From the NCBI RefSeq assembly GCF_900115165.1, contig NZ_FOVP01000001.1:186001-250000 (forward strand): a stretch of DNA of 64,000 bases. The letters run 5' to 3'. Numbering within the stretch: position 1 is the stretch's first letter; each line of letters opens with the position of its first letter. Below are positions 1 to 64,000 of this stretch, piece after piece. Origin of the DNA: Roseovarius lutimaris (GTDB taxonomy: Bacteria; Pseudomonadota; Alphaproteobacteria; Rhodobacterales; Rhodobacteraceae). The notes under the pieces are model-generated. The model did no database searches, was not told the origin of the DNA, and was given only the letters and a program-made list of their open reading frames with translations. The position numbers and the translations under genes were made by a program.

Positions 1-169
1 CGGCAATCAGCCAGGCGCGGGACGGGCGCGCAAGGATCATTGGAATGATCAGCACGTCCGGCGGGATCGGAAAGACCGAGCTTTCAATGAACGACACGGC
101 CGCAAGCACCCAAAGCGCGTGTGGATGCTCTGCCATGCGCAGGGTCCAGTCATAAAGGCGCTTTATCAT
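1..169 (-). CDS. YqaA/DedA-type membrane protein, partial
   Basis: This is the N-terminal 56 residues of a minus-strand gene that runs off the left edge. It begins MIKRLYDW, and a hydrophobic stretch starts near residue 19. The motif FIESSVFPIPPDVLIIPM is the signature of the YqaA/DedA (SNARE-associated, VTT) family of inner-membrane proteins, which have undecaprenyl-phosphate or phospholipid flippase-like roles. The start is the ATG at 169; no earlier in-frame ATG fits. The rest of the protein cannot be seen. Confidence 0.8.
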   Translation of the reverse strand, partial: MIKRLYDWTLRMAEHPHALWVLAAVSFIESSVFPIPPDVLIIPMILARPSRAWLIA

Positions 170-317
170 CGCGGCGATCTTTCCCTTGATTGACCGCGAG
201 ACAACACGCAGGGCGGGTGGGGTCAAGGCCCTCGGGGGGCAGCGGGCGCAAAAACGATGCAAAAACCCCGATAGGGCACTGGACGCCGGGCGCGGGCTTC
301 GCTAGAGAGTCGCCCGT

Positions 318-403
318 GCCCAAGTGGCGGAATGGTAGACGCAGGGGATTCAAAATCCCCCGCCCTAACGGGCGTGCCGGTTCGAGTCCGGCCTTGGGTA
401 CCA
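318..403 (+). tRNA. tRNA-Leu (anticodon CAA)
   Basis: This is a complete 86-nt class II tRNA. The acceptor arm GCCCAAG pairs with CTTGGGT (the first pair is G-U), followed by discriminator A400 and an encoded CCA at 401-403. The anticodon stem GGGGA/TCCCC carries the loop TTCAAAA, giving anticodon CAA, which reads UUG. The long variable arm CGCCCTAACGGGCG is typical of tRNA-Leu, and the T-loop GGTTCGAGTCC is canonical. Confidence 0.97.
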
Positions 404-1412
404 ACCTGCGTTTGCAGGGATTTCCGTGGATTTTTCGATGGTATCGCTATTTTGCGTTGCCCCCGGATTGTCATACCGGGCGCCGGCTGGGTGGCGTGCG
501 ACCTCTCTTTGCGATTCGTTTGCCGAGCGTTTCCTGTTTCGCAACGTCCACAGCCAGGTGGCCGATGGCCACCTCATCTGGACCCGAGGTTTGCACTATT
601 TCATGGAGACTTCAAAAGATCCTTCTGCGAACAGCCTGCGAGGTCGGGCCTTGCTCTGTCGACGGTTGAGGCCCGGCGGGCTCGTGGGCATCCTCTTGCC
701 CTCACCACATTTCGCGAAAAAGTGATCACGACGCGGTCGCAAGTTGCGAATCATTCTAATGTCCTGCATTTCGCCGGTCGTTTGTTTCCATTTTGTAAAC
801 TATGACCGCCGAAGTTAAGGATTGATCCATCTTTTAAGGTTGAGCCGTTAAGGATGTGGTCAAAATATGGCGTAAGTTTGCGCGGACGTCGGACGGTTCA
901 AACTCAGAAACAAATTCACGTTTAAAGTGTGCTTTTGACCCTTGAGCCTGTGATAATTGCCGGGAAAACAGGCGTTTTAACGAAAATTAAGGGCTATTTT
1001 TGGAAACAATACCGACGTGACGATAAATCAAATTAGCCGCAAAACCCGATTCTAGCTTGATTTCAAACATCATTCTGACGCGTTCCGAACAAAATTCCCT
1101 TTGGAGTTCTCGTTCCATTCGGTAAAACAGAGTTAGCCCAACTGGGGGGCGATGTCTGTAGGTCGTGGGGGCGACCGCACAATTTACGCATCATCTGATG
1201 CGGCAAGAGGTGCGTTCGCTGAGTTGTTGATAACAACGCATGAATGGCACGTGGTGTGGGTTGAACTCCGACACCCGATATTGTCGATCTTCGACAATCT
1301 CCCTCTTGTATTTCAGTTGTGCAGGTCGCCGTGCGCCAACACATCGTCGGCAATGGGATATTTGTTGTAACGACCAGGGCACGGGTGTGTCTGCGTGTCA
1401 TAGGAGAAGAAC
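404..1412. other. Long non-coding interval upstream of the RTX/Hint gene
   Basis: About 1 kb lies between tRNA-Leu and the next gene. Short open frames occur on both strands, but none has a convincing ribosome binding site or protein-like composition. The left half (404-720) is GC-rich; the part from about 740 to 1110 is noticeably AT-richer. It contains four TTAAGG hexamers (815, 834, 848, 987) and a cluster of inverted repeats at 1161-1298. The only well-supported element is AGGAGA at 1402-1407, the ribosome binding site of the gene starting at 1413. I infer that this is an extended regulatory region, possibly with a long 5' leader. Confidence 0.5.
1161..1298. promoter_or_regulatory. Cluster of four inverted repeats
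   Basis: Four dyads lie within 138 bp: GGTCG/CGACC with 6-nt spacer (1161-1176), CGCATCA/TGATGCG with 2-nt spacer (1187-1202), GTTGTT/AACAAC with 3-nt spacer (1223-1237), and ATTGTCGA/TCGACAAT with 3-nt spacer (1280-1298). The last is the strongest operator candidate, 115 bp upstream of the RTX/Hint start codon. They could be regulator sites or hairpins of a leader RNA; the sequence alone does not decide which. Confidence 0.4.
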
Positions 1413-3266
1413 ATGCCGATTAATAAAGTGGAAGGCGATAACGCCGCGAACCGGATTGATCTTGATTATGCTGCCGATGTTGAAGGTGATCGGATCGACA
1501 ACAACGATGCGGCAGACGGCTCCAACGACGATGTGGTTGACGGGTTTGGCGGCGATGACACAATTCTGTCGGAACAGGGCAACGACACGGTCTATGCCGG
1601 GTCCGGCAATGACCTCGTCGACGGCGGCGCGGGCAATGATGTCATATTTGGTGATAGTTCCAGCCCCGATGCCGGTGCGCGCGAAAGCTTTGAATGGGAC
1701 CTCGCACCCGATCCCGATGATGCCGCCCCGATCGACAACGGCGATCCGATCAGCGGGTTCACCCAGAACACCGGCACAGTGGATGTCACCTTTTCGCAAC
1801 TGGCAGCCACCGGCCCGAGCAGCACCGATTTTGCGGACAACCCGCAAAACGTGGATGGCATCGACACCGATGGCGCCCCGGCTGACCCCAACAGCTCGCT
1901 TGCCGTCGATCTAGAGAGCGAGCGGACCTTTACCGACATTAAGCTGGCGTTTTCCGATGGGGTCGAGAATATTTCCTTCCGGATTAACGATCTGGATGGC
2001 GACGAGAATATCCGGGTCTTTGCGTTCGACGAATTCGACAACCTCGTTCCCGTCGAACTGACCCCCGGCGCCGCGGTGGTTTCACCTGGGTCTGACGTGG
2101 CAGAGGGCACCCACAGCAGTGCAACGCTGGCCGATGATGATGCTGACAATTCGGTTCTGGTCGATATTCCGGGTCCGGCTGTTTCGCTGGTGATCCGCTA
2201 TGCCGAATCCGGCCCCGATAGCGACGGAATCAACGTGACCGACGTCTATTTCGACGCCCCCGGCGGCGCCATCGACACCGGCGCGCCCGGCGACGACACC
2301 CTGATCGGCGGTGACGGCGATGACACCCTGTTTGGCGAAGCGGGCGACGATGTTCTGATCGGCGGCGCAGGCGCGGATTCGATCGAGGGCGGCGATGGCA
2401 ACGACACCATTTCGGGCGGCGAGGGCGCGGATGTTTTGCTGGGGGGGGCCGATGCGGATGTCTTCCTTGATGTTGGTGCCGGTGACACGATTGATGGCGG
2501 CACGGGTGTCACCACGGGTGAGGATTTCGATACGCTAGACCTCCGAGGTTTGGGGCGGCTTCGCGTGGTTGACGAAACCGTCGATCCTGACGGCGATTCG
2601 ACCAGCGGTACTGTCGAGTTTCTTGGGGCCGATGATGCGGTAACCGGCTCTCTTGAGTTCCGTGAAATCGAGAATCTGATCCCCTGTTTCACGCCCGGCA
2701 CGGTGATTGCAACGCCGCGTGGTGAAAAGCTTGTCGAAGAGTTGCAGGTTGGCGATCGGATCATCACCCGCGACAATGGTCTTCAAGAAATCCGCTGGAT
2801 CGGAAACCGCGCGCTTGGCGGTCAGGATCTGATCAAGTCTCCGCATCTCAAGCCGGTTCTGATCCGGGCGGGGGCCTTGGGCCATGGTTTGCCAGAGCGT
2901 GACATGCTGGTCAGCCCGCAGCACCGGATCCTGCTCAACAACGAACGTGCAGCGCTTTACTTTGAAGAGCGCGAAGTTCTGGCGGCGGCGAAACACCTGA
3001 CCGGTCTGGACGGTGTGGATACGGTGGAAAGCAGCGGCACGACCTATATTCACTTCATGTTCGATCAACACGAAGTGGTTCTGTCGAACGGCGCCTGGAC
3101 CGAAAGCTTCCAGCCTGGCGAACAGGTTCTGGATGGCATGGGCAGCGAACAGCGCGATGAAATCTATGACCTGTTCCCGGAACTGCGCGATGTCAAAGGC
3201 CTTGAGGCCTATCAGGCGGCGCGGCGCTCTCTCAAGCGGCACGAAGCACAGTTGCTGGTTAAATAA
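1413..3266 (+). CDS. RTX calcium-repeat protein with C-terminal Hint domain
   Basis: The product is 617 aa, very acidic, with no Sec signal peptide, as expected for a type I secretion substrate. Glycine/aspartate-rich nonapeptide-like repeats (GGxGxDxxx) occur in a short block at about residues 48-85 and a longer block at about 288-350. Between them lies a non-repetitive, probably beta-rich region (about 100-285). The C-terminal Hint_2 (hedgehog/intein-like) domain starts at Cys425 in CFTPGTVIATPRGEKLVEEL and continues through SPQHRILL and FDQHEVVLSNGAWTESF. This architecture is common in Rhodobacterales; related domains can self-process at the Hint cysteine, but no activity is known for this type. 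No secretion ABC/MFP genes are adjacent. RBS AGGAGA is at 1402. Confidence 0.85.
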   Translation: MPINKVEGDNAANRIDLDYAADVEGDRIDNNDAADGSNDDVVDGFGGDDTILSEQGNDTVYAGSGNDLVDGGAGNDVIFGDSSSPDAGARESFEWDLAPDPDDAAPIDNGDPISGFTQNTGTVDVTFSQLAATGPSSTDFADNPQNVDGIDTDGAPADPNSSLAVDLESERTFTDIKLAFSDGVENISFRINDLDGDENIRVFAFDEFDNLVPVELTPGAAVVSPGSDVAEGTHSSATLADDDADNSVLVDIPGPAVSLVIRYAESGPDSDGINVTDVYFDAPGGAIDTGAPGDDTLIGGDGDDTLFGEAGDDVLIGGAGADSIEGGDGNDTISGGEGADVLLGGADADVFLDVGAGDTIDGGTGVTTGEDFDTLDLRGLGRLRVVDETVDPDGDSTSGTVEFLGADDAVTGSLEFREIENLIPCFTPGTVIATPRGEKLVEELQVGDRIITRDNGLQEIRWIGNRALGGQDLIKSPHLKPVLIRAGALGHGLPERDMLVSPQHRILLNNERAALYFEEREVLAAAKHLTGLDGVDTVESSGTTYIHFMFDQHEVVLSNGAWTESFQPGEQVLDGMGSEQRDEIYDLFPELRDVKGLEAYQAARRSLKRHEAQLLVK

Positions 3267-3290
3267 GTCACCCGGTTTGCAGCCGGCTTG

Positions 3291-3315
3291 CCCATCCCCT
3301 TTGGGGGGTGGGTTT
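3291..3315 (+). terminator. Candidate terminator hairpin 1 after the RTX/Hint gene
   Basis: CCCATCCCC (3291-3299) pairs with GGGGGTGGG (3304-3312) through one G-T pair, and TTT follows. It lies 25 bp after the stop codon. It may also act on the converging minus-strand gene. Confidence 0.45.
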
Positions 3316-3360
3316 GCCAGAAATCGGTTGCGGGGGCTGACCCGGTTTCAAATTCGTGAG

Positions 3361-3389
3361 CAATCCCGGTCACTGGCCGGGATTGTTTC
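3361..3389 (+). terminator. Candidate terminator hairpin 2 after the RTX/Hint gene
   Basis: CAATCCCGG (3361-3369) and CCGGGATTG (3377-3385) form a perfect 9-bp stem with a 7-nt loop, followed by TTT. It sits between convergent genes and could terminate both. Confidence 0.6.
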
Positions 3390-3410
3390 CATTTCAGAGG
3401 TAACAAAAAG

Positions 3411-4010
3411 CTAACGCCCGCTGCCTGCCCGCCATGCGGCCCAGGCCTCGGGGGTATCGAGATCGGTCGTGGCATGGGTGCCGGGTAGCATGACCTGCAT
3501 CACCGGCTCAGCGCGCAGGATGTCACGCGCACCCTGATCGCCCGTCAGACGTTTGAGCGCGGGGAAAAGGCTGGCCGGAAAAATCACCGGATGACCGGCT
3601 TTGCCGTCGGCATCTGTCGCGCGGTAAATGTTTTTGAAATCAAACGCCTGAAGCATCATCTTAAGGTCGCTCACCTCTAGGTCCGGCATATCGGCCAGAA
3701 CCACCATTAGCCCACCCGCCCGGCGGCGTGCAGCCCAGTCAGCCCCCCGCCGGATCGAGGCGGCCAGGCCTTCAGCCGCGTCGGGCACCTCTTGAAGATG
3801 CAGGCGCTGATCGGTGATCCCGGCAAGCGCCGCGCGCCGCGCCGGTCGGTCCGGGGGCAAGGTCACCGATAGGTCACAACGGGTTTGCAGCGCCATCAAA
3901 ACCTGTCGACGCAAAAGGGGCAGGCCGTCCACCGGTTCCAACAGCTTGTCACGTGGCGCCATCCGCGAGGACGCGCCGGCGGCGGGAATAAGCAGCAGGA
4001 TTTCGGGCAT
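3411..4010 (-). CDS. MobA/MocA-like nucleotidyltransferase
   Basis: The product is 199 aa with the NTP_transf_3 fold signature at its N-terminus: LLIPAAGASSRM followed by DKLLEPVDG, the nucleotide-binding loop and lysine. It continues with VVLADMPDL, the metal-binding acidic motif, and GHPVIFPASLF. Family members transfer CMP or GMP to molybdopterin (MocA, MobA), often for xanthine or CO dehydrogenase-type enzymes; no molybdoenzyme gene is in the window, so the acceptor is uncertain. It starts 24 bp after the stop of the amino-acid ABC permease on the same strand and may be the last gene of that operon. Confidence 0.75.
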   Translation of the reverse strand: MPEILLLIPAAGASSRMAPRDKLLEPVDGLPLLRRQVLMALQTRCDLSVTLPPDRPARRAALAGITDQRLHLQEVPDAAEGLAASIRRGADWAARRRAGGLMVVLADMPDLEVSDLKMMLQAFDFKNIYRATDADGKAGHPVIFPASLFPALKRLTGDQGARDILRAEPVMQVMLPGTHATTDLDTPEAWAAWRAGSGR

Positions 4011-4034
4011 CTCGGTTCCCTTCAGGTGCGCGCC

Positions 4035-4841
4035 CTAGCGGATCATGTTCATCCGAATCTTGAGCCCGCGCCGCGCCTCTTGCGGCAGATGCCGGTTAAG
4101 ATGGCGGTTGATCAGGCCAAAACAGGTGATCACCCCAAGTGTCAGCAGGATGAAGTAGCCGGCGAGAATCGGGTAGGGCACGAAGGGATTGAAGGTCTTG
4201 TCGGCGAAGTATTTCGCGTAATAGAGCGCATCACCGCGCTGTTGCCAGACCGGAAATCCGGAAAAGAACACCAGCGTCGTGGCGTGAAACAGAAAGATCG
4301 CCTCATTCGTATAGGCAGGCCAGGCAAGCCGCAGCATGGTCGGCCAGATGATCCGGCGAAACCGTTTCATGCCGGAAAATCCATAGGCATCGGCCGCCTC
4401 GACATCGCCCTTGGGAATCGAGCGCAGCGCGCCATAAAAGATCTCGCCGGAATAGGCGGCGGTGTTGAGAAACAGCACGATCAACGCCCCAAGCCAGGCC
4501 GAGGTCAGCACGCCAAAGAACGGGCTGACCGACTTGAGCGAGAGAAAGAAGAAATAGGCGAAAAAGAACTGGATAAACAGCGGCGAGCCGCGAAACACAA
4601 AGATGAACCACTCGGAGGGTTTGCGCAAAAGCGGATTGGGCGAGGCCTTGCCAAGTGCCACGGCAGTGGCCAGTGCAAAACCGGTCAAAAGCGCAAGCGC
4701 ACCGAAGTAGAAATTCCAGATCATGCCCGACCCGATCAGGGTCATCTGGTCACAGAGCGTGAAATTATCCCGTGGCAACAGCCGTTCACCTATGCCGATG
4801 CTGCGCAGGGCGTAATCCTGAATGGTCTGCAAACAGCTCAT
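4035..4841 (-). CDS. Polar amino-acid ABC transporter permease (HisM-like)
   Basis: The product is 268 aa, an inner-membrane permease of the BPD_transp_1 type with about five or six hydrophobic segments. The EAA loop is in GDVEAADAYGFSGMKRFRRIIWP, the contact with the ATPase. The start overlaps the stop of the preceding permease gene (ATGA, 4838-4841), indicating translational coupling. Together with the other permease, binding protein and ATPase it forms a complete basic/polar amino-acid importer; the ligand is not deducible. Confidence 0.88.
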   Translation of the reverse strand: MSCLQTIQDYALRSIGIGERLLPRDNFTLCDQMTLIGSGMIWNFYFGALALLTGFALATAVALGKASPNPLLRKPSEWFIFVFRGSPLFIQFFFAYFFFLSLKSVSPFFGVLTSAWLGALIVLFLNTAAYSGEIFYGALRSIPKGDVEAADAYGFSGMKRFRRIIWPTMLRLAWPAYTNEAIFLFHATTLVFFSGFPVWQQRGDALYYAKYFADKTFNPFVPYPILAGYFILLTLGVITCFGLINRHLNRHLPQEARRGLKIRMNMIR

Positions 4842-5722
4842 GCCGCGGCCTTTCTCTGGGCTTCGCCGCCGGTGGTGGCCTGTCCGTGGCTGAGTTTCAT
4901 CATCAGCTTTTCAAGGTACACCTCGGAGATGCGGGTAAAGCCGAGATAGAACACCATCAGCCCAAGAAAATACCACATCCGCCAATCGCCATGTGGGTAC
5001 TCGGTAAAGCGCGGATTTGCCGTACCGCCAAGTTCGCGCGCCCAATAGACGATATCCTCGACCCCGAGCAGGAACAGCAGCGGCGTCGCCTTGATCAGCA
5101 CCATCCACAGATTGCTTAAACCGGGCAGGGCATAGACCCACATTTGCGGCACAAGAATGCGCCAAAAGCTTTGGCGGCGGGTCATGCCATAGGCCTCGGC
5201 GGTTTCCATTTGCGCGCGCGGCACGGCGCGCATGGCGCCGAACAGGACATTGGCCGCAAAGGCACCGAACACGATGGCAAAGGTCAGAACCGCAAGGAAA
5301 AACCCATAGGTTTCATGCACCCATTGCGGCGAGGTTCCAAGCGGAAGCTTGGCCGCCTGACAGACCACGAAATCATTGCCCTGACGTACCGGTTGATCCC
5401 AATCCGGACAGAGCACCTGATGGCGCATCCATTCAAAGCCCTGATCAAGGGCAATCACGAAAAACAGGAAAAAGGCGATGTCGGGCACGCCGCGCACCAC
5501 CGAAATATAGGATTTACCGAACCAGCGGATCGGCAACAGATGCGAGCGCGCCGCCATCGCCCCGCCAAAGCCAAAGGCCAATGCCGTCGGGGCGGTGATC
5601 GCCAGAAGCAACAAAACCGTCGCGACCGCATAATAAAGCTGCATATGCTTTGTGGTTGTCAAATAACACGACAACCAATTCAGCCCCTCAAGGGCCGCCG
5701 GATCAGAGCAGTATGAAAACAT
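4838..5722 (-). CDS. Polar amino-acid ABC transporter permease (HisQ-like)
   Basis: The product is 294 aa, a BPD_transp_1 permease with the EAA loop ETAEAYGMTRRQSFWRILVPQ near residues 183-203. It has an unusually long hydrophilic, presumably periplasmic insert (about residues 97-137, containing three Cys including CPDWDQP and VVCQ), longer than in typical HisQ. It is separated from the binding-protein gene by a strong GC hairpin, which probably lowers permease expression relative to the binding protein. Confidence 0.86.
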   Translation of the reverse strand: MFSYCSDPAALEGLNWLSCYLTTTKHMQLYYAVATVLLLLAITAPTALAFGFGGAMAARSHLLPIRWFGKSYISVVRGVPDIAFFLFFVIALDQGFEWMRHQVLCPDWDQPVRQGNDFVVCQAAKLPLGTSPQWVHETYGFFLAVLTFAIVFGAFAANVLFGAMRAVPRAQMETAEAYGMTRRQSFWRILVPQMWVYALPGLSNLWMVLIKATPLLFLLGVEDIVYWARELGGTANPRFTEYPHGDWRMWYFLGLMVFYLGFTRISEVYLEKLMMKLSHGQATTGGEAQRKAAA

Positions 5723-5745
5723 TGCGTCTGGCCTTATCGGGAAAG

Positions 5746-5769
5746 GGCGGGGCCGGTGATGGCCCCGCC
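5746..5769 (-). promoter_or_regulatory. Intercistronic GC hairpin between binding protein and permease genes
   Basis: GGCGGGGCC (5746-5754) and GGCCCCGCC (5761-5769) form a perfect 9-bp stem with a 6-nt loop, 11 nt after the binding-protein stop (minus strand). There is no U-tract, so it is better read as an mRNA-stabilising or partial termination element that sets the binding-protein:permease ratio, as known for many ABC operons. Confidence 0.6.
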
Positions 5770-5780
5770 GGGGGCGTTGA

Positions 5781-6494
5781 TCAGAAGGTGACGCCGATGT
5801 CCCATTTTTCGATCAGGGCGTTCAGCGAGCCGTCGTCTTTCATCGACTGGATCGCTTTATTAAACGTCTCTTTCAGCTCGGTATCGCTTTCGCGAAGGCC
5901 AAGACCGATGCCGCCGCCGATAAGTTCCATTTTCTCAAGCATTTCAAGGCCCTGATCCTCTTCGGCGATGGGAAGAAGATAGGCGCGGTCGGCCAGAACC
6001 GCGTCGGCCTCGCCATTGCGCACGGCGGCAACGGTTTCTTCTGGGGTGGCATATTCCACCAGGGTGGCACCGCTTGAGGCAACAAACGAGGCCTGAATCG
6101 TGCCGGTCTGGGCCGCGATGACGGCGGAATTCAGGTCAATATCCGCCGAGGTGGCAATATAGGCTGACGGATCTGGCAGAGTATAGTTTTGCGTGAAATC
6201 AATGACTTCGTCGCGCTCATCGGTAATCGACATGCCAGCAATGATGACGTCATAGTTGCCCGACACGAGGTTGGGAATGATGCTGTCCCAGTCGTTGGTG
6301 ACCCATTCACAGGTCAGCGAGGCGCGCTTGCAAAGCTCGTCGCCAAGCTCGCGTTCAAAGCCATCAACCTCGCCTTTGTCGTTGATGAAGTTATAGGGGG
6401 GGTAGGCGCCCTCGGTGCCAAGACGGACAGTTTCGGCCATCGCGAAACCAGTGGTCAGCGCGAGGGCTGCGGTGGTCAGCATAAGTTTTTTCAT
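5781..6494 (-). CDS. Periplasmic amino-acid-binding protein
   Basis: The product is 237 aa. It has a Sec signal peptide (MKKLMLTTAALALTTGFAMA, cleavage before ETV) followed by an SBP_bac_3 domain: VRLGTEGAYPPYNFIND, the family signature GFERELGDELCKRA, then DWDSIIPNLVSGNYDVIIAGMSIT. It delivers polar amino acids to the adjacent permeases. The middle gene order is ATPase, binding protein, two permeases (minus strand). Confidence 0.92.
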   Translation of the reverse strand: MKKLMLTTAALALTTGFAMAETVRLGTEGAYPPYNFINDKGEVDGFERELGDELCKRASLTCEWVTNDWDSIIPNLVSGNYDVIIAGMSITDERDEVIDFTQNYTLPDPSAYIATSADIDLNSAVIAAQTGTIQASFVASSGATLVEYATPEETVAAVRNGEADAVLADRAYLLPIAEEDQGLEMLEKMELIGGGIGLGLRESDTELKETFNKAIQSMKDDGSLNALIEKWDIGVTF

Positions 6495-6524
6495 GTGAGT
6501 TCTCCCTTGGTTGGTATGTTCCCC

Positions 6525-7301
6525 TCAGCTCGGATTTGTTGAGCTGAGGAATTGTTGCAGGCGCTCGGATTTCGGGGCGCCAAAAAGTGTTTCGGGCGGG
6601 CCTTGTTCTTCGATCAGCCCTTGGTGCAGAAACACCACGTGGTCGCTGACATCAGCGGCCATTTTCATGTCATGCGTGACGATCATCATGGTGCGGCCCT
6701 CGTTGGCCAGATCACGGATTACGCGTATCACCTCTTGTTCAAGCTCGGGGTCAAGCGCGCTTGTGGGTTCGTCAAACAACAACGCCTCGGGCTCCATGCA
6801 CAGCGCGCGGGCAATTGCGGCGCGTTGTTGCTGGCCGCCGGAAAGTTGCGCGGGAAAAACATCGCATTTGTCACCGATCCCGACCTTGTCGAGATATTTG
6901 CGCGCAATGGGCTCAACCTCGGCACGGTTACGCCCCAGAACCGTCACCGGGGCCTCCATCACATTTTGCAGGATGGTCATATGCGCCCAGAGGTTAAACT
7001 GTTGAAAAACCATCGAAAGATTTGTACGGATGCGCAGCACCTGCGCGGGGTCAGCAGGATGGCGGCCAAGGCCCTCGCCGCGCCATGTCACCGGCTCGCC
7101 CTTGAACAGGATCTCGCCCTGCTGGCTGTCTTCCAGAAGGTTGGCACAGCGCAGAACCGTCGATTTGCCCGACCCGGAAGAGCCGATCAGCGCAACCACA
7201 TCGCCCTTGCGCGCGGTGATCGAAACGCCCTTGATGACCTCAAGCGACCCATAGGCCTTGTGCAGGTTGCTGATTTCAAGGACCGGTGTCGCGTCAGGCA
7301 A
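6525..7301 (-). CDS. Amino-acid ABC transporter ATP-binding protein (HisP-like)
   Basis: The product is 258 aa. Walker A GSSGSGKS, the Q-loop MVFQQFNLWAHMT, the signature LSGGQQQR, Walker B ALLFDEPTSALD and the H-switch MIVTHDM are all intact, and the sequence is HisP/AotP type. The reading frame opens at 7301 with TTG; no ATG or GTG lies before the Walker A region, so a TTG start is the best call and may limit expression of this first gene of the operon. The next gene starts 30 bp downstream. Confidence 0.88.
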   Translation of the reverse strand: MPDATPVLEISNLHKAYGSLEVIKGVSITARKGDVVALIGSSGSGKSTVLRCANLLEDSQQGEILFKGEPVTWRGEGLGRHPADPAQVLRIRTNLSMVFQQFNLWAHMTILQNVMEAPVTVLGRNRAEVEPIARKYLDKVGIGDKCDVFPAQLSGGQQQRAAIARALCMEPEALLFDEPTSALDPELEQEVIRVIRDLANEGRTMMIVTHDMKMAADVSDHVVFLHQGLIEEQGPPETLFGAPKSERLQQFLSSTNPS

Positions 7302-7423
7302 GGCGAGGTTCCGTTTCGGTTAGGTGTTCAGGTCAGGTGTTAATAGGGCCGAAAAAATGGGCCAATGCAACGTGCAAAACGATTGATTTCACTGGTGAAG
7401 CGCCAGAATGGCGCAGGTTACGC

Positions 7424-8167
7424 TCAATTCGGCGGTGGCGGTGCCGGATTGGGCTGTGCCAGATAGGCCTCGGGCTCGATCCGGGTCAGATCGCGTATCC
7501 CAAGGGTTGTGCGGTCGGCCTCTGAGAGACCGCGAAGACCTGCCTTGAGCGCGTCAAACAGCGGCGCCGGATCACGCCCAAGCGCGGTGATATAGGGCAG
7601 GGCCGGCGTTGGCGGCGTGCGCGCCAGCACCCGAAGCGAAGCGGCGAAGCGATCATAGCGCGCCATCATCTGCCAGCTTAGCGCATCAAGCGCGGCGATA
7701 TCGGCGCGGTTTTCGGCCACGGCGCGGGCCGAAGCGCGGTGCGCGCCGCTTTGCGTGGGCGCGGAAAAGCTAAAGCCATGTGCCGCGGCATAGGTCTGGG
7801 GAGCGGCCCAGCCCGATTGCGACAGCGCCTCGTTATAGGCAAAGCGCGCCGTGGCAAACGCGCCCGGCGTTTCGCGCGGATCATCGGCGCGCACGACAAA
7901 GACGCTGTAATACTGCCCCGGCGGGCAATCGGGCAGATCAAGCACCGGCGTGCCCACAAGCGCGACATGCCCATGCAGGCGCGCGCGATAGGGATAGCCA
8001 CAGGTTTGCGACAGGATAAGGTCGGGGCTTTGCCAATGGTCCCAGACATCGCCGCCGCGGGTCAAATGATCCGGGCCATAGCCCAGATGCGTGTGCACCG
8101 CTTGCCAGAGCCGGTCATTGGCCGCGCGCGTCTCAACGCGGTCATACATCGGCAGGCTTGCGATCAT
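7424..8167 (-). CDS. PhnD-like phosphonate/phosphate-type binding protein without signal peptide
   Basis: The product is 247 aa and resembles the PhnD-like (Phosphonate-bd) periplasmic-binding fold: MIASLPMYDR at the N-terminus, SPDLILSQTCGYPYR, then YYSVFVVRADDP and a C-terminal helical part, ending in a proline-rich tail (PNPAPPPPN). Unlike true transport binding proteins it begins directly in the first beta-strand, with no signal peptide. No permease or ATPase of the phosphonate class is adjacent. Its ATG overlaps the stop of the TerB-like gene upstream (ATGA at 8164-8167), so the two are co-translated. A cytosolic sensor or binding role is inferred. Confidence 0.7.
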   Translation of the reverse strand: MIASLPMYDRVETRAANDRLWQAVHTHLGYGPDHLTRGGDVWDHWQSPDLILSQTCGYPYRARLHGHVALVGTPVLDLPDCPPGQYYSVFVVRADDPRETPGAFATARFAYNEALSQSGWAAPQTYAAAHGFSFSAPTQSGAHRASARAVAENRADIAALDALSWQMMARYDRFAASLRVLARTPPTPALPYITALGRDPAPLFDALKAGLRGLSEADRTTLGIRDLTRIEPEAYLAQPNPAPPPPN

Positions 8168-8604
8168 GCGGGCGGTGTCATCCTCTGGCGCGCCATCGCA
8201 CTATCGAGATCGGTGACGCCCAGAAGGTTTGCCACAAGCCGCAAAAGCGCATCCTCACCGGCCTCGCGCACGCCATCGGCGAGGGCGACCTGCCAGAGGG
8301 CCTCGATCACGCCAAGGCGGTCCTCATAGGGCACGGCATCCTTGATGGCGCGGGTAAAGCGCACGGTGTCGGGGGCCTCGGCCTCAAGGTATTCGGCCTG
8401 TTGGCGCAGGGCCTCGGCATCGGGTTTCGACAGGCCATAGCGCGTGGCGATGATCCGGGTGATGCGGATGATTTCATCGGCGGCATAATCGCCATCGCTG
8501 CGCGCGACGCGCACCAAAAGCGCCGAGAGGGCCAGCCGTGCATCCGCATCGGCCAGAGGTTCCGGGGCTGGCTGTACCAGCTTTTTTAGAAATTCGCCAA
8601 ACAT
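8164..8604 (-). CDS. TerB-like helical protein (copy 2)
   Basis: The product is 146 aa, all-alpha, TerB/DUF533 fold. The characteristic acidic turn pairs are ALLVRVARSDGDYAADEI (about residues 28-45) and ALWQVALADGVREAGED (about 102-118), which in TerB form a possible metal-binding site. It is paralogous to the gene at 8647-9084, 42 bp upstream on the same strand, and overlaps the PhnD-like gene. The family name comes from tellurite resistance, but nothing here (no TerC/D/Z) supports that function. Confidence 0.8.
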   Translation of the reverse strand: MFGEFLKKLVQPAPEPLADADARLALSALLVRVARSDGDYAADEIIRITRIIATRYGLSKPDAEALRQQAEYLEAEAPDTVRFTRAIKDAVPYEDRLGVIEALWQVALADGVREAGEDALLRLVANLLGVTDLDSAMARQRMTPPA

Positions 8605-8646
8605 GCCACAGGTATAGGGCGCAAGACCGGTCAGGCCAATGCCTTT

Positions 8647-9084
8647 TTAGCTGTTTTCGGCAAGGGCGCGGGCGGTGTCGCTATCGCCGTGACTTAGGCC
8701 CATCGCCTCGCGGGCGACATCAAGCACCTGCAATTCTTCGGGCTGGCTTGCGCCATCGGATAACACCACCTCCCACAGCGCCTCAAGCGCGTTGACGCGC
8801 GCCTCGATGCTGACGGTTTCGCGGATCAGATGGGCAAAGCGGGCGGTATCGGGCGCGGCATGTTCCAGCTTTTCACAGGTGGCGCGCATCTTGGCCGCCT
8901 CGATCGGCTTGAGCCCGTAAAGCCGCGCCAAGAGTCGGTCAATGCGTTTGATTTCAGACACCTCGTAATGATGGTCGGACTTGGCCACACGCACCATCAG
9001 GGCGCCAAGCGCAAGTTTCTCATCCGGCTCGGGCAGGGGGGCCGGTTTGGGGGCGGAAAAGGCGTGCAGAATTCTGGTAATCAT
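8647..9084 (-). CDS. TerB-like helical protein (copy 1)
   Basis: The product is 145 aa and clearly related to its downstream neighbour: ALGALMVRVAKSDHHYEVSEI and ALWEVVLSDGASQPEE occupy the same positions as the acidic turns of copy 2. The N-terminus is MITRILHAFS with a short proline-rich linker. The pair looks like a tandem duplication that has diverged. It is the first gene of the TerB-TerB-PhnD-like unit; its promoter would lie in 9085-9269, shared with the divergent gene at 9270. Confidence 0.8.
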   Translation of the reverse strand: MITRILHAFSAPKPAPLPEPDEKLALGALMVRVAKSDHHYEVSEIKRIDRLLARLYGLKPIEAAKMRATCEKLEHAAPDTARFAHLIRETVSIEARVNALEALWEVVLSDGASQPEELQVLDVAREAMGLSHGDSDTARALAENS

Positions 9085-9269
9085 GATCGCAGGCTAGCGC
9101 CGTTTTCTGCGCCGCCCAAGAAAATTCTTGATCCCGGCCGAAACGATTTCGGCGTTTCCAATCCAGGGCTCGGGCGAAGGTCGCAAAGGTGTCACATTTG
9201 CTCCCAAGAAAACACGTTTTGTCCGGGCAAATCTGGCAACACGTGATTTCAAGGCAGACGGAGCGTTTG

Positions 9270-9848
9270 ATGCCCCCCCGCGATACATTTAACTGGTCGG
9301 ACACGTCCGAGGTTGCTCATTTGGCACAAGTGCGCGCGCTGTCCCCGGATGATCTGCGCGCGATGATCAGGACCTATGACTGGTCCCACTACCCGGAAGC
9401 GGTGCTGGGCTGGGCGATGGCACAAAAGGGCATTGATCTTTGCTCTGCCATGGTCGCGTTTTTCAACGGCGAGCCGGAGCGTTTCAATTACATGCCCAAA
9501 CATCACGTTCCAGAGGCTTATCGCGGCGCGGCGCGGGTGCTTGACAACATTTGCTTGCGGATCAACAGCGGGTTCTACCTTATCTATCCCGGCGAAGACA
9601 CAGAGTGTCGCGATACGCTGATGAAATGGCTGGAGTATCAGAACAGCGACCGCAAAGAGGGGCGCCGCGGGCGCTGGATTCTGGACGAGCGCATTCTTGA
9701 ACCGATGCTGAAAGACGCGCTGCGGCTCGACCGCGCGTCAGAGGCGGATCGCTATCAAAAGCCAAGCCTCTGGCGTGACCTGCTCAGCCCGATCCTGTCG
9801 CTTGGCGTTGACCGGCGCCTGTTGAAACACAAACCTCCGCGCGGCTGA
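9270..9848 (+). CDS. Conserved hypothetical protein, DUF4274-like
   Basis: The product is 192 aa, soluble, no signal peptide. The N-terminal part, LSPDDLRAMIRTYDWSHYPEAVLGWAMAQKGIDLCSAMVAFF, resembles DUF4274-type domains (tentative); the remainder is not recognised. I chose the ATG at 9270 because GACGGAG lies just upstream; a longer frame opens at 9189 without a good RBS. It is convergent with pyrG: the two stop codons are only 2 bp apart, so no separate terminator fits between them. Confidence 0.65.
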   Translation: MPPRDTFNWSDTSEVAHLAQVRALSPDDLRAMIRTYDWSHYPEAVLGWAMAQKGIDLCSAMVAFFNGEPERFNYMPKHHVPEAYRGAARVLDNICLRINSGFYLIYPGEDTECRDTLMKWLEYQNSDRKEGRRGRWILDERILEPMLKDALRLDRASEADRYQKPSLWRDLLSPILSLGVDRRLLKHKPPRG

Positions 9849-9850
9849 GC

Positions 9851-11494
9851 CTAGACAAGCCGTGAGGTTTCAATCGCCGCACGCACGAAATCGGCAAAAA
9901 GCGGATGGGGTGCGAAGGGTTTGGATTTCAACTCGGGGTGGAACTGTACCCCGATGAACCAGGGGTGGTCCGCCCATTCAACGATTTCAGGCAGCCGCCC
10001 ATCGGGGGACATGCCGGAAAAATGCAGGCCGACTTCTTCAAGCTTGGCGCGATACTTGGTGTCCACCTCATAGCGGTGGCGGTGGCGTTCCTCGATCGAT
10101 AGCGCGCCATAAACCTCGGCCACTTTCGATCCCTTCACAAGGGTGGCATCATACGCCCCGAGGCGCATCGTGCCGCCTTTGTCGTCCGAGACCTTGCGCT
10201 TGACCTTTTCGTTGCCCTGCACCCATTCCTTGAGGTGATAGACCACCGGTTCGAACCGCTTTTTACCGGCCTCGTGATCGAATTCCTCTGATCCCGCGTC
10301 CGGCAGGCCCGCGACGTTGCGCGCCGCCTCGATCACGGCCATTTGCATGCCAAGGCAGATGCCAAGATAGGGGATCTTGCGGGTGCGGGCGAATTCGGCC
10401 GCCTTGATCTTGCCCTCGGTGCCGCGCTCGCCAAAGCCGCCGGGTACAAGGATGGCATGAAACCCTTCGAGATGCGGCGCGGGATCTTCGGTGTCGAACA
10501 CCTCGGCATCGACCCATTGCACGTTGACCTTGACCCGGTTGGCCATTCCACCATGGGTCAGCGCCTCTTTGATCGACTTGTAGGCATCCTCAAGCTGGAT
10601 GTATTTGCCGACAATGGCGACATTCACCTCACCATCGGTGTTATGGGTGCGATCGAACACATCCTGCCAGATCGTAAGGTCGGGCTTGGGCGCGGGCGAG
10701 ATATCAAAGGCGTCAAGCACCGCCTGATCAAGCCCCTCGCGGTGATAGGCCAGCGGCGCCTCGTAGATGGATTTGAGATCATAGGCGGCCACCACGGCGT
10801 CTTTGCGCACATTGCAAAACAGCGCGATCTTTTCGCGTTCCTTTTCCGGGATCGGATGCTCGGACCGGCAGACAAGGATATCGGGCGCGATGCCGATGGA
10901 TTGCAGCTCTTTCACCGAATGCTGGGTCGGCTTGGTCTTGAGCTCGCCACTGGCGGCGAGATAGGGCAACAGGGTGAGATGCATGAAAATGCATTGCCCG
11001 CGCGGCTTGTCATGGCTGAACTGGCGGATCGCCTCGAAGAACGGCAGGCCCTCGATATCGCCCACGGTGCCGCCGATCTCGCAGAGCATGAAATCAACCT
11101 CGTCATCGCCGATCTTGAGGAACTCCTTGATCTCGTTGGTGACATGCGGGACCACTTGAATGGTCTTGCCAAGATAATCACCCCGCCGCTCGCGCTCCAG
11201 CACGTTGGAATATATCCGCCCCGAGCTTACGGAATCGGTCAACCTGGCGGGCACGCCGGTGAAACGCTCGTAATGGCCAAGATCAAGATCGGTCTCGGCG
11301 CCATCGTCGGTCACGAAGACCTCGCCATGCTCAAACGGGCTCATCGTGCCGGGATCAACGTTAAGGTAGGGATCAAGCTTGCGCAGCCGCACCGAAAATC
11401 CGCGCGCCTGAAGCAGCGCCCCGAGGGCCGCAGAGGCAAGCCCCTTGCCAAGGGATGAAACAACGCCGCCGGTAATGAAAATATAACGTGCCAT
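9851..11494 (-). CDS. pyrG: CTP synthase
   Basis: The product is 547 aa, the usual length. The N-terminal synthetase domain opens with [22 protein letters not shown] (P-loop) and contains [21 protein letters not shown]. The C-terminal class I glutamine amidotransferase domain carries the nucleophile in YLGICLGMQ and the catalytic His-Glu in [10 protein letters not shown]. It converts UTP to CTP with glutamine-derived ammonia. The start at 11494 is set by the family N-terminus. secG lies upstream on the same strand (170-bp gap), a common alphaproteobacterial order. Confidence 0.97.
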
Positions 11495-11664
11495 GCGCCT
11501 GGCGCCCCCCGTGATTTCGTCTGTGTGATATGCGGTAAAGCGCCCAGTCCGGTCCCAAAAGACCGAGGCATCACGGGGCTCAACCCTTATAGGATTCGCA
11601 ACAATAGCGCAAGCCAACCGCAAGATGCTGTTGCGGTGTGGCTTTTGCCATCAATTCTTTGTGG

Positions 11665-12024
11665 TTAGTCGGCGGTCGGTGTTAGCGGTGCCGTGTCGCC
11701 ACTTGACGGCGGCAAAAGCGTGTCCGCATCAGGCAGGGCAGGTGTGCTTGCGGCGGGGGCGGGCGGTGCGTCTGTCAGACGGTCAAGCACCGACACCCCG
11801 GCGGCGTTCTGCGCGGCGATGATGGTCAGCGTGATCGAGGTCACGATAAAGGCCGCGGCCAATATCCAGGTAATCTTGCCAAGCGCTGTGGCCGCCGAAC
11901 GCCCGCTGACGGCCCCGCCACCGCCGCCCATGCCCAGACCGCCCCCTTCAGAGCGTTGCAAAAGCACGACGCCAATCAGCGCGAGTGCCAGAAGGAGATG
12001 GATGGTAAGGACGACGTTTTCCAT
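11665..12024 (-). CDS. secG: Preprotein translocase subunit SecG
   Basis: The product is 119 aa: two transmembrane helices (about 3-20 and 52-72) separated by the conserved cytosolic glycine-rich loop LLQRSEGGGLGMGGG, then GRSAATALGKITW. The C-terminal proline/alanine tail is variable in alphaproteobacteria. It is the accessory subunit of SecYEG in the inner membrane. It precedes pyrG. Confidence 0.95.
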   Translation of the reverse strand: MENVVLTIHLLLALALIGVVLLQRSEGGGLGMGGGGGAVSGRSAATALGKITWILAAAFIVTSITLTIIAAQNAAGVSVLDRLTDAPPAPAASTPALPDADTLLPPSSGDTAPLTPTAD

Positions 12025-12301
12025 GAAGCACGGGCCTATAAGTTTGCTTGGTCAGGCGCTATCTATGCAATTCCGCCAGCCCCCGCAACCCGGCAATGTC
12101 GATGACTGGGGTGTTGGCGGAGGCCGAGTGCGATTTTGTGACCTGCGCGTGTCGGCATGGCAATCTTAGAAGCATGGATAAAAACGGAGTGGAGGGGCGG
12201 CTCTGCGGAACAAAGCGTGCGATCGCTGCAAGCGCACCAATGCCGGTTTCGGGGAAGCCGTTCAACAAACGGTGGTTTTTGGGAGGGGGTAATATTCTAT
12301 T
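12025..12301. other. Intergenic, composition changes toward AT-rich
   Basis: No gene is seen between secG and the M15-like gene. The left part (12030-12240) has normal GC; from about 12260 it becomes AT-rich and merges with the compositionally distinct gene at 12302. A short imperfect repeat pair is present but nothing that I can name. Confidence 0.4.
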
Positions 12302-12931
12302 TTAAAGTTGATTTTTTGCGTATTGGAGAAGCCAATCAGCGAACTCACTTTCATGCGAACCCGTAAAATTATCCATTCCAGGTTTTGTTAAGGTTCCTTT
12401 TGGTGATACGTAGCTCTTAATATTCCGGTCCGGTTTTTCGTGCCACGATATATTAAATGCGGCAAGCTTTGGAAAAAAGTAGAGGCTTGTTGGAGGCAGA
12501 TTATCGTGAATCCACCATGCCATGGCCTGCCAATCGCCTGTTTCTTCATAGTAATCGATGAAGCTATTTACCACGACTGTCACCGTCGCTCCACAAGCGC
12601 CACTCGCGTCACGCCTATCAAAAATATGGCCCGCGTAGTTCGCCTCGTTGCTGGCGCAACTCAGTTTGTTTTTATTGCCGAATTCATTAACTGCTGGTGA
12701 GCGATACGCGGAGCGAATGCTGATCCTTCCAAACCTATCCTGTAGTGGTTCCAGAAAAGTCTCGCACAGCTTGCGAGAGACATAGATGGCTAGGTCTGGA
12801 TCGTCAGGAATATTGGGAATGCCATGAAAGTTTGATATTTCAGAGTAGAGCATGTCACGCATAAAAAATGACTTAGACAGCCGTATGCGGCCAAGATCTT
12901 CCAACGATTTAACGGTTTTTGGTGTATTCAT
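12302..12931 (-). CDS. M15-like (DD-carboxypeptidase fold) conserved protein
   Basis: The product is 209 aa, no signal peptide. The sequence resembles the peptidase M15A/Hedgehog-like family used in cell-wall turnover: RFGRISIRSAYRSPAVNEFGN matches the substrate-side strand, NYAGHIFDRRD resembles the metal-binding H-x6-D region, and FFPKLAAFNISWHEKPDR matches the C-terminal H-E. Function is predicted only. Base composition is clearly AT-richer than the neighbours (many ATT, AAA, TTT codons), and flanking spacers are also AT-rich, suggesting horizontal acquisition between secG and the DUF6524 gene. Confidence 0.65.
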   Translation of the reverse strand: MNTPKTVKSLEDLGRIRLSKSFFMRDMLYSEISNFHGIPNIPDDPDLAIYVSRKLCETFLEPLQDRFGRISIRSAYRSPAVNEFGNKNKLSCASNEANYAGHIFDRRDASGACGATVTVVVNSFIDYYEETGDWQAMAWWIHDNLPPTSLYFFPKLAAFNISWHEKPDRNIKSYVSPKGTLTKPGMDNFTGSHESEFADWLLQYAKNQL

Positions 12932-13200
12932 ATGCTGCTTGGCCTGGCTAGTTTAATTCTGGGCGACTGTATAGCCGCCACGATTATACTCAATTCTTGT
13001 TTGACTTCGTATCCACTCCTAAAACCCTCCTTTTAGGAACAAGCGCCAACCACCTCGATTTACGCTACCAAATACCCTGTTCAAAACCCAAGCAGTTATT
13101 GAAGGTTTTTGCCGCTTCAATGATAGCAGCCATTGGTTGCATTGCAGAATATCGCCGTGATGGCCTCAAACCAGCCACTCACACCGACCCCTCACCGCCT

Positions 13201-13596
13201 CTATTCATCCACATCATCCATATCCGCCTGACCCGACAGCTTGCGGCGCACAAGGCTCCAGCTGAGGCCGATGCCAAGCACCAGCGACAGCGCCAGAATC
13301 CCGAACCAGACATTGAACGACGGATTGTCGAGCCTGAGGATGCCATAATCGTATAGCACCCATAAACCGGCGACGACGATGGCCATGACAAGCCCCATGC
13401 CAAAACCCCCGATCGAGCGCAGCGTCGCGCGCAGGTAGATGATATAGCCCACCATGAGCAACAGCCCCAACAGGATGGTGAGCGGCATCTGATCGTCAAA
13501 CCGCATCTGTGCCCATCGCACATAATTCCATTGGCTCGGATTGAACGTCGCCGACAACAGAACAAAGGCCATCGCCCAACGTAAAACAAACCCCAT
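13201..13596 (-). CDS. DUF6524-type integral membrane protein
   Basis: The product is 131 aa with four hydrophobic segments (about residues 3-17, 34-52, 62-84, 93-112) and a charged C-terminus GQADMDDVDE. The motif LSATFNPSQWNYVRW near residue 14 and IYLRATLRSIGGFGMGL are those of a membrane family recurrent in Rhodobacterales; the function is unknown. The start at 13596 has AAAGGA upstream; an upstream in-frame start (13641) is less likely. Confidence 0.7.
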   Translation of the reverse strand: MGFVLRWAMAFVLLSATFNPSQWNYVRWAQMRFDDQMPLTILLGLLLMVGYIIYLRATLRSIGGFGMGLVMAIVVAGLWVLYDYGILRLDNPSFNVWFGILALSLVLGIGLSWSLVRRKLSGQADMDDVDE

Positions 13597-13740
13597 CTGC
13601 CGGTCCTTTCCTGCCAATCCCTCCTGATTTGGCGCAGGCACCGCGATCTGTCTAGGGGCTGCGGCGATTTAATGGTTTCGCCCGCCGCGGCGCGCCGCTA
13701 TACGGGGCTCCGGTTTTGACCAAATGCCGAGAGGATAATC

Positions 13741-15036
13741 ATGGCAAATGTCGTCGTAGTCGGTGCCCAGTGGGGCGACGAGGGAAAAGGCAAGCTTGTA
13801 GACTGGCTCAGCGAGCGCGCCGATGTGATCGCGCGCTTTCAGGGCGGCCATAACGCGGGCCACACGCTTGTCATTGATGGCGAGGTTTTCAAGCTCAACG
13901 CGCTGCCTTCGGGCGTGGTGCGGGGCGGCAAGCTCAGTGTGATCGGCAATGGCGTGGTGCTTGACCCCTGGCATCTGGTCAAGGAAATCGCCTCGATCCG
14001 CAAACAGGGCGTCGAAATCACCCCAGAAACGCTGATGATCGCGGAAAACACGCCGCTGATCCTGCCGATCCACGGCGAACTTGATCGCGCCCGCGAAGAG
14101 GCCGCCAGCAAGGGCACCAAGATCGGCACCACCGGGCGCGGTATCGGTCCCGCCTATGAGGACAAGGTCGGGCGGCGCTCGGTCCGGGTGGCCGATCTGG
14201 CTGATGAGGCGACGCTTGTGGCGCATGTGGACCGCGCGTTGCAGCATCATGATCCGCTGCGCAAGGGCCTCGGGATTGATCCCATCGACCGCGACGCGCT
14301 GATTGCCCAACTCAGAGAGATTGCGCCGGAAATCCTGCAATACGCCGCGCCGGTCTGGAAGGTGCTCAACGAAAAGCGCCGCGCCGGCAAACGCATCCTG
14401 TTTGAGGGCGCGCAAGGCGCGCTGCTCGACATCGACTTTGGCACCTATCCGTTTGTGACCTCGTCGAACGTGATCGCCGGGCAGGCGGCCACCGGAACCG
14501 GCATCGGGCCCGGCTCGATCGACTATGTGCTTGGCATCGTCAAGGCCTATACCACCCGCGTCGGCGAGGGCCCGTTCCCGACCGAGCTTGACGACGACGA
14601 CGGTCAACGGCTTGGCGAGCGGGGCCATGAATTCGGCACCGTCACCGGGCGCAAGCGGCGCTGTGGCTGGTTTGATGCCTGCCTTGTGCGCCAGACCTGC
14701 GCCACCTCGGGCGTCAACGGCATCGCCCTGACCAAGCTTGACGTGCTCGATGGCTTTGAAACGCTCAGGATCTGCGTCGCCTATGATCTTGACGGCACGC
14801 GGCTTGACTACCTGCCGACCGCCGCCGAGCAACAGGCCCGCTGCACGCCCGTCTACGAGGAAATGCCGGGCTGGTCCGACTCGACCGAGGGCGCGCGAAG
14901 CTGGGCCGACCTGCCAGCCGAGGCGATCAAATATGTCCGCCGCGTCGAAGAGTTGATTGATTGCCCCGTGGCGCTACTCTCTACCTCACCCGAGCGCGAG
15001 GATACGATCCTCGTGACCGACCCCTTCGCGGATTGA
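13741..15036 (+). CDS. purA: Adenylosuccinate synthetase
   Basis: The product is 431 aa, full length. The GTP-binding P-loop is [16 protein letters not shown] at residues 6-21, with the catalytic Asp13 in it. [14 protein letters not shown] and [23 protein letters not shown] are the IMP-binding motifs. It catalyses the first step from IMP to AMP. A DUF2842 gene follows after 8 bp. Confidence 0.98.
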
Positions 15037-15044
15037 GGATAAAC

Positions 15045-15269
15045 ATGGCCCTGAGTTACAAGGCGCGCCGACGCTGGTCACTGGTGATCTTGCTGATCGG
15101 ATTGCCCGCCTATGTGGTGGTCGCGATCAGCACCGTCGGCCTGCTGGATCGGCCCGCCCCATGGCTGGAACTGCTGATCTATGTGGGGCTTGGCTTTATC
15201 TGGATCCTGCCGTTCAAGTTCATTTTCAAAGGCGTCGGACAGGCCGATCCCGACGCCCCTGACAAGTGA
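15045..15269 (+). CDS. DUF2842 small membrane protein
   Basis: The product is 74 aa with two transmembrane helices (about 13-34 and 44-63) and the order MALSYKARRRWSLVIL...GFIWILPFKFIFKGVG typical of DUF2842 proteins of alphaproteobacteria, usually next to purA. Start at 15045 with GAGGAT upstream. Function unknown. Confidence 0.8.
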   Translation: MALSYKARRRWSLVILLIGLPAYVVVAISTVGLLDRPAPWLELLIYVGLGFIWILPFKFIFKGVGQADPDAPDK

Positions 15270-15287
15270 TCCCCGTAAAACCACCCG

Positions 15288-15312
15288 CTGCTTCTTCTTG
15301 GCAAAAATACTC
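15288..15312 (-). repeat. Interspersed motif A, copy 1
   Basis: On the minus strand this reads GTATTTTTGCCAAGAAGAAG, with flanking GAG and C. Related copies are at 17934-17956 and 22261-22285. All three are intergenic, next to a gene boundary. Confidence 0.6.
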
Positions 15313-15353
15313 AAATTCCGGCGCTTGCCTATCACGGCCAACGCCCGAAATGT

Positions 15354-17762
15354 TCACCCCCGCATCCGCGCACCGTCCGCATCAAACAGCGGCTCGGTGA
15401 TCAGTTTGGCAGGATAGCGTTTCCCCAGAATCTCGATTTCCACGGCCAGACCCGCCTTTGCCTGTTCTGCCGGAATCAGACCAAGGGCGATGGATTTTCT
15501 GGCGTGATGCGAATAGCCGCCCGAGGTGCAAAAGCCGCGCACCGCGTCGTCGATCCAGATCGGCTCATAGCCGTTTACGTCGGCGTCCTCGGCGTTGACC
15601 TCGAAGGCCACCAACTTGCGTTTCGCGCCCGCGTGACGCTCGGCCTCGACCGCTGCGCGCCCGATGAAATCGCTATTCTTGGTAAAGCTGATAAAGCGGT
15701 CCATGCCGGTCTCGGCCGGGGTGTAATCGGGGGAGAACTCATTCATCCAAGAGCCAAAGAACCGATCCAGCCGCAAGGACATCATTGCGCGCATCCCGAA
15801 GGGGCGCATGCCGTGGTTTTGCCCCTCGGCCCAGAGCACATCCCACAGCGCGCGCTGTGCCATCGGATCACAGAAGATTTCATAGCCCAGATCGCCGGTA
15901 TAGCTGACCCGTTGCACAAGGCAGTCGACCATGCCGATGGTGGCGTGGCGGATATCCATGAACTTCATGTCCTCAACCCGGTCTCGAGTTACGGCCCTCA
16001 GAACCGCGCGCGCCTTGGGCCCGGCAATCTGAAACCCGTTCAGGCGGTCGCTGATATTCTCGACCCGGACGTCCTCGGCCTCATTCATCGCGAACCAGCG
16101 CATGTGAAACGCCTGTGCGCCATAAGACGCCGTCAGCTGAAAGGTTTCTTCATTGAGACAGGATACCGTGAAATCGCCCCAGAGCCGCCCCTTGGGTGAA
16201 AGCATCGGCGTCAGCGACAGGCGCCCAAGCTTGGGAATGCGCCCGGCCATGATCCGGTCAAGCCAGGCCCGCGCGCCTTTGCCGGTGACCAGGTATTTGC
16301 CGAAATTATGCACCTCGTTGATGCCGACGGCCTCGCGCACCGCTTTCACTTCGCGCGCGGTGGCCTCCCAGGCGTTTGAGCGGCGAAACGACGGAGTCTC
16401 ATATCGCGGCTCATCGCCGATGGCAAAGTAATTGACCACCTCAAGCCCGTATTGCGCGCCCCAGACCGCGCCCATGCCGTCAAACAGATCATACATCGGC
16501 GTCTGGCGCAGCGGGCGCGCGGCGGGCAGTTCTTCGTTGGGGTAACTCACCGAAAAGCGTTTCTGGTAATTTTCGATCACCTTGGGGCGAGTATAACCGG
16601 GCGTGATCCAATCACCGAACCGCGCCACATCCATCGCCGTCACATCGCGCTCGCACTCGCCCTCCGTCATCCATTGCGCCAGCATCAACCCGACGCCGCC
16701 GCCCTGGCTGAACCCCGCCATCACGCCACAGGCCGACCAGTATCCGGGCATTCCCGGCACCGGACCGACCAGAGGGTTACCATCGGGCGCAAAGGTAAAG
16801 GGGCCATGAATGACCGATTTGACCCCGGCCGTTTCCAGTACAGGAAAACGGCGATAGGCAAATTCAATGCTGGCCTCGATCTTGTCCAGATTATCAGGCA
16901 GCAACTCGTGCCCGAAATCCCAGGGCGTGCCATCCACCGCCCAGGGCTTGCAGGGCTGCTCATAAAACCCGATGCAGAGGCCACGCCCTTCCTGGCGCAG
17001 ATAGCTCTCGCCGGCCGGGTCCATCACATGCGGGTGTTCGGCGTCGCGATTGTAAATCTCGGGGATGTCATCGGTGACGATATATTGGTGCTCCATCGGG
17101 TGCAGCGGCAGGTAAATCCCGGCCATCGCCGCCACTTCGCGCGCCCAGAGGCCACCGGCATTGACCACATGCTCGGTATGAATGGTGCCCTTGTCGGTGA
17201 CCACATCCCATGTGCCATCGGCGCGCTGTTTCGTTTCGCGCACCATGCAATGGGTTTCAATCAACGCGCCGCCCATCCGCGCAGCCTTGGCATAGGCATG
17301 GGTCGTGCCGGAGGGATCAAGATGCCCGTCGAGCGGATCATAGAGCCCGCCAAGGATGCCGTCGATATTGGTCACAGGGGCGATTTTCGCGATCTCTTCG
17401 GGGGTCACGATGTGGGTATCAAGCCCCATGTAGCGATGTTTGGCGCGCTCGGCCAAAAGCATGTCAAAGCGATCGCTGTTATCGGCCAGTGTCACGCCAC
17501 CGACGTGATGCAAGCCGCAGGACATGCCGGTGATCTCTTCGAGTTCTTTATAAAGCCGGATGGTATAGCCCTGAAGCGCGGCCATATTGGTATCGCCATT
17601 CAGCGTGTGAAATCCGCCCGCGGCATGCCATGTACTTCCCGAGGTCAGTTCCGAGCGCTCAAGCAGCATGACATCGGACCAGCCAAGCTTGGTCAGGTGA
17701 TAAAGCACCGAACAGCCAACGACGCCGCCGCCAATGACGACGACACGGGTGGTGGTTTTCAT
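15354..17762 (-). CDS. Dimethylglycine/sarcosine dehydrogenase-family FAD/GcvT protein (copy 1)
   Basis: The product is 802 aa. The N-terminal DAO domain has the dinucleotide motif VVIGGGVVGCSVLYHLTKLG at about residue 8 and TSGSTWHAAGG near residue 46, whose His corresponds to the covalent-FAD His of mammalian dimethylglycine dehydrogenase. A FAO_M linker (about 370-430) leads to a C-terminal GcvT folate-binding domain plus GcvT_C (about 440-795; GDLGYEIFC, GMRAMMSLRLDRFFGSW). The family demethylates N-methylated amines such as dimethylglycine or sarcosine, passing C1 units to tetrahydrofolate. It is divergent from a paralogue at 18090. The exact substrate cannot be told. Confidence 0.88.
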   Translation of the reverse strand: MKTTTRVVVIGGGVVGCSVLYHLTKLGWSDVMLLERSELTSGSTWHAAGGFHTLNGDTNMAALQGYTIRLYKELEEITGMSCGLHHVGGVTLADNSDRFDMLLAERAKHRYMGLDTHIVTPEEIAKIAPVTNIDGILGGLYDPLDGHLDPSGTTHAYAKAARMGGALIETHCMVRETKQRADGTWDVVTDKGTIHTEHVVNAGGLWAREVAAMAGIYLPLHPMEHQYIVTDDIPEIYNRDAEHPHVMDPAGESYLRQEGRGLCIGFYEQPCKPWAVDGTPWDFGHELLPDNLDKIEASIEFAYRRFPVLETAGVKSVIHGPFTFAPDGNPLVGPVPGMPGYWSACGVMAGFSQGGGVGLMLAQWMTEGECERDVTAMDVARFGDWITPGYTRPKVIENYQKRFSVSYPNEELPAARPLRQTPMYDLFDGMGAVWGAQYGLEVVNYFAIGDEPRYETPSFRRSNAWEATAREVKAVREAVGINEVHNFGKYLVTGKGARAWLDRIMAGRIPKLGRLSLTPMLSPKGRLWGDFTVSCLNEETFQLTASYGAQAFHMRWFAMNEAEDVRVENISDRLNGFQIAGPKARAVLRAVTRDRVEDMKFMDIRHATIGMVDCLVQRVSYTGDLGYEIFCDPMAQRALWDVLWAEGQNHGMRPFGMRAMMSLRLDRFFGSWMNEFSPDYTPAETGMDRFISFTKNSDFIGRAAVEAERHAGAKRKLVAFEVNAEDADVNGYEPIWIDDAVRGFCTSGGYSHHARKSIALGLIPAEQAKAGLAVEIEILGKRYPAKLITEPLFDADGARMRG

Positions 17763-18089
17763 GGCGGATCTCCTTTGCGGTTTTAGCGGTCAGAGTGAAG
17801 TCCTTTGGGGGGTATGCATGCCCTTTTACGACAGATTGTGTCGTTTGTTTCAATTCTGCGGAATTTACAAGCGGAGCGGCTGCGCCGCGCAGGGTGGTGT
17901 TTTGATGAGGGGCGCTGCCCCTCAGACTCCCCGGAGTGCTTGCGCCAAGAAGAAGGTGGAGGCGGATGTCAGGGCGCTGAGAAAAGTCAGAAGATGGAAC
18001 CACAACGACAGAGCATGTCGGAGATTGGCAATTCGTGGCCGTGCAGGGCCTTCAGACTGTGCAAAGACATTGAAGCCAAGGAATGATCC
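17763..18089. promoter_or_regulatory. Divergent intergenic region between the two FAD/GcvT genes
   Basis: This 327-bp spacer must hold both promoters. It contains an 8-bp perfect hairpin TGAGGGGC-GCT-GCCCCTCA (17906-17924) and a copy of interspersed motif A at 17934-17956. AAGGA is the RBS of the plus gene at 18079-18083; GGAG precedes the minus gene. I see no clear operator. Confidence 0.5.
17906..17956 (+). repeat. Hairpin plus interspersed motif A, copy 2
   Basis: The stem TGAGGGGC/GCCCCTCA (17906-17924) is followed by GAGTGCTTGCGCCAAGAAGA. The second part matches the copies at 15288 and 22261 in the GCCAAGAAGAAG core but diverges in the T-run. This looks like a degenerate repeat unit. 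Confidence 0.5.
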
Positions 18090-20513
18090 ATGAAGACCCA
18101 TGCACAGGCAGTCGTGATCGGCGGCGGCGTAATCGGATGCTCTATTCTTTATCACCTGACCAAGCTTGGTTGGTCCGATGTGGTTTTGCTGGAACGCGAC
18201 GAGCTGACCTCGGGGAGCACCTGGCACGCGGCGGCCAACATTCACGGGTTGCATGACAGCGCCAATATCAGCCGTCTCCAACATTACACGATGACCCTCT
18301 ATAACAGCCTCGAGGAAGAAACCGGCCAGTCCTGTGGCGTGTTTCAACCCGGCAGCCTTTATCTTGCGCAGACCGAAAACCGCGAGCATCAGCTGCGCTT
18401 GCAGGCCGCCAAGGCCAGGCTTTACGGGATGAATTTCCATGAGATCACCCGCGATGAGGCAGAGCGCCTGCATCCGCTGGTCAATTTCGATGGCATTCGT
18501 TGCATCATGTGGGAACCCGATGGTGGCAACGTCGACCCATCCGGCGTGACCAACGCCTATGCCGCCGGGGCGCGCCAGAAGGGCGCCGAGATCAACCGCT
18601 TTACCCCCGTCACCGGCACCGAGCAACAGCCCGATGGCACATGGATCGTGCGCACGCCCAAGGGCGATATCAGAACCCGGTGGGTGATCAATGCCGGCGG
18701 TCTCTGGGGGCGCGAAGTGGCCGCCCTTGCCGGGATCAAGGTGCCGTTGCAACCGACCGAACACCAGTATTTCGTGACCGAGACCATCGCTGAGATTGCC
18801 GCGATGGATCGCCGGTTGCCGTCGGTCGCGGACCGGGACGGCGAATATTACCTGCGCCAGGAGGGCAAGGGCCTTTTGATCGGCGCCTATGAGCAGGACA
18901 TGAAATTCTGGGCCGAGGAGGGCACGCCGCTTGATTTCGCCCATGAGCTTTTTGCCGATGATCTCGATCGGATCATGGAGAATGTGATGCGCGCCATGGA
19001 CCGGGTGCCGCTGGCCGCCGAGGCCGGGGTCAAGCGGGTGATCAACGGGCCAATGATCTGGTCGCCTGACAGCAACGTGATCCTGGGGCCGGTGCCCGAG
19101 TTGAAGAACTATTTCATGTGCGGTGGTATCATTCCCGGCTTTAGCCAATCGGCGGGGATGGGGTTGATGGTGGCGCAATGGATCACCACCGGCGAGATGG
19201 AATATGACATGTTCGCCTGGGACATCGCGCGCTTTGGCCTTTGGGCCAATGACAAGGCCTTCGTCAAGGCCAAGGTGCAGGACCAATATGCCCATCGTTT
19301 TGCGATCCATTACCCCAATGAAGAACGCAGTGCCGGGCGCCCGCTGCGTACCCGCCCGGTCTATGCGCGGCAAAAAGAGCTGGGCGCGGTGTTCGGTCTC
19401 AACTATGGCTGGGAGCATTCGCTTTGGTATGCGGATACCCCCGGCACGGTCGATACCAACGGCTTTACCCGCCAGAACTGGTGGGGGCCGGTGGGCGAGG
19501 AATGCAAAATGCTGCGCGAGCGGGCAGGGATCATCGACATCTCGAATTTTGCCAAATATCGCGTCAAGGGGCCGGGGGCCGAGGATTGGCTGAATGCCGT
19601 CTTTGCCAACCGGATGCCAGGCGCGGTGGGGCGCTCTTGTCTCACGCCGCTGATCGGGGTGCGTGGCGGGATTGCCGGGGATGCCACGGTGACGCGATTG
19701 GCCGAGGATGAGTTCTGGGTGATTTCCTCGGGCATGGCCGAGCGCTATCACAAGCGGTTCTTCGATGTCGTGCCCTTGCCCGATGGCACCACATTCGAAA
19801 GCCTGACCGAGGCGGTTTGCGGGTTCAACGTCGCCGGGCCAAAATCGCGCGAGATGTTGCAGGGGCTGACCAATGCCTCGCTCGCGACGCAAGATTTCGC
19901 TTTCATGCGCTCGCAGCGCATCACTCTCGGCGGGGTGGCCTGTGTCGCCCTGCGCGTCAGCTTTACCGGCGATCTTGGCTGGGAATTGCATTGCGCTATG
20001 GAGGATCAGGCGCAATTGTACGATGCGCTTCTTGAGGCGGGCAAAGAGGTTGGCGCGGGGTCGGTCGGCAGCCGCGCCCTGATGTCGATGCGTATCGAAA
20101 AGGGCTATGGGTCCTGGAGCCGCGAATACAGCCCGGAATACTGGCCGCAAGAGGTCGGGCTGGCGGGGCTGTGCAAGATGGACAAGGACTTCCTCAACAA
20201 GGCCGCCGCGCAGGAGGTGCTTGCCAGGGACCCGCGCGAAACGCTGGTGCTGTTGCATCTCGACGAGGCGGATGTAAGCGCCTCGAACGCCGATGCCACC
20301 GGTGGCGAGCCGATCATGAAGGATGGCAAGGGGGTTGGCCGGGTCACTTCGGGCAGCTATGGCTATAGCGTCGGGATGAGCCTTGCGCTTGGCTATGTCA
20401 AAGGGGCCGCGCCGGGGGATGGCGTCGAGGTCATGGTGCTGGGGCGGCCGCACAGGGCGCGCATCCTGCATGAACCACCGTTTGACCCAAGCGGCGCCCG
20501 GCTGCGCGCCTGA
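18090..20513 (+). CDS. Dimethylglycine/sarcosine dehydrogenase-family FAD/GcvT protein (copy 2)
   Basis: The product is 807 aa with the same DAO-FAO_M-GcvT-GcvT_C order as the divergent gene. The nucleotide motif VVIGGGVIGCSILYHLTKLG is near identical to copy 1, and TSGSTWHAAANIHGLHDS keeps the flavin-attachment His but changes the following residues. In the GcvT part, FTGDLGWELHC and GSRALMSMRIEKGYGSW are conserved. Two divergent paralogues suggest related N-methyl substrates, for example successive steps of glycine betaine breakdown (inference). The minus strand stays open over nearly the full gene, a GC-bias artefact. Confidence 0.88.
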   Translation: MKTHAQAVVIGGGVIGCSILYHLTKLGWSDVVLLERDELTSGSTWHAAANIHGLHDSANISRLQHYTMTLYNSLEEETGQSCGVFQPGSLYLAQTENREHQLRLQAAKARLYGMNFHEITRDEAERLHPLVNFDGIRCIMWEPDGGNVDPSGVTNAYAAGARQKGAEINRFTPVTGTEQQPDGTWIVRTPKGDIRTRWVINAGGLWGREVAALAGIKVPLQPTEHQYFVTETIAEIAAMDRRLPSVADRDGEYYLRQEGKGLLIGAYEQDMKFWAEEGTPLDFAHELFADDLDRIMENVMRAMDRVPLAAEAGVKRVINGPMIWSPDSNVILGPVPELKNYFMCGGIIPGFSQSAGMGLMVAQWITTGEMEYDMFAWDIARFGLWANDKAFVKAKVQDQYAHRFAIHYPNEERSAGRPLRTRPVYARQKELGAVFGLNYGWEHSLWYADTPGTVDTNGFTRQNWWGPVGEECKMLRERAGIIDISNFAKYRVKGPGAEDWLNAVFANRMPGAVGRSCLTPLIGVRGGIAGDATVTRLAEDEFWVISSGMAERYHKRFFDVVPLPDGTTFESLTEAVCGFNVAGPKSREMLQGLTNASLATQDFAFMRSQRITLGGVACVALRVSFTGDLGWELHCAMEDQAQLYDALLEAGKEVGAGSVGSRALMSMRIEKGYGSWSREYSPEYWPQEVGLAGLCKMDKDFLNKAAAQEVLARDPRETLVLLHLDEADVSASNADATGGEPIMKDGKGVGRVTSGSYGYSVGMSLALGYVKGAAPGDGVEVMVLGRPHRARILHEPPFDPSGARLRA

Positions 20514-20552
20514 GGCGCGCGGGCCGTCGCAGGCCATTGCGCGGGTGTGATG

Positions 20553-20617
20553 TAGGGTGGGTGAAACCCACGCCTGCCTAGGGGCATATGCAAGCTGCGT
20601 GGGTTTCACCCACCCTA
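20553..20617. repeat. Inverted pair of repeat B, possible bidirectional terminator
   Basis: TAGGGTGGGTGAAACCCACG plus C (20553-20573) is repeated in inverse orientation at 20597-20617, 23 bp apart, forming a perfect 21-bp stem. Each copy also contains the small palindrome GTGGGT-TTC-ACCCAC. It lies between convergent genes (stops at 20513 and 20638), so it probably acts as a terminator for both. A third copy is at 24884-24905. Confidence 0.75.
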
Positions 20618-20637
20618 AAGGGGGCGCGGCGGATGGT

Positions 20638-20886
20638 CTAACCGTCCGAAGATTGTTGCGCCTGTTTTTCGGCTTTGAATTTCTTCAGCCTTTCAACAAG
20701 GTAGGCGCGCGCCTTGATGTTGGCGCGGCGCACGCGCACCGAGGTCAGAAACGCCTCTTCAGCGGTTTGCGATCCGGCGCCGAGGACCTTCTGGATCTCG
20801 GCGACAAGCTCTTCATCGCCTGTGGCCTCGATTGCCTTGATCACGTCGCGGGCAAGTTCATCCGCCAGATCTTCGGTGACACCCAT
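20638..20886 (-). CDS. Small acidic/basic helical protein, unknown
   Basis: The product is 82 aa, predicted helical, without signal peptide or membrane segment: acidic N-terminal half (MGVTEDLADELARDVIKAIE), then basic VRVRRANIKARAYLVERLKKFKAEKQ. GGGGG/CCATA upstream gives a fair RBS. It lies 19 bp after the alpha/beta hydrolase gene (minus strand) and is probably co-transcribed. I do not recognise a family. Confidence 0.6.
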   Translation of the reverse strand: MGVTEDLADELARDVIKAIEATGDEELVAEIQKVLGAGSQTAEEAFLTSVRVRRANIKARAYLVERLKKFKAEKQAQQSSDG

Positions 20887-20905
20887 CGGTATGGCCCCCT
20901 TTTTC

Positions 20906-21559
20906 CTAGCGCGAGTTCTCTGTCAGGCGGCGTTTGACATAGGAGGTCACGCTGCCGATCATCGGGTCCATATGCGGCTCTTCAAAGAAATGGCCCGCAC
21001 CATCGACCTCTTCATGGGTGATGGTGATGCCCTGCTGCTCATGCAGTTTGTTCACCAGGGCGGTGGTATCTGCGGGCGGCGCCACGCGGTCATTGCTGCC
21101 ATTGATGATCAGGCCAGAGGCCGGACAGGGCGCAAGAAACGAGAAGTCATACATATTGGCCGGCGGGCTGACCGAGATGAAGCCGGTGATTTCGGGCCGA
21201 CGCATCAAAAGCTGCATGCCGATCCAGGCGCCGAAGGAAAAGCCCGCAACCCAGCAATGTTTGGAGTTGTTGTTCATTGATTGCAGATAGTCGAGCGCCG
21301 AGGCCGCATCCGACAATTCGCCCACGCCCTGATCATATTCGCCCTGGCTTCGACCGACGCCGCGAAAATTGAAGCGCAGAATCGTGAAGCCCATGTTATA
21401 GAAGGCATAATGAAGGTTGTAGACAACCTTGTTGTTCATCGTGCCACCAAATTGCGGGTGCGGGTGGAGCACGATCGCAATCGGGGCGTCTTTTTCTTTT
21501 TGTGGGTGATAGCGGCCTTCGAGTCGGCCTTCTGGGCCGGGAAAGATAACCTCGGGCAT
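20906..21559 (-). CDS. Alpha/beta hydrolase
   Basis: The product is 217 aa. The strand order includes PIAIVLHPHPQFGGTMNN (oxyanion region), FNFRGVGRSQGEYDQGVGE, the nucleophile elbow GFSFGAW (Ser), a later Asp in GSNDRVAPP, and the catalytic His in GAGHFFEE. This resembles the family of small dienelactone-hydrolase-like or KANL3/Tex30-type hydrolases; the substrate is unknown. Start at 21559 (MPEVIFPGPEG) is preferred because AAGGACAAAGGG lies upstream. It is divergent from iscR, and this gene is often found beside iscR/suf in Rhodobacterales. Confidence 0.78.
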   Translation of the reverse strand: MPEVIFPGPEGRLEGRYHPQKEKDAPIAIVLHPHPQFGGTMNNKVVYNLHYAFYNMGFTILRFNFRGVGRSQGEYDQGVGELSDAASALDYLQSMNNNSKHCWVAGFSFGAWIGMQLLMRRPEITGFISVSPPANMYDFSFLAPCPASGLIINGSNDRVAPPADTTALVNKLHEQQGITITHEEVDGAGHFFEEPHMDPMIGSVTSYVKRRLTENSR

Positions 21560-21621
21560 GTGTTCCCTTTGTCCTTGCTGTGAGGTGCGCGCGATAATCT
21601 TGACGAAATCGCTCAAGCACC

Positions 21622-21636
21622 TTAGAACTGTTCTAA
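21622..21636. promoter_or_regulatory. Irr-box-like palindrome upstream of iscR
   Basis: TTAGAACTGTTCTAA is a perfect 15-bp palindrome (7-bp arms, central T). It matches the TTAGAA-N3-TTCTAA core of the alphaproteobacterial iron control element bound by the heme-responsive regulator Irr. A possible -10 CATAAT is at 21651-21656, so the box would cover the -35 position, consistent with repression of the iscR-suf transcript. It also lies 62 bp upstream of the divergent hydrolase gene. Confidence 0.7.
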
Positions 21637-21718
21637 ATTGCGACCAGGGCCATAATGGCTCAAGGGGAGATAAGCCTTGCGGTGCGTAAGGTCAATCTGT
21701 TCGCGGGGGAGTAGGCCA

Positions 21719-22180
21719 ATGAAACTGAGTACAAAGGGCAGATATGCGATGGTTGCGCTGGTGGATATTGCGCTTCAGCCGCCGGGCGCGGTGGTGACGC
21801 TTGGCGAAGTGTCACGTCGGCAGGATATTTCGCTGCCTTATCTTGAGCAGCTTTTCGTTAAATTGCGCCGGGCCGAGCTTGTTGCTTCGGTGCGTGGGCC
21901 GGGGGGCGGCTATCGCCTTGCGCGTCCGGCGTCGGAAATCCGGGTGGCCGATATCCTGGCGGCTGTCGATGAGACGGTGGATGCGCTTCACAAGGGGGCA
22001 GGGGCCTCTGGCGGGGCGAGCGGCTCGCGCGCGCAGTCCATGGCCAACCGGCTCTGGGAAGGTCTGAGCGCGCAGGTCTATGTATTTTTGCATCAGACCA
22101 GGTTGAGCGATGTGGTTGGCAATACGCTGGCGCCCTGTCCGGCGGTGCCGCATCTGTTTTCCGTGGTGGATGAGGAATGA
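21719..22180 (+). CDS. iscR: IscR-like Rrf2 regulator lacking the Fe-S cysteine triad
   Basis: The product is 153 aa. The N-terminal winged helix MKLSTKGRYAMVALVDIAL...ISLPYLEQLFVKLRRAELV, with wing VRGPGGGYRLARP, is canonical IscR/Rrf2. In E. coli IscR three Cys (92, 98, 104) bind the [2Fe-2S] cluster; here the corresponding segment (DALHKGAGASGGASGSRAQ) has none, and the only Cys is Cys140 in APCP. Single-Cys IscR has been described in Rhodobacter as an unusual Fe-S binder. It is the first gene of the suf region. Start at 21719 with GGGGGAG upstream. Confidence 0.85.
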   Translation: MKLSTKGRYAMVALVDIALQPPGAVVTLGEVSRRQDISLPYLEQLFVKLRRAELVASVRGPGGGYRLARPASEIRVADILAAVDETVDALHKGAGASGGASGSRAQSMANRLWEGLSAQVYVFLHQTRLSDVVGNTLAPCPAVPHLFSVVDEE

Positions 22181-22192
22181 AGGCAGCGTGTA

Positions 22193-22292
22193 AAGGGGTT
22201 GCGCCGCCTTCGGCGTCGCGGCGACGCGCCCTGACGGGCGCCGATTTGGGCCTGCGGCGCGAGTATTTTAGCCAAGAAGAAGCGGATGTGGC
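22193..22292 (+). repeat. Hairpin-rich spacer with interspersed motif A, copy 3
   Basis: The gap between iscR and the cysteine desulfurase gene holds GC stem-loops (GCGCCC-TGAC-GGGCGC near 22227-22242) and then GTATTTTAGCCAAGAAGAAG inside 22261-22285. This is the same motif, opposite orientation, as at 15288-15312. Whether it attenuates suf transcription is unknown. Confidence 0.55.
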
Positions 22293-22295
22293 GTG

Positions 22296-23339
22296 ATGGC
22301 ACGGGTTTACCTTGATCATAACGCGACGGCGCCGCTGCGCCCTGAGGCACGGGCGTCGATGATTGCGGCGATGGACCTTGTTGGCAACCCGTCGAGTGTA
22401 CATGCCGAGGGGCGCGCGGCCAAGGGTCTGGTCGAGCGCGCGCGCGCGCAGGTTGCCGCGGCCTTTGGCGCCGAGGGCGCCGATGTGATTTTCACCTCGG
22501 GGGCGACCGAGGGCGCGGCGCTGGCCTGTGGCGGGCGCGGATTGAGCGGAGCTGCAATCGAGCATGACGCCGTCGGGGCCTGGGTTGGCGATGATCTTGA
22601 GGTGGAGCGGACCGGCCAGGTGAGGGTGAGCGATCCGGCGGCGTCGGTCTTGCAACTGGCGAATTCGGAAACCGGGGTGATTCAGACCTTGCCCGAGGGT
22701 CTGGCGCTCAGCGACATGACCCAAGGGTTTGGCAAGCTGCCGCTGGCGTTCAACTGGTCGGGCTGTCAGATGGCGCTTATCTCGGCGCATAAGCTTGGCG
22801 GGCCGAAGGGTGTTGGCGCGCTTGTGGTGAAACGCGGTACCGAGATCGTGGCGCAGATCCGTGGCGGTGGTCAGGAAATGGGCCGCCGGGCGGGCACTGA
22901 GAACGTGATTGGCATCGCCGGCTTTGGCGCCGCCGCCGAGGCCGCGGCGCGTGATCTGGAGACGGGAACCTGGGCGCGCGTGGAAAAACTTAGAAACATT
23001 CTAGAATCAACTATTGCACAGATCGCAAATGAGACTATTTTTGTCGGGAAAGCCGAACAACGCTTGCCCAACACCAGTTGCTTCATTACGCCGGGCTGGA
23101 AAGGCGAAACGCAGGTGATGGCGATGGATCTTGCCGGATTTGCGATTTCGGCGGGCAGTGCCTGTTCCAGTGGCAAGGTGCGCGCCAGCAAGGTGTTGCG
23201 GGCGATGGGATTTGATGAGGCCGGGGCCGGATGCGCGGTACGCGTATCGCTTGGGCCTGCGACGACAGAAGATGAGATCATGCGCTTTGCCGAAACCTGG
23301 CTGACGCGCTGGCAAAAACATCAGGGCCGCATGGTCTGA
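22296..23339 (+). CDS. Class I (IscS/NifS-like) cysteine desulfurase
   Basis: The product is about 347 aa, shorter than IscS. Motifs: VYLDHNATAPLRPEAR at the N-terminus, TSGATEGAALAC, the PLP Lys in SAHKLGGPKGVGAL, RAGTENV, and the active-site Cys loop SAGSACSSGKVRAS. It provides persulfide sulfur from cysteine for Fe-S assembly. ATG at 22296 is preceded directly by an in-frame GTG (22293). The region 22990-23050 is strikingly AT-rich inside an otherwise GC-rich gene and contains an Irr-box-like TTAGAAACATTCTAG. It is a second desulfurase in addition to sufS at the operon's end. Confidence 0.85.
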   Translation: MARVYLDHNATAPLRPEARASMIAAMDLVGNPSSVHAEGRAAKGLVERARAQVAAAFGAEGADVIFTSGATEGAALACGGRGLSGAAIEHDAVGAWVGDDLEVERTGQVRVSDPAASVLQLANSETGVIQTLPEGLALSDMTQGFGKLPLAFNWSGCQMALISAHKLGGPKGVGALVVKRGTEIVAQIRGGGQEMGRRAGTENVIGIAGFGAAAEAAARDLETGTWARVEKLRNILESTIAQIANETIFVGKAEQRLPNTSCFITPGWKGETQVMAMDLAGFAISAGSACSSGKVRASKVLRAMGFDEAGAGCAVRVSLGPATTEDEIMRFAETWLTRWQKHQGRMV

Positions 23340-23358
23340 GAGGTTAAGGAGATAGGGA

Positions 23359-24882
23359 ATGGCTGCTTTGGACGAGGTTCAGGTCAAGGAAGGCGTCGAT
23401 CAGGAAACCGTCGATACCGTGCGCGAGGTTGGCGGCGCCTATAAATACGGCTGGGAAACCGATATCGAGATGGACTATGCCCCGATGGGGCTTGACGAGG
23501 ATATCGTGCGTCTGATCAGCTCGAAGAACGAAGAGCCCGAATGGATGACCGAATGGCGGCTTGAGGCCTATCGCCGCTGGCTCACCAAGGAAGAACCGAC
23601 CTGGGCGATGGTCGATTATCCGAAGATCGACTTTCAAAAGCAGTATTACTATGCCCGCCCCAAAAGCATGGAGGTCAAGCCCAAGTCACTGGACGAGGTC
23701 GACCCGAAGCTTTTGGCGACCTACGAAAAGCTTGGTATTCCGCTCAAGGAACAGATGATCCTGGCCGGGGTTGAAGGCGCCGAGGATGTGCCTGCCGAGG
23801 GCCGGAAGGTCGCTGTCGACGCGGTGTTTGATTCCGTTTCGGTGGGCACGACCTTTCAAGCCGAATTGCGCAAGGCCGGGGTCATTTTCTGCTCGATTTC
23901 GGAGGCGATCAAAGAGCATCCCGAATTGGTTAAGAAATACCTCGGCTCGGTCGTGCCGGTGAGTGACAACTACTATGCCACGCTGAATTCGGCGGTGTTT
24001 TCGGATGGCTCGTTTGTCTATGTGCCGCCCGGCGTGCGCTGCCCGATGGAGCTGAGCACCTATTTTCGGATCAACGCCGAAAACACCGGCCAGTTCGAAC
24101 GCACCCTGATCATTGCCGACAAGGGGTCCTACGTGAGCTATCTTGAGGGCTGTACCGCGCCCCAGCGGGACGTCGCACAGCTTCATGCCGCCGTCGTCGA
24201 GATCATCATCGAGGAAGACGCCGAGGTGAAATATTCCACGGTGCAGAACTGGTATCCTGGGGATGAGAACGGCAAGGGCGGGATCTATAACTTTGTCACC
24301 AAGCGCGCCGATTGCCGGGGTGATCGGGCCAAGGTGATGTGGACCCAGGTCGAGACCGGAAGCGCGGTGACCTGGAAATACCCCAGCTGCATCCTGCGTG
24401 GCAATGAAAGTCAGGGCGAGTTCTATTCGATCGCTATCGCCAACAACTATCAGCAGGCGGATACCGGCACCAAGATGATCCATCTGGGCAAGAACACCCG
24501 CTCGCGCATCGTTTCCAAGGGCATCAGCGCGGGCCATGCGCAGAACACCTATCGCGGGCTTGTGTCAATGCATCCCAAGGCCAGGGACAGTCGCAATTAC
24601 ACCCAATGCGACAGTCTATTGATCGGCGGTAACTGTGGCGCACATACGGTGCCCTATATCGAGGTGCGCAACAACTCGTCGCGGGTGGAGCATGAGGCGA
24701 CGACATCCAAGGTGGATGACGACCAGATGTTCTATTGCCGGTCGCGCGGTATGGACGAGGAGGAGGCCGTGGCGCTCGTGGTGAACGGGTTCTGCAAGGA
24801 TGTGCTTCAGGCGCTGCCGATGGAATTTGCCATGGAGGCGCAGCAATTGGTGGCGATTTCCCTGGAAGGATCTGTCGGGTAA
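23359..24882 (+). CDS. sufB: Fe-S cluster assembly scaffold SufB
   Basis: The product is 507 aa, full length for SufB. The conserved core includes [35 protein letters not shown], the beta-helix part EGCTAPQRD with the Cys that accepts sulfur, and the C-terminal [26 protein letters not shown]. It forms the SufBC2D scaffold complex in the cytosol. RBS AAGGAG is at 23346-23351; the gene starts 19 bp after the desulfurase stop. Confidence 0.97.
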
Positions 24883-24883
24883 G

Positions 24884-24905
24884 GCGTGGGTTTCACCCAC
24901 CCTAC
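24884..24905 (-). repeat. Repeat B, single copy
   Basis: This is the same 22-bp unit (minus strand TAGGGTGGGTGAAACCCACG with flanking bases) as the first arm at 20552-20573, identical over all 22 positions. It begins one base after the sufB stop codon. It can form the small hairpin GTGGGT-TTC-ACCCAC in the operon mRNA. Confidence 0.7.
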
Positions 24906-24933
24906 GCACGACCGATAGCAAGGCTTGAATGCG

Positions 24934-25248
24934 ATGATCATCACCACCACCCAAAACGTCGAAGGGCACCCCATCACCGACTATCGCGGCATTGTTGTCG
25001 GCGAGGCGATCATGGGGGCCAATATTGTGCGCGATTTCTTTGCCCAGATCACCGATGTGGTCGGCGGGCGCTCTGGTGCCTATGAAAGCAAGCTTCAGGA
25101 TGCGCGCGAGATTGCCCTGCAAGAGCTGGAACAGCGCGCTGCGGCGCTTGGCGCGACGGCGGTTGTTGGGGTCGATCTTGATTACGAGGTTGTGGGCGAT
25201 TCGATGTTGATGGTGTCGGCCTCTGGCACCGCGGTGGTGCTGGGCTAG
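24934..25248 (+). CDS. YbjQ/UPF0145 family protein
   Basis: The product is 104 aa. The family pattern is clear: [35 protein letters not shown], then ARERAL-like [29 protein letters not shown]. It is a small pentamer-forming protein of unknown function, sometimes labelled heavy-metal-binding. ATG at 24934 with CAAGG upstream was chosen over TTG at 24925. It sits inside the suf operon between sufB and sufC. Confidence 0.85.
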
Positions 25249-25249
25249 G

Positions 25250-25855
25250 ATGTCGGGCGCGCCGATCATAGATCGCCCCGAGCTGACCCTGCCCGAGGCG
25301 GAGGCGGCAGCGGTGCGTGCGGCCTATGAGCGGGCCTCGGTGATCCTTGAGTATGGATCGGGCGGTTCGACGGTGCTGGCGTCGGAAATGCCCGGAAAAC
25401 AGGTGTTTAGCGTCGAAAGCGATCAGGAGTGGGCACAGATGATGCGCGCCTTTCTGGCGCAAAATCCGCCCGCCGAGGCGACCGAGGTGGATGTGATCTG
25501 GTCCGATATCGGGCCGACCAAGGATTGGGGGTATCCCCGCAACAATAGCGGCTGGCAACGCTATGCGCGCTATCCGCTCGAGGTCTGGGACCTGCCGGAA
25601 TTCCGCCAGCCCGATGTGGTGCTGGTCGATGGGCGGTTTCGCACCGGTTGTGCCATGGCGGTGGCCTTGCGCAGCACCCGGCCGGTGGTGGTATTGGTTG
25701 ACGATTACAAGCGTCGCGAACAGTACCATCAAATCGAAGAGTTTCTGGGCGCGCCTTTGCGCCTGCATGGCCGCATGGCCGAGTTTGACGTCAAGCCGAT
25801 GGCCCTGCCGGCGGATCGGCTTTTGAGCATAATCGAGATGATGACCCGGCCTTGA
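25250..25855 (+). CDS. Rossmann-type SAM-dependent methyltransferase-like protein
   Basis: The product is 201 aa. The motif VILEYGSGGSTVLASE (about residues 31-46) is a class I methyltransferase nucleotide-binding loop, followed by VFSVESDQEWAQMM (acidic end of strand 2) and VVLVDGRFRTGCAMAVAL. Similar proteins appear in Rhodobacterales suf regions; no substrate is known. The ATG is 1 bp after the stop of the YbjQ-like gene, so it is translationally coupled. Confidence 0.65.
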   Translation: MSGAPIIDRPELTLPEAEAAAVRAAYERASVILEYGSGGSTVLASEMPGKQVFSVESDQEWAQMMRAFLAQNPPAEATEVDVIWSDIGPTKDWGYPRNNSGWQRYARYPLEVWDLPEFRQPDVVLVDGRFRTGCAMAVALRSTRPVVVLVDDYKRREQYHQIEEFLGAPLRLHGRMAEFDVKPMALPADRLLSIIEMMTRP

Positions 25856-25891
25856 GACGGGTCAGAACGTAACATACGGTGAGGACATAAA

Positions 25892-26647
25892 ATGTTGGAA
25901 ATCAAGAACCTGCACGTCGATCTTGAAGAAGAGGAAAAGACCATCCTGAAGGGTGTGAACCTGACGGTCGAGGCGGGCAAGGTACATGCGATCATGGGGC
26001 CGAACGGGTCGGGAAAATCGACCCTGTCCTATGTTCTCTCGGGGCGCGATGGCTATCGTGTGACCGAAGGCAGCGCTACCCTTGAGGGCGTGGATATCCT
26101 TGCGATGGAGCCCGAAGAGCGCGCGTCGGCGGGGCTTTTCCTAGCGTTCCAATATCCCGTTGAAATCCCCGGCGTCGGCAACATGACCTTTCTGCGCACG
26201 GCGATGAACGCGCAGCGCAAGGCGCGCGGTGAGGATGAAATCAGCGCCGCCGATTTCCTCAAGCTGGTGCGCGCAAAGGCGAAAACCCTGAAAATCGACG
26301 CCGAGATGCTCAAGCGTCCCGTCAATGTCGGCTTTTCGGGGGGCGAGAAAAAGCGCAATGAAATCCTTCAGATGGCGATGCTTGAACCCAAAATGTGCAT
26401 TCTGGACGAAACCGATTCCGGGCTTGACGTTGACGCGATGAAGCTTGTGTCGGAAGGCGTGAACGCGCTGCGCGATGCGGGTCGCGGCTTTCTGGTGATC
26501 ACCCACTATCAGCGGCTTTTGGACCACATCAAACCCGACGTGGTGCACATCATGTCCGATGGCCGGATCATCAAGACCGGCGGGCCGGAACTGGCGCTTG
26601 AGGTCGAGAAGAACGGCTATGCCGATATCCTGTCGGAGGTGGCATGA
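25892..26647 (+). CDS. sufC: Fe-S assembly ATPase SufC
   Basis: The product is 251 aa, an ABC-type ATPase without membrane partner. Walker A MGPNGSGKSTL, Q-loop FLAFQYPVEIPGV, signature GFSGGEKKRNEI, Walker B CILDETDSGLD and H-switch VITHYQRLL are all as in SufC. It drives conformational change of SufB/SufD. RBS GTGAGGAC lies upstream. Its stop overlaps the start of sufD. Confidence 0.97.
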   Translation: MLEIKNLHVDLEEEEKTILKGVNLTVEAGKVHAIMGPNGSGKSTLSYVLSGRDGYRVTEGSATLEGVDILAMEPEERASAGLFLAFQYPVEIPGVGNMTFLRTAMNAQRKARGEDEISAADFLKLVRAKAKTLKIDAEMLKRPVNVGFSGGEKKRNEILQMAMLEPKMCILDETDSGLDVDAMKLVSEGVNALRDAGRGFLVITHYQRLLDHIKPDVVHIMSDGRIIKTGGPELALEVEKNGYADILSEVA

Positions 26648-27936
26648 TGGCGGCCCCGCAGGCAAAAATGACAGCGAATCAGGAATATCTGGCGGGGCTT
26701 CACCTGCCCGACGGCGCGACATGGGCAACGGCGGCGCGCGGCGCGGCGCTTGATCGGCTGCGGGCCATGGGCCTGCCCGAACGGCGCGATGAATATTGGA
26801 AATTCACCCGTCCTGATACCCTGACCCAGGCCGAGGCCCCGCGGGCGGCGCTGTTTGACAATGGCGACGAGGCCGAGATCTTCGACGGCGTCGAGCGGCT
26901 CAGGATCGTCTTTGTCGACGGTGTGTTTGACGCCGAGGCCAGCGACGATCTTACGCTAGAGGGCGTGCGGATCGAGCGGCTGGCCGAGGCCGGCCAAAGC
27001 GATATCCATTGGGCCAAGGACACCTATGGCGTGCTCGAAGAGCGCGGCCAGACGCCGGTGGCCCGCCCGCTTGCGGCGCTCAATACGGCCTTGGCGACAG
27101 ATGGTGTCCTGATCCATGTGATGGGCGCGGTGAGTAAACCGATCAATCTGATTTATGTCCACAAATCAGAAACATCCGATGCGATCCTGCATAATCTGAT
27201 CAAGCTCGACAGTGGCACCGAAGTCACGGTTCTGGAAAACGGTCCGGCGGCTGCGCGGTTCAACAAGGTGATGGAGGTCGAGATTGGCGATAACGCGACC
27301 TTCCACCATGTGCGCACCCAGGGGCGCGATCACGAGCGGCGCGCGGCGACGCATATCTTTGCCCGCCTTGGCACCGAAAGCGCGTTCAAAAGCTTTACCA
27401 TGACCGCCAATGGCGTGATGACGCGCAATGAATGCGTGATCGAGCTTACCGGCGATGATGCCATCGCCCATGTGGCGGGCGCGGCCATGGGCGACGGGGA
27501 TTTCCATCAGGATGACACCGTGTTCATCACCCATGATGCCGAACGCTGTGAAAGCCGTCAGGTGTTCAAGAAGGTGCTGCGCAACGGGGCGACCGGCGTG
27601 TTTCAGGGCAAGATCCTGGTCAAGGCCGGGGCGCAAAAGACCGATGGTTATCAGATCAGCCAGTCGCTCCTGCTCGATGGCGACAGCCAGTTTCTGGCCA
27701 AGCCCGAGCTTGAGATTTACGCCGATGACGTGGCCTGTTCCCACGGTAGCACCTCGGGGGCGATCGACGAGGATGCGCTTTACTATCTGCGCGCGCGCGG
27801 GGTGCCGAAATCCATTGCAACCGACCTTTTGACACTGGCGTTTCTCGCCGAAGCGGTCGAGGAAATCGAGGATGAAGGCCTGCGCGAGGAAATCAACAGT
27901 CGGCTTGAGGGCTGGCTGGTGCGTCGGCGCGGCTGA
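26644..27936 (+). CDS. sufD: Fe-S assembly protein SufD
   Basis: The product is 430 aa, homologous to SufB's C-terminal half. N-terminus: LPERRDEYWKFTRPDTL. C-terminus: ADDVACSHGSTSGAIDEDALYYLRARGVPKSIATDLL, with the conserved His that assists cluster formation. It partners SufB and SufC. The start overlaps sufC by 4 bp (ATGATG; the second ATG is also possible). Confidence 0.96.
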   Translation: MMAAPQAKMTANQEYLAGLHLPDGATWATAARGAALDRLRAMGLPERRDEYWKFTRPDTLTQAEAPRAALFDNGDEAEIFDGVERLRIVFVDGVFDAEASDDLTLEGVRIERLAEAGQSDIHWAKDTYGVLEERGQTPVARPLAALNTALATDGVLIHVMGAVSKPINLIYVHKSETSDAILHNLIKLDSGTEVTVLENGPAAARFNKVMEVEIGDNATFHHVRTQGRDHERRAATHIFARLGTESAFKSFTMTANGVMTRNECVIELTGDDAIAHVAGAAMGDGDFHQDDTVFITHDAERCESRQVFKKVLRNGATGVFQGKILVKAGAQKTDGYQISQSLLLDGDSQFLAKPELEIYADDVACSHGSTSGAIDEDALYYLRARGVPKSIATDLLTLAFLAEAVEEIEDEGLREEINSRLEGWLVRRRG

Positions 27937-28421
27937 TGCCGGTCACACGCGACATTGTCGCCACCTACAAGGGGCCGCGCCGGGTGGTGCGGCGCCTGCT
28001 TGATATCGGCCAACGCGAAGACCGCGCGCTTGTGATCTTGGTGGCTGCCTGCGGGGTGATTTTCATTGCGCAATGGCCGCGCCTCGCGCGCGAGGCGCAT
28101 CTCACCGGTCAAGAGCTGAACCCGATGCTCGGGGGCACGCTTTTGGCCTGGGTGTTCATTGCGCCGCTTATTCTTTACACGCTGGCGCTGATCAGCCATG
28201 GCATTGCCCGCGTCCTTGGCGCGAAGGGCACTGCTTATGGCGCGCGGGTGGCGCTTTTCTGGGCGCTTCTGGCGACAAGCCCGATCATGCTCTTGCATGG
28301 GCTGGTGGCCGGCTTTATCGGTCCGGGACCGGGGTTGCAGGCGGTCGGGCTGATCTGGCTTGGTTTTTTTGGCTGGTTCTGGGTCGCAGGCTGGCTAGAG
28401 GCGGAATGGAGCAAAGCATGA
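27936..28421 (+). CDS. YIP1-like membrane protein (first of two)
   Basis: The product is 161 aa, with about three or four transmembrane segments (about 31-49, 66-92, 106-124, 133-152) after a basic N-terminus. It fits the prokaryotic YIP1 family. The start (TGATG) overlaps the sufD stop by one base and its stop overlaps the next start, so it is firmly in the operon. Role unknown. Confidence 0.65.
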   Translation: MPVTRDIVATYKGPRRVVRRLLDIGQREDRALVILVAACGVIFIAQWPRLAREAHLTGQELNPMLGGTLLAWVFIAPLILYTLALISHGIARVLGAKGTAYGARVALFWALLATSPIMLLHGLVAGFIGPGPGLQAVGLIWLGFFGWFWVAGWLEAEWSKA

Positions 28422-29014
28422 CACAGGCCGGGTTCAAGGCACTTCTGGTGCAGACGTTGTTTGCCCCGCGCCGCGCCGCAGAGGGTCTGATCGCGCTCAA
28501 CCTGCCGCAGCGATGGCTGTGGACGGCGCTTGCGCTGATGTCGGTGCTCAATTCGATTGTTTATTCGGTCTCGCTTCGCCTGACCCCGACAAGCGATCCG
28601 ATGGCCACCGCGATGATGCCACCGGCGTTTCATTCGCCGGTCCTGTTCACGATGTTCCTGTTCGGGGCACTGGCGATCACGGTGCTGGCGCTTTATTGGA
28701 TCGGGAAGGGGCTTGGCGGTCAGGGGCGCATGGATGATGTGCTTGTGCTGATCTGCTGGCTTCAGGTGCTTCGGCTTATCCTTCAAGTGGTGGTCGCGGT
28801 TCTGGTGATTGTCGCGCCTGTGCTTGGCGCACTGGTGATTTTCACAGCCTCGCTCTGGGGCATTTATATTCTGATCGGATTTGTCGATGCCGCGCATCGC
28901 TTTGGCAATATGTTCAAGGCGGCGGGGGTGATTGTTCTGGCGATGGTCGCAATGGTCGTGGGCCTGTCCATTTTGCTAAGCATCATCGGCGTCGCCGTCA
29001 TGGGAGGGGCATGA
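28418..29014 (+). CDS. YIP1 family membrane protein (second of two)
   Basis: The product is 198 aa, with about five hydrophobic helices. The N-terminus FKALLVQTLFAPRRAAEGLIALNLPQ and the middle ALYWIGKGLGGQGRMDDVLVLICWLQ are the Yip1-domain pattern of alphaproteobacteria. It is coupled to the gene upstream (ATGA overlap 28418-28421) and ends 1 bp before sufS. Membrane topology plus operon position suggests a role linked to Fe-S assembly or merely shared regulation. Confidence 0.72.
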   Translation: MTQAGFKALLVQTLFAPRRAAEGLIALNLPQRWLWTALALMSVLNSIVYSVSLRLTPTSDPMATAMMPPAFHSPVLFTMFLFGALAITVLALYWIGKGLGGQGRMDDVLVLICWLQVLRLILQVVVAVLVIVAPVLGALVIFTASLWGIYILIGFVDAAHRFGNMFKAAGVIVLAMVAMVVGLSILLSIIGVAVMGGA

Positions 29015-29015
29015 G

Positions 29016-30236
<1,221 letters not shown>

Positions 30237-30352
30237 AGCTGCGGTGGCGGGGCGCGAGATCAGGAAAAACGCCGATCAAGACGAGGATTTTGATTTGGCG
30301 CGACTTCGACACTTGAAGCCCTGGCAGGAAATGGTTATCGACCGTTTCCAAT

Positions 30353-30429
30353 GGTCCCGTAGCTCAGCTGGATAGAGTGTTCGCCTCCGAAGCGAAAGGT
30401 CGCGCGTTCGAATCGCGCCGGGACCACCA
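30353..30429 (+). tRNA. tRNA-Arg (anticodon CCG)
   Basis: This is a 77-nt tRNA. Acceptor GGTCCCG pairs perfectly with CGGGACC; discriminator A30426 and encoded CCA 30427-30429 follow. The anticodon stem TTCGC/GCGAA with loop CTCCGAA gives CCG, decoding CGG. The T-arm CGCGCGTTCGAATCGCGCC is canonical. tRNA genes like this are typical integration sites. Confidence 0.97.
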
Positions 30430-30734
30430 TTTACTCCTTGTTAAAGGTCAGATGACTTTGCCCTTTGCGTCAATAACTGCCCTAAATCCGAAAAATCAGC
30501 AAAGCCGACCTTGGTACATTGCGCAGCTAACGGCCGGTTCGAGCCCATTTTGACTGATGCTGCACGTCACACAAATGATCGCTTTGACGAGATCAACAGC
30601 TTCAACTGTCTTGCATAAACTCAAGCCTGCTTCAAAGTGCAGAACCGCATAAATTGGAGTGCCCCAAGCCTCCTCGACCTATCGACCCACTCGTATGCGT
30701 TAAGCATTGGGAGTGCGTTATTCCTGTCGGACTG
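30430..30734. other. AT-richer intergenic DNA after tRNA-Arg with direct repeat
   Basis: No gene is seen. It includes the first copy of the 15-bp repeat CCGACCTTGGTACAT (30505-30519), followed by GCGCAGCTAACGGCCGG. Sequences of this style recur as degenerate spacer elements in roseobacter genomes (from memory). No copy of the tRNA 3' end is visible, so an attachment site is not supported. Confidence 0.5.
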
Positions 30735-31046
30735 CTACTCGATTTCGGGATACTCATCGTATGGCAGAAAGTACCTTTCGACCAATTCTCTGTACCCAAC
30801 ATGACTGGCTTCTAAACTTTCGATTGTGACTTCTTCGACAACTATGTCTCGGTCACTACTCATTTTTTCGGCTACGATTGCTTTGACGGTTTTGGGGTCC
30901 GTATGATGGCGCACCAGAGCACCATTCATACCGCCGCCATAGTCAGGATGCTTTGCGTTAAGCTCAGACATCTTTTCCACAAAGCGCCCGTATTCAGGAT
31001 GCTGATGCATTTTCTTGATGGAAACTCGGTACAGTCTCATGAACAT
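30735..31046 (-). CDS. Small orphan protein, unknown
   Basis: The product is 103 aa, soluble, acidic at the C-terminus (RYFLPYDEYPEIE), with HPEYGRFVEKMSELNAKHPDYGGGM near the middle, which reads like a tandem pair of HP(E/D)YG motifs. Start at 31046 (MFMRLYR; AAGATAGG upstream) or the second Met at 31040. Composition is AT-richer than neighbours, and 15-bp direct repeats flank it. I do not recognise a family. Confidence 0.5.
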   Translation of the reverse strand: MFMRLYRVSIKKMHQHPEYGRFVEKMSELNAKHPDYGGGMNGALVRHHTDPKTVKAIVAEKMSSDRDIVVEEVTIESLEASHVGYRELVERYFLPYDEYPEIE

Positions 31047-31512
31047 TGCCTATCTTGCGATTTAAGGACAGCTTAACTGTCTGATCCGCAAGACGAAAGC
31101 AGAGATTCGGTGGTTTTGGACGAGCGGAAGCTAAGTCCGCACAACCGACCTTGGTACATAATGTTATGAAGGTTCGCTTTAGGTCAGAATTACTTGGCGT
31201 TTGGGGCTATATTGCGTGGCGCAGCCCCATGATAGGATTTAGGAAATCCGTTGCATGTCGGCAAAGATGCGCGATGTTGCGCGTCCTCACCCCAATGGCC
31301 GTTGCGCCCGTTTCCGTTTACTTTCATCGCGACAGCGGGCCAAGCTTGTGGCGTGGCCCTGATGCTGCGCCTGTGACCCGACGGAAAGCAAGGCCTGCCC
31401 AAAGTTTTTCGGAATAATCGGTTTGCTTTCCTGAAATAGCCATGCAGGGTAGGGGCATGCCGGGCCGCAAGAGTCCGACAACGAACAATCTGCAACAACA
31501 GGAGATAGAGGT
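31047..31512. other. Intergenic region upstream of the peptide-transporter operon
   Basis: This 466-bp stretch has no supported gene. It contains the second 15-bp direct repeat (31145-31159), a small palindrome GGATTT-AGG-AAATCC (31235-31249), and presumably the promoter of the operon starting at 31513. RBS AGGAGATAGAGG is at about 31500-31511. Confidence 0.45.
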
Positions 31513-33105
31513 ATGTCCTTCAGACTTTCACTATTCGCAGGGGTCGCCTGCGCCGCTTTGGGGGCATCGGTCGCCTCGGCGCAATCGCTGGTCTATTGCT
31601 CGGAAGGCTCGCCCGAAGGCTTTGACCCGGCGCTTTATACCGCTGGCACGACCTTTGATGCGTCAAGCCATCCGATCTATAACCGTCTGACCGAATTCAA
31701 GGTCGGCACCACCGAGGTTTTGCCCGGACTCGCCGAAAGCTGGACAGTGTCCGAAGACGGCAAGACGGTCACCTTCAACCTGCGCAAGGGCGTCAAGTTT
31801 CATTCCAACGCCAATTTCACCCCGACGCGTGATTTCAACGCCGATGACGTGATCTTTTCGTTTGATCGCCAGGGCAACCCCGACAACCCCTATAACGAGG
31901 TTTCCGGCGGCACCTGGGAATATTTCGCCGGCATGTCGATGCCCGAACTGGTCAGCAGCATCGAAAAGGTCGATGACTATACCGTCAAGTTCAACCTGAC
32001 CCGCCCCGAGGCGCCGTTCATTGCCAATATGGCGATGGATTTTGCCTCGATTGTGTCCAAGGAATACGCCGATGCGATGATGGAGGCGGGCACCCCCGAA
32101 ATGCTCAATCAGGCGCCGATTGGCACCGGTCCCTTCGCGTTCCAGGCCTATCAGAAAGACGCCGTGATCCGCTATCTGCGCAATGACGCCTATTGGGGCG
32201 ATGCCGCCAAGGTGCAATCGCTCATCTTTGCGATCACCCCTGATGCAAGCGTGCGCTATCAGAAGGTTCAGGCAGGCGAATGTCACGTCATGGCCTATCC
32301 CAACCCGGCGGATGTTCAGGCGATGAAAGATGCCGAAGACGTCGTGGTGATGGAACAGGAAGGCCTGAACGTCGGCTATCTTGCCTATAACACCAAAGTT
32401 GCCCCCTATGACAATCCCAAGGTGCGCAAGGCGCTCAACATGGCGATTGACAAGCAGGCGATCATTGACGTGGTGTTCCAGGGCTCTGGCCAGATTGCCA
32501 AAAACCCGATCCCGCCGACTATGTGGTCCTATAACGAGGCCGTTGAAGACGACGCTTATGATCCCGAGGCGGCCAAGAAGATGCTGGCTGACGAAGGTGT
32601 CAGCGATCTGAACCTCAAGATCTGGGCAATGCCGGTACAGCGGCCCTATAACCCCAATGCGCGCCGTATGGCCGAACTCATGCAAGAGGATTTCTCGAAA
32701 ATCGGCGTCAACGTCGAAATCGTGTCCTATGAGTGGGGCGAATATCTTGATCGCTCGAAAGCCGAGGATCGCGATGGTGCGGTTCTGCTTGGCTGGACCG
32801 GGGACAACGGTGATCCCGACAACTTCCTTGCCGTTCTTCTGGGCTGTGATGGGGTTGGCGCCTCGAACCGTGCCCAATGGTGCAATGAAGAGTTTGACGA
32901 GGCGATCAACGCGGCCAAGGTTCTGCCGACGCAAGCCGAACGCACGCCGCTTTATGAAAAGGCGCAGGTGATCTTCAAGGAACAGGCGCCCTGGGCGACG
33001 ATCGCGCATTCGGTTGTCTACATGACCATGCGCCCCGAGGTTGACGGTTATGTGGTTCACCCGCTGGGTGGCCATATCTTCAATCAGGTCGGCCTGTCGC
33101 AATAA
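31513..33105 (+). CDS. Peptide-type ABC transporter substrate-binding protein (DppA-like)
   Basis: The product is 530 aa. Sec signal peptide: MSFRLSLFAGVACAALGASVASA, cleaved before QSLVYC. The SBP_bac_5 domain follows: EGSPEGFDPALYTAGTTFDASSHPIYNRLTEF, then LAESWTVSEDGKTVTFNLRKGVKFH, typical of dipeptide/heme-binding DppA. It has paired Cys (YCSEGSPEG, LLGCDG, QWCNEE). It feeds the permeases and ATPases of the same operon. A strong hairpin follows its stop. Class I assignment is secure, but the true ligand could be any small amide or peptide. Confidence 0.92.
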   Translation: MSFRLSLFAGVACAALGASVASAQSLVYCSEGSPEGFDPALYTAGTTFDASSHPIYNRLTEFKVGTTEVLPGLAESWTVSEDGKTVTFNLRKGVKFHSNANFTPTRDFNADDVIFSFDRQGNPDNPYNEVSGGTWEYFAGMSMPELVSSIEKVDDYTVKFNLTRPEAPFIANMAMDFASIVSKEYADAMMEAGTPEMLNQAPIGTGPFAFQAYQKDAVIRYLRNDAYWGDAAKVQSLIFAITPDASVRYQKVQAGECHVMAYPNPADVQAMKDAEDVVVMEQEGLNVGYLAYNTKVAPYDNPKVRKALNMAIDKQAIIDVVFQGSGQIAKNPIPPTMWSYNEAVEDDAYDPEAAKKMLADEGVSDLNLKIWAMPVQRPYNPNARRMAELMQEDFSKIGVNVEIVSYEWGEYLDRSKAEDRDGAVLLGWTGDNGDPDNFLAVLLGCDGVGASNRAQWCNEEFDEAINAAKVLPTQAERTPLYEKAQVIFKEQAPWATIAHSVVYMTMRPEVDGYVVHPLGGHIFNQVGLSQ

Positions 33106-33121
33106 GCGACCGATCACGACC

Positions 33122-33160
33122 GGGGACAGCGCCGCGCGCGCTGTCCCCTTCGCCTTTTTT
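33122..33160 (+). terminator. Intra-operon terminator/attenuator after the DppA-like gene
   Basis: GGGGACAGCGC (33122-33132) and GCGCTGTCCCC (33138-33148) form an 11-bp perfect stem with a 5-nt loop. TTCGCCTTTTTT follows, so termination should be partial to strong. The M24 gene and transporter genes downstream would then be made from read-through or an additional promoter, giving excess binding protein. Confidence 0.75.
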
Positions 33161-33174
33161 GACTGCGAGGTTGC

Positions 33175-34293
33175 ATGACGCAGCTCCTTTCTTCTCGTTT
33201 GGCTGAATATGCAGGCGTGGCCGCCGCACTTGGGGTGGATGCCGTGGCGCTTGTGCCGGGGCCGAATTTTACCCGCGCGCTCGGGCATGGTTTCATGAGC
33301 CATGAACGCCCGTTTCTGGTGGTTATCCCCGCAAGCGGGAGCATGACCACGCCCGCCGCCCTGGTGCCGAATCTGGAGCTTGGAAGCTGGGATATGGTCG
33401 GCTTTGACGGGGTGACCTTTGATTGGCGCGATCAGACCGGATATGACAAGGAATTCGCCGCGCTGACGGCGCATCTTGGCCTGCAATCTCTGGCGGTCGA
33501 AGGACAGGTGATGCGGGTTTTCGTGCATCACGCCCTGATGCGCGCGCAGCCCGGATTGCGGATCATCGATGCCGAGCGCCAGATTTCCGCGCTGCGCATG
33601 ATCAAGACCGACGATGACATTGCCGCCCTTCAGGCCGCGATCGAGATTTCCGAGCGCGCCCTTGCACGCACGCTGGATCAGATAGGCCTTGGCCAGAGCG
33701 AAAAGGCTATCGAACGCGCCCTGGTAGAGGCCCTGTTTGCCGAGGGTGCCGATGATCTGTCATTCACGCCGATTGTCGCGGCGGGTGACAATTCCGCGCG
33801 CCCGCATGCCAGTGCCCGCGCCGATTATGCGGTAAAGGCGGGCGATGCCCTGTTGCTCGATTTCGGCGCGCGCAAGGATGGCTTTGCCGCCGATATCACC
33901 CGCACCGTGTTTCTCGATCACGCCACCGACGAGGGGCGCGCGGTCTATGACACGGTCCTGCGCGCCAACCTAAAAGGGTTCGAGGTGACACGCGCCGGCG
34001 TCACGGCGCATGCCATTGACGATGCGGTCACCGGCGTGCTTGAGGCCTCGCCCTTTGCCGACCGGATTCGCACCAAGACCGGACACGGCCTTGGGCGTGA
34101 CGTCCACGAGGCGCCCTATATCATGCGCGGCAACCCGATGCCGCTGCCTGCCGGAACGGTCTATACCAACGAGCCGGGGCTTTACGAGATCGGCAAATTC
34201 GGCGTGCGCATCGAAGACGACGTGCTTGTGACTGACACCGGCGCGCTCTCCCTCACCACATTCCCAAAGGAGCTCATGGTGCTGAAATGCTGA
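33175..34293 (+). CDS. M24 family metallopeptidase (Xaa-Pro peptidase/creatinase fold)
   Basis: The product is 372 aa. An N-terminal creatinase-like domain (about 1-135) is followed by the pita-bread catalytic domain. Metal ligands are visible in order: Asp in LLLDFGARKDG, Asp in ADITRTVF, His in TGHGLGRDVHEAP, Glu in TNEPGLYE, Glu in VRIEDDVLV. It hydrolyses X-Pro peptides or other small amide substrates (creatinase and ectoine hydrolase share the fold). Its place inside the transporter operon suggests that it acts on the imported compound. The stop overlaps the start of the next gene. Confidence 0.88.
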   Translation: MTQLLSSRLAEYAGVAAALGVDAVALVPGPNFTRALGHGFMSHERPFLVVIPASGSMTTPAALVPNLELGSWDMVGFDGVTFDWRDQTGYDKEFAALTAHLGLQSLAVEGQVMRVFVHHALMRAQPGLRIIDAERQISALRMIKTDDDIAALQAAIEISERALARTLDQIGLGQSEKAIERALVEALFAEGADDLSFTPIVAAGDNSARPHASARADYAVKAGDALLLDFGARKDGFAADITRTVFLDHATDEGRAVYDTVLRANLKGFEVTRAGVTAHAIDDAVTGVLEASPFADRIRTKTGHGLGRDVHEAPYIMRGNPMPLPAGTVYTNEPGLYEIGKFGVRIEDDVLVTDTGALSLTTFPKELMVLKC

Positions 34294-35294
34294 ATTATGT
34301 CCTGAGCCGTCTGTTGACCTTTGTGCCCACCTTTATCGGGGTCACGCTGATTTCCTTCATGTTCATCCGGCTGCTGCCGGGCGATCCGATCATCGTCATG
34401 GCCGGAGAGCGCGGGGTCAGCCCCGAACGCTATGCCGAGCTATCGGCGCAATTTGGCTATGACCGGCCGGTATATGTGCAGTTCTTCGAGTATCTGACCG
34501 GGGTCTTGCAGGGCGATCTTGGCACTTCCTTTGTCACCAAACGCCCGGTCTGGGATGAATTTTTCGCGCTGTTTCCGGCCACGCTTGAGCTCTCAATCTG
34601 CGCGATGATCTTTGCCGTGGTGCTTGGCCTGCCCGCCGGGGTCATTGCCGCCGTCAATCGCGGCAAGTTCTTTGATCGCGCGTTGATGTCGACCGCGCTT
34701 GTCGGCTATTCGATGCCGATTTTCTGGTGGGCGCTTTTGTTGATCATCGTCTTTTCCGGCAACCTTCAGTGGACGCCGGTCTCGGGCCGGATCGACCTTT
34801 TGTACTATTTTCCCGATCCGACCGGCTTCATGCTGATCGACAGTATCGCCTCGGGGCAGAAGGGCGCGTTTCTCTCGGCTGTGCGGCATCTATTGCTGCC
34901 GACGATCGTGCTTGGCACCATCCCGCTGGCGGTGATCGCGCGTCAGACCCGCTCGGCCATGCTTGAGGTGCTGGGCGAGGATTATATCCGCACCGCGCGC
35001 TCCAAGGGCCTGTCGCCGGGGCGCATCAACGGCATCCATGCCCTGCGCAACGCCCTGATCCCGGTCATTACCGTGATCGGCCTGTCGGTCGGCACCTTGC
35101 TGGCGGGCGCCATCCTGACCGAGACGATCTTTAGCTGGCCGGGGATCGGCAAGTGGATGGTCGATAGCATTTTCCGGCGCGATTACCCGGTGGTGCAGGG
35201 CGGCCTGTTGCTGATTGCGGTGATGGTGATGATCGTGAACCTGACCGTGGATATGCTCTATGGTGTGATCAACCCCAAGATCAGGAAACGCTGA
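34287..35294 (+). CDS. Peptide-type ABC transporter permease (DppB-like)
   Basis: The product is 335 aa. The N-terminus LNYVLSRLLTFVPTFIGVTLISFMFIRLLPGDPI is the family signature, with about six transmembrane helices and the EAA loop EDYIRTARSKGLSPGRINGIHALRNALIPV. It overlaps the M24 stop by 7 bp and the DppC-like start by one base. Confidence 0.93.
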   Translation: MLNYVLSRLLTFVPTFIGVTLISFMFIRLLPGDPIIVMAGERGVSPERYAELSAQFGYDRPVYVQFFEYLTGVLQGDLGTSFVTKRPVWDEFFALFPATLELSICAMIFAVVLGLPAGVIAAVNRGKFFDRALMSTALVGYSMPIFWWALLLIIVFSGNLQWTPVSGRIDLLYYFPDPTGFMLIDSIASGQKGAFLSAVRHLLLPTIVLGTIPLAVIARQTRSAMLEVLGEDYIRTARSKGLSPGRINGIHALRNALIPVITVIGLSVGTLLAGAILTETIFSWPGIGKWMVDSIFRRDYPVVQGGLLLIAVMVMIVNLTVDMLYGVINPKIRKR

Positions 35295-36211
35295 TGACCG
35301 AGACAACCTCAAACGAGGGGCAGGGCGCCCCGGTGGATGGCCCCGAACGCCCCGGACAGCTGCGCGAGTTCTGGTTCTATTTCCGCGAGAATCGTGGCGC
35401 GGTGATTGGCCTTTGGATTTTCGCGGTCTTTGCGTTCCTTGCCCTGTTCGGGCCATGGATCGCGCCGCATGACGCCACCGCGCAGGCCCGCGAATTTACC
35501 CTGTTGCCGCCGGCCTGGCAGGAGGGCGGAAGCTGGACATATGTGCTTGGCACCGATCCGTTGGGGCGCGATATGCTGTCGCGGCTGATCGTCGGTGCGC
35601 GCTATTCGTTCTTTGTCGGGGTCGTGGTGGTCACGGTTGCCGCGTCTGGCGGGATCATCATCGGCCTGCTGGCAGGGTTTGCGCCGAAATGGGTCGATAG
35701 CATCATCATGCGGGTGATGGATATCATCCTGGCCTTTCCCTCGCTCCTGCTGGCGCTGGTTCTGGTGGCGATCCTGGGGCCGTCGCTGACCAATGCGATG
35801 ATTGCCATCGCCATCGTGCTGCAACCCCATTACGTGCGCCTGACGCGGGCCAGCGTGATGTCCGAGCTGCAAAAAGACTATGTCACCTCGGCGCGTGTCG
35901 CCGGTGCCGGGCTTGCGCGGCTGATGTTCGTGACGGTTTTGCCGAACTGTCTTGCGCCGATCATCGTGCAGGCCGCGCTGTCGTTTTCGACCGCCATTCT
36001 TGACGCCGCCGCGCTCGGCTTTCTGGGGATGGGGGCACAGCCGCCGACGCCGGAATGGGGCACCATGCTGGCCGAGGCGCGCGAATTCATCCTGCGCGCG
36101 TGGTGGGTCGTGACCTTTCCCGGTCTCGCGATTCTTGTCACCGTGCTGGCGATCAATCTGATGGGGGATGGGCTGCGCGATGCGCTCGATCCCAAGCTGA
36201 AACGGAGCTGA
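35294..36211 (+). CDS. Peptide-type ABC transporter permease (DppC-like)
   Basis: The product is 305 aa with the N-terminal OppC_N region (FWFYFRENRGAVIGLWIFAVFAFLALFGPWIAPHDA), the motif LGTDPLGRDMLSRLIVGARYSF and EAA loop QKDYVTSARVAGAGLARLMFVTVLPNC. It pairs with the DppB-like permease; start and stop interlock (TGATG). Confidence 0.93.
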   Translation: MTETTSNEGQGAPVDGPERPGQLREFWFYFRENRGAVIGLWIFAVFAFLALFGPWIAPHDATAQAREFTLLPPAWQEGGSWTYVLGTDPLGRDMLSRLIVGARYSFFVGVVVVTVAASGGIIIGLLAGFAPKWVDSIIMRVMDIILAFPSLLLALVLVAILGPSLTNAMIAIAIVLQPHYVRLTRASVMSELQKDYVTSARVAGAGLARLMFVTVLPNCLAPIIVQAALSFSTAILDAAALGFLGMGAQPPTPEWGTMLAEAREFILRAWWVVTFPGLAILVTVLAINLMGDGLRDALDPKLKRS

Positions 36212-36215
36212 GGCC

Positions 36216-37193
36216 ATGTCACTGCTACGCATTCGCAATCTGAGCGTTGATTTTGCCACCGCATCGGGCGCCTTTCGTGCCGTTGACGGGGTCGATCAGG
36301 ACGTCGATACCGGCGAAATTCTGGCCATCGTCGGCGAAAGTGGGTCGGGCAAATCGGTGTCGATGCTGGCGCTCATGGGGCTCTTGCCCTGGACCGCGAC
36401 CATCACCGCCGACGAGATGAGCTTTGACGGCAAGGACCTGCTGAGGATGGACACGCGCGCCAAGCGCCGCATCATCGGCAACGATCTTTCGATGATCTTT
36501 CAAGAGCCGATGTCCTCGCTCAACCCGTGTTTCACGGTCGGCTGGCAAATCAAGGAATCGCTGCGCTATCACCTCGGGCTTGACCGGCGCGCGCGCCACG
36601 CCCGCGCGATCGAACTGTTCGAACAGGTCGGCATCCCCGATCCCGAAAAGCGCCTATCGGCCTTCCCGCACCAGATGTCGGGCGGCATGAACCAGCGCGT
36701 GATGATCGCCATGGCGATTGCCTGCAAACCCAAGCTCTTGATCGCGGACGAGCCGACAACCGCGCTTGACGTGACCATTCAGGCGCAGATTCTCGATCTC
36801 TTGGCCACCCTGCGTGACGAGACCGGCATGGGCCTTGTGCTGATCACCCACGACATGGGCGTGGTGGCCGAAACCGCAGAGCGCGTGAGCGTGCAATACG
36901 CCGGTCAGAAGGTCGAGGAACAGCCGGTTGTCGATCTTTTCGCCACCCCGCACCACCCCTATACGGCGGCGCTTCTGGATGCGCTGCCGGAACGGGCGAC
37001 GGACAAGTTCCTGCCGACCATCCCCGGTGTGGTGCCGGGACAGTTTGACCGTCCTTCGGGGTGCCTGTTTTCGCCGCGCTGCAAATTCGCGGATGCAAAA
37101 TGCAAGACCACGCCGCCGCCGCCGCTTGGCGCCGATCTTGGCTATGCGCGGTGTTTTTATCCCGTCAACTCTGACAAAAGGATCGCATCATGA
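36216..37193 (+). CDS. Peptide-type ABC transporter ATP-binding protein (DppD-like)
   Basis: The product is 325 aa. Walker A GESGSGKS, signature [12 protein letters not shown], Walker [13 protein letters not shown] and H-switch LITHDMG are present. The C-terminal oligopeptide-transporter extension with Cys residues ([15 protein letters not shown]) is typical of Opp/DppD proteins and may bind a cluster or metal. Confidence 0.93.
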
Positions 37194-38149
37194 CCGAACC
37201 GGTGATGCAGGCGCGCGCGCTTGAGCGCCATTACAACGTCAGCGGCGGGCTGTTTGGCAAGACGCGGGTTCTGCGGGCGGTCGGCGGGGTCGATTTTGAC
37301 CTGACCCCCGGCAAGACCCTTGCCGTGGTCGGCGAAAGCGGCTGTGGCAAATCCACATTGGCGCGCATGGTGGCGATGATCGAAGAGCCGACCGAGGGCA
37401 CGCTGAGCCTTGATGGCAGGCCTGTGCTGCCGCAGGAATGGGCCGATCTGCGCAAATCGGTGCAGATCGTGTTTCAGGATCCCTATGGCTCGCTTAACCC
37501 GCGCCAGCGGATCAGTGCGATCTTGCAGGAGCCGCTGATCATCAACCGCAAGGATATAAGCAAGCAGGACCGTCAGGCCAAGGCGCGCGACATGCTGCGC
37601 CTTGTCGGGCTTCGCCCCGAGCATTTCGACCGATATCCGCATATGTTTTCCGGCGGTCAGCGTCAGCGGATCGCGATTGCCCGCGCCTTGATGCTTGACC
37701 CCAAGGTCGTGGTGCTCGACGAGCCGGTTTCGGCGCTTGATCTGTCGATCCAGAGCTCGATCCTGAACCTCTTGCGCGAATTGCAGGAACGGCTGCATCT
37801 GGCCTATCTTTTCATCAGCCACGACCTCAGTGTGGTGCGCCATGTGGCGGATGATCTGATCGTGATGTATCTTGGGCGCGCGGTTGAAAAGGGCCCCAAG
37901 GCGGATGTCTTTGCAAACCCGATGCACCCCTATACCAAGGCGCTTTTATCGGCCACGCCGCGCACCACGCCGAATGCGGCCAAGGAGCGGATCAAGCTGA
38001 TCGGCGAACTGCCCTCGCCGATGGCGATCCCCGATGGCTGTCCCTTCGCGCCGCGATGCTGGAAGGTGCAATCCGACTGCCGCGACGCGGTGCCGCCGCT
38101 TGCGGGCGGGACCCATAGCGCCGCCTGTTTTTACCCCGAGGGCGATTGA
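37190..38149 (+). CDS. Peptide-type ABC transporter ATP-binding protein (DppF-like)
   Basis: The product is 319 aa. Walker A GESGCGKSTLARM, QDPYGSLNPRQ (family Q-loop), signature FSGGQRQRIAIARAL, Walker B VVVLDEPVSALDLS, H-switch FISHDLSVVRHV, and the C-terminal GCPFAPRCWKVQSDC extension. Its ATG overlaps the DppD-like stop. It completes the importer. Confidence 0.93.
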   Translation: MTEPVMQARALERHYNVSGGLFGKTRVLRAVGGVDFDLTPGKTLAVVGESGCGKSTLARMVAMIEEPTEGTLSLDGRPVLPQEWADLRKSVQIVFQDPYGSLNPRQRISAILQEPLIINRKDISKQDRQAKARDMLRLVGLRPEHFDRYPHMFSGGQRQRIAIARALMLDPKVVVLDEPVSALDLSIQSSILNLLRELQERLHLAYLFISHDLSVVRHVADDLIVMYLGRAVEKGPKADVFANPMHPYTKALLSATPRTTPNAAKERIKLIGELPSPMAIPDGCPFAPRCWKVQSDCRDAVPPLAGGTHSAACFYPEGD

Positions 38150-38186
38150 GCGCGTCCCGTCGGGCGTGGTGCGGAAAGGGCAGGGC

Positions 38187-38990
38187 ATGAAGGTTGGCAT
38201 AGCGGGCACCGGCGCGATTGGTCTCACTGTGGCGCGCGCCCTCGATGCGGGCGAAATCCCCGGTTTCACCCTTACCGCGATAAGCACCCGCCGGGCCGAG
38301 CGCGCGGCAGAGGTTAACGCCGCGCTTACCACGCCGGTGCCGGTCGATGATTTTGCCGGGCTGGCCGCGCATTGTGACGTGATTATCGAATGCCTGCCAC
38401 CACAGCTTTTCCCCGAGATCGCCCGCCCGGTCCTTTTGGCCGGCAAAACCCTTGTCGTGCTCTCAGCAAGCCAGCTTTTGCAGCAGGGCGATCTTGTCGA
38501 TCTGGCAGAGGCGCATGGCGGCAAGATCATCGTGCCCTCGGGCGCCATGCTTGGGCTTGATGCGATAAAGGCGGCCGCGGTGGGCCGGCTCACCTCGGTC
38601 AGCATGACAACCCGCAAGCCGGTCGCCGGGCTCATCGGCGCGCCCTATCTTGTCAAAAACGGCATCGACCTCGGCGGCATCACAGAGCCGGTCTGTATCA
38701 TGTCCGGCAGCGTCTCGGAGATCGCCCGCGAATTTCCCGCCAACGTCAATGTTGCCGCCGCCATTAGTCTGGCCGGGCTTGGCCCTGATCTTACAAAGCT
38801 GGAAATCTGGGTCGACCCAAAGGTGACGCGCAATGTTCACAGCGTGCGGGTTACCTCCGACAGCTCTGATTTCACCATGTCGATTGAGGGGCGCCCAAGC
38901 GATGACAACCCCGCCACCGGGCGGATCACCGCGCAAAGCGTGATCGCCCTGTTGCGCCAGATGACGGCGACCCTGCGGATCGGCACCTGA
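38187..38990 (+). CDS. Aspartate dehydrogenase-like (NadX family) oxidoreductase
   Basis: The product is 267 aa. The Rossmann motif MKVGIAGTGAIGLTVARALD opens the protein. DVIIECLPPQLFPEIARPVL and VPSGAMLGLDAIKAA match NadX; EFPANVNVAAAISLAGLGPD and the C-terminal NPATGRITAQSV are family hallmarks. Known members convert L-aspartate to iminoaspartate with NAD(P)+; in catabolic neighbourhoods such as this the substrate may be another 2-amino acid or imine. Start at 38187 (GGAAAGGGCAGGGC upstream), 37 bp after the ATPase gene. Confidence 0.8.
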   Translation: MKVGIAGTGAIGLTVARALDAGEIPGFTLTAISTRRAERAAEVNAALTTPVPVDDFAGLAAHCDVIIECLPPQLFPEIARPVLLAGKTLVVLSASQLLQQGDLVDLAEAHGGKIIVPSGAMLGLDAIKAAAVGRLTSVSMTTRKPVAGLIGAPYLVKNGIDLGGITEPVCIMSGSVSEIAREFPANVNVAAAISLAGLGPDLTKLEIWVDPKVTRNVHSVRVTSDSSDFTMSIEGRPSDDNPATGRITAQSVIALLRQMTATLRIGT

Positions 38991-38996
38991 GCGGCG

Positions 38997-40610
38997 CTAG
39001 ATTTCCGCAAGAATAAGGTCAGCCGCGCGATGCGCCAGCATCATGGTTGGCGCATTGGTATTGGCCGAGGTGAGATTGGGAAAGACCGAGGCATCGACCA
39101 CGCGCAGCCCTTCTATGCCATGCAGCCGCAGGCCTGGGTCAACCACCGAACTCGCCGCATCCGCCCCCATCCGACAGGTGCCGACCGGGTGAAACACCGT
39201 GCCAGAGCGGTGGCGGAAATCCTCAAGGATCGCGGCATCGTCCATCTCGCGCAGATCCTCGCCCATGGCCGAGGCCGCAAGGCCGCTCAGGGCTGTGCTG
39301 GTGATAAGACGCTGGCACAGACGCCCGCCCGCGATCACCTGCGCGCGGTCTTCCTTGGTGGCCAGCGAATTGGGCCGGATGAGCGGCGGGGCCGCCGAAT
39401 CATTGGCGCGCAAATCAATGCGCCCGCTGCTTGTTGGGCGCGAGGGTTGAAAGCCAAGGATAAAGCCGGGAAACGGATCTGGCTTGATTACACTGCGGCT
39501 GCCGTTGGGCGCGGTGGTATAGGTGACCGGGTTGAAATAAAGCTGTTGGTCGACGCGGTTCACCCCATCAGACGAGCGGAAATAGCCGCCGCATTGATTG
39601 ACCGAAAGCGCTAGCGGCCCGCGCCGCGTCAGGGCATAGCGCAGGGCGGCGCGCAGCTTGCCAAGAAACGGCGCCAATTCGTTGTTGAGGGTGCGTTCGG
39701 TGGCGCGAAAATAGTAATTGATGCCAAGGTGATCCTGAAGATTGCCGCCCACATGCGGCGCATCCATGATCGGCGTGATGCCAAGCGATTTCAGGTGCTC
39801 TGCCGGACCGATACCCGATATCTGCAACAGGCAGGGCGAGGCCACGCTGCCCGCCGAAAGGATGATTTCGCGCCCCGCGCGCACGGTTTTGACCGTGCCC
39901 CGGTGGTGATACTCGACCGAGACCGCCCGCCGCCCGTCAAAGCCGATCTGACCAACCATCGCGCCGGTGACAAGCGTCACATTGGCCCGCCTGAGCGCCG
40001 GTTTAAGAAAGGCGCGTGCCGAGGAATTGCGCCGCCCGCCGCGCGTGTTGATCCGGTAGATCGTCGCGCCTTCCGAGGTCGTGCCGTTAAGATCATCGCA
40101 GAGCGGCAGGCCAAGTTCGCGGGCCGCGTCAAAGAAATGCCGGTTGACCGGGTGGATCTGATCCGAGACATCCTGCACATGCATCGCGCCGCTGCCCACC
40201 CGCGTGCCATCCGGGGCGACCTGGGTTTCCATCGCCTCATAGGTTTCGCGCACCGTGTCCCAGCCCCAGCCGGTAGCGCCAGACGCCTCCCAATCGTCGA
40301 AATCATGCGGCAAGCCGCGCGCATAGACCAGCGCGTTGATCGACCCCGATCCGCCCACGCCCTTGCCGCGTGGCCAATAGGCGCGCCGCCCGGCGAGGGC
40401 CGCGTCCGGCTCGGCCTCGTATTTCCAGTTTACACGCTCGTCGAAAAACGTCTTGCCATAGCCAAGCGGCAGCGCGATCCAGGGCGAGCGGCCACGCCCG
40501 CCTGCCTCAAGGATCAGAACGCTGTGGCGGCCATTCGCACTTAGCCGCTCGGCCAGCACGCAGCCTGCCGACCCCGCCCCGATGATGATGAAATCATACT
40601 CTGCAGTCAT
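38997..40610 (-). CDS. GMC-family FAD alcohol oxidoreductase
   Basis: The product is 537 aa. FAD motif YDFIIIGAGSAGCVLAERLS at the N-terminus; GMC signature 1 near PRGKGVGGSGSINALVYARG; signature 2 near GSVASPCLLQISGIGP; catalytic His in TVFHPVGTCRMG; C-terminal ANTNAPTMMLAHRAADLIL. It resembles choline dehydrogenase/alcohol dehydrogenase members and should make an aldehyde suited to the aldehyde dehydrogenase in the neighbouring operon. It converges on the NadX-like gene with 6 bp between stops. Start 40610 (MTAEYDF). Confidence 0.9.
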   Translation of the reverse strand: MTAEYDFIIIGAGSAGCVLAERLSANGRHSVLILEAGGRGRSPWIALPLGYGKTFFDERVNWKYEAEPDAALAGRRAYWPRGKGVGGSGSINALVYARGLPHDFDDWEASGATGWGWDTVRETYEAMETQVAPDGTRVGSGAMHVQDVSDQIHPVNRHFFDAARELGLPLCDDLNGTTSEGATIYRINTRGGRRNSSARAFLKPALRRANVTLVTGAMVGQIGFDGRRAVSVEYHHRGTVKTVRAGREIILSAGSVASPCLLQISGIGPAEHLKSLGITPIMDAPHVGGNLQDHLGINYYFRATERTLNNELAPFLGKLRAALRYALTRRGPLALSVNQCGGYFRSSDGVNRVDQQLYFNPVTYTTAPNGSRSVIKPDPFPGFILGFQPSRPTSSGRIDLRANDSAAPPLIRPNSLATKEDRAQVIAGGRLCQRLITSTALSGLAASAMGEDLREMDDAAILEDFRHRSGTVFHPVGTCRMGADAASSVVDPGLRLHGIEGLRVVDASVFPNLTSANTNAPTMMLAHRAADLILAEI

Positions 40611-40694
40611 TGCCGCCCGCCATTTTGTGGGTTTGCCCTGCAAGCGTTACAAACTGTGATTTGCGGGCGAAAGCGAAAACTGCGCGGGCGCCGT

Positions 40695-41543
40695 TCAACC
40701 CGGGTTATTTTCACCAAGCCGGGCCACCAGCGGGGCGAACCACTCCCAGTTTTGTGCCGCCGTGTCATTGACGATCAGGTATTTCTTGCGGGTGTATACC
40801 GGGGCCTCAACCATCTCAAACAGGTCACCGGCGCTGATATGCGGCGCCGCCAAAGCGCGCGGCAGATAGGCCGAACCGCCCCGATCAAGCAGGAACTGAA
40901 GCGCCCACCACGAGCTGTCAAAGCTGATCCGGGCGATGCCCGCATCATGATAGCTTTCGCCATGGCTGCGCCGAAAATCTTCGCCGTGATCGACAAAGAC
41001 ATAGGACGGGTCGGCCTTGATCGGCGTTACCGCGCGATCGGAATAAAGCACAAGCTCTTCGGCGGGCAGGGCGTGCACGGTCTGGGCGCCGTGGGTCACC
41101 GTCTCATAGCTCAGAATCACATCGACACGCCCCGAGCCAAGCCATTCCTCAAGATCGCGCGCATTGCCCTGATGCACCGAGACCGCCATTTCCGGGTGCC
41201 CCGACACCACGCCGTCAAAAAACGCGCGCCCCGGTCCATGCCAAAGCTCGCGGTCACAGCCAAAGGTACAGACCGAACTTAGCCCCGCAGGCAGGCCGGT
41301 TTCATAGCGCGCCTGCCGCCATAACCCGTTGATAACCCGTGCATAACGCAAAAGTTTGGTGCCCGCAGGCGTCAGCGTGGTGCCCGATTTCTGACGGTTC
41401 AGAAGCTGCTGGCCAAGCTCGTCCTCAAGCGTCTTGAGGCGCGCGGTGACGGTCGATTGGGTCACGTGAAGCTTTTGCGAGGCGCGCACCAGATTGCCGG
41501 TATCGACAATCGCCAGAAAGGTTTGCAAGGCGGTGAGGTTCAT
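40695..41543 (-). CDS. LysR-family transcriptional regulator
   Basis: The product is 282 aa. The N-terminal helix-turn-helix is standard: LTALQTFLAIVDTGNLVRASQKLHVTQSTVTARLKTLEDELGQQLLNR. The C-terminal effector domain follows. It is divergent from the flavin reductase operon and immediately upstream of the GMC gene on the same strand, so it probably controls both. Start at 41543 fits the family N-terminus. A LysR-type dyad lies 26 bp upstream of it (41569). Confidence 0.92.
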   Translation of the reverse strand: MNLTALQTFLAIVDTGNLVRASQKLHVTQSTVTARLKTLEDELGQQLLNRQKSGTTLTPAGTKLLRYARVINGLWRQARYETGLPAGLSSVCTFGCDRELWHGPGRAFFDGVVSGHPEMAVSVHQGNARDLEEWLGSGRVDVILSYETVTHGAQTVHALPAEELVLYSDRAVTPIKADPSYVFVDHGEDFRRSHGESYHDAGIARISFDSSWWALQFLLDRGGSAYLPRALAAPHISAGDLFEMVEAPVYTRKKYLIVNDTAAQNWEWFAPLVARLGENNPG

Positions 41544-41568
41544 GATTGGCGCTCTCAATTCGAATTTA

Positions 41569-41585
41569 TTGCACATAGTGCGCAA
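41569..41585. promoter_or_regulatory. Candidate LysR operator in the divergent promoter
   Basis: TTGCACATAGTGCGCAA is an imperfect 17-bp dyad containing T-N11-A, the usual LysR-type recognition pattern. It sits in the 126-bp spacer between the lysR and flavin reductase genes, the AT-rich part of which is 41560-41640. Confidence 0.55.
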
Positions 41586-41669
41586 AATAATTCGTTATCA
41601 AGAATTGAAATAGTATGCCAGTTTAACATGAACCTTTTCCAGGGCTTTGAAATGACGAAAGGACCGGCG

Positions 41670-42200
41670 ATGCTGACTGAGACCAGACCACTTGTAGAGC
41701 GCGATCGCTTTATTGGCGCGATGCGGCGGGTTGCGGCCTCGGTGACGGTGGTCACGACTGACGGTGTTGCCGGGCGCTTTGGCGCGACGGTCAGCGCGTT
41801 TTCCTCTGTTTCCGCTGATCCGCCGTCGGTTCTGATCTGTCTGAATGCCGCGAGCCGGATCGCCAAGGCGGTGGCACGGAATGGCCGCTTTTGCGTGAAT
41901 GTCTTGCCCGAATCCGGGCCGGAGCTTGCCGACCGCTTTGCCGGGCGCCACGACGCGCAGATCGCCGATCGCTTTTCGGGGGTGAACACCTTTGGCCCGC
42001 CGGGCAGCGCGCCGCTGATTGATGGGGCAACCGGATTTTTCTGCGAGGTACAACAATGCGTGACCTCGGGTAGCCATCTTATCGTGATCGGCACTGTGCA
42101 TGATGTTCTGGATGGCGAGGCACCGCCGCTGGCCTGGCGCGAGGGCGGCTATCACCGGGTCGTGCCGACCGAGAGCGCGCACCGGATGGCGGCAGAATGA
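41670..42200 (+). CDS. Short-chain flavin reductase (HpaC/RutF-like)
   Basis: The product is 176 aa. FIGAMRRVAASVTVVTTDGVAGRFGATVSAFSSVSADPPSVLICLNAASRIAKAV is the flavin_reduct fold with FMN-binding positions; GSHLIVIGTVHDV and a C-terminal His region (YHRVV) follow. It supplies reduced flavin to the luciferase-like monooxygenase two genes downstream. Start at 41670 has GAAAGGA with ideal spacing; 41652 is an alternative. Confidence 0.88.
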   Translation: MLTETRPLVERDRFIGAMRRVAASVTVVTTDGVAGRFGATVSAFSSVSADPPSVLICLNAASRIAKAVARNGRFCVNVLPESGPELADRFAGRHDAQIADRFSGVNTFGPPGSAPLIDGATGFFCEVQQCVTSGSHLIVIGTVHDVLDGEAPPLAWREGGYHRVVPTESAHRMAAE

Positions 42201-43687
42201 CAACGGGCAGGGCGATGATGAAGACCTATAAAATGCTGATTGAAGGGGCCTGGCTCGCGGCCTCGAACGGGGCGACGTTCGAGACCTTCAACCCGGCCAC
42301 CGGCACGGTTTGGGCCACCGCCCCCGAGGCCACGGCAGAGGATGTCGATCGAGCCGTGCGCGCCGCGCATCGCGCCTGTTATGAAGGGCCTTGGGCCAGC
42401 ATGACGCCAACAGCGCGCGGTCAATGCCTGCACCGGTTGGGGGATCTTTTGGCCGAACGCTCCGAGGCCTTGGGCGAGACAGAAACCCGAGATTCCGGCA
42501 AAATGTTCAAGGAAACCCGCTGGCAGGCAAAGTATATCAGTGAGTTTTTCCACTTCTACGCCGGCGCCGCCGACAAGATCAGCGGCGAGACCCTGCCGAT
42601 CGACAAGCCCGGCATGTTCGTCTTTACCAACCGCGAACCGCTTGGCGTGGTGGCCGCCGTCGTGCCCTGGAACAGCCAGCTTTTCCTGACCGCCGTCAAG
42701 ATCGGCCCGGCGCTTGCGGCCGGTAACACGGTGGTGCTGAAAACCAGCGAACACGCCCCCGCCGCGATCCTTGAGTTTGGCGAACTGCTGGCCGAGGCGG
42801 GCTTTCCCGACGGGGTGGTCAATATCATCACCGGCCATGGCGACCCTTGCGGCAAGGCCCTGACAAGTCATCCGCTTGTGGCGCGCATCAGCTTTACCGG
42901 CGGGCCGGGTGCGGCGCGCCACGTGTTGATGAACTCGACGCAGAATTTCGCGCAAGTCAGTCTTGAGTTGGGCGGCAAATCGCCCTTCATCGTCTTTGAG
43001 GACGCCGATCTTGAAAGCGCGGTCAATGGCGCGGTGGCCGGAATTTTTGGTGCCTCGGGGCAAAGCTGCGTCGCGGGCTCGCGCCTTATCGTGCACGAGG
43101 ATGTGGCGGACGAATTCCTTGCCCGCCTCACCGCCATCGCGCGCGATATCGTGATTGGCGACCCGATGGCGGAGGCAACCCAGATGGGCCCGCTCTGCAC
43201 CATGGGCCAGGTTGAGACCATCGAGCGCGAATTACGCCAAGCCGTGGCCGAGGGCGGCACCATCCTCTGTGGTGGCAAGCGGGCGGCTGCGGGGCAGCTG
43301 TTCTTTGAGCCGACGATTGTCGAGTGCCCGAGTGCCGACCTTAAAATTGTCGATACCGAGCTTTTCGGTCCGGTCCTCTGCGTGCTGCGCTTTGCCACCG
43401 AGGCCGAGGCGCTCGCCCTTGCCAACGATAGCGAACACGGGCTTGCGGCGGGGATTTTCACCCGCGATAGCGCGCGGTCCCTGCGGATGAGCCGCGCGGT
43501 GCGCGCGGGGATCGTCTGGGTCAATACCTATCGCGCGATTTCCCCGGTGGCCGAATTTGGCGGCACCAAGGGTTCCGGCTATGGGCGCGAAAGCGGGTTT
43601 CAGGCGGTCTATGACTACACCCGCCCCAAGACCGTCTGGATGAACATGTCGGACGAGCCGCTCGCCAATCCGTTTCAAATGCGCTGA
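42197..43687 (+). CDS. NAD(P)-dependent aldehyde dehydrogenase
   Basis: The product is 496 aa. Motifs: VVPWNSQLFLTAVKIGPALAAGNTVVLKTSE (coenzyme), FTGGPGAARHVL, catalytic Glu in LELGGKSP, catalytic Cys in ASGQSCVAGSR, and C-terminal GGTKGSGYGRESGF. It oxidises an aldehyde to a carboxylate in the cytosol. Its start overlaps the flavin reductase stop (ATGA). Confidence 0.93.
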   Translation: MTTGRAMMKTYKMLIEGAWLAASNGATFETFNPATGTVWATAPEATAEDVDRAVRAAHRACYEGPWASMTPTARGQCLHRLGDLLAERSEALGETETRDSGKMFKETRWQAKYISEFFHFYAGAADKISGETLPIDKPGMFVFTNREPLGVVAAVVPWNSQLFLTAVKIGPALAAGNTVVLKTSEHAPAAILEFGELLAEAGFPDGVVNIITGHGDPCGKALTSHPLVARISFTGGPGAARHVLMNSTQNFAQVSLELGGKSPFIVFEDADLESAVNGAVAGIFGASGQSCVAGSRLIVHEDVADEFLARLTAIARDIVIGDPMAEATQMGPLCTMGQVETIERELRQAVAEGGTILCGGKRAAAGQLFFEPTIVECPSADLKIVDTELFGPVLCVLRFATEAEALALANDSEHGLAAGIFTRDSARSLRMSRAVRAGIVWVNTYRAISPVAEFGGTKGSGYGRESGFQAVYDYTRPKTVWMNMSDEPLANPFQMR

Positions 43688-43701
43688 GAAAGGACAAGAC
43701 A

Positions 43702-44760
43702 ATGAAATTTCATCTGGCAATCAATCTTGAGCGCCTCGATGCTTCGCTTGATATGAAGGCGGTGCGCGATCACACGCTTGAGATGGTGCAAATGGCCGAG
43801 GCCGCCGGGTTTGAGGTTGCCTGGGCGGCAGAGCATCACGCGCTTGAGATGACCATCGCGCCCAATCCGTTTCAGATCCTGACATGGTGGGGCGAGCATA
43901 CAAAGACGATCCGCCTTGGTGTCGGTGTCGCCAATGCCGCCTATTGGCACCCGATCAAGCTTGCCGGTGAGGCGGCGATGCTTGATCTGCTCAGTGACGG
44001 GCGGCTTGAGTTTGGCATCGGCTCGGGCGCCTATCAGCGCGAGTTTGACCGCATGATGCCCGGTCTCGATCAGCGCGACAGCTGGCAATACATGCAGGAA
44101 TCGCTTCCGGTGGTGCAAAAGCTATGGGCCGGCGATTATGCGCACGCCGGCACCTATTGGCAGTTTCCCACCGCCACGTCTTGCCCCAAGCCGGTGCAGG
44201 ACAAGGTGCCGGTCTGGGTTGCCGCGCGCGCGCCGATCACCTTTGATTACGCGGTCGAACATGGCTGTGACATCATGAGCTGGCCGCTGACCATGCCGTT
44301 TTCCGAGGCCGAGGCGTATCGCGCGCGGCTTGACGATGCGATTGCCAGGAATGGCGGGCGCTATGATGGGCGGTGGGCCCTGATGCGTCACACGTCTGTT
44401 TATGAGACCGAAGAGGACCGCAGTAACGCAATGACCTCGCTGCGCCGGGTGCTGGGGCAATTCGGCAACCTGATGATGAAGCGCGGCGAGGTGGTGAACG
44501 GCTTTCCCGATCCGGTGCCTCTGGAAGAGATGGCGGGCAACGCGCGGGTTGATCCCGAGATGCTTGAGGAAAACCTCATGTTCGGGTCGCCCGATGCGGT
44601 GGTCGAAAAGCTTGCCAAATATCAAGAGCTTGGCGTCGGTGCCTTTATCTATTACGCCTCAATGGGTCTGGATATGGAGCAGCAGAAACGCTCGCTTCGC
44701 CTGTTCATAGACAAGGTGATGCCCGCCTTCGCCCAAAAGGAGCTGGCCCATGCCGGTTGA
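43702..44760 (+). CDS. Luciferase-like (LLM) flavin-dependent monooxygenase
   Basis: The product is 352 aa, bacterial luciferase TIM-barrel type: DHTLEMVQMAEAAGFEVAWAAEHHALEMTIAPNPF, IRLGVGVANAAYWHPIKLAGEAAMLDLLSDGRLEFGIGSGAYQREF. These proteins use reduced flavin and O2 to oxidise amines, amides, ketones or sulfonates. Operon partners (flavin reductase and alpha/beta hydrolase) recall the Rut pyrimidine pathway (RutA/RutF/RutD), but this is shorter and of the general LLM class. RBS AAAGGA is at 43688. It overlaps the next gene by 11 bp. Confidence 0.88.
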   Translation: MKFHLAINLERLDASLDMKAVRDHTLEMVQMAEAAGFEVAWAAEHHALEMTIAPNPFQILTWWGEHTKTIRLGVGVANAAYWHPIKLAGEAAMLDLLSDGRLEFGIGSGAYQREFDRMMPGLDQRDSWQYMQESLPVVQKLWAGDYAHAGTYWQFPTATSCPKPVQDKVPVWVAARAPITFDYAVEHGCDIMSWPLTMPFSEAEAYRARLDDAIARNGGRYDGRWALMRHTSVYETEEDRSNAMTSLRRVLGQFGNLMMKRGEVVNGFPDPVPLEEMAGNARVDPEMLEENLMFGSPDAVVEKLAKYQELGVGAFIYYASMGLDMEQQKRSLRLFIDKVMPAFAQKELAHAG

Positions 44761-45346
44761 GATCAGGCGCACGCTCACATTGGTGCAAACCACCTTTAAG
44801 GAAGGCTTCAAGGAGGTGGCAGACCCCACCAAGCTTGTTTCGGCGCTTGCAATCATCCGCAACCCTTGGTTCGGGCGCGGCCATGTCGAAGACCTTGGCC
44901 CCGAAATCCGCGCCGCCGGGCCGGTGCTTGGCCAGCTTCTGACCGATATGATCCTTGCGGTGACCGGCGACACGCTTGAGGGCTATGGCAAGGCCTCGAT
45001 TGTCGGCATGGGCGGCGAGATCGAGCATGCGCAAGGGCTGACGCATACGCTGTGGTTTGGCAACAAGTTCCGCGATGCGCTCAAGGCCAAGACCTATCTC
45101 GCCTTTACCAACACCCGCGGCGCGGCGGGCACATCGCTCATGATCCCGTTGATGGACAAGGACGATGCCGGACGGCGCTCGCATTATCAGACGATCCACA
45201 CCACCGTGCCCGACGCCCCCGCCGATGACGAGATCATCATCGCGCTTGGTGCCTCGGTGGGCGGGCATCCCAATCACCGGATCGGCGACCGCTACGCCGA
45301 TCTACGCGAGATGGGCCATGATCCTGATAATCCGGCGGGGGTCTGA
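44750..45346 (+). CDS. AA_synth (DUF1185, PF06684-like) protein
   Basis: The product is 198 aa: EIRRTLTLVQTTFKEGFKEVADPTKLVSALAIIRNPWFGRG, GGEIEHAQGLTHTLWFGNKFRDA and MDKDDAGRRSHYQTIHTTVPDAPADDEIIIALGASVGGHPNHRIGDR match the AA_synth family. Members recur in catabolic operons with LLM monooxygenases, but no reaction is established. The overlap with the LLM gene and 0-bp gap to the next gene show that it is part of the pathway. Confidence 0.82.
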   Translation: MPVEIRRTLTLVQTTFKEGFKEVADPTKLVSALAIIRNPWFGRGHVEDLGPEIRAAGPVLGQLLTDMILAVTGDTLEGYGKASIVGMGGEIEHAQGLTHTLWFGNKFRDALKAKTYLAFTNTRGAAGTSLMIPLMDKDDAGRRSHYQTIHTTVPDAPADDEIIIALGASVGGHPNHRIGDRYADLREMGHDPDNPAGV

Positions 45347-46144
45347 ATGGTTCTGTCGGCGGGCGGCACCGCCTATGACCTGAGTGGCCCCGAGGGCGCG
45401 CCGGTTGTCGCGCTCATCCATGGGCTTGGCCTGACGCGCCAAAGCACATGGGGGGCCATCGCGCCAATGCTGTCGCAACGGTTTCGCGTGCTCAGCTATG
45501 ATCTGTGCGGGCATGGTCAGTCTATCTTGCCGCCCGATGGCTCCAGCCTGACGGTGCTCTCTGAGCAACTGATCGCGCTGATGGATGAGCTTGGGATTGG
45601 GCAGGCGGCCCTCGTCGGCTTTTCGCTTGGCGGGATGATCAACCGGCGCTGTGCCATGGATCATGGCGGGCGGGTTTCGTCGCTGGTGGTGCTCAATTCG
45701 CCGCATGAGCGCGGGCCCACCTTGCAGCAACAGGTCGAGGCCGCCGCGCGCGACGCGGGCGCAGGCGGGCCGGAGGCGACGATTGACGCCGCCCTTGCGC
45801 GGTGGTTCACCGAAGATTTCCGGACAGCGCACCCCGATGCGGTGGCCGCAATCCGGCGCGTGGTCTTGGCCAATGATCCGGTAAATTATGCGCAGCACCG
45901 CCAGGTGCTTGCCGAAGGGGTGACCGAGTTGATCCGCCCAAAGATAGCGATCCGTCACCCGACCCTTGTGATGACCTCGCAATTCGACAGCGGCAGCACG
46001 CCCGCAATGGCGCAAACCATCGCCGATGAGATCGACGGCGCAGAGGTGATCACCGTGCCGGGACTGAAACACCTTGGCCTGATCGAGCAACCGGAGCTGT
46101 TTACCGCACCGATCATCGCGTTTCTGACAGCCTGCGTAAATTGA
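45347..46144 (+). CDS. Alpha/beta hydrolase (RutD/PcaD-like)
   Basis: The product is 265 aa. VALIHGLGLTRQSTWGAI is the oxyanion region, VLSYDLCGHGQS, nucleophile elbow GFSLGGMINR, Asp near SQFDSGS and His in GLKHLGLIEQP. It probably cleaves an amide, carbamate or ester intermediate; it is the last gene of the operon. The start codon directly follows the AA_synth stop. Confidence 0.88.
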   Translation: MVLSAGGTAYDLSGPEGAPVVALIHGLGLTRQSTWGAIAPMLSQRFRVLSYDLCGHGQSILPPDGSSLTVLSEQLIALMDELGIGQAALVGFSLGGMINRRCAMDHGGRVSSLVVLNSPHERGPTLQQQVEAAARDAGAGGPEATIDAALARWFTEDFRTAHPDAVAAIRRVVLANDPVNYAQHRQVLAEGVTELIRPKIAIRHPTLVMTSQFDSGSTPAMAQTIADEIDGAEVITVPGLKHLGLIEQPELFTAPIIAFLTACVN

Positions 46145-46195
46145 ACAAAACCCCGCCGATATGGCGATCAGGCAATGGGTCTTGGACTATTGTTC

Positions 46196-46222
46196 CATAA
46201 TTCGCAAAAACCCGGAATTATG
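46196..46222. promoter_or_regulatory. Perfect spaced palindrome upstream of the rhodanese operon
   Basis: CATAATTC (46196-46203) and GAATTATG (46215-46222) are exact inverted repeats with an 11-bp spacer, 163 bp before the rhodanese start. The core ATTC...GAAT resembles sites reported for persulfide-responsive ArsR repressors (SqrR type), but those have an 8-bp spacer; the identity of the regulator is therefore open. Confidence 0.5.
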
Positions 46223-46384
46223 ATCGCTCTTCCGTGGCAACATCCGAATAGGATCACGAAAATCCAGAGCGTTCATTGCCATGGTTCCTTTTACGTTCAC
46301 CAAAAGATGAATATGACGCAGGCGACCTTGTTGTTACCCTGTGACAAGCCTAGGTTCGGCGCCAGAGAAACAAGGGGATTTACC

Positions 46385-47326
46385 ATGTTCCATACGTTCA
46401 AAAATGCCTGCCTTGCCGCCGTCGTGGCGGTTCTGCCATTGGCCGCACAGGCCGCTAGCCTTGGTCCGTTGATCGACCCCGCGGCGCTTGATGCGGCCCT
46501 CACCGAGCAAGACCCGATCGTGCTTGATATTCGCGGCGGCGCTTATGTCGAGGGGCATATTCCCGGCGCGTTGTCGGCGTCTTATGGCCAATTCCGCGGC
46601 CCCGGCGACAACCCCGGCTTGCTTGTGCCGCAGGACAGGATGACCGAGGTGTTGCGCGGGTTCGGCATCACCACCGACCGGCCCGTCGTGGTTGTCCACC
46701 AGGGCCGCGACCAGACCGATTTTGGCGCCGCTGCGCGGGTTTACTGGACGCTGAAATCAAGCGGCGTGAGCGATCTTGCGATCCTCAATGGTGGCATGAA
46801 TGCCTGGCTCAAGGCCGGAATGCGCGTCCAGAAAGGCGAGCAAGAGGCGGTTAGCCCAAGCGACATCACGGTGAATTATTCGCATGAATGGCTCGCCACC
46901 CGCGAGGATATCAAGGATATCGTCGATGGCAAAACCTTGGCCGAACTGGTCGATGCGCGCCCCGAAAGCTTTTGGAAAGGCGAGACCAAACACGCCGCCG
47001 CCGCCAAGCCGGGCACCCTGCCGCAATCGAAATACTTCACCCATGACCGCTGGTTCGCATCGGATGACCCGACCCTGATCAAACCAGAGCTGATCCTCAC
47101 ATTGGCGGCGGACAACGGCTTTGAGCAGGGCGACAAGCTGGTGTCATTCTGCAATACCGGGCATTGGGCGGCGACCAACTGGTTCGCGCTCAGCGAAGTT
47201 GCCGGTATCGACGGGGTGAAACTTTATCCCGAATCCATGGTCGGCTGGTCGCAGACCGGCTATGAGATGGCCAATGTTCCGGGACTCTTCCAGAACATGA
47301 TGAACAAGATCACTGGTAAATACTGA
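46385..47326 (+). CDS. Periplasmic tandem-rhodanese sulfurtransferase
   Basis: The product is 313 aa. Sec signal: MFHTFKNACLAAVVAVLPLAAQA, cleavage before ASLG. The first rhodanese domain (about 30-140) lacks a Cys in its loop (HQGRDQTD); the second carries the nucleophile in SFCNTGHWAATNWF. This is the usual arrangement for thiosulfate:cyanide-type sulfurtransferases. Start 46385 is chosen for the signal peptide. It is 7 bp upstream of a TsuA-like gene, suggesting handling of thiosulfate or zero-valent sulfur in the periplasm. Confidence 0.88.
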   Translation: MFHTFKNACLAAVVAVLPLAAQAASLGPLIDPAALDAALTEQDPIVLDIRGGAYVEGHIPGALSASYGQFRGPGDNPGLLVPQDRMTEVLRGFGITTDRPVVVVHQGRDQTDFGAAARVYWTLKSSGVSDLAILNGGMNAWLKAGMRVQKGEQEAVSPSDITVNYSHEWLATREDIKDIVDGKTLAELVDARPESFWKGETKHAAAAKPGTLPQSKYFTHDRWFASDDPTLIKPELILTLAADNGFEQGDKLVSFCNTGHWAATNWFALSEVAGIDGVKLYPESMVGWSQTGYEMANVPGLFQNMMNKITGKY

Positions 47327-47333
47327 GGTAAAC

Positions 47334-48461
47334 ATGTCCGCAACCACCACCGCGCTGCCACCATCGCCCCCCGGTTTCATATCCCGCAGCGCGGTGCTGC
47401 TGGGGGTGGCGGCGATGCTTTTGGGCCTGGCCATGGTGGCGGGGCCGCGCTATGGCGCGCTTCTGGCGATCGGCATGGGTTTTGGTCTTGCACTTGAGGG
47501 GTTTCGCTTTGGCTTTACCGGGCCATGGCGGCGGATGATCCTACAGCGCGATGCCTCTGGCCTTCTGGCGCAGCTGATCTGTATTGCCATCGTGGCGCTC
47601 TTCGCCTTTCCGATGCTGGCAAACAACGGCGCCGAAATCAAAGGCGCGCATGCTCCGATCGGGCTTGCCATGATCGGCGGGGCCTTTGTCTTTGGCGCCT
47701 CGATGCAGATCGTCATGGGTTGTGGCTCGGGTACGCTTGTCAATGCCGGAAGTGGCAATGCGGTGGCGGCCCTTGCCCTGCCGTTCTTCGCCATCGGAAG
47801 CTTTGGCGGCGCCTATCACCTCACCTGGTGGACATCGCTAGGAAGCCTGCCGGTCATCGCGCTCAGCGGCACCAGCGGCCTTGCGATCACGCTGGCCGGG
47901 CTTGCGGCGATAGGCGTGCTGGCAATCCTGCTCGGGGCCAGGAACAGTTGGCGCATTCCGGCGCGCTATTGGATGGCGGTGGCGGCGCTGGCCGGCCTTG
48001 CGATCCTGCATCTGGCGGTCGCGGGCCAGCCCTGGGGCGTGGTCTATGGCCTCGGTCTCTGGGTCGCCAAGGGCGTGGTTGCCATGGGCGCGGACCTGTC
48101 CGGCTCGCCGTTCTGGGTGGCGCCGGGCAATGCCGAACGGATCTCCGCAAGCGTTTTGACCGATGTGACTTCGCTGACGGATTTTGGCCTGATCGGTGGC
48201 GCGGCTCTGGTGGCGTGGTGGCGCGCGGGGCTTGGATCACCGATCGGGAAATACCCGCTCCGGGCCTGGGCCTCGGTGATCATTGCGGGGCTGCTTCTGG
48301 GCTATTCCTCGCGGCTTGCCTTTGGCTGTAACATCGGCGCGTTCTTTAGCGGGATCGGCACCGGATCGTTGCATGGCTGGGTCTGGTTTGTCGCAGCCTT
48401 TGCGGGATCGTGGTTTGGCATCCGGCTGCGTCCGCTTTTAGGGCTGGAGGCACGCAGATGA
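47334..48461 (+). CDS. YeeE/YedE (TsuA-like) sulfur-compound transporter
   Basis: The product is 375 aa, with about ten transmembrane segments in two halves. The conserved cysteine loops of thiosulfate transporter TsuA are visible: VMGCGSGTLVNAGSGN in the first half and LAFGCNIGAFFSGIGTGSLHGW in the second. It should import thiosulfate or another sulfane compound. It is co-transcribed with the rhodanese; the next start overlaps its stop. Confidence 0.88.
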   Translation: MSATTTALPPSPPGFISRSAVLLGVAAMLLGLAMVAGPRYGALLAIGMGFGLALEGFRFGFTGPWRRMILQRDASGLLAQLICIAIVALFAFPMLANNGAEIKGAHAPIGLAMIGGAFVFGASMQIVMGCGSGTLVNAGSGNAVAALALPFFAIGSFGGAYHLTWWTSLGSLPVIALSGTSGLAITLAGLAAIGVLAILLGARNSWRIPARYWMAVAALAGLAILHLAVAGQPWGVVYGLGLWVAKGVVAMGADLSGSPFWVAPGNAERISASVLTDVTSLTDFGLIGGAALVAWWRAGLGSPIGKYPLRAWASVIIAGLLLGYSSRLAFGCNIGAFFSGIGTGSLHGWVWFVAAFAGSWFGIRLRPLLGLEARR

Positions 48462-48631
48462 CCCGCGGCCACGTTGTTTTCATTACCCTGCTGGGGGTCA
48501 CGGTGTTTCTGGGGCTGGATTTTGCCAATTCTGCGCCGCTCAATCCCTATACGGCGCCACCGCTCTTTTCACTTGGCTCGGGCCTGGCGGCCACCGGGGC
48601 GCATTGCGCGGCGCCACCACCGGCACAGTAA
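48458..48631 (+). CDS. Small single-span membrane protein of the sulfur operon
   Basis: The product is 57 aa. One hydrophobic segment (about residues 6-20, VVFITLLGVTVFLGLDF) is followed by a proline-rich tail with one Cys (TGAHCAAPPPAQ). The ATG overlaps the transporter stop (ATGA), so translation is coupled. I recognise no family; it could be a transporter-associated small subunit. Confidence 0.6.
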   Translation: MTRGHVVFITLLGVTVFLGLDFANSAPLNPYTAPPLFSLGSGLAATGAHCAAPPPAQ

Positions 48632-48646
48632 CCGCAGCACAACGAA

Positions 48647-48678
48647 AAACGGGCCAGTCATCAAAGACCGGCCCGTTT
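48647..48678. terminator. Bidirectional terminator between convergent operons
   Basis: AAACGGGCC (48647-48655) pairs with GGCCCGTTT (48670-48678); inner GTC/GAC extend the stem with a small bulge. A-run on one side and T-run on the other fit both strands: it ends the sulfur operon (+) and the LytM gene (-). Confidence 0.8.
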
Positions 48679-48702
48679 GTCATGTCGTGATACCCGCCAG
48701 AT

Positions 48703-49875
48703 TTAACCGGGCACGAGATAGCTCATCGGATCGACGCTATCAAAGCCGTCGCGAACCTCGAAATGAAGTGCGGCGCTGCCCTCGCGCCGGATTTCGGCAA
48801 TCTTCTGTCCACGCTTGACGTTATCGCCCTTGGCCACGGCAAGCCCGCCGACGTTGGAATAAACCGTCAGGAGGTTGCCCGAGTGCTTGACCACGATGAT
48901 CGGGATACCGTTGCTATCCTCTGTGATCGCCGCCACAAGCCCGTCATCGGCGGCCTTGACCGTCGCGCCGGGAGTGGCGGAAATGTCGATACCGTCATTG
49001 CGGCCCTTGGCATATTCGCGCACGATGTCGCCCTGTACCGGAAAGGCCATGCGGCCGGGTTTCGCGGCACTTTCGGTTTTTCCAAGGTCGGGCGCGGCGG
49101 TGGTCTTGACTGGCGTGGCCTTGGGCACGGTGACCTCATCGGGCAGCGGTTTGGCGGCACTGGGCGGCGTTGGCGTCGGCGATCCGGCCCCCGGCGGGGT
49201 CACGACCGCCGCTTCGCTCGCATCGAACGGCGCTGTGTCTTCGCCCGGAAGCGCGACCGGGATCAACAGGAACTGACCCTCGCGCACGGCAAAATCGGGG
49301 CCAAGACCGTTCCAGTCAGCAAGGCTTCGGATCGAGACATCGTAAAGCCGGGCGATGGTAAAGGCGGTTTCACCGCGCGCAACCTGGTGGCGCACGGGTT
49401 CAACGCCGACGCGCGGGGCCGGATCAAGTGCGCTGGTCTGAACCTTTTGCGCATCGGCGCGCGCGATGGCGCCATTGGCCAGCGTCGAGATATCCACGCC
49501 CGAGGGCGGCTGAATTGGCCCGCCGGTCGGTTCGGCGACGCGACCGGGCAGGGCGATCACCTCGCCGGGGCGGAGCGGGTCGCCGGTCTGGATGCCGTTG
49601 AAGCGGGCAAGTTCCTGCGGATTGGCGCCGATCCGCGTGGCCAGCGTGGCCACCGTATCACCGCGCTGCGCCACCGCCACCTGATAGCCGGGATAAGAGA
49701 TGATGCCACGACTGTCGGGTTCGGGGCGGGCCTGGGTCGCGTTACGCGCGGCTTCGGCGGTAGAGGGCGCATTGCCAAAGGCACCGCGCAGGTCAAGATC
49801 AAGCGGTTTATCGCAGCCGGCCAGAAAAACAGCCATGCCAGCCACAAGCGGCGCTGATCGCGGGAAATAACGCAT
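48703..49875 (-). CDS. LysM/LytM (M23-fold) lipoprotein with degenerate zinc site, NlpD-like
   Basis: The product is 390 aa. Lipobox VFLAGC with Cys21. Two LysM domains (about 61-108, YQVAVAQRGDTVATLATRIGANPQELARFNGI; about 163-210, HQVARGETAFTIARLYDVSIRSLADWN) precede a C-terminal M23 domain (about 283-389). Canonical metal ligands are lost: HxxxD is NDGID, and HxH is ALH in SAALHFEVR. As in NlpD/EnvC, it likely activates amidases rather than cutting peptidoglycan (inference). It follows pcm and surE, the conserved stationary-phase cluster. Confidence 0.87.
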   Translation of the reverse strand: MRYFPRSAPLVAGMAVFLAGCDKPLDLDLRGAFGNAPSTAEAARNATQARPEPDSRGIISYPGYQVAVAQRGDTVATLATRIGANPQELARFNGIQTGDPLRPGEVIALPGRVAEPTGGPIQPPSGVDISTLANGAIARADAQKVQTSALDPAPRVGVEPVRHQVARGETAFTIARLYDVSIRSLADWNGLGPDFAVREGQFLLIPVALPGEDTAPFDASEAAVVTPPGAGSPTPTPPSAAKPLPDEVTVPKATPVKTTAAPDLGKTESAAKPGRMAFPVQGDIVREYAKGRNDGIDISATPGATVKAADDGLVAAITEDSNGIPIIVVKHSGNLLTVYSNVGGLAVAKGDNVKRGQKIAEIRREGSAALHFEVRDGFDSVDPMSYLVPG

Positions 49876-49956
49876 CTCGATCTATCCTCGTTTGTTGCCC
49901 CTTGTTGGCCGGGGCTTGGTTCCTAAACGTTCACTCAGTCACTTCCGGGCGCCGGG

Positions 49957-50613
49957 TCAGCCATCGCGCCCAAGCCCTTCGACAAGGGGCACAAAGCGCA
50001 CCGGGCGCAATTCGTCATAGTCAAACCCGCTCTCGGTTCGGGTCACCCGGATCAACCGTTGCACGGCATCTGATTGGCCCACGGGCACAACCATGATACC
50101 CCCGATTTTCAATTGGGCCAATAGGGGGCCGGGGGGGTCTTCGGCGGCGGCGGTCACGATAATGCGGTCAAACGGCGCCTGATCGGGCAAACCAAAGCTG
50201 CCATCGGCCGTCAGCGCGATGATATTGGTCAGATCAAGCGTGTTAAAAATCTCGGTCGCGTCCTGCACCAGCCGCTTGTGGCGATCCACCGTATAGACCC
50301 GGCGCGCCAGAAGGCTGAGGATCGCCGCCTGATAGCCAGAGCCGGTCCCGACCTCAAGCACCTTGTCACGATTGCTCACCCTGAGCGCCTGTGTCATCAG
50401 CCCGACAACCGACGGCTGGCTGATCGTCTGACCGCAGGCAATCGGAAGCGGCATATCCTCATAGGCGCGCTCGGAAAAATAGCCGCGAATGAACGGGCCG
50501 CGATCAATCTTTTCCATCGCCGTGAGAACCCGCGCATCGGTCACGCCTTTTGAGCGCAGCGCGAAGAGGAACTGCATCTTGCGTTCGGCGATTTCGTCGG
50601 CCTCGTCACTCAT
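49957..50613 (-). CDS. pcm: Protein-L-isoaspartate O-methyltransferase
   Basis: The product is 218 aa. [26 protein letters not shown] at the N-terminus, [23 protein letters not shown] and SAM motif [19 protein letters not shown] are diagnostic. It methylates damaged isoaspartyl residues for repair. Start overlaps the surE stop by 4 bp. Confidence 0.95.
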
Positions 50614-51392
50614 TCGATGGCTTTCAGCTTCTCCAGTGCGTCATGGGCGGTAAAATCGGCGCGCATCGGCGTGACCGAAATATAGCCCTTGAGGTTCACA
50701 TCGGCGTCCGAGCCCGGACTTGTCGGATTTTGCTGTGGCGCGCCCGTGACCCACAAAAAGCGCCGCCCCGAAGGCGCCATATGCGGCTCTACCCCAAAGC
50801 CCATGTCGCGGCGAAACCCCTGACGCGCGGCGCGCAGGCCTTTGACCCCGGATGCCGGAACGGGCGGAAAGTTGATATTGTAGAAAATGCCGTAGTCGTC
50901 CTTGCTCCACACGCCCTTGTCCAGCAGGGTGCGCAGGGTTTGCAGCCCATGCACGCGCGCCGCCTCGAATGTGTCGTCAAGATCGCGATTGTCGGGGCCG
51001 TAATACTGGCTGAGCGCGATGGCGGGTACACCTTGCAGCGCCGCTTCCATCGCCGCGCCGACAGTGCCGGAATAGACCGCGTTTTCGGCCGAGTTGTTGC
51101 CCCGGTTTACCCCCGAAAGTACCAGATCGGGGCGCGCATCCTTCATCACGTCATGCAGACCCGCAAGCACGCAATCGGCGGGGCTGCCTTCGGCGGCAAA
51201 GCGGCGTTCGCCCATCTTGGCAATCATCATCGGGCGCGTGTAGGAAATGCAATGGCCAACGCCGGATTGCTCAAAGGCGGGGGCCACGGTCCAGACCTCG
51301 CCGTCCGGGCCGGCTAGATCGGTGGCAATCTCGTGCAAAACCGCAAGACCCGGCGCGTTGATTCCGTCGTCATTGGTGATGAGAATGCGCAT
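50610..51392 (-). CDS. surE: 5'/3'-nucleotidase SurE
   Basis: The product is 260 aa. [19 protein letters not shown] carries the metal-binding Asp pair; [25 protein letters not shown] and [17 protein letters not shown]-like C-terminus ([17 protein letters not shown]) complete the family pattern. A survival-protein nucleotidase in the cytosol. Start 51392 is set by the family N-terminus. Confidence 0.96.
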
Positions 51393-51469
51393 TATCCTGC
51401 CCCCTGCGTTGCTCTGCCCCCTGTCTATCCTCGCGCCGCCCCAGCGGCAAGCGGGCACTGGCCCCCGCT

Positions 51470-52123
51470 TCAGGCGAGCAGGGCCAGAAGGCGCTTTGCC
51501 TCATCCTTCGGCGCGGCGAGCGCGGCGCGGTCCTCGCCGGGGAAAAACCGGGCGCGGGTGGCGGTGGCCATCGGCGCGGGGTTGAGCACATGCACCTTCG
51601 GACCGGTGCGCGCGGTCTCGGCCTGCCAGCTTCGGGCAAGGGCAATCTGTGCGGCCTTTGTGGCGCCATAAGCCCCGAAGAATTTCTCACCCGCGTGGGT
51701 GTCGTCAAAAAACACCGCCTGACCGGCCTCACCCAGAAGCGGCGCGATAAAGGGAATGAGAATGCCCGTCGCGCTTACGTTGCAGGTGAGCGATTTGGTC
51801 CAGTCGCCCTCGACAAGCTGGGCCGCAGGCATCAGCGGCGCGGCATGCACCGCCGCATGTACCCAGATCGCAACCTCGCCCCAGCGATCGTGAATCGAGC
51901 GGCACAGCTGGGCCATGGCATCCTTGTTGGTGATATCCATCGGCGCCAGCGTCGCCTGTCCGCCAGCGGCCTGAATGCGGTCATCCAGCTCTTCCAATGC
52001 GCCGGTGGTGCGCGCCACCGCGACCACATGATGGGTTTTCGCCAGGGCCTCGGCCATGGCCGCCCCAAGACCGCGCGAGGCGCCGGTCACAAGGGCGATA
52101 GGGGGGGGTGTGTTTTCGCTCAT
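51470..52123 (-). CDS. Short-chain dehydrogenase/reductase
   Basis: The product is 217 aa. Cofactor motif [29 protein letters not shown]; catalytic YGATK in [18 protein letters not shown]. The usual catalytic Ser about 13 residues before Tyr is not obvious ([15 protein letters not shown]). SDRs of this kind usually precede surE or purF in Rhodobacterales. Substrate unknown. Confidence 0.88.
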
Positions 52124-52234
52124 AGTGGGGCAAATCCCACCAGACGGGGTATAAATCAAGAGGCTTCGTTGACTTTATTGCAGATACCGCGAAAAAGTCG
52201 GGCGGTATGGCACCGCCGGAAAGGGACTGCGCCC

Positions 52235-52765
52235 ATGGGCGAGGATGACCAGACAACCGCCAGACCTGCGCCGAATATCCGTGTCCGGGCCTATGACCAA
52301 GCCGATGCGCCCGCCGTGCTGCGGGTGTTTCAGGCGGCCATCACCAAAGGGGCGGCGCGGTTTTATGACACCGCTCAGCGCGCGGCCTGGGCGGCGGCCC
52401 TTGTCGATGCCGATGCGATGGCCGCGCGGCTAAGCGGGTTGGGGGTTTGGGTTGCTGTAACGCCTGTGGATGATCAGGTGATCGGCTTCATGACCCTTGC
52501 GCCCAACGGACACATGGATTTCGCCTTTGTCGCGCCTGCAGTCATGGGGCAGGGCGTGGCGCAGGCCCTTTATGAGGAGGTCGAGACCCATGCCTGCGCC
52601 GCGTCCCTGCCGCGCCTGAGCACCGAGGCAAGCCACCTCGCGCGCCGGTTCTTTCAGCGTCAGGGCTGGCAGGTGGACAAGGCGCAGAGCGTTCAGCGCG
52701 CCGGGGTAACCCTTGAGAATTTCGCGATGTCCAAACCGCTTGGGCTTAAATCGTCGGCAGGCTGA
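52235..52765 (+). CDS. GNAT N-acetyltransferase
   Basis: The product is 176 aa: IRVRAYDQADAPAVLRVFQAAI at the N-terminus, a central VIGFMTLAPNGHMDFAFVAPAVMGQGVAQALYEEVE, with the degenerate acetyl-CoA loop MGQGVAQAL, and FFQRQGWQ. YafP-like. Start 52235 has GGAAAGGGA upstream. Its last 20 bp overlap the 3' end of the opposite-strand gene. Confidence 0.8.
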   Translation: MGEDDQTTARPAPNIRVRAYDQADAPAVLRVFQAAITKGAARFYDTAQRAAWAAALVDADAMAARLSGLGVWVAVTPVDDQVIGFMTLAPNGHMDFAFVAPAVMGQGVAQALYEEVETHACAASLPRLSTEASHLARRFFQRQGWQVDKAQSVQRAGVTLENFAMSKPLGLKSSAG

Positions 52766-53009
52766 GGCGTTCGGTGCGACCGGCCCGCGCCAGCATGACC
52801 ACGCCCTCGCCAATCGCGGCCACGGTTGCGCCGTCGATGACATCGCCGACCGTCACCCGCGCAACCGTGGATTTTCCGATCCGCATAAGCGCATGCGACA
52901 TATCGGGGCCCAGCAGGGTGCCAAGCAAGGACAGCCGTGCATCGGGCAGCGCATCTTGCGTGGTGGCGGCGGCCAGCGTGGCCTCCGAGGTTTGGGTGGT
53001 CTCTGACAT
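52746..53009 (-). CDS. Small PilP/GspC-domain-like protein
   Basis: The product is 87 aa. LSLLGTLLGPDMSHALMRIGKSTVARVTVGDVIDGATVAAIGEGVVMLARAGRTERLSLP resembles the homology-region beta domain of GspC or the PilP pilot protein, but here it is free-standing with a short unstructured N-terminus and no membrane anchor. No other type II secretion or pilus gene is present. It is downstream of purF on the same strand (157-bp gap). Start 53009 is supported by the start of recognisable composition. Confidence 0.6.
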   Translation of the reverse strand: MSETTQTSEATLAAATTQDALPDARLSLLGTLLGPDMSHALMRIGKSTVARVTVGDVIDGATVAAIGEGVVMLARAGRTERLSLPTI

Positions 53010-53166
53010 TTGTGCCTCTGGCGTTGAATCGTGAGCCGGGCATCTAGTCGAGGTCAGGGGAAATGCAAAGGGGCGCTCCTCGCGCACCAGCGGAAAGATG
53101 CCGCATTGCAGCATTCCCTCGCGGTTTTTGGCGCCGAGGCCCGCCAAAAGGCCCACAATCGGGGTG

Positions 53167-54621
53167 TTATTCGGCGGCTTTCAGCTCAAACCCCTGTTCG
53201 ATCATATCGCTTGGCGCCACCGGGTATTCCCCCGAGAAGCAGGCATCGCAATATTGCGGGCAATTGGAATTGCGGCCCTCGGCCTCGCCGACGGCGCGGT
53301 AAAGCCCGTTGAGCGAGATGAACTTGAGGCTGTCGACCTGAAGATGGTCGCGCATTTCATCCTCGGTCATGGTCGCCGCCAACAGCTTTTCGCGCTGCGG
53401 GGTATCCACACCGTAAAAACACGGCCAGGCGGTCGGCGGGCTGGCAATACGGAAATGCACCTCTTTCGCGCCGGCATCGAGGATCATTTCCTTGATCTTG
53501 CGGCTGGTTGTGCCGCGCACGACGCTGTCATCCACCAGAATGACCCGTTTGCCCTTGATCAGGGCGCGGTTCACGTTGAGCTTGAGGCGCACCCCCATGT
53601 TGCGGATCTGCTCGGTCGGCTCGATGAAGGTGCGGCCCATATACTGATTGCGGATGATGCCCATGGCGTAGGGGATCCCCGATTCGTGGCTAAACCCGAT
53701 CGCCGCCGGGGTGCCGCTATCGGGCACCGGGCAGACAAGGTCAGCGTCAACCGGGGCTTCGCGCGCCAGCTCGACACCGATCTGGTGGCGGGTTTCATAG
53801 ACAGAGCGCCCGCCGATGATCGAATCGGGGCGCGAGAAATAGACATGCTCGAAAATGCAAAAGCGCGCGGGCACGCGGCGGAACGGGTAATGGCTCTCGA
53901 CGCCATGCTTTTCCGAGATCACCACCATCTCGCCGGGCTCGATCTCGCGCACATAGGTCGCGCCGATGATATCAAGCGCGCAGGTTTCCGAACTGAGCAC
54001 CCAGCCATCGGCAACCTGACCAAGCACCAGAGGGCGGACCCCAAGCGGGTCGCGCACACCGATAAGCTCACTGCCGGTCATGGCAACGATCGAGAACGCG
54101 CCTTCGACCCGGCGCAGGGCGTCTTCCATCCGCTCGGGGATATTGCGCTGAAGCGAGCGCGCCATCAGGTGGATGATGCATTCACTGTCCGAGCTTGATT
54201 GAAAAATCGAGCCACGCTCGACCAGCTCTTTGCGCAGGGCATTGGCATTGGTGATATTGCCGTTATGGGCAATCGCCGCGCCGCCCATCGAAAACTCGCC
54301 AAAGAAGGGCTGAACGTCGCGGATCGCAGCACCTTTACTGCCGGCGGTGGAATAGCGCACATGCCCGATGGCCAGCGGCCCCGGCAGCGTTTCCATCAGG
54401 CTATGTCGGGTGAAATTGTCGCGCACATAGCCAAAGCGGCGCACGCTGTTAAAGCCCTGCTCGGCGTCGTGGCTGACGATGCCGCCGGCCTCTTGTCCGC
54501 GATGTTGCAGGGCGTGCAGGCCAAGGGCGACAAAGTTCGCGGCATCGGTCACGCCGATGACGCCGTAAACTCCGCATTCCTCCTTCAGCTTGTCATCATC
54601 AAAAGGGTGCGCGGGGGGCAT
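53167..54621 (-). CDS. purF: Amidophosphoribosyltransferase
   Basis: The product is 484 aa. A 15-residue propeptide (MPPAHPFDDDKLKEE) precedes Cys16 in CGVYGVIGVTDAANF, the N-terminal nucleophile after cleavage. PRPP site: KRVILVDDSVVRGTTSRK. The C-terminal CDACFSGEYPV resembles the Fe-S ligand pair of the Bacillus-type enzyme. First committed step of purine synthesis. It shares the minus-strand run with cvpA and radA. Confidence 0.96.
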   Translation of the reverse strand: MPPAHPFDDDKLKEECGVYGVIGVTDAANFVALGLHALQHRGQEAGGIVSHDAEQGFNSVRRFGYVRDNFTRHSLMETLPGPLAIGHVRYSTAGSKGAAIRDVQPFFGEFSMGGAAIAHNGNITNANALRKELVERGSIFQSSSDSECIIHLMARSLQRNIPERMEDALRRVEGAFSIVAMTGSELIGVRDPLGVRPLVLGQVADGWVLSSETCALDIIGATYVREIEPGEMVVISEKHGVESHYPFRRVPARFCIFEHVYFSRPDSIIGGRSVYETRHQIGVELAREAPVDADLVCPVPDSGTPAAIGFSHESGIPYAMGIIRNQYMGRTFIEPTEQIRNMGVRLKLNVNRALIKGKRVILVDDSVVRGTTSRKIKEMILDAGAKEVHFRIASPPTAWPCFYGVDTPQREKLLAATMTEDEMRDHLQVDSLKFISLNGLYRAVGEAEGRNSNCPQYCDACFSGEYPVAPSDMIEQGFELKAAE

Positions 54622-54746
54622 TTGTCTGGACAAAGCGGTGCAACTCCAAATCCGGTCATTTCGCTTGGGGCCTCTCTTACGCCCTTGGGCGCGCCGTGTC
54701 ACGAAACTATCACAAAATATCGGGGGCGACGTGGCGTTTGGCCCTG

Positions 54747-55193
54747 TCAATAGCGCGACAGGATCACCCCGCCCGCCACCAAAAGCGCCGCGAGGATGCG
54801 GGTCAGCGACAGATCGCGCGCCACAAGGCCAAAGGCGCCGATGTAATCAAGCACCAGCGCCGCCACCATCTGGCCGAGGATCAAAACCGTGATTGTGGTC
54901 AGAACCCCAAGGATCGGCACGCTCCAGAGCGCGGCCCAGACGTAAACCGCCCCAAGTGCGCCCCCCAGCAGCAGCCATTTAGGCAGGGTGGCAACGCGCG
55001 CGATCGCCCCCGCCTCGCCGCCAAGCGCCACAAGCACCAGAAGCGCGACAAAGCCGACCCCAAAGGAGATCGTCGCCGCCGCCAAAGAACTTTCGATGCT
55101 GCGCCCAAGCGCCGAGTTGATCGGCGCCTGAAGCGCGATGGCCACACCGGCCACCGCCATAAAGATCAATGCAAGAAGCGGGCTTTGCGGCAT
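54747..55193 (-). CDS. YdcZ/DUF606-type DMT-superfamily transporter
   Basis: The product is 148 aa with about five transmembrane helices: LIFMAVAGVAIALQAPINSALGRSIESSLAAATISFGVGFVALLVLV is the DUF606 pattern, and LGVLTTITVLILGQMVAALVLDYIGAFGL the second half. It is a half-size transporter that may dimerise. It interrupts the common order cvpA-purF, 8 bp after cvpA. Confidence 0.8.
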   Translation of the reverse strand: MPQSPLLALIFMAVAGVAIALQAPINSALGRSIESSLAAATISFGVGFVALLVLVALGGEAGAIARVATLPKWLLLGGALGAVYVWAALWSVPILGVLTTITVLILGQMVAALVLDYIGAFGLVARDLSLTRILAALLVAGGVILSRY

Positions 55194-55201
55194 TGCGGGG
55201 T

Positions 55202-55762
55202 CTATTGCGGCGTGTCGCAGGCGCCTACAAGCTCTTCATATTGCCGGGTGATCCAGCCAAGCGCCTGTTCGGGATTGCCGTCCTCGACAGAGCCGGTCAG
55301 CTTGGCGAACACCCGCGCCGAGCGGCTATCGTCGATGATGTCGATGGATTGCGAGGTGATCACCGTTTCATAAACGAAATAGGCAATCGCGACCAAAAGC
55401 ACACCGCGCGCCACGCCAAAGACAAAGCCAAGACCCTGATCAATCCCGCCAAGCGCGGAGCGCTGGACCAGCGATGAAAACAGCGGCGTGATCAGCGAAG
55501 CGACGATCAGACCGATGGCAAAGACCACCGCAAAGGCGGCGATCATGCTCAGCTCGCAACTGTCGGCGATGAAATCGCCCACAACCGGCACCTCTTTGAC
55601 CAGCGGTTCAAGCTGTGGGGCAAACAGAAACGCCAGAATGCCCGCCACGACCCAGCCGGCAATCGCCAGGGCCTCGCGCACAAAGCCACGCGAATAGGCC
55701 AAGAGCGCCGATAAAACGATAAACAGCGCCACGACGCCATCAATGATGGTGAAACCTTCCAT
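55202..55762 (-). CDS. cvpA: CvpA family membrane protein
   Basis: The product is 186 aa: FTIIDGVVALFIVLSALLAYSRGFVREALAIAGWVVAGILAFLFAPQL with four membrane segments and SALGGIDQGLGFVFGVARGVLLVAI are family hallmarks. Associated with colicin V production and membrane or envelope homeostasis; conventional partner of purF. C-terminal cytosolic tail about 40 aa. Confidence 0.93.
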   Translation of the reverse strand: MEGFTIIDGVVALFIVLSALLAYSRGFVREALAIAGWVVAGILAFLFAPQLEPLVKEVPVVGDFIADSCELSMIAAFAVVFAIGLIVASLITPLFSSLVQRSALGGIDQGLGFVFGVARGVLLVAIAYFVYETVITSQSIDIIDDSRSARVFAKLTGSVEDGNPEQALGWITRQYEELVGACDTPQ

Positions 55763-55788
55763 TCGTCTCTTCCTGTCCCTCTGGGCGC

Positions 55789-57153
55789 CTAGCCTGCGCC
55801 GAAAATGTCACCGACAAACGCGGTCAGATCGCCCATATGCGTGAGTTTGAGCCCGCTGTCACCACCCGGTTTTCCACCAGACGGGGTAATTGCGGCTGTG
55901 AAACCAAGTTTTTGCGCTTCTTTCAACCTGTTTTCGGTCTGTCCCACCGGTCTGAGCGCGCCAGACAGGCTTATTTCGCCGAAAACCACCGTATCGGCGG
56001 GCAGGGCGGTATCTTCGCGCGCACTCAGCAGCGCGGCGGCAACCGCCAGATCGGCGGCCGGCTCGCTTATCTTGAGGCCGCCGGCCACGTTGAGGTAAAC
56101 ATCAAGCCCGGCAAACGGAATGCCACAGCGCGCCTCAAGCACCGCGAGGATCATCGCAAGGCGCGCGCCATCCCACCCCACGACCGCGCGGCGCGGTTGC
56201 GAATGCGGGGTCGGCGCGACCAGCGCCTGCATTTCCACCAACAGGGGGCGGGTGCCCTCGATACCGGAGAACACCACCGAACCGGGACTTGGCGTACCGC
56301 GCCCCGACAGGAAAAGCGCAGAAGGGTTGGAGACCTCGGCAAGCCCCGCGCCGGTCATTTCAAACACGCCGATTTCGTCGGCGGGGCCAAAGCGGTTCTT
56401 GACAGAGCGCAGAATGCGGAATTGGTGCCCACGTTCGCCTTCGAAATAAAGCACGCAATCGACCATGTGCTCGACCACGCGCGGGCCGGCGATCTGGCCG
56501 TCCTTGGTGACATGACCGACAAGAATGACGCTTGTGTTGGAGCGCTTGGCAAAGCTGGTCAGTTCATGCGCGGCGGCGCGCACCTGGCTGACGCTGCCGG
56601 GGGCGGCCTCGACGGTGTCGGACCACACGGTCTGGATCGAATCGATGATCACCAGATCGGGGCGCTCGGCCTCAAGCGTGGTCAGGATATCGCGCAAAGA
56701 TGTCGCCGCCGCCAGCTTGACCGGTGCCTCGCCAAGCCCAAGGCGTTGCGCGCGCATGCGAACCTGTGCGCTTGCCTCTTCGCCCGAGATGTAAAACGTC
56801 TTGAGGCCCGCGGCGGCAAAGCGCGCCGCCGCCTGAAGCAAAAGCGTCGATTTGCCGATGCCGGGATCGCCGCCGACCAGAACCGCGCTTGACGGCACAA
56901 GCCCACCGCCCAGAACACGGTCCAGCTCGCCAATGCCCGAGAGGGTGCGCGGCGGCGGGGTTTCCTCGGTCGAAAGGTCGGTCAGCGTCAGGAACGAGCC
57001 GCGCTTGCCGCCAAGCGATTTGCCCTTGGGCCCGGTGGACAGCGGCGCCTCTTCAACGATCGTGTTCCACTCGCCACAGGCATCACAGCGCCCCGACCAG
57101 CGCGAGTGCGTCGCACCACAGGACGTGCAGGAAAAGGAATTGGATTTCGCCAT
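55789..57153 (-). CDS. radA: DNA repair protein RadA
   Basis: The product is 454 aa. Zinc finger CTSCGATHSRWSGRCDACGEW at about residue 8; RecA-like ATPase with Walker A GGDPGIGKSTLL and VIIDSIQTVWSD; the RadA signature KNRFGPADEIGVFEM; C-terminal Lon-protease-like domain. It promotes branch migration in recombination. Start 57153 (MAKSNSFSC). Confidence 0.97.
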   Translation of the reverse strand: MAKSNSFSCTSCGATHSRWSGRCDACGEWNTIVEEAPLSTGPKGKSLGGKRGSFLTLTDLSTEETPPPRTLSGIGELDRVLGGGLVPSSAVLVGGDPGIGKSTLLLQAAARFAAAGLKTFYISGEEASAQVRMRAQRLGLGEAPVKLAAATSLRDILTTLEAERPDLVIIDSIQTVWSDTVEAAPGSVSQVRAAAHELTSFAKRSNTSVILVGHVTKDGQIAGPRVVEHMVDCVLYFEGERGHQFRILRSVKNRFGPADEIGVFEMTGAGLAEVSNPSALFLSGRGTPSPGSVVFSGIEGTRPLLVEMQALVAPTPHSQPRRAVVGWDGARLAMILAVLEARCGIPFAGLDVYLNVAGGLKISEPAADLAVAAALLSAREDTALPADTVVFGEISLSGALRPVGQTENRLKEAQKLGFTAAITPSGGKPGGDSGLKLTHMGDLTAFVGDIFGAG

Positions 57154-57208
57154 GCCCGGGTGATGCCCCAACTGGCGCGTCCGGTCAAACCCGAAAGCGG
57201 GCTCTGGC

Positions 57209-57973
57209 CTATTCCGCCGCCTTTTGGGTCAGGTCGATCACCCGGCCATCCTGGCGGATCATCTCTTCCAGCCCAAGCTCGGGCAGCACATCGCGCAGAT
57301 CGTCGCGCAGGCGCGTCAGTTGGCTACTGGCGACGCTTTCCTCAAGATCGACCTCATGCGCCCAGTGTTTAAGTTCGCGGCTGATCTGCTTGGCCTGATC
57401 AAGCCGGGCATTGAAGGCCTCGATCTCTTGCTGGCGTTGGGTCAGGAAGGCGCGGGCGCGGGCCACCTTTTCGTCGGAATAGACGTCGGAAAGCTCGCGG
57501 CTGATGTGTGACATCTGCGCCGCGACCTCAAGAAGATCCGGCTCAAGCCCGCCAAGATCGGGATGATCGCGCAGGTAGGCAAGGCGTTCGCGCACCGCGT
57601 CAAATTCTGACGAAAGCTGAAAAACGCCGGTTCTGTCGGCGGCATGGGCGGCGGCATAGGCGCGCGCCACGTCCTGCATGCCGAGCGAAAACCGGCGATG
57701 CGAGTTTTCCAGTGCCATGATGCGCCCATTCGCAGGCAGGTAAAAACACAGAAGAACGGCCAAAGCGGTCAGGCCTATTTGAGCAATTTGTCCTGCGTTT
57801 TCATATGTTACGCCACCAAAGCTCACGTTGAATTCAAGCCATGGCAAGAGGCCGAAAAAGCTGGCAATCGTGATCGCGCTCAATCCGAGCGCAGACAAAA
57901 CAAAGACAATAACGGCAAGCCGATGTAGTAAATATTGGGTCAGCAGCGCGACAGATTTCAAATGTCCGGCCAT
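57209..57973 (-). CDS. Membrane-anchored coiled-coil protein, unknown
   Basis: The product is 254 aa. Two hydrophobic helices (about 12-46 and 62-83) are followed by a long helical, charged domain (90-240) with heptad-like stretches (VYSDEKVARARAFLTQRQQEIEAFNARLDQAKQISRELKHW). Such proteins are sometimes labelled 'DNA repair protein' in roseobacters, probably by proximity to radA; nothing in the sequence supports that. It precedes radA on the same strand. Confidence 0.65.
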   Translation of the reverse strand: MAGHLKSVALLTQYLLHRLAVIVFVLSALGLSAITIASFFGLLPWLEFNVSFGGVTYENAGQIAQIGLTALAVLLCFYLPANGRIMALENSHRRFSLGMQDVARAYAAAHAADRTGVFQLSSEFDAVRERLAYLRDHPDLGGLEPDLLEVAAQMSHISRELSDVYSDEKVARARAFLTQRQQEIEAFNARLDQAKQISRELKHWAHEVDLEESVASSQLTRLRDDLRDVLPELGLEEMIRQDGRVIDLTQKAAE

Positions 57974-58084
57974 GACTTCCCCCCTGAAAGATCATTTCCT
58001 TAATATAGGCAAGTTTACGCTTATTGTCGGAAACGCAAAGGATTAATTTGATCAACTACCGGTAAAGTCTTGGAAATCCGGGCG

Positions 58085-58585
58085 TTACCGCACGTTTTTT
58101 GTTTCCGGTTTCTCAACAATTCTGCGGTTTTCGCCGTATTTTCCAGTCAGCCAGCCGATGACAACCGAGGCAATTACACAAAAGCTGAACAGGTAAAGCC
58201 CCCAGGCCGTCTCGACCCGGCCTAGCCCGGCACCGCGCGACAGGATGATATAAAGCGCAACCAGAAAAACATCCGCCATCGCCAGCTTGCCCAGCACCTG
58301 AAGCACCGGCAAGACCCGTCTTTCCAACAGATTAAAATGGATCAGGGCAAGGCCGATGGTCTTGAGATAGGGCGCGAAGAGGGCAAAGACCGTGACCAGC
58401 AGCGCAAGGAAAACATCCGCCTGCCAGAGACTTTGCAACCCGGTGATGACGCTAATCTCGTCAAGGGCGAAGAACGGCAGAATGCCAGCACGGATAAGCG
58501 GCGCGAACCAGGCGATAGGGAATAGGATAAGCAGCGAAAGATTGGCAAGTCTGAGCGCCCAATTGGCCGCTTGCCGAGGTTTCAC
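58085..58585 (-). CDS. PqiA-like (paraquat-inducible protein A) membrane protein
   Basis: The product is 166 aa, beginning with GTG whose GTGA overlaps the mlaF stop (58582-58585). Four membrane helices; IPFFALDEISVITGLQSLWQADVFLALLVTVFALFAPYLK and LGKLAMADVFLVALYIIL are the PqiA-domain pattern in half-size form. Coupled to mlaF/mlaE, it may act with lipid transport to the outer membrane. Confidence 0.82.
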   Translation of the reverse strand: MKPRQAANWALRLANLSLLILFPIAWFAPLIRAGILPFFALDEISVITGLQSLWQADVFLALLVTVFALFAPYLKTIGLALIHFNLLERRVLPVLQVLGKLAMADVFLVALYIILSRGAGLGRVETAWGLYLFSFCVIASVVIGWLTGKYGENRRIVEKPETKNVR

Positions 58586-59328
58586 CGGACCGCCTCGATC
58601 GGCCCCTCGGCGCGGCCATGAATGAACTGATCGAGGTAGGGATCGCCGGAATTGTCCATGTCGGCCACCGGGCCGGTCCATTTGATCACCCCGTCATGCA
58701 GCATCGCGATATTGTCGGCAATCGCGCGCACGCTTGTCATGTCATGGGTGATGGTCATCGCAGTGGCGCCCATCTCGACCACGATCTCGCGGATCAGGTC
58801 ATTGATAACGCCCGCCATAATCGGATCAAGGCCGGTGGTCGGCTCGTCGAAAAAGATGATCTCGGGCTCGGCGGCGATGGCCCGGGCAAGGCCGACGCGC
58901 TTTTGCATGCCGCCCGACAGTTCGGCCGGGAATTTATCCGCCACATCCGGCTTGAGCCCGACGCGGCGCAGCTTTTCTATCGCGACCTCGCGGGCCTCTT
59001 CCCGGGGTCGGGCCAGCGAGCCGCGCAACAGGCGAAAGGCGACATTCTGCCAGACGGGAAGTGAATCAAACAGAGCACCCCCCTGAAACAGCATGCCAAA
59101 GCGCGCCAGAAACGCGTCGCGGTCGCCGGTGGTGACGTCCTTGCCATCAAGGGTGATCTTGCCGCTATCGGGCGTAACAAGGCCAAGAATGCTTTTCAGC
59201 GCAACAGATTTCCCGGTGCCAGACCCGCCGATGATGACCATCGAGGTGCCCGATTCAACGGTCAGGTTCACGCCGCGAAGCACGTGATTGTTGCCAAAGG
59301 CTTTATGAACGTCGGTGAGCTCTATCAT
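58582..59328 (-). CDS. mlaF: MlaF-like phospholipid ABC transporter ATPase
   Basis: The product is 248 aa. Walker A GGSGTGKSVALK, MLFQGGALFDSLPVWQNVAF (MlaF-type Q-loop), signature LSGGMQKRVGLARA, Walker B IIFFDEPTTGLDP and MTITHDM. It powers the MlaE permease. Overlaps mlaE (ATGA). No mlaD, mlaC or mlaB is adjacent. Confidence 0.92.
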   Translation of the reverse strand: MIELTDVHKAFGNNHVLRGVNLTVESGTSMVIIGGSGTGKSVALKSILGLVTPDSGKITLDGKDVTTGDRDAFLARFGMLFQGGALFDSLPVWQNVAFRLLRGSLARPREEAREVAIEKLRRVGLKPDVADKFPAELSGGMQKRVGLARAIAAEPEIIFFDEPTTGLDPIMAGVINDLIREIVVEMGATAMTITHDMTSVRAIADNIAMLHDGVIKWTGPVADMDNSGDPYLDQFIHGRAEGPIEAVR

Positions 59329-60110
59329 GCCGAGAAAAACAACTCTGTCAGAAGGTAGTTGGACGCAAGGATAAGCACGCTTGCGGCCACCACGGCGGCC
59401 TTGGTCGCGCTGCCGACACCCTGTGCGCCGCGGCTCGAATTCATCCCGTAATAGCACCCCATCAGCGCCACGATAAAGCCGAACGCCGCGCCTTTGATCA
59501 TGCCAGAGATGACATCCCATTGTTCGAGGAAATCAATCGTGTTGTGCAGATAGGTCGCCGCGCCGAAATCAAGCCGCCCGACACCGACCAGAAACCCGCC
59601 CATGATCCCGAGAGAGTCGCCCACTGCGACCAGAAGCGGCACCGCAAGCGTGGCGGCCAAAACTCGGGGCAGGGTGAGGTATTTCATCGGATTGGTCGAC
59701 AGGGTGGTGAGCGCGTCGATCTGTTCGGTCACCTTCATGGTGCCGATCTCGGCGGCAATGCTAGAGGCGACGCGCGCCGCCACCATCAGGCCGCCAAGCA
59801 CCGGGCCAAGTTCACGGGTAAGGCCGATGGCGACAATCGAGGGCACCACGGTTTCGGCGTTAAAGCGCGCACCGCCCGCGTAGATCTGAAGCGCAAGCGC
59901 GCCGCCGGTGAAGACGGCGGTCATGCCCACGACCGGCAGCGACAGCCAGCCGATCTGAACAAGAGCATGGCCAAATTCGCGCCAGTAAAACGGCGGGCGC
60001 GCAAGGTGGCTTATGGTGCGGGCAGCAAAAAGCCCGATCCGCCCGATCGCCGCCAATGTGCCCAGCACATACCGCCCGATCGCGGCCAAGAATGACATGG
60101 CCACCGTCAT
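59325..60110 (-). CDS. mlaE: MlaE-like phospholipid ABC transporter permease
   Basis: The product is 261 aa. [97 protein letters not shown] is diagnostic for MlaE. It sits in the inner membrane with MlaF. Start at 60110 overlaps the alr stop; Met5 (60098) is an alternative. Confidence 0.93.
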
Positions 60111-61144
60111 CCGCCCAGATATCGCCGCATATAGCGCGCCCCCAAAGATGTCAGAATTTCATAACCGATGGTGTCGGCGTTGTCGGCCAGCGTATCAATA
60201 GACTGATGCCGCCCCAGAAGTTCAAGCGTTTTCGGATCATACCCCAGATCGGTGATATCGACGCCAATCAGGTCCATGGAAATGCGCCCGGCAATGGGGC
60301 AGGGGGTATCCTCGGCCCAGAGCATGGTCTTGGGGCCCATCGCGCGCAGGATGCCATCGGCGTAGCCGCCTGAAATCGTTGCGATCCGCGTGTCTCGGGT
60401 GGCGCTAAAGCTATTGCCATAACCGACGGTTTCCCCGGCACTCAGATCGCGGCACTGGATCACCGGCACATCAAGCGTGACCACCGGGCGCGCATCGACG
60501 AAGGGGCGCCCGCCATAGACGCCGATCCCCGGACGGGCGAGATCAAAGTGATAGGCCTCGTCAAGCAGGATCGCGCCGGTATTGGCAAGGCTGCGCGGCA
60601 CGTCGATATCATCAGTCATCTCGCGGAAGGTCGCGAGTTGTTGCGGGTTCATCGTATGATCGCGCTCATCGGCGCAGGCAAGATGGCTCATGATCAGTTG
60701 CGGCTTTTGCGCCATTGCGATCTGGCGCACGGCGGACCATTCGGCGGGCTCCATACCGAGGCGGTTCATGCCGCTGTCAAGCTGAATGCCAAACGGGTGA
60801 CCGGGCAGGGCCTCGACATGGCGGATAAGCTGATCGAGCGAATTGATCATCGGCACAAGATCCATGTCGCCGATCATATCGGCGTCACCGCGCATATGCC
60901 CGGAAAACACGTTGATTGTCGGCCCCGGACCAAGCGCCTCGCGCAGCGCGGCGCCTTCTTCGGCGACGGCGACAAAAAAGGTACGCGCACCGGCGCGCGC
61001 GAGGGCGCGGGCGACGCGGGAAAGGCCAAGCCCATAGGCATCGGCCTTGACCACGGCCGCGGTTTCACCCGCGGTCATGGCATCCAATGCGCGCCAGTTG
61101 GCGACAATGGCATCAAGATCAATGGTCAGAATTGCGGTGCTCAT
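60107..61144 (-). CDS. alr: Alanine racemase
   Basis: The product is 345 aa. PLP Lys in [20 protein letters not shown] near residue 33; [28 protein letters not shown] carries the catalytic Tyr region; HRYEIGY-like end [21 protein letters not shown]. It makes D-alanine for peptidoglycan. First gene of the alr-mlaE-mlaF-pqiA unit. Confidence 0.95.
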
Positions 61145-61295
61145 GGCTGGGTTTTGACAGGATGGGCGTGAGGGTCAAGGGGAAAGCGCGTCGCCGCACC
61201 GCCGTCAGGCGGATATGGCAGGCGCAACAAAGCACCCCGGCCCCCAGAGGCCCGAGGTGACGAAAGAGAATAAGGCGTGCAAAACTGCTGTATCC

Positions 61296-61409
61296 TCAGA
61301 ACCAGCTTTGAACGCCGCGCGCTGCACCGGATATGTCACGACCCACGCCATCCACCGTGGCACAGCCGGCCATCAGGGCGATAAGGGCGAATGCAATCAG
61401 TTTTCGCAT
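61296..61409 (-). CDS. Entericidin-like small lipoprotein
   Basis: The product is 37 aa, too short for most gene finders. It starts MRKLIAFALIALMAGC, so the lipobox LMAGC places Cys16 at the mature N-terminus, followed by ATVDGVGRDISGAARGVQSWF. The C-T/A-V-x-GVGRDI pattern is that of entericidin EcnA/EcnB lipoproteins, which form an antidote/toxin pair in enterics; only one is present here. RBS AGGAG is 4 nt upstream of the ATG. It lies between the YejA-like gene and alr on the minus strand. Confidence 0.85.
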   Translation of the reverse strand: MRKLIAFALIALMAGCATVDGVGRDISGAARGVQSWF

Positions 61410-61440
61410 AGCTCCTGCCTATAGTTTGTTGCCTGTTTTC

Positions 61441-63267
61441 TTAGTCTGCCTCGTACCACCATACCTCGGGAAGAAAGCCAATTCCATCCCCGTAGATCGG
61501 CAGATGGTCCTTTGGGTATTTCAACTGTGACTTATGGGCAATACGCCCGACACTATATTGATGGATCGGGATCACATAGCGCCCGGTGGTCAGCACCCGG
61601 TCAAGCGCGCGGGTCGCGGCGACGAATTCATCGCGGTCCCTGGCCTGAAGCATATGGGTGATCATCGCCTCGGCGGCGGGCGATACCAAGCCCATCAGAT
61701 TGCGGCTTCCGGGTTGGTTGACGCCTTGCGATCCCCAATAGAACATCTGTTCATTGCCGGGGCTGAGCGACAGCGAGCGGCGCATGAGCGTGAGATCAAA
61801 GTCATATTGTGCCTCGCGCTCGGCGTATTGCGCCTTGTCGGTCATCTGGGTGGTCAGGGTAATGCCAAGCCGTTCAAGCGCGCGGGCATAGATATCCATC
61901 ATCGCCGTCGCCTGACCGATCAAGCCGTCCTGTTGCAGCAGAACCGTCAATTCAAGCGGCTGACCTTGCGCATTCACAAGACGACCGTCCTGCACCCGCC
62001 AGCCGGCCTCTTTCAAGAGCGCCATGGCGCGGCGGATATTCTTGCGGTTGCGCGCGGTGCCATCGCCGATGGGCAGGTCATAGCCCGCAAGCGCACCGGG
62101 CAAGAGCGTTGCCTTGAACGGCTCAAGCAGGTCACGCACCCGGCCCGTCGCGGGGCCGTGATCCATCGCCAGTTCAGAATTCGAGAAATACGAGGTGATG
62201 CGCGGCTGACGCCCGCCGGTCAGGGTGTCGTTGATATATTCAAAGTTGAACGCGGTGATCAGCGCCTCGCGCACCCGCCAGTCATCCAGCGGCGCGCGCC
62301 GGGTGTTCATCACGAAACCGGTCATGCCCGAGGGCTTTTGATGGGGTATCTCTGATTTGACGATCTCACCGCGCTGAACGGCGGGAAAATCATACTGATT
62401 GGCCCAGGCCTCGGCGTTGAACTCACGCACATAGCTGATCAGCCCGGCTTTGAACGCCTCTTTAAGGACAGTGTCGTCGCCGTAAAACTCGATCCGGATC
62501 TCGTCAAAGTTGTTGGTGCCGCGCCGCAACGCCAGATCCTTGCCCCAATAAGCGGGATTGCGACGCAAGACGACAGAGCGGTCAATCTCGTAACTTTCAA
62601 CCACATAGGGGCCGGTGCCGAGCGGGATATCCTCGATTCCCGCCTCGCTTATGTCGCGCCCCTGCCATTGCGCCTTTTGCAGGATCGGGCGCAACCCGGC
62701 CAGAAGCGCAAGCTCGCGGTCGTCCTCGTTGAAGGTCAGGCGCAGGCTGCGCGGGCCGGTCTGGGCGATCTCGCCGACCTTTTGCCAGAATCCGCGATAG
62801 CGCGGGTGCCCGTTACTGCCAAGTTCGCGGTAGGACCAGATCACATCCTCGACCGTGACTGGCGTTCCGTCAGAGAATGTCGCCCCCTCGCGCAGGGTGA
62901 ATTCGACCCAATCGCGATTCGGTCCGGTCTCGACCGATTCGGCCAAAAGACCGTAAAGCGTGAACGGCTCGTCCATGGATCGCCCCATCAGGCTCTCGTG
63001 GGTGAGGCTTGCCAACTGCCAGGGCGCGGAGCCGCGCAGGATGAACGGATTGAGCGAATCAAAGCCGCCGACATTACCGGTCACCGCCTCACCGCCCTTG
63101 GGCGCGTCGGGGTTGGCGTAGGGGAGGGACACAAAATCAGGTGGTAGGGCGGGATCGCCATACATAGCTATGCCATGGGCGGGCGCCGCCGCGCCCGGTG
63201 TGGCCACCAGGCCCAGCCCGCAAACAAGCAATCCTGCCCGGACAAAGCGGAAAATATCTGATCTCAT
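61441..63267 (-). CDS. Peptide-type extracellular solute-binding protein (YejA-like)
   Basis: The product is 608 aa. Signal peptide: basic MRSDIFRFVR then GLLVCGLGLVATPGAAA. SBP_bac_5 domain with HGIAMYGDPALPPDFVSLPYANPDAPKGG, FDSLNPFILRGSAPW, and WSYRELGSNGHPRYRGFWQKVG, which are characteristic of YejA (microcin C/oligopeptide binding). The yejBEF permease/ATPase genes are expected downstream on the minus strand but instead the entericidin-like gene and alr follow, so it is an orphan here. Start 63267. Confidence 0.85.
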   Translation of the reverse strand: MRSDIFRFVRAGLLVCGLGLVATPGAAAPAHGIAMYGDPALPPDFVSLPYANPDAPKGGEAVTGNVGGFDSLNPFILRGSAPWQLASLTHESLMGRSMDEPFTLYGLLAESVETGPNRDWVEFTLREGATFSDGTPVTVEDVIWSYRELGSNGHPRYRGFWQKVGEIAQTGPRSLRLTFNEDDRELALLAGLRPILQKAQWQGRDISEAGIEDIPLGTGPYVVESYEIDRSVVLRRNPAYWGKDLALRRGTNNFDEIRIEFYGDDTVLKEAFKAGLISYVREFNAEAWANQYDFPAVQRGEIVKSEIPHQKPSGMTGFVMNTRRAPLDDWRVREALITAFNFEYINDTLTGGRQPRITSYFSNSELAMDHGPATGRVRDLLEPFKATLLPGALAGYDLPIGDGTARNRKNIRRAMALLKEAGWRVQDGRLVNAQGQPLELTVLLQQDGLIGQATAMMDIYARALERLGITLTTQMTDKAQYAEREAQYDFDLTLMRRSLSLSPGNEQMFYWGSQGVNQPGSRNLMGLVSPAAEAMITHMLQARDRDEFVAATRALDRVLTTGRYVIPIHQYSVGRIAHKSQLKYPKDHLPIYGDGIGFLPEVWWYEAD

Positions 63268-63325
63268 TTTGGCGACAATCCCCGATAGTCCTTGTTTCGC
63301 TGGCCCGGACCCTAGAGGCGGATTC

Positions 63326-63430
63326 ATGCATTATCAAACTTTTAGCTTGGACTGCGGCGTCGGATTGCTTATAAAGGTCTTACTGCTCGATAGGTTTCTT
63401 GCCTGTATGAAACCTGCCTCAATAACTTGA
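63326..63430 (+). CDS. Possible 34-aa small protein
   Basis: An ATG at 63326 with AGAGG seven bases upstream opens a 34-codon frame ending TGA at 63428-63430, directly at the base of a strong terminator. The peptide starts MHYQTFSLDCGVGLLIKVLL and is partly hydrophobic with two Cys. It competes with the small RNA interpretation, whose promoter lies inside this frame. I rate it less likely. Confidence 0.25.
   Translation: MHYQTFSLDCGVGLLIKVLLLDRFLACMKPASIT
63347..63375 (+). promoter_or_regulatory. Consensus-like sigma-70 promoter of the small transcript
   Basis: TTGGAC (63347-63352), exactly 17 bp spacer, TATAAA (63370-63375). A63382 is 7 bp after the -10 and is a suitable start. This is the best-formed promoter I could see in the window, and no annotated gene on the plus strand follows before the terminator. 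Confidence 0.65.
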
Positions 63431-63458
63431 CGCCCGCTTCGCGCGGGCGTTTTTTTTT
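63382..63458 (+). ncRNA. Candidate small RNA
   Basis: A transcript from A63382 to the T-run would be about 77 nt. It contains a 5' hairpin AGGTTTC/GAAACCT (63392-63398 with 63409-63415, 10-nt loop TTGCCTGTAT), a single-stranded linker GCCTCAATAACTTG, and an 8-bp terminator stem ACGCCCGC/GCGGGCGT with nine T. This layout (hairpin, linker, terminator) is that of a typical Hfq-associated sRNA. No Rfam-like name could be assigned from sequence. Confidence 0.55.
63430..63458 (+). terminator. Strong Rho-independent terminator
   Basis: ACGCCCGC (63430-63437), loop TTCGC, GCGGGCGT (63443-63450), then an uninterrupted run of nine T (63450-63458). The strongest intrinsic terminator in the window; oriented for plus-strand transcription although the gene on its left (61441-63267) is transcribed leftward. 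Confidence 0.9.
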
Positions 63459-63526
63459 GGCCAGAGCTTGCCCCGGATTTCCGCCTCTCAGGGACGTGAC
63501 TGTCAAGCCTCGTGCAATTCGCATCT

Positions 63527-63542
63527 GCAGCGTTTACGCTGC
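63527..63542. promoter_or_regulatory. GCAGCG-TTTA-CGCTGC dyad upstream of the hydroxybutyrate dehydrogenase
   Basis: A perfect 6-bp-arm inverted repeat 29 bp before the ATG, within a segment rich in TGC/GCA (GCATCTGCAG, CCTGCAACATGCA). TGC/GCA-rich sites are the type bound by PhaR in Paracoccus polyhydroxybutyrate genes; assignment is tentative. Confidence 0.35.
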
Positions 63543-63570
63543 GCCTGCAACATGCATTGGGAGAATCTCC

Positions 63571-64000
63571 ATGAGCGTCAAAGGTAAAACAGCAGTCATC
63601 ACCGGATCGAATTCCGGCATCGGTTTGGGCATCGCCCAAGAGCTCGCACGCGCGGGCGTGAACGTCGTTCTCAATTCCTTTACCGATTCGGACGAGGATC
63701 ACGCCCTTGCGGCAGAGATCGCCAAAGAGCACGGCGTTACCGCGCGCTATATAAAGGCGGATATGTCGGACGCCGAGCAATGCCGCAATCTGATCGAACA
63801 AGCCGGCACCTGCGATATCCTGATCAACAACGCCGGCATTCAGCATGTCGCGCCGATTGACGAATTTCCCACCGAAAAGTGGAACGCGATCATCGCCATC
63901 AACATGACTTCGGCCTTTCACACCACCGCCGCTGCGCTGCCCAAGATGCGCGCCGCGGGCTGGGGCAGGGTGATCAACATCGCAAGCGCCCATGGTTTGA
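63571..64000 (+). CDS. 3-hydroxybutyrate dehydrogenase, partial
   Basis: The first 143 residues of an SDR enzyme, cut by the window end. MSVKGKTAVITGSNSGIGLGIAQELARAG is the NAD motif; INNAGIQHVAPIDEFPTEKWNAIIAINMTSAFHTTAAALPKMRAAGWGRVINIASAHG is characteristic of D-3-hydroxybutyrate dehydrogenase, with the catalytic Ser in IASAHG. It converts 3-hydroxybutyrate to acetoacetate in PHB use. RBS GGGAGA is at 63559. Confidence 0.9.
   Translation, partial: MSVKGKTAVITGSNSGIGLGIAQELARAGVNVVLNSFTDSDEDHALAAEIAKEHGVTARYIKADMSDAEQCRNLIEQAGTCDILINNAGIQHVAPIDEFPTEKWNAIIAINMTSAFHTTAAALPKMRAAGWGRVINIASAHGL

Follow-up and report, generated by a model that had tools for sequence, protein, structure and literature searches.

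A dipeptide-type importer operon and a trigonelline-like monooxygenase operon appear to be separate neighbours in Roseovarius lutimaris

The degradation of trigonelline has reportedly been assigned by Perchat et al. in 2018 to the TgnABCDEF pathway of Acinetobacter baylyi, in which TgnC is the aldehyde dehydrogenase that acts on the ring fragment and TgnD a hydrolase. Two-component flavin monooxygenases act in the breakdown of pyridine or uracil. A figure legend in the literature gives TgnB as a luciferase-like monooxygenase (LLM), and a passage citing TgnF presents it as a homolog of the DUF1185-type protein HcdD and as a stimulator of TgnE, although the authors of that passage could not show such stimulation for their own DUF1185 protein.

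The DNA analysed here is a 64-kb window of the R. lutimaris genome, from the first nucleotide of which all positions are counted. Pfam and NCBIfam profiles located all the families named in a preliminary description, in the order described there, between 31513 and 46144, from the SBP_bac_5 binding protein to the alpha/beta hydrolase: a peptide-type ABC importer with an M24 gene between binding protein and permease, followed by NadX, GMC and LysR genes and a five-gene monooxygenase operon. The genes of this block are real and nearly all had been read correctly, with the translations moving the starts of NadX to 38187 (not 38034), of the flavin reductase to 41670 (not 41457) and, on the minus strand, of LysR to 41543 (not 41585) and of GMC to 40610 (not 40643). 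The features are as follows.

30353..30429, plus strand: tRNA-Arg (CCG), left edge (tRNA call)
31513..33105, plus strand: DppA-type dipeptide binding protein (PF00496, E 8e-100; NF043070 DppA, 767 bits, cut-off 1005)
33122..33148, plus strand: hairpin in the gap between binding protein and M24 genes (33100-33175 folds at -35.5 kcal/mol; 0/200 shuffles as stable)
33175..34293, plus strand: M24 peptidase, Xaa-Pro dipeptidase/aminopeptidase type (PF00557 and Creatinase_N; PDB relatives)
34287..35294, plus strand: DppB-type permease (Pfam and NCBIfam profiles)
35294..36211, plus strand: DppC-type permease (Pfam and NCBIfam profiles)
36216..37193, plus strand: DppD-type ATPase (Pfam and NCBIfam profiles)
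37190..38149, plus strand: DppF-type ATPase (subfamily NF008453, 484 bits, above cut-off 408)
38187..38990, plus strand: NadX-type L-aspartate dehydrogenase (NF009825, cut-off 253, reached with 344 bits by the longer ORF that starts at 38034)
38997..40610, minus strand: GMC oxidoreductase (PF00732/PF05199), directly following LysR, same strand
40695..41543, minus strand: LysR regulator (PF00126), divergent from the operon
41544..41669, no strand: divergent control region, AATTCGAAT then, 32 bases on, AATTCGTT
41670..42200, plus strand: flavin reductase (PF01613), putative TgnA role
42197..43687, plus strand: aldehyde dehydrogenase (ALDH; PF00171), putative TgnC role
43702..44760, plus strand: LLM (PF00296), putative TgnB role, own clade
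44750..45346, plus strand: PF06684 / DUF1185 (AA_synth) protein, TgnF-like (PF06684, E 1e-56)
45347..46144, plus strand: alpha/beta hydrolase (PF00561), putative TgnD role
46175..48461, plus strand: rhodanese and YeeE/YedE-type sulphur transporter, right flank (profiles)

The block had been described as packed with overlaps throughout, which suits its five overlaps of 1-11 bases and three gaps of 0-14 bases, but not the 69-base gap holding the hairpin, the minus-strand GMC and LysR genes, or the 126 bases between LysR and flavin reductase; NadX starts 37 bases past DppF.

The left part, termed module A, resembles the Dpp dipeptide ABC importer in its family set (SBP_bac_5 binding protein, two permeases and two oligo_HPY ATPases), its Dpp gene order and its best NCBIfam hits, which are Dpp-type. 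It differs by the M24 peptidase gene that separates binding protein from permease, and by the failure of all five subunits to reach their Dpp equivalog cut-offs (DppA 767/1005, DppB 486/590, DppC 441/483, DppD 436/541 and DppF 429/660 bits), the DppF-type subfamily NF008453 being the only Dpp model whose cut-off is exceeded. The M24 protein had been likened to ectoine hydrolase or creatinase, but its best PDB relatives are Xaa-Pro peptidases; ectoine hydrolase is out, with DoeA scores of 52.7/575 and 50.2/613 bits, and no creatinase model is among the 14 NCBIfam hits of the protein. Module A looks like a dipeptide-type importer with an X-Pro-type peptidase, in which dipeptides, probably X-Pro, would enter via the transporter and be cleaved by the M24 peptidase of that operon, and the strong hairpin probably lowers read-through into the remaining genes.

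Comparison across genomes separates module A from the monooxygenase operon, termed module B. The M24 gene and this LLM clade co-occur in eight of 292 genomes from the order and are linked in two of these eight, both Roseovarius; R. marisflavi also has them linked, and the M24 match of G017 is only 45%. Seventeen of 19 M24 loci in other genomes hold a complete module A, the DppA-type gene included, and none has LLM, NadX or GMC matches, while no importer was found in the 19 fetched LLM loci other than that of G123. NadX adjoins module A in R. lutimaris, G123 and R. marisflavi and has no match in the 19 other module A loci. It is matched in one locus among the best 80 of 545 LLM relatives; of the fetched LLM loci G123 has a match and the other 19 do not. 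The relatives of NadX have varied surroundings: in the 17 of 20 fetched neighbourhoods with a called NadX ORF (leaving out L153, L159 and L160), no neighbour family recurs in more than four loci and there are no LLM, DUF1185, M24 or Dpp matches, with a single 37% GMC match. Judged by these contexts, NadX is a local addition to the block. A role as N-methylimine reductase for homarine was chemically attractive and was rejected, given its near-absence from LLM loci and the varied contexts of its relatives. The GMC gene adjoins LysR in G123, G176, L163 and L164, of which L164, a close relative, carries GMC and module B after unrelated ORFs, without module A or NadX; GMC travels with module B in close relatives.

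At the left edge, congeners G633 and G643 have the tRNA-Arg (CCG) followed by another segment in place of the block, which we read as hpt-coq10-cinA-pgpA-ispDF-dusB-ntrBCYX. Both carry the rhodanese and YeeE/YedE genes on the corresponding flank while lacking modules A and B, which makes these genes part of the flank and not of the operon. An integrase-mediated island was rejected, as the region 30430-49000 contains no exact repeat of at least the last 13 bases of the tRNA and the genes typed include no integrase; rearranged junction is a better name for the site.

Both boxes of the control region (one mismatch allowed, 15-45 apart) are present in 11 of 22 LysR-reductase spacers, against a mean of 0.01 in shuffles. 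The sole perfect AATTCGAATNNNTTGCA within the window is at 41557 and the first box has no copy ahead of the importer; LysR would control the module B operon. ALDH, LLM, DUF1185 and hydrolase genes are clustered in 11 of the 20 fetched LLM loci (G123 included), eight of these also with a flavin reductase match, and the others are rearranged or reduced; the monooxygenase operon is not invariant among relatives. Among the loci of the best 80 of 545 LLM relatives, 25 have a LysR match and 23 a match to a ThDP enzyme, which follows the operon in many of them. The R. lutimaris genome has no close ThDP enzyme (best 34%), and the ThDP enzyme of the relatives has no place in the ring-opening scheme proposed below.

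Module B was compared with five tgn-type clusters, from Acinetobacter (A. baumannii and A. junii), R. johnstonii pRL10, S. meliloti pSymA and Leisingera, and not from A. baylyi itself. The five families are shared, the hydrolase family only probably so, and include the two-component oxygenase formed by flavin reductase and LLM (the TgnA and TgnB families). Identity reaches 53-55% for ALDH (across 489-493 of 496 residues) and 55-62% for the DUF1185 protein; the hydrolase, whose family likeness was judged via the clusters' own homologues, is 27-30% identical in three of the five clusters, while the Acinetobacter pair gave no hit at E<=1e-5. Gene order differs, the regulator gene is LysR instead of GntR, and a succinate semialdehyde dehydrogenase-type gene (SSADH, TgnE), present in four clusters (L107, L108, L110 and L111) and unmatched in L109, is missing from module B, the locus having one ALDH only among the genes typed. 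The preliminary statement that no known pathway has this exact gene set stands for the whole block within the comparisons made, but not for the five-gene operon, which consists of trigonelline pathway families, and the stepwise catabolism of a small nitrogen compound that the description foresaw does suit that operon.

The LLM itself is only 37-40% identical to tgn-type LLMs and belongs to a clade of its own. In a FastTree phylogeny, which omits eight loci with a partial or broken LLM (L173, L182, L203, L206, L213, L214, L233 and L239) and includes some genomes twice, 14 tgn-type rows lie on one side of a branch with support 100 and the R. lutimaris LLM on the other. All 93 clade rows have S at position 108, where the remaining 21 rows have R, and this R108S change is one of many fixed differences from tgn-type rows, so that the substrate is perhaps not a pyridinium carboxylate. 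Among the best 80 of 545 relatives, the clade is represented by SAR116, Planktomarina and HTCC2150, among others. A tgn-type LLM lies close to a DUF1185 gene in Leisingera and four Ruegeria (G033, G160, G249 and G262); R. pomeroyi is outside the 54 genomes searched, the best match to its SPO0826 fragment being 93%. Subtypes Ia and Ib are defined by neighbours (LysR or ThDP; RidA, EchA or BKACE), so that nothing follows from how often those genes occur in each; the neighbours of Ib are CoA-ester and BKACE genes.

A further link is to a trio of GATase_6, GXGXG and Glu_synthase genes, which we read as N-methylglutamate-synthase-like. The trio and an OpuAC-type betaine transporter lie beside module B in two of seven same-genus loci (G130 and G074), and among the loci of the best 80 of 545 LLM relatives ProW-like genes are near seven and the trio near three. 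R. lutimaris has no betaine transporter next to module B, and its trio, plus a glutamine-synthetase-like gene, is away from it. Of the 19 clade carriers, four (G074, G130, G176 and G027) have the synthase large subunit no more than 20 kb from the LLM and 17 have it somewhere in the genome, against 79/273 others (p 2e-7), with carriers defined by at least 60% identity and the genome lists and genus table compiled by hand. The excess persisted with the own genus removed (10/12 vs 75/269, p 1.6e-4) and at genus level (9/11 vs 34/101, p 0.003), p values that overstate the effect since the genomes are related. Four of the 96 synthase-positive genomes (G060, G141, G274 and G289) have only a partial or 53-56% match, none being a clade carrier. 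M24 carriers show no excess (18/60 vs 78/232), and other LLM carriers, mostly tgn-type, show some (15/29, p 0.02), so that the link extends beyond this clade.

The preliminary description had taken the 14.6-kb block as one pathway, in which a Dpp importer takes up an amide or amine, M24 hydrolyses it, and GMC, ALDH, LLM and NadX then oxidise it. Tight packing in R. lutimaris, G123 and R. marisflavi agrees with this, as does a slight excess of genomes with both M24 and clade LLM (8/19 vs 52/273, p 0.02; 6/12 vs 52/269, p 0.02, own genus removed). Since modules A and B recur apart in related genomes, however, the single-pathway reading fails and is highly improbable: linkage is confined to two of eight genomes with both, L164 retains GMC and module B alone, the first LysR box is lacking ahead of the importer, and LLM carriers are tied to the synthase-like gene where M24 carriers are not. 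The shared context looked for in relatives resolved into separate modules, a NadX gene from varied surroundings and a GMC gene that goes with module B. That module B is simply a trigonelline operon is improbable too; the gene families are the same and the genome has no other match to tgn-type LLM (E<=1e-20), but the separate LLM clade with its fixed differences, the lack of a second, SSADH-type ALDH among the locus genes typed and the tgn-type LLMs of other roseobacters argue against it.

Module B might instead open another N-heterocycle or a cyclic amide that is not N-methylated, with the methylamine link incidental. R108S and the further fixed differences, and the CoA-ester and BKACE genes kept by subtype Ib, would suit such a substrate, as would the flavin reductase, which scores best against RutF, though at 99 bits, far under the cut-off of 255. 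The pyrimidine Rut pathway likewise combines an LLM, a RutF-like flavin reductase and an alpha/beta hydrolase, but module B has no RutB- or RutC-type gene, weak scores, and ALDH and DUF1185 genes in addition. With tgn the closest full-operon match found, some relatives having betaine transporters and the synthase trio close by, and the co-occurrence of LLM clade and synthase, we consider a substrate of this kind unlikely. Organosulphur degradation, with LLM and flavin reductase acting as SsuD/SsuE or SfnG, drew on the Xsc-like ThDP enzyme (419 bits, cut-off 676) and TauD (280 bits, cut-off 313) that adjoin the operon in G074, and on the rhodanese and YeeE/YedE genes that begin 30 bases past the hydrolase. 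The latter belong to the flank, as in G633 and G643, the LLM scores just 51 of 383 bits against SfnG, and no ThDP or TauD gene is among the block genes typed; this very improbable reading was rejected.

A homarine operon has reportedly been named homABCDER by Ferrer-Gonzalez et al. in 2026, and the five enzymes and one regulator of module B would presumably fit that name. Against the homarine reading, SAR11, a homarine user, is not named among the loci of the best 80 of 545 LLM relatives. Homarine is described as abundant in the sea, where one study in the Pacific put it at as much as 3% of particulate carbon, in passages of Heal et al. (PMC8269262), who also judge TgnAB-type attack on it sterically unlikely; a later correction (PMC10134881) reportedly calls those values overstated. 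According to a passage in PMC13390433, citing Ferrer-Gonzalez et al. (2026, Nat Microbiol 11:1531), Mgd of N-methylglutamate metabolism takes part in homarine catabolism, a possible parallel to the synthase link of module B.

From the observed gene content, module separation, separate LLM clade and synthase co-occurrence we infer the substrate and chemistry, and we give about even chances to dipeptide uptake by module A together with a tgn-like opening of an N-methylpyridinium betaine by module B, homarine being the first candidate. The flavin reductase would supply reduced flavin to the LLM, which would put oxygen into the ring of the betaine and open it to an N-formyl-N-methyl enamine aldehyde. 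ALDH would turn this aldehyde into an acid, and the alpha/beta hydrolase would take off the formyl group, giving formate and an N-methyl imine that would become a central acid and methylamine, with the DUF1185 protein assisting as TgnF is said to do. The methylamine may enter the N-methylglutamate pathway, whose genes lie elsewhere in the genome, and homarine (N-methylpicolinate) would yield 2-oxoglutarate.

More broadly, it is possible rather than probable that the LLM clade is a large group of ring-opening flavin oxygenases of many marine bacteria, handling homarine or another abundant N-methylated plankton heterocycle in arrangements Ia (many with the ThDP enzyme) and Ib (a CoA/BKACE branch), both of which would pass methylamine on to N-methylglutamate, with the trigonelline enzymes only as a sister branch. 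The block appears to be two unrelated, self-sufficient catabolic modules that lie side by side by chance: tight packing in one genome can mislead, and comparison divides the block into unrelated parts. Enzymes opening such rings are, to our knowledge, little known, and a LysR-linked five-gene operon in a culturable Roseovarius makes the ring-opening question testable.

All gene families of the preliminary description were found on ORFs at 31513–46144, with four ORF starts better shifted as judged from the translations, but its reading of this block as a single catabolic unit is not upheld, as the genes recur in two separate groups. These are an importer module (DppA-type binding protein, M24 peptidase and DppBCDF operon, followed in the window by NadX as a local addition) and an oxygenase module with a LysR gene, a flavin reductase, an aldehyde dehydrogenase (ALDH), a luciferase-like monooxygenase (LLM), a DUF1185 (PF06684) protein and an alpha/beta hydrolase. 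The M24 protein and the LLM were both searched in one set of 292 genomes of the order, and were detected in 60 (M24, E≤1e-60) and 48 (LLM, E≤1e-80) of these. LLM matches of at least 60% identity (clade I) were present in 19 genomes, eight of which also contained the M24 gene, a weak surplus (8/19 versus 52/273, p 0.02). The co-occurrence check proposed earlier found the two genes linked in only two of these eight (the window's own genome and G123, starts ~10.5 kb apart); they were 527 kb apart in G111 and ~141 kb in G266, and on separate contigs in G017 (where the M24 match was only 45%), G027, G106 and G251.

Neighbourhoods of up to 20 kb were compared for 19 of the 58 other M24 genomes and for 19 LLM loci besides G123. 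The binding protein-M24-DppBCDF order was intact in 17/19 M24 loci (exceptions L102 and L104), and none of the 19 had matches to the LLM, DUF1185, flavin reductase, NadX or GMC oxidoreductase. The importer was absent from all 19 LLM loci, where we take DppF matches of 30–33% to be other ABC ATPases. Among the best 80 of 545 LLM relatives, importer and NadX were seen only in R. marisflavi; strain DSM 29327 has the nearest named LLM among the matches listed (95% identity), and genome G615 carries a block equal to that of the window. At a locus with a 93% identical LLM (L164), GMC, LysR and the oxygenase module are preceded by different ORFs. Relatives of NadX (E≤1e-30) were present in 55/289 genomes of the class, in varied surroundings.

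The chromosomal site was compared in L261 (G615), L257 (G633), L258 (G643) and L262 (G123). In both G633 and G643, SufS and tRNA-Arg(CCG) are followed by a segment which we read from translations as hpt, coq10, cinA, pgpA, ispDF, dusB and ntrBCYX, and this in turn by rhodanese, sulphur transporter and M23 genes; since both genomes have the rhodanese and sulphur transporter genes there without either module, these belong to the flank. In the window and R. marisflavi the two modules occupy the place of the hpt–ntrBCYX segment, which was not found elsewhere in the window, and in G123 the segment still follows the tRNA, and the oxygenase module sits on that contig at a distance of ~100 kb. A spacing of no more than 35 kb between SufS and M23 was seen in 5/40 Roseovarius genomes searched (the window's own, G000, and G615, G633, G643 and G646), and we therefore regard the site as a rearranged junction and not as an island.

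The five importer parts all scored highest to Dpp-type models; none attained its Dpp equivalog cut-off, and the cut-off of the DppF-type subfamily model was passed. The closest solved structures to the M24 protein are Xaa-Pro aminopeptidases and dipeptidases. The plain reading would be dipeptide import and cleavage within one operon, for which we infer an X-Pro preference. A strong stable hairpin is located at 33122–33148, between the binding-protein and M24 genes, a frequent feature where the binding protein is overproduced.

The oxygenase module was compared with clusters from Acinetobacter (L107, L108), R. johnstonii pRL10 (L110), S. meliloti pSymA (L111) and Leisingera (L109), which we infer to be trigonelline (tgn) clusters from their likeness to the Acinetobacter tgn genes; the roles of TgnC and TgnD reportedly come from Perchat et al. 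2018. The L107 record (NZ_CP077849.1) is labelled a plasmid, yet at 3.66 Mb is probably a chromosome or mislabelled. DUF1185, hydrolase, flavin reductase, LLM and ALDH genes were present in all five clusters, and SSADH in four. Identity to the window's proteins was 37–40% for the LLM, 53–55% for ALDH and 55–62% for DUF1185, with the hydrolase matched in 3/5 (27–30%). TgnB is an LLM (PMC11354265), TgnF is homologous to the DUF1185-family HcdD and stimulates TgnE, which could not be demonstrated for HcdD (PMC7913881), and for DUF1185 two structures are published with a guessed role in amino-acid metabolism (PMC2954203).

A FastTree phylogeny of 114 LLM rows (8 loci dropped, some genomes twice, root arbitrary) placed 14 tgn-type rows beyond one branch and the window's group of 93 beyond another (support 100 each), with seven intermediate rows from A. 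fabrum pAt, Thalassospira, Caballeronia, G195 and G078. The motif E44-H45-H46, the His of which is catalytic in luciferases, is conserved in 114/114 rows, and position 108 is S in 93/93 rows of the window's group and R in the remaining 21. The best 80 of 545 relatives comprised 30 of subtype Ia (LysR or ThDP enzyme nearby), 30 of subtype Ib (RidA, EchA or BKACE nearby) and 20 of neither, several on short contigs, counts that are circular for these five neighbours as they define the subtypes. Named members of the group include SAR116, Planktomarina, HTCC2150, HTCC2083, Granulosicoccaceae and Ruegeria conchae/denitrificans, as well as Tabrizicola and Acidimicrobiaceae MAGs and soil-derived Aminobacter. 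In subtype Ib (L003, L004, L204, L207, L210, L211 and others), ALDH-LLM is followed by EchA, HADH, BKACE, Pot-type ABC, acyl-CoA dehydrogenase and acid-CoA ligase genes, and RidA, hydrolase, flavin-reductase-like and DUF1185 genes are divergent from these, a second arrangement. Reduced forms were ALDH and LLM only (L070/L166, G206, Roseovarius sp. TE539) and LLM, DUF1185 and LysR with no ALDH match (L072/L197, G170, R. nubinhibens ISM). In the window, G123, G176, L163 and L164 the GMC gene shares its strand with LysR and comes directly after it, and in these strains it may serve the oxygenase module; more distant GMC genes lie close to the LLM in L171, L179 and L240.

The LysR and flavin reductase genes are divergent, with a 126-base spacer. 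In the 99 sequences scanned both genes were matched and divergent in 22, and 11 of these 22 spacers, which are related sequences, contain AATTCGAAT and AATTCGTT (one mismatch each, 15–45 bases apart; shuffle mean 0.01). The paired boxes and the sole perfect AATTCGAATNNNTTGCA in the window, at 41557, suggest local control of the oxygenase module. Loose AATTCGAATNNNTTGCA matches in the window numbered 6 (6.1 expected), and the scan gave no sign of like control for the importer.

Two of seven same-genus loci (G130, G074) have a betaine-type ABC transporter (OpuAC, ProW-like, ATPase) and an arginase-family gene on one side, and downstream of the oxygenase module a ThDP enzyme, TauD, CMD, HTH-cupin and a GATase_6/GXGXG/Glu_synthase trio, which we read as N-methylglutamate synthase; near the LLM in the best 80 of 545 relatives, counts were 7 for ProW-like and 3 for trio genes. 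The large subunit of the trio (E≤1e-120) was present in 96/292 genomes, and in 17/19 with a clade I LLM versus 79/273 without (p 2e-7), 10/12 versus 75/269 with the genus of the window omitted (p 1.6e-4), 9/11 versus 34/101 by genus (p 0.003) and 15/29 among other LLM carriers (p 0.02), p values that are optimistic as the genomes are kin; M24 carriers showed no surplus (18/60). Of the 19 clade I carriers, four (G074, G130, G176, G027) have this gene no more than 20 kb from the LLM. The window's own genome has the trio on contig C43, followed by glutamine-synthetase-like, IclR, DAO and hydantoinase A/B genes (L252, whole stretch 1794–12645), and a search of it found no second tgn-type LLM. These neighbours and the co-occurrence with the synthase make an N-methylated ring the best guess for the substrate.

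Homarine is favoured because it is plentiful in the sea (PMC8269262), while in that paper R. pomeroyi grew better on trigonelline and the authors doubted TgnAB action on homarine. Ruegeria has DUF1185 at 37–41% to SPO0826 in 43/54 genomes; in four (G033, G160, G249, G262) DUF1185 is within 3 kb of an LLM 39–41% identical to the window's, that of G262 sitting in the tgn-type tree group, and thus trigonelline there seems to be handled by another cluster. A 2026 study, as cited in PMC13390433, describes a conserved homarine pathway with Mgd participating, and the oxygenase module may or may not be that operon. The second DUF1185 gene of the genome lies with MoCoBD, 2Fe-2S and FAD_binding_5 molybdenum-hydroxylase subunits in the same direction (L106, G000:C32:83000-102999, whole group at 9734–16148), possibly another N-heterocycle pathway. 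The block is a peptide-uptake operon adjoining a tgn-like operon, the substrate of the latter probably being an N-methylpyridinium compound.
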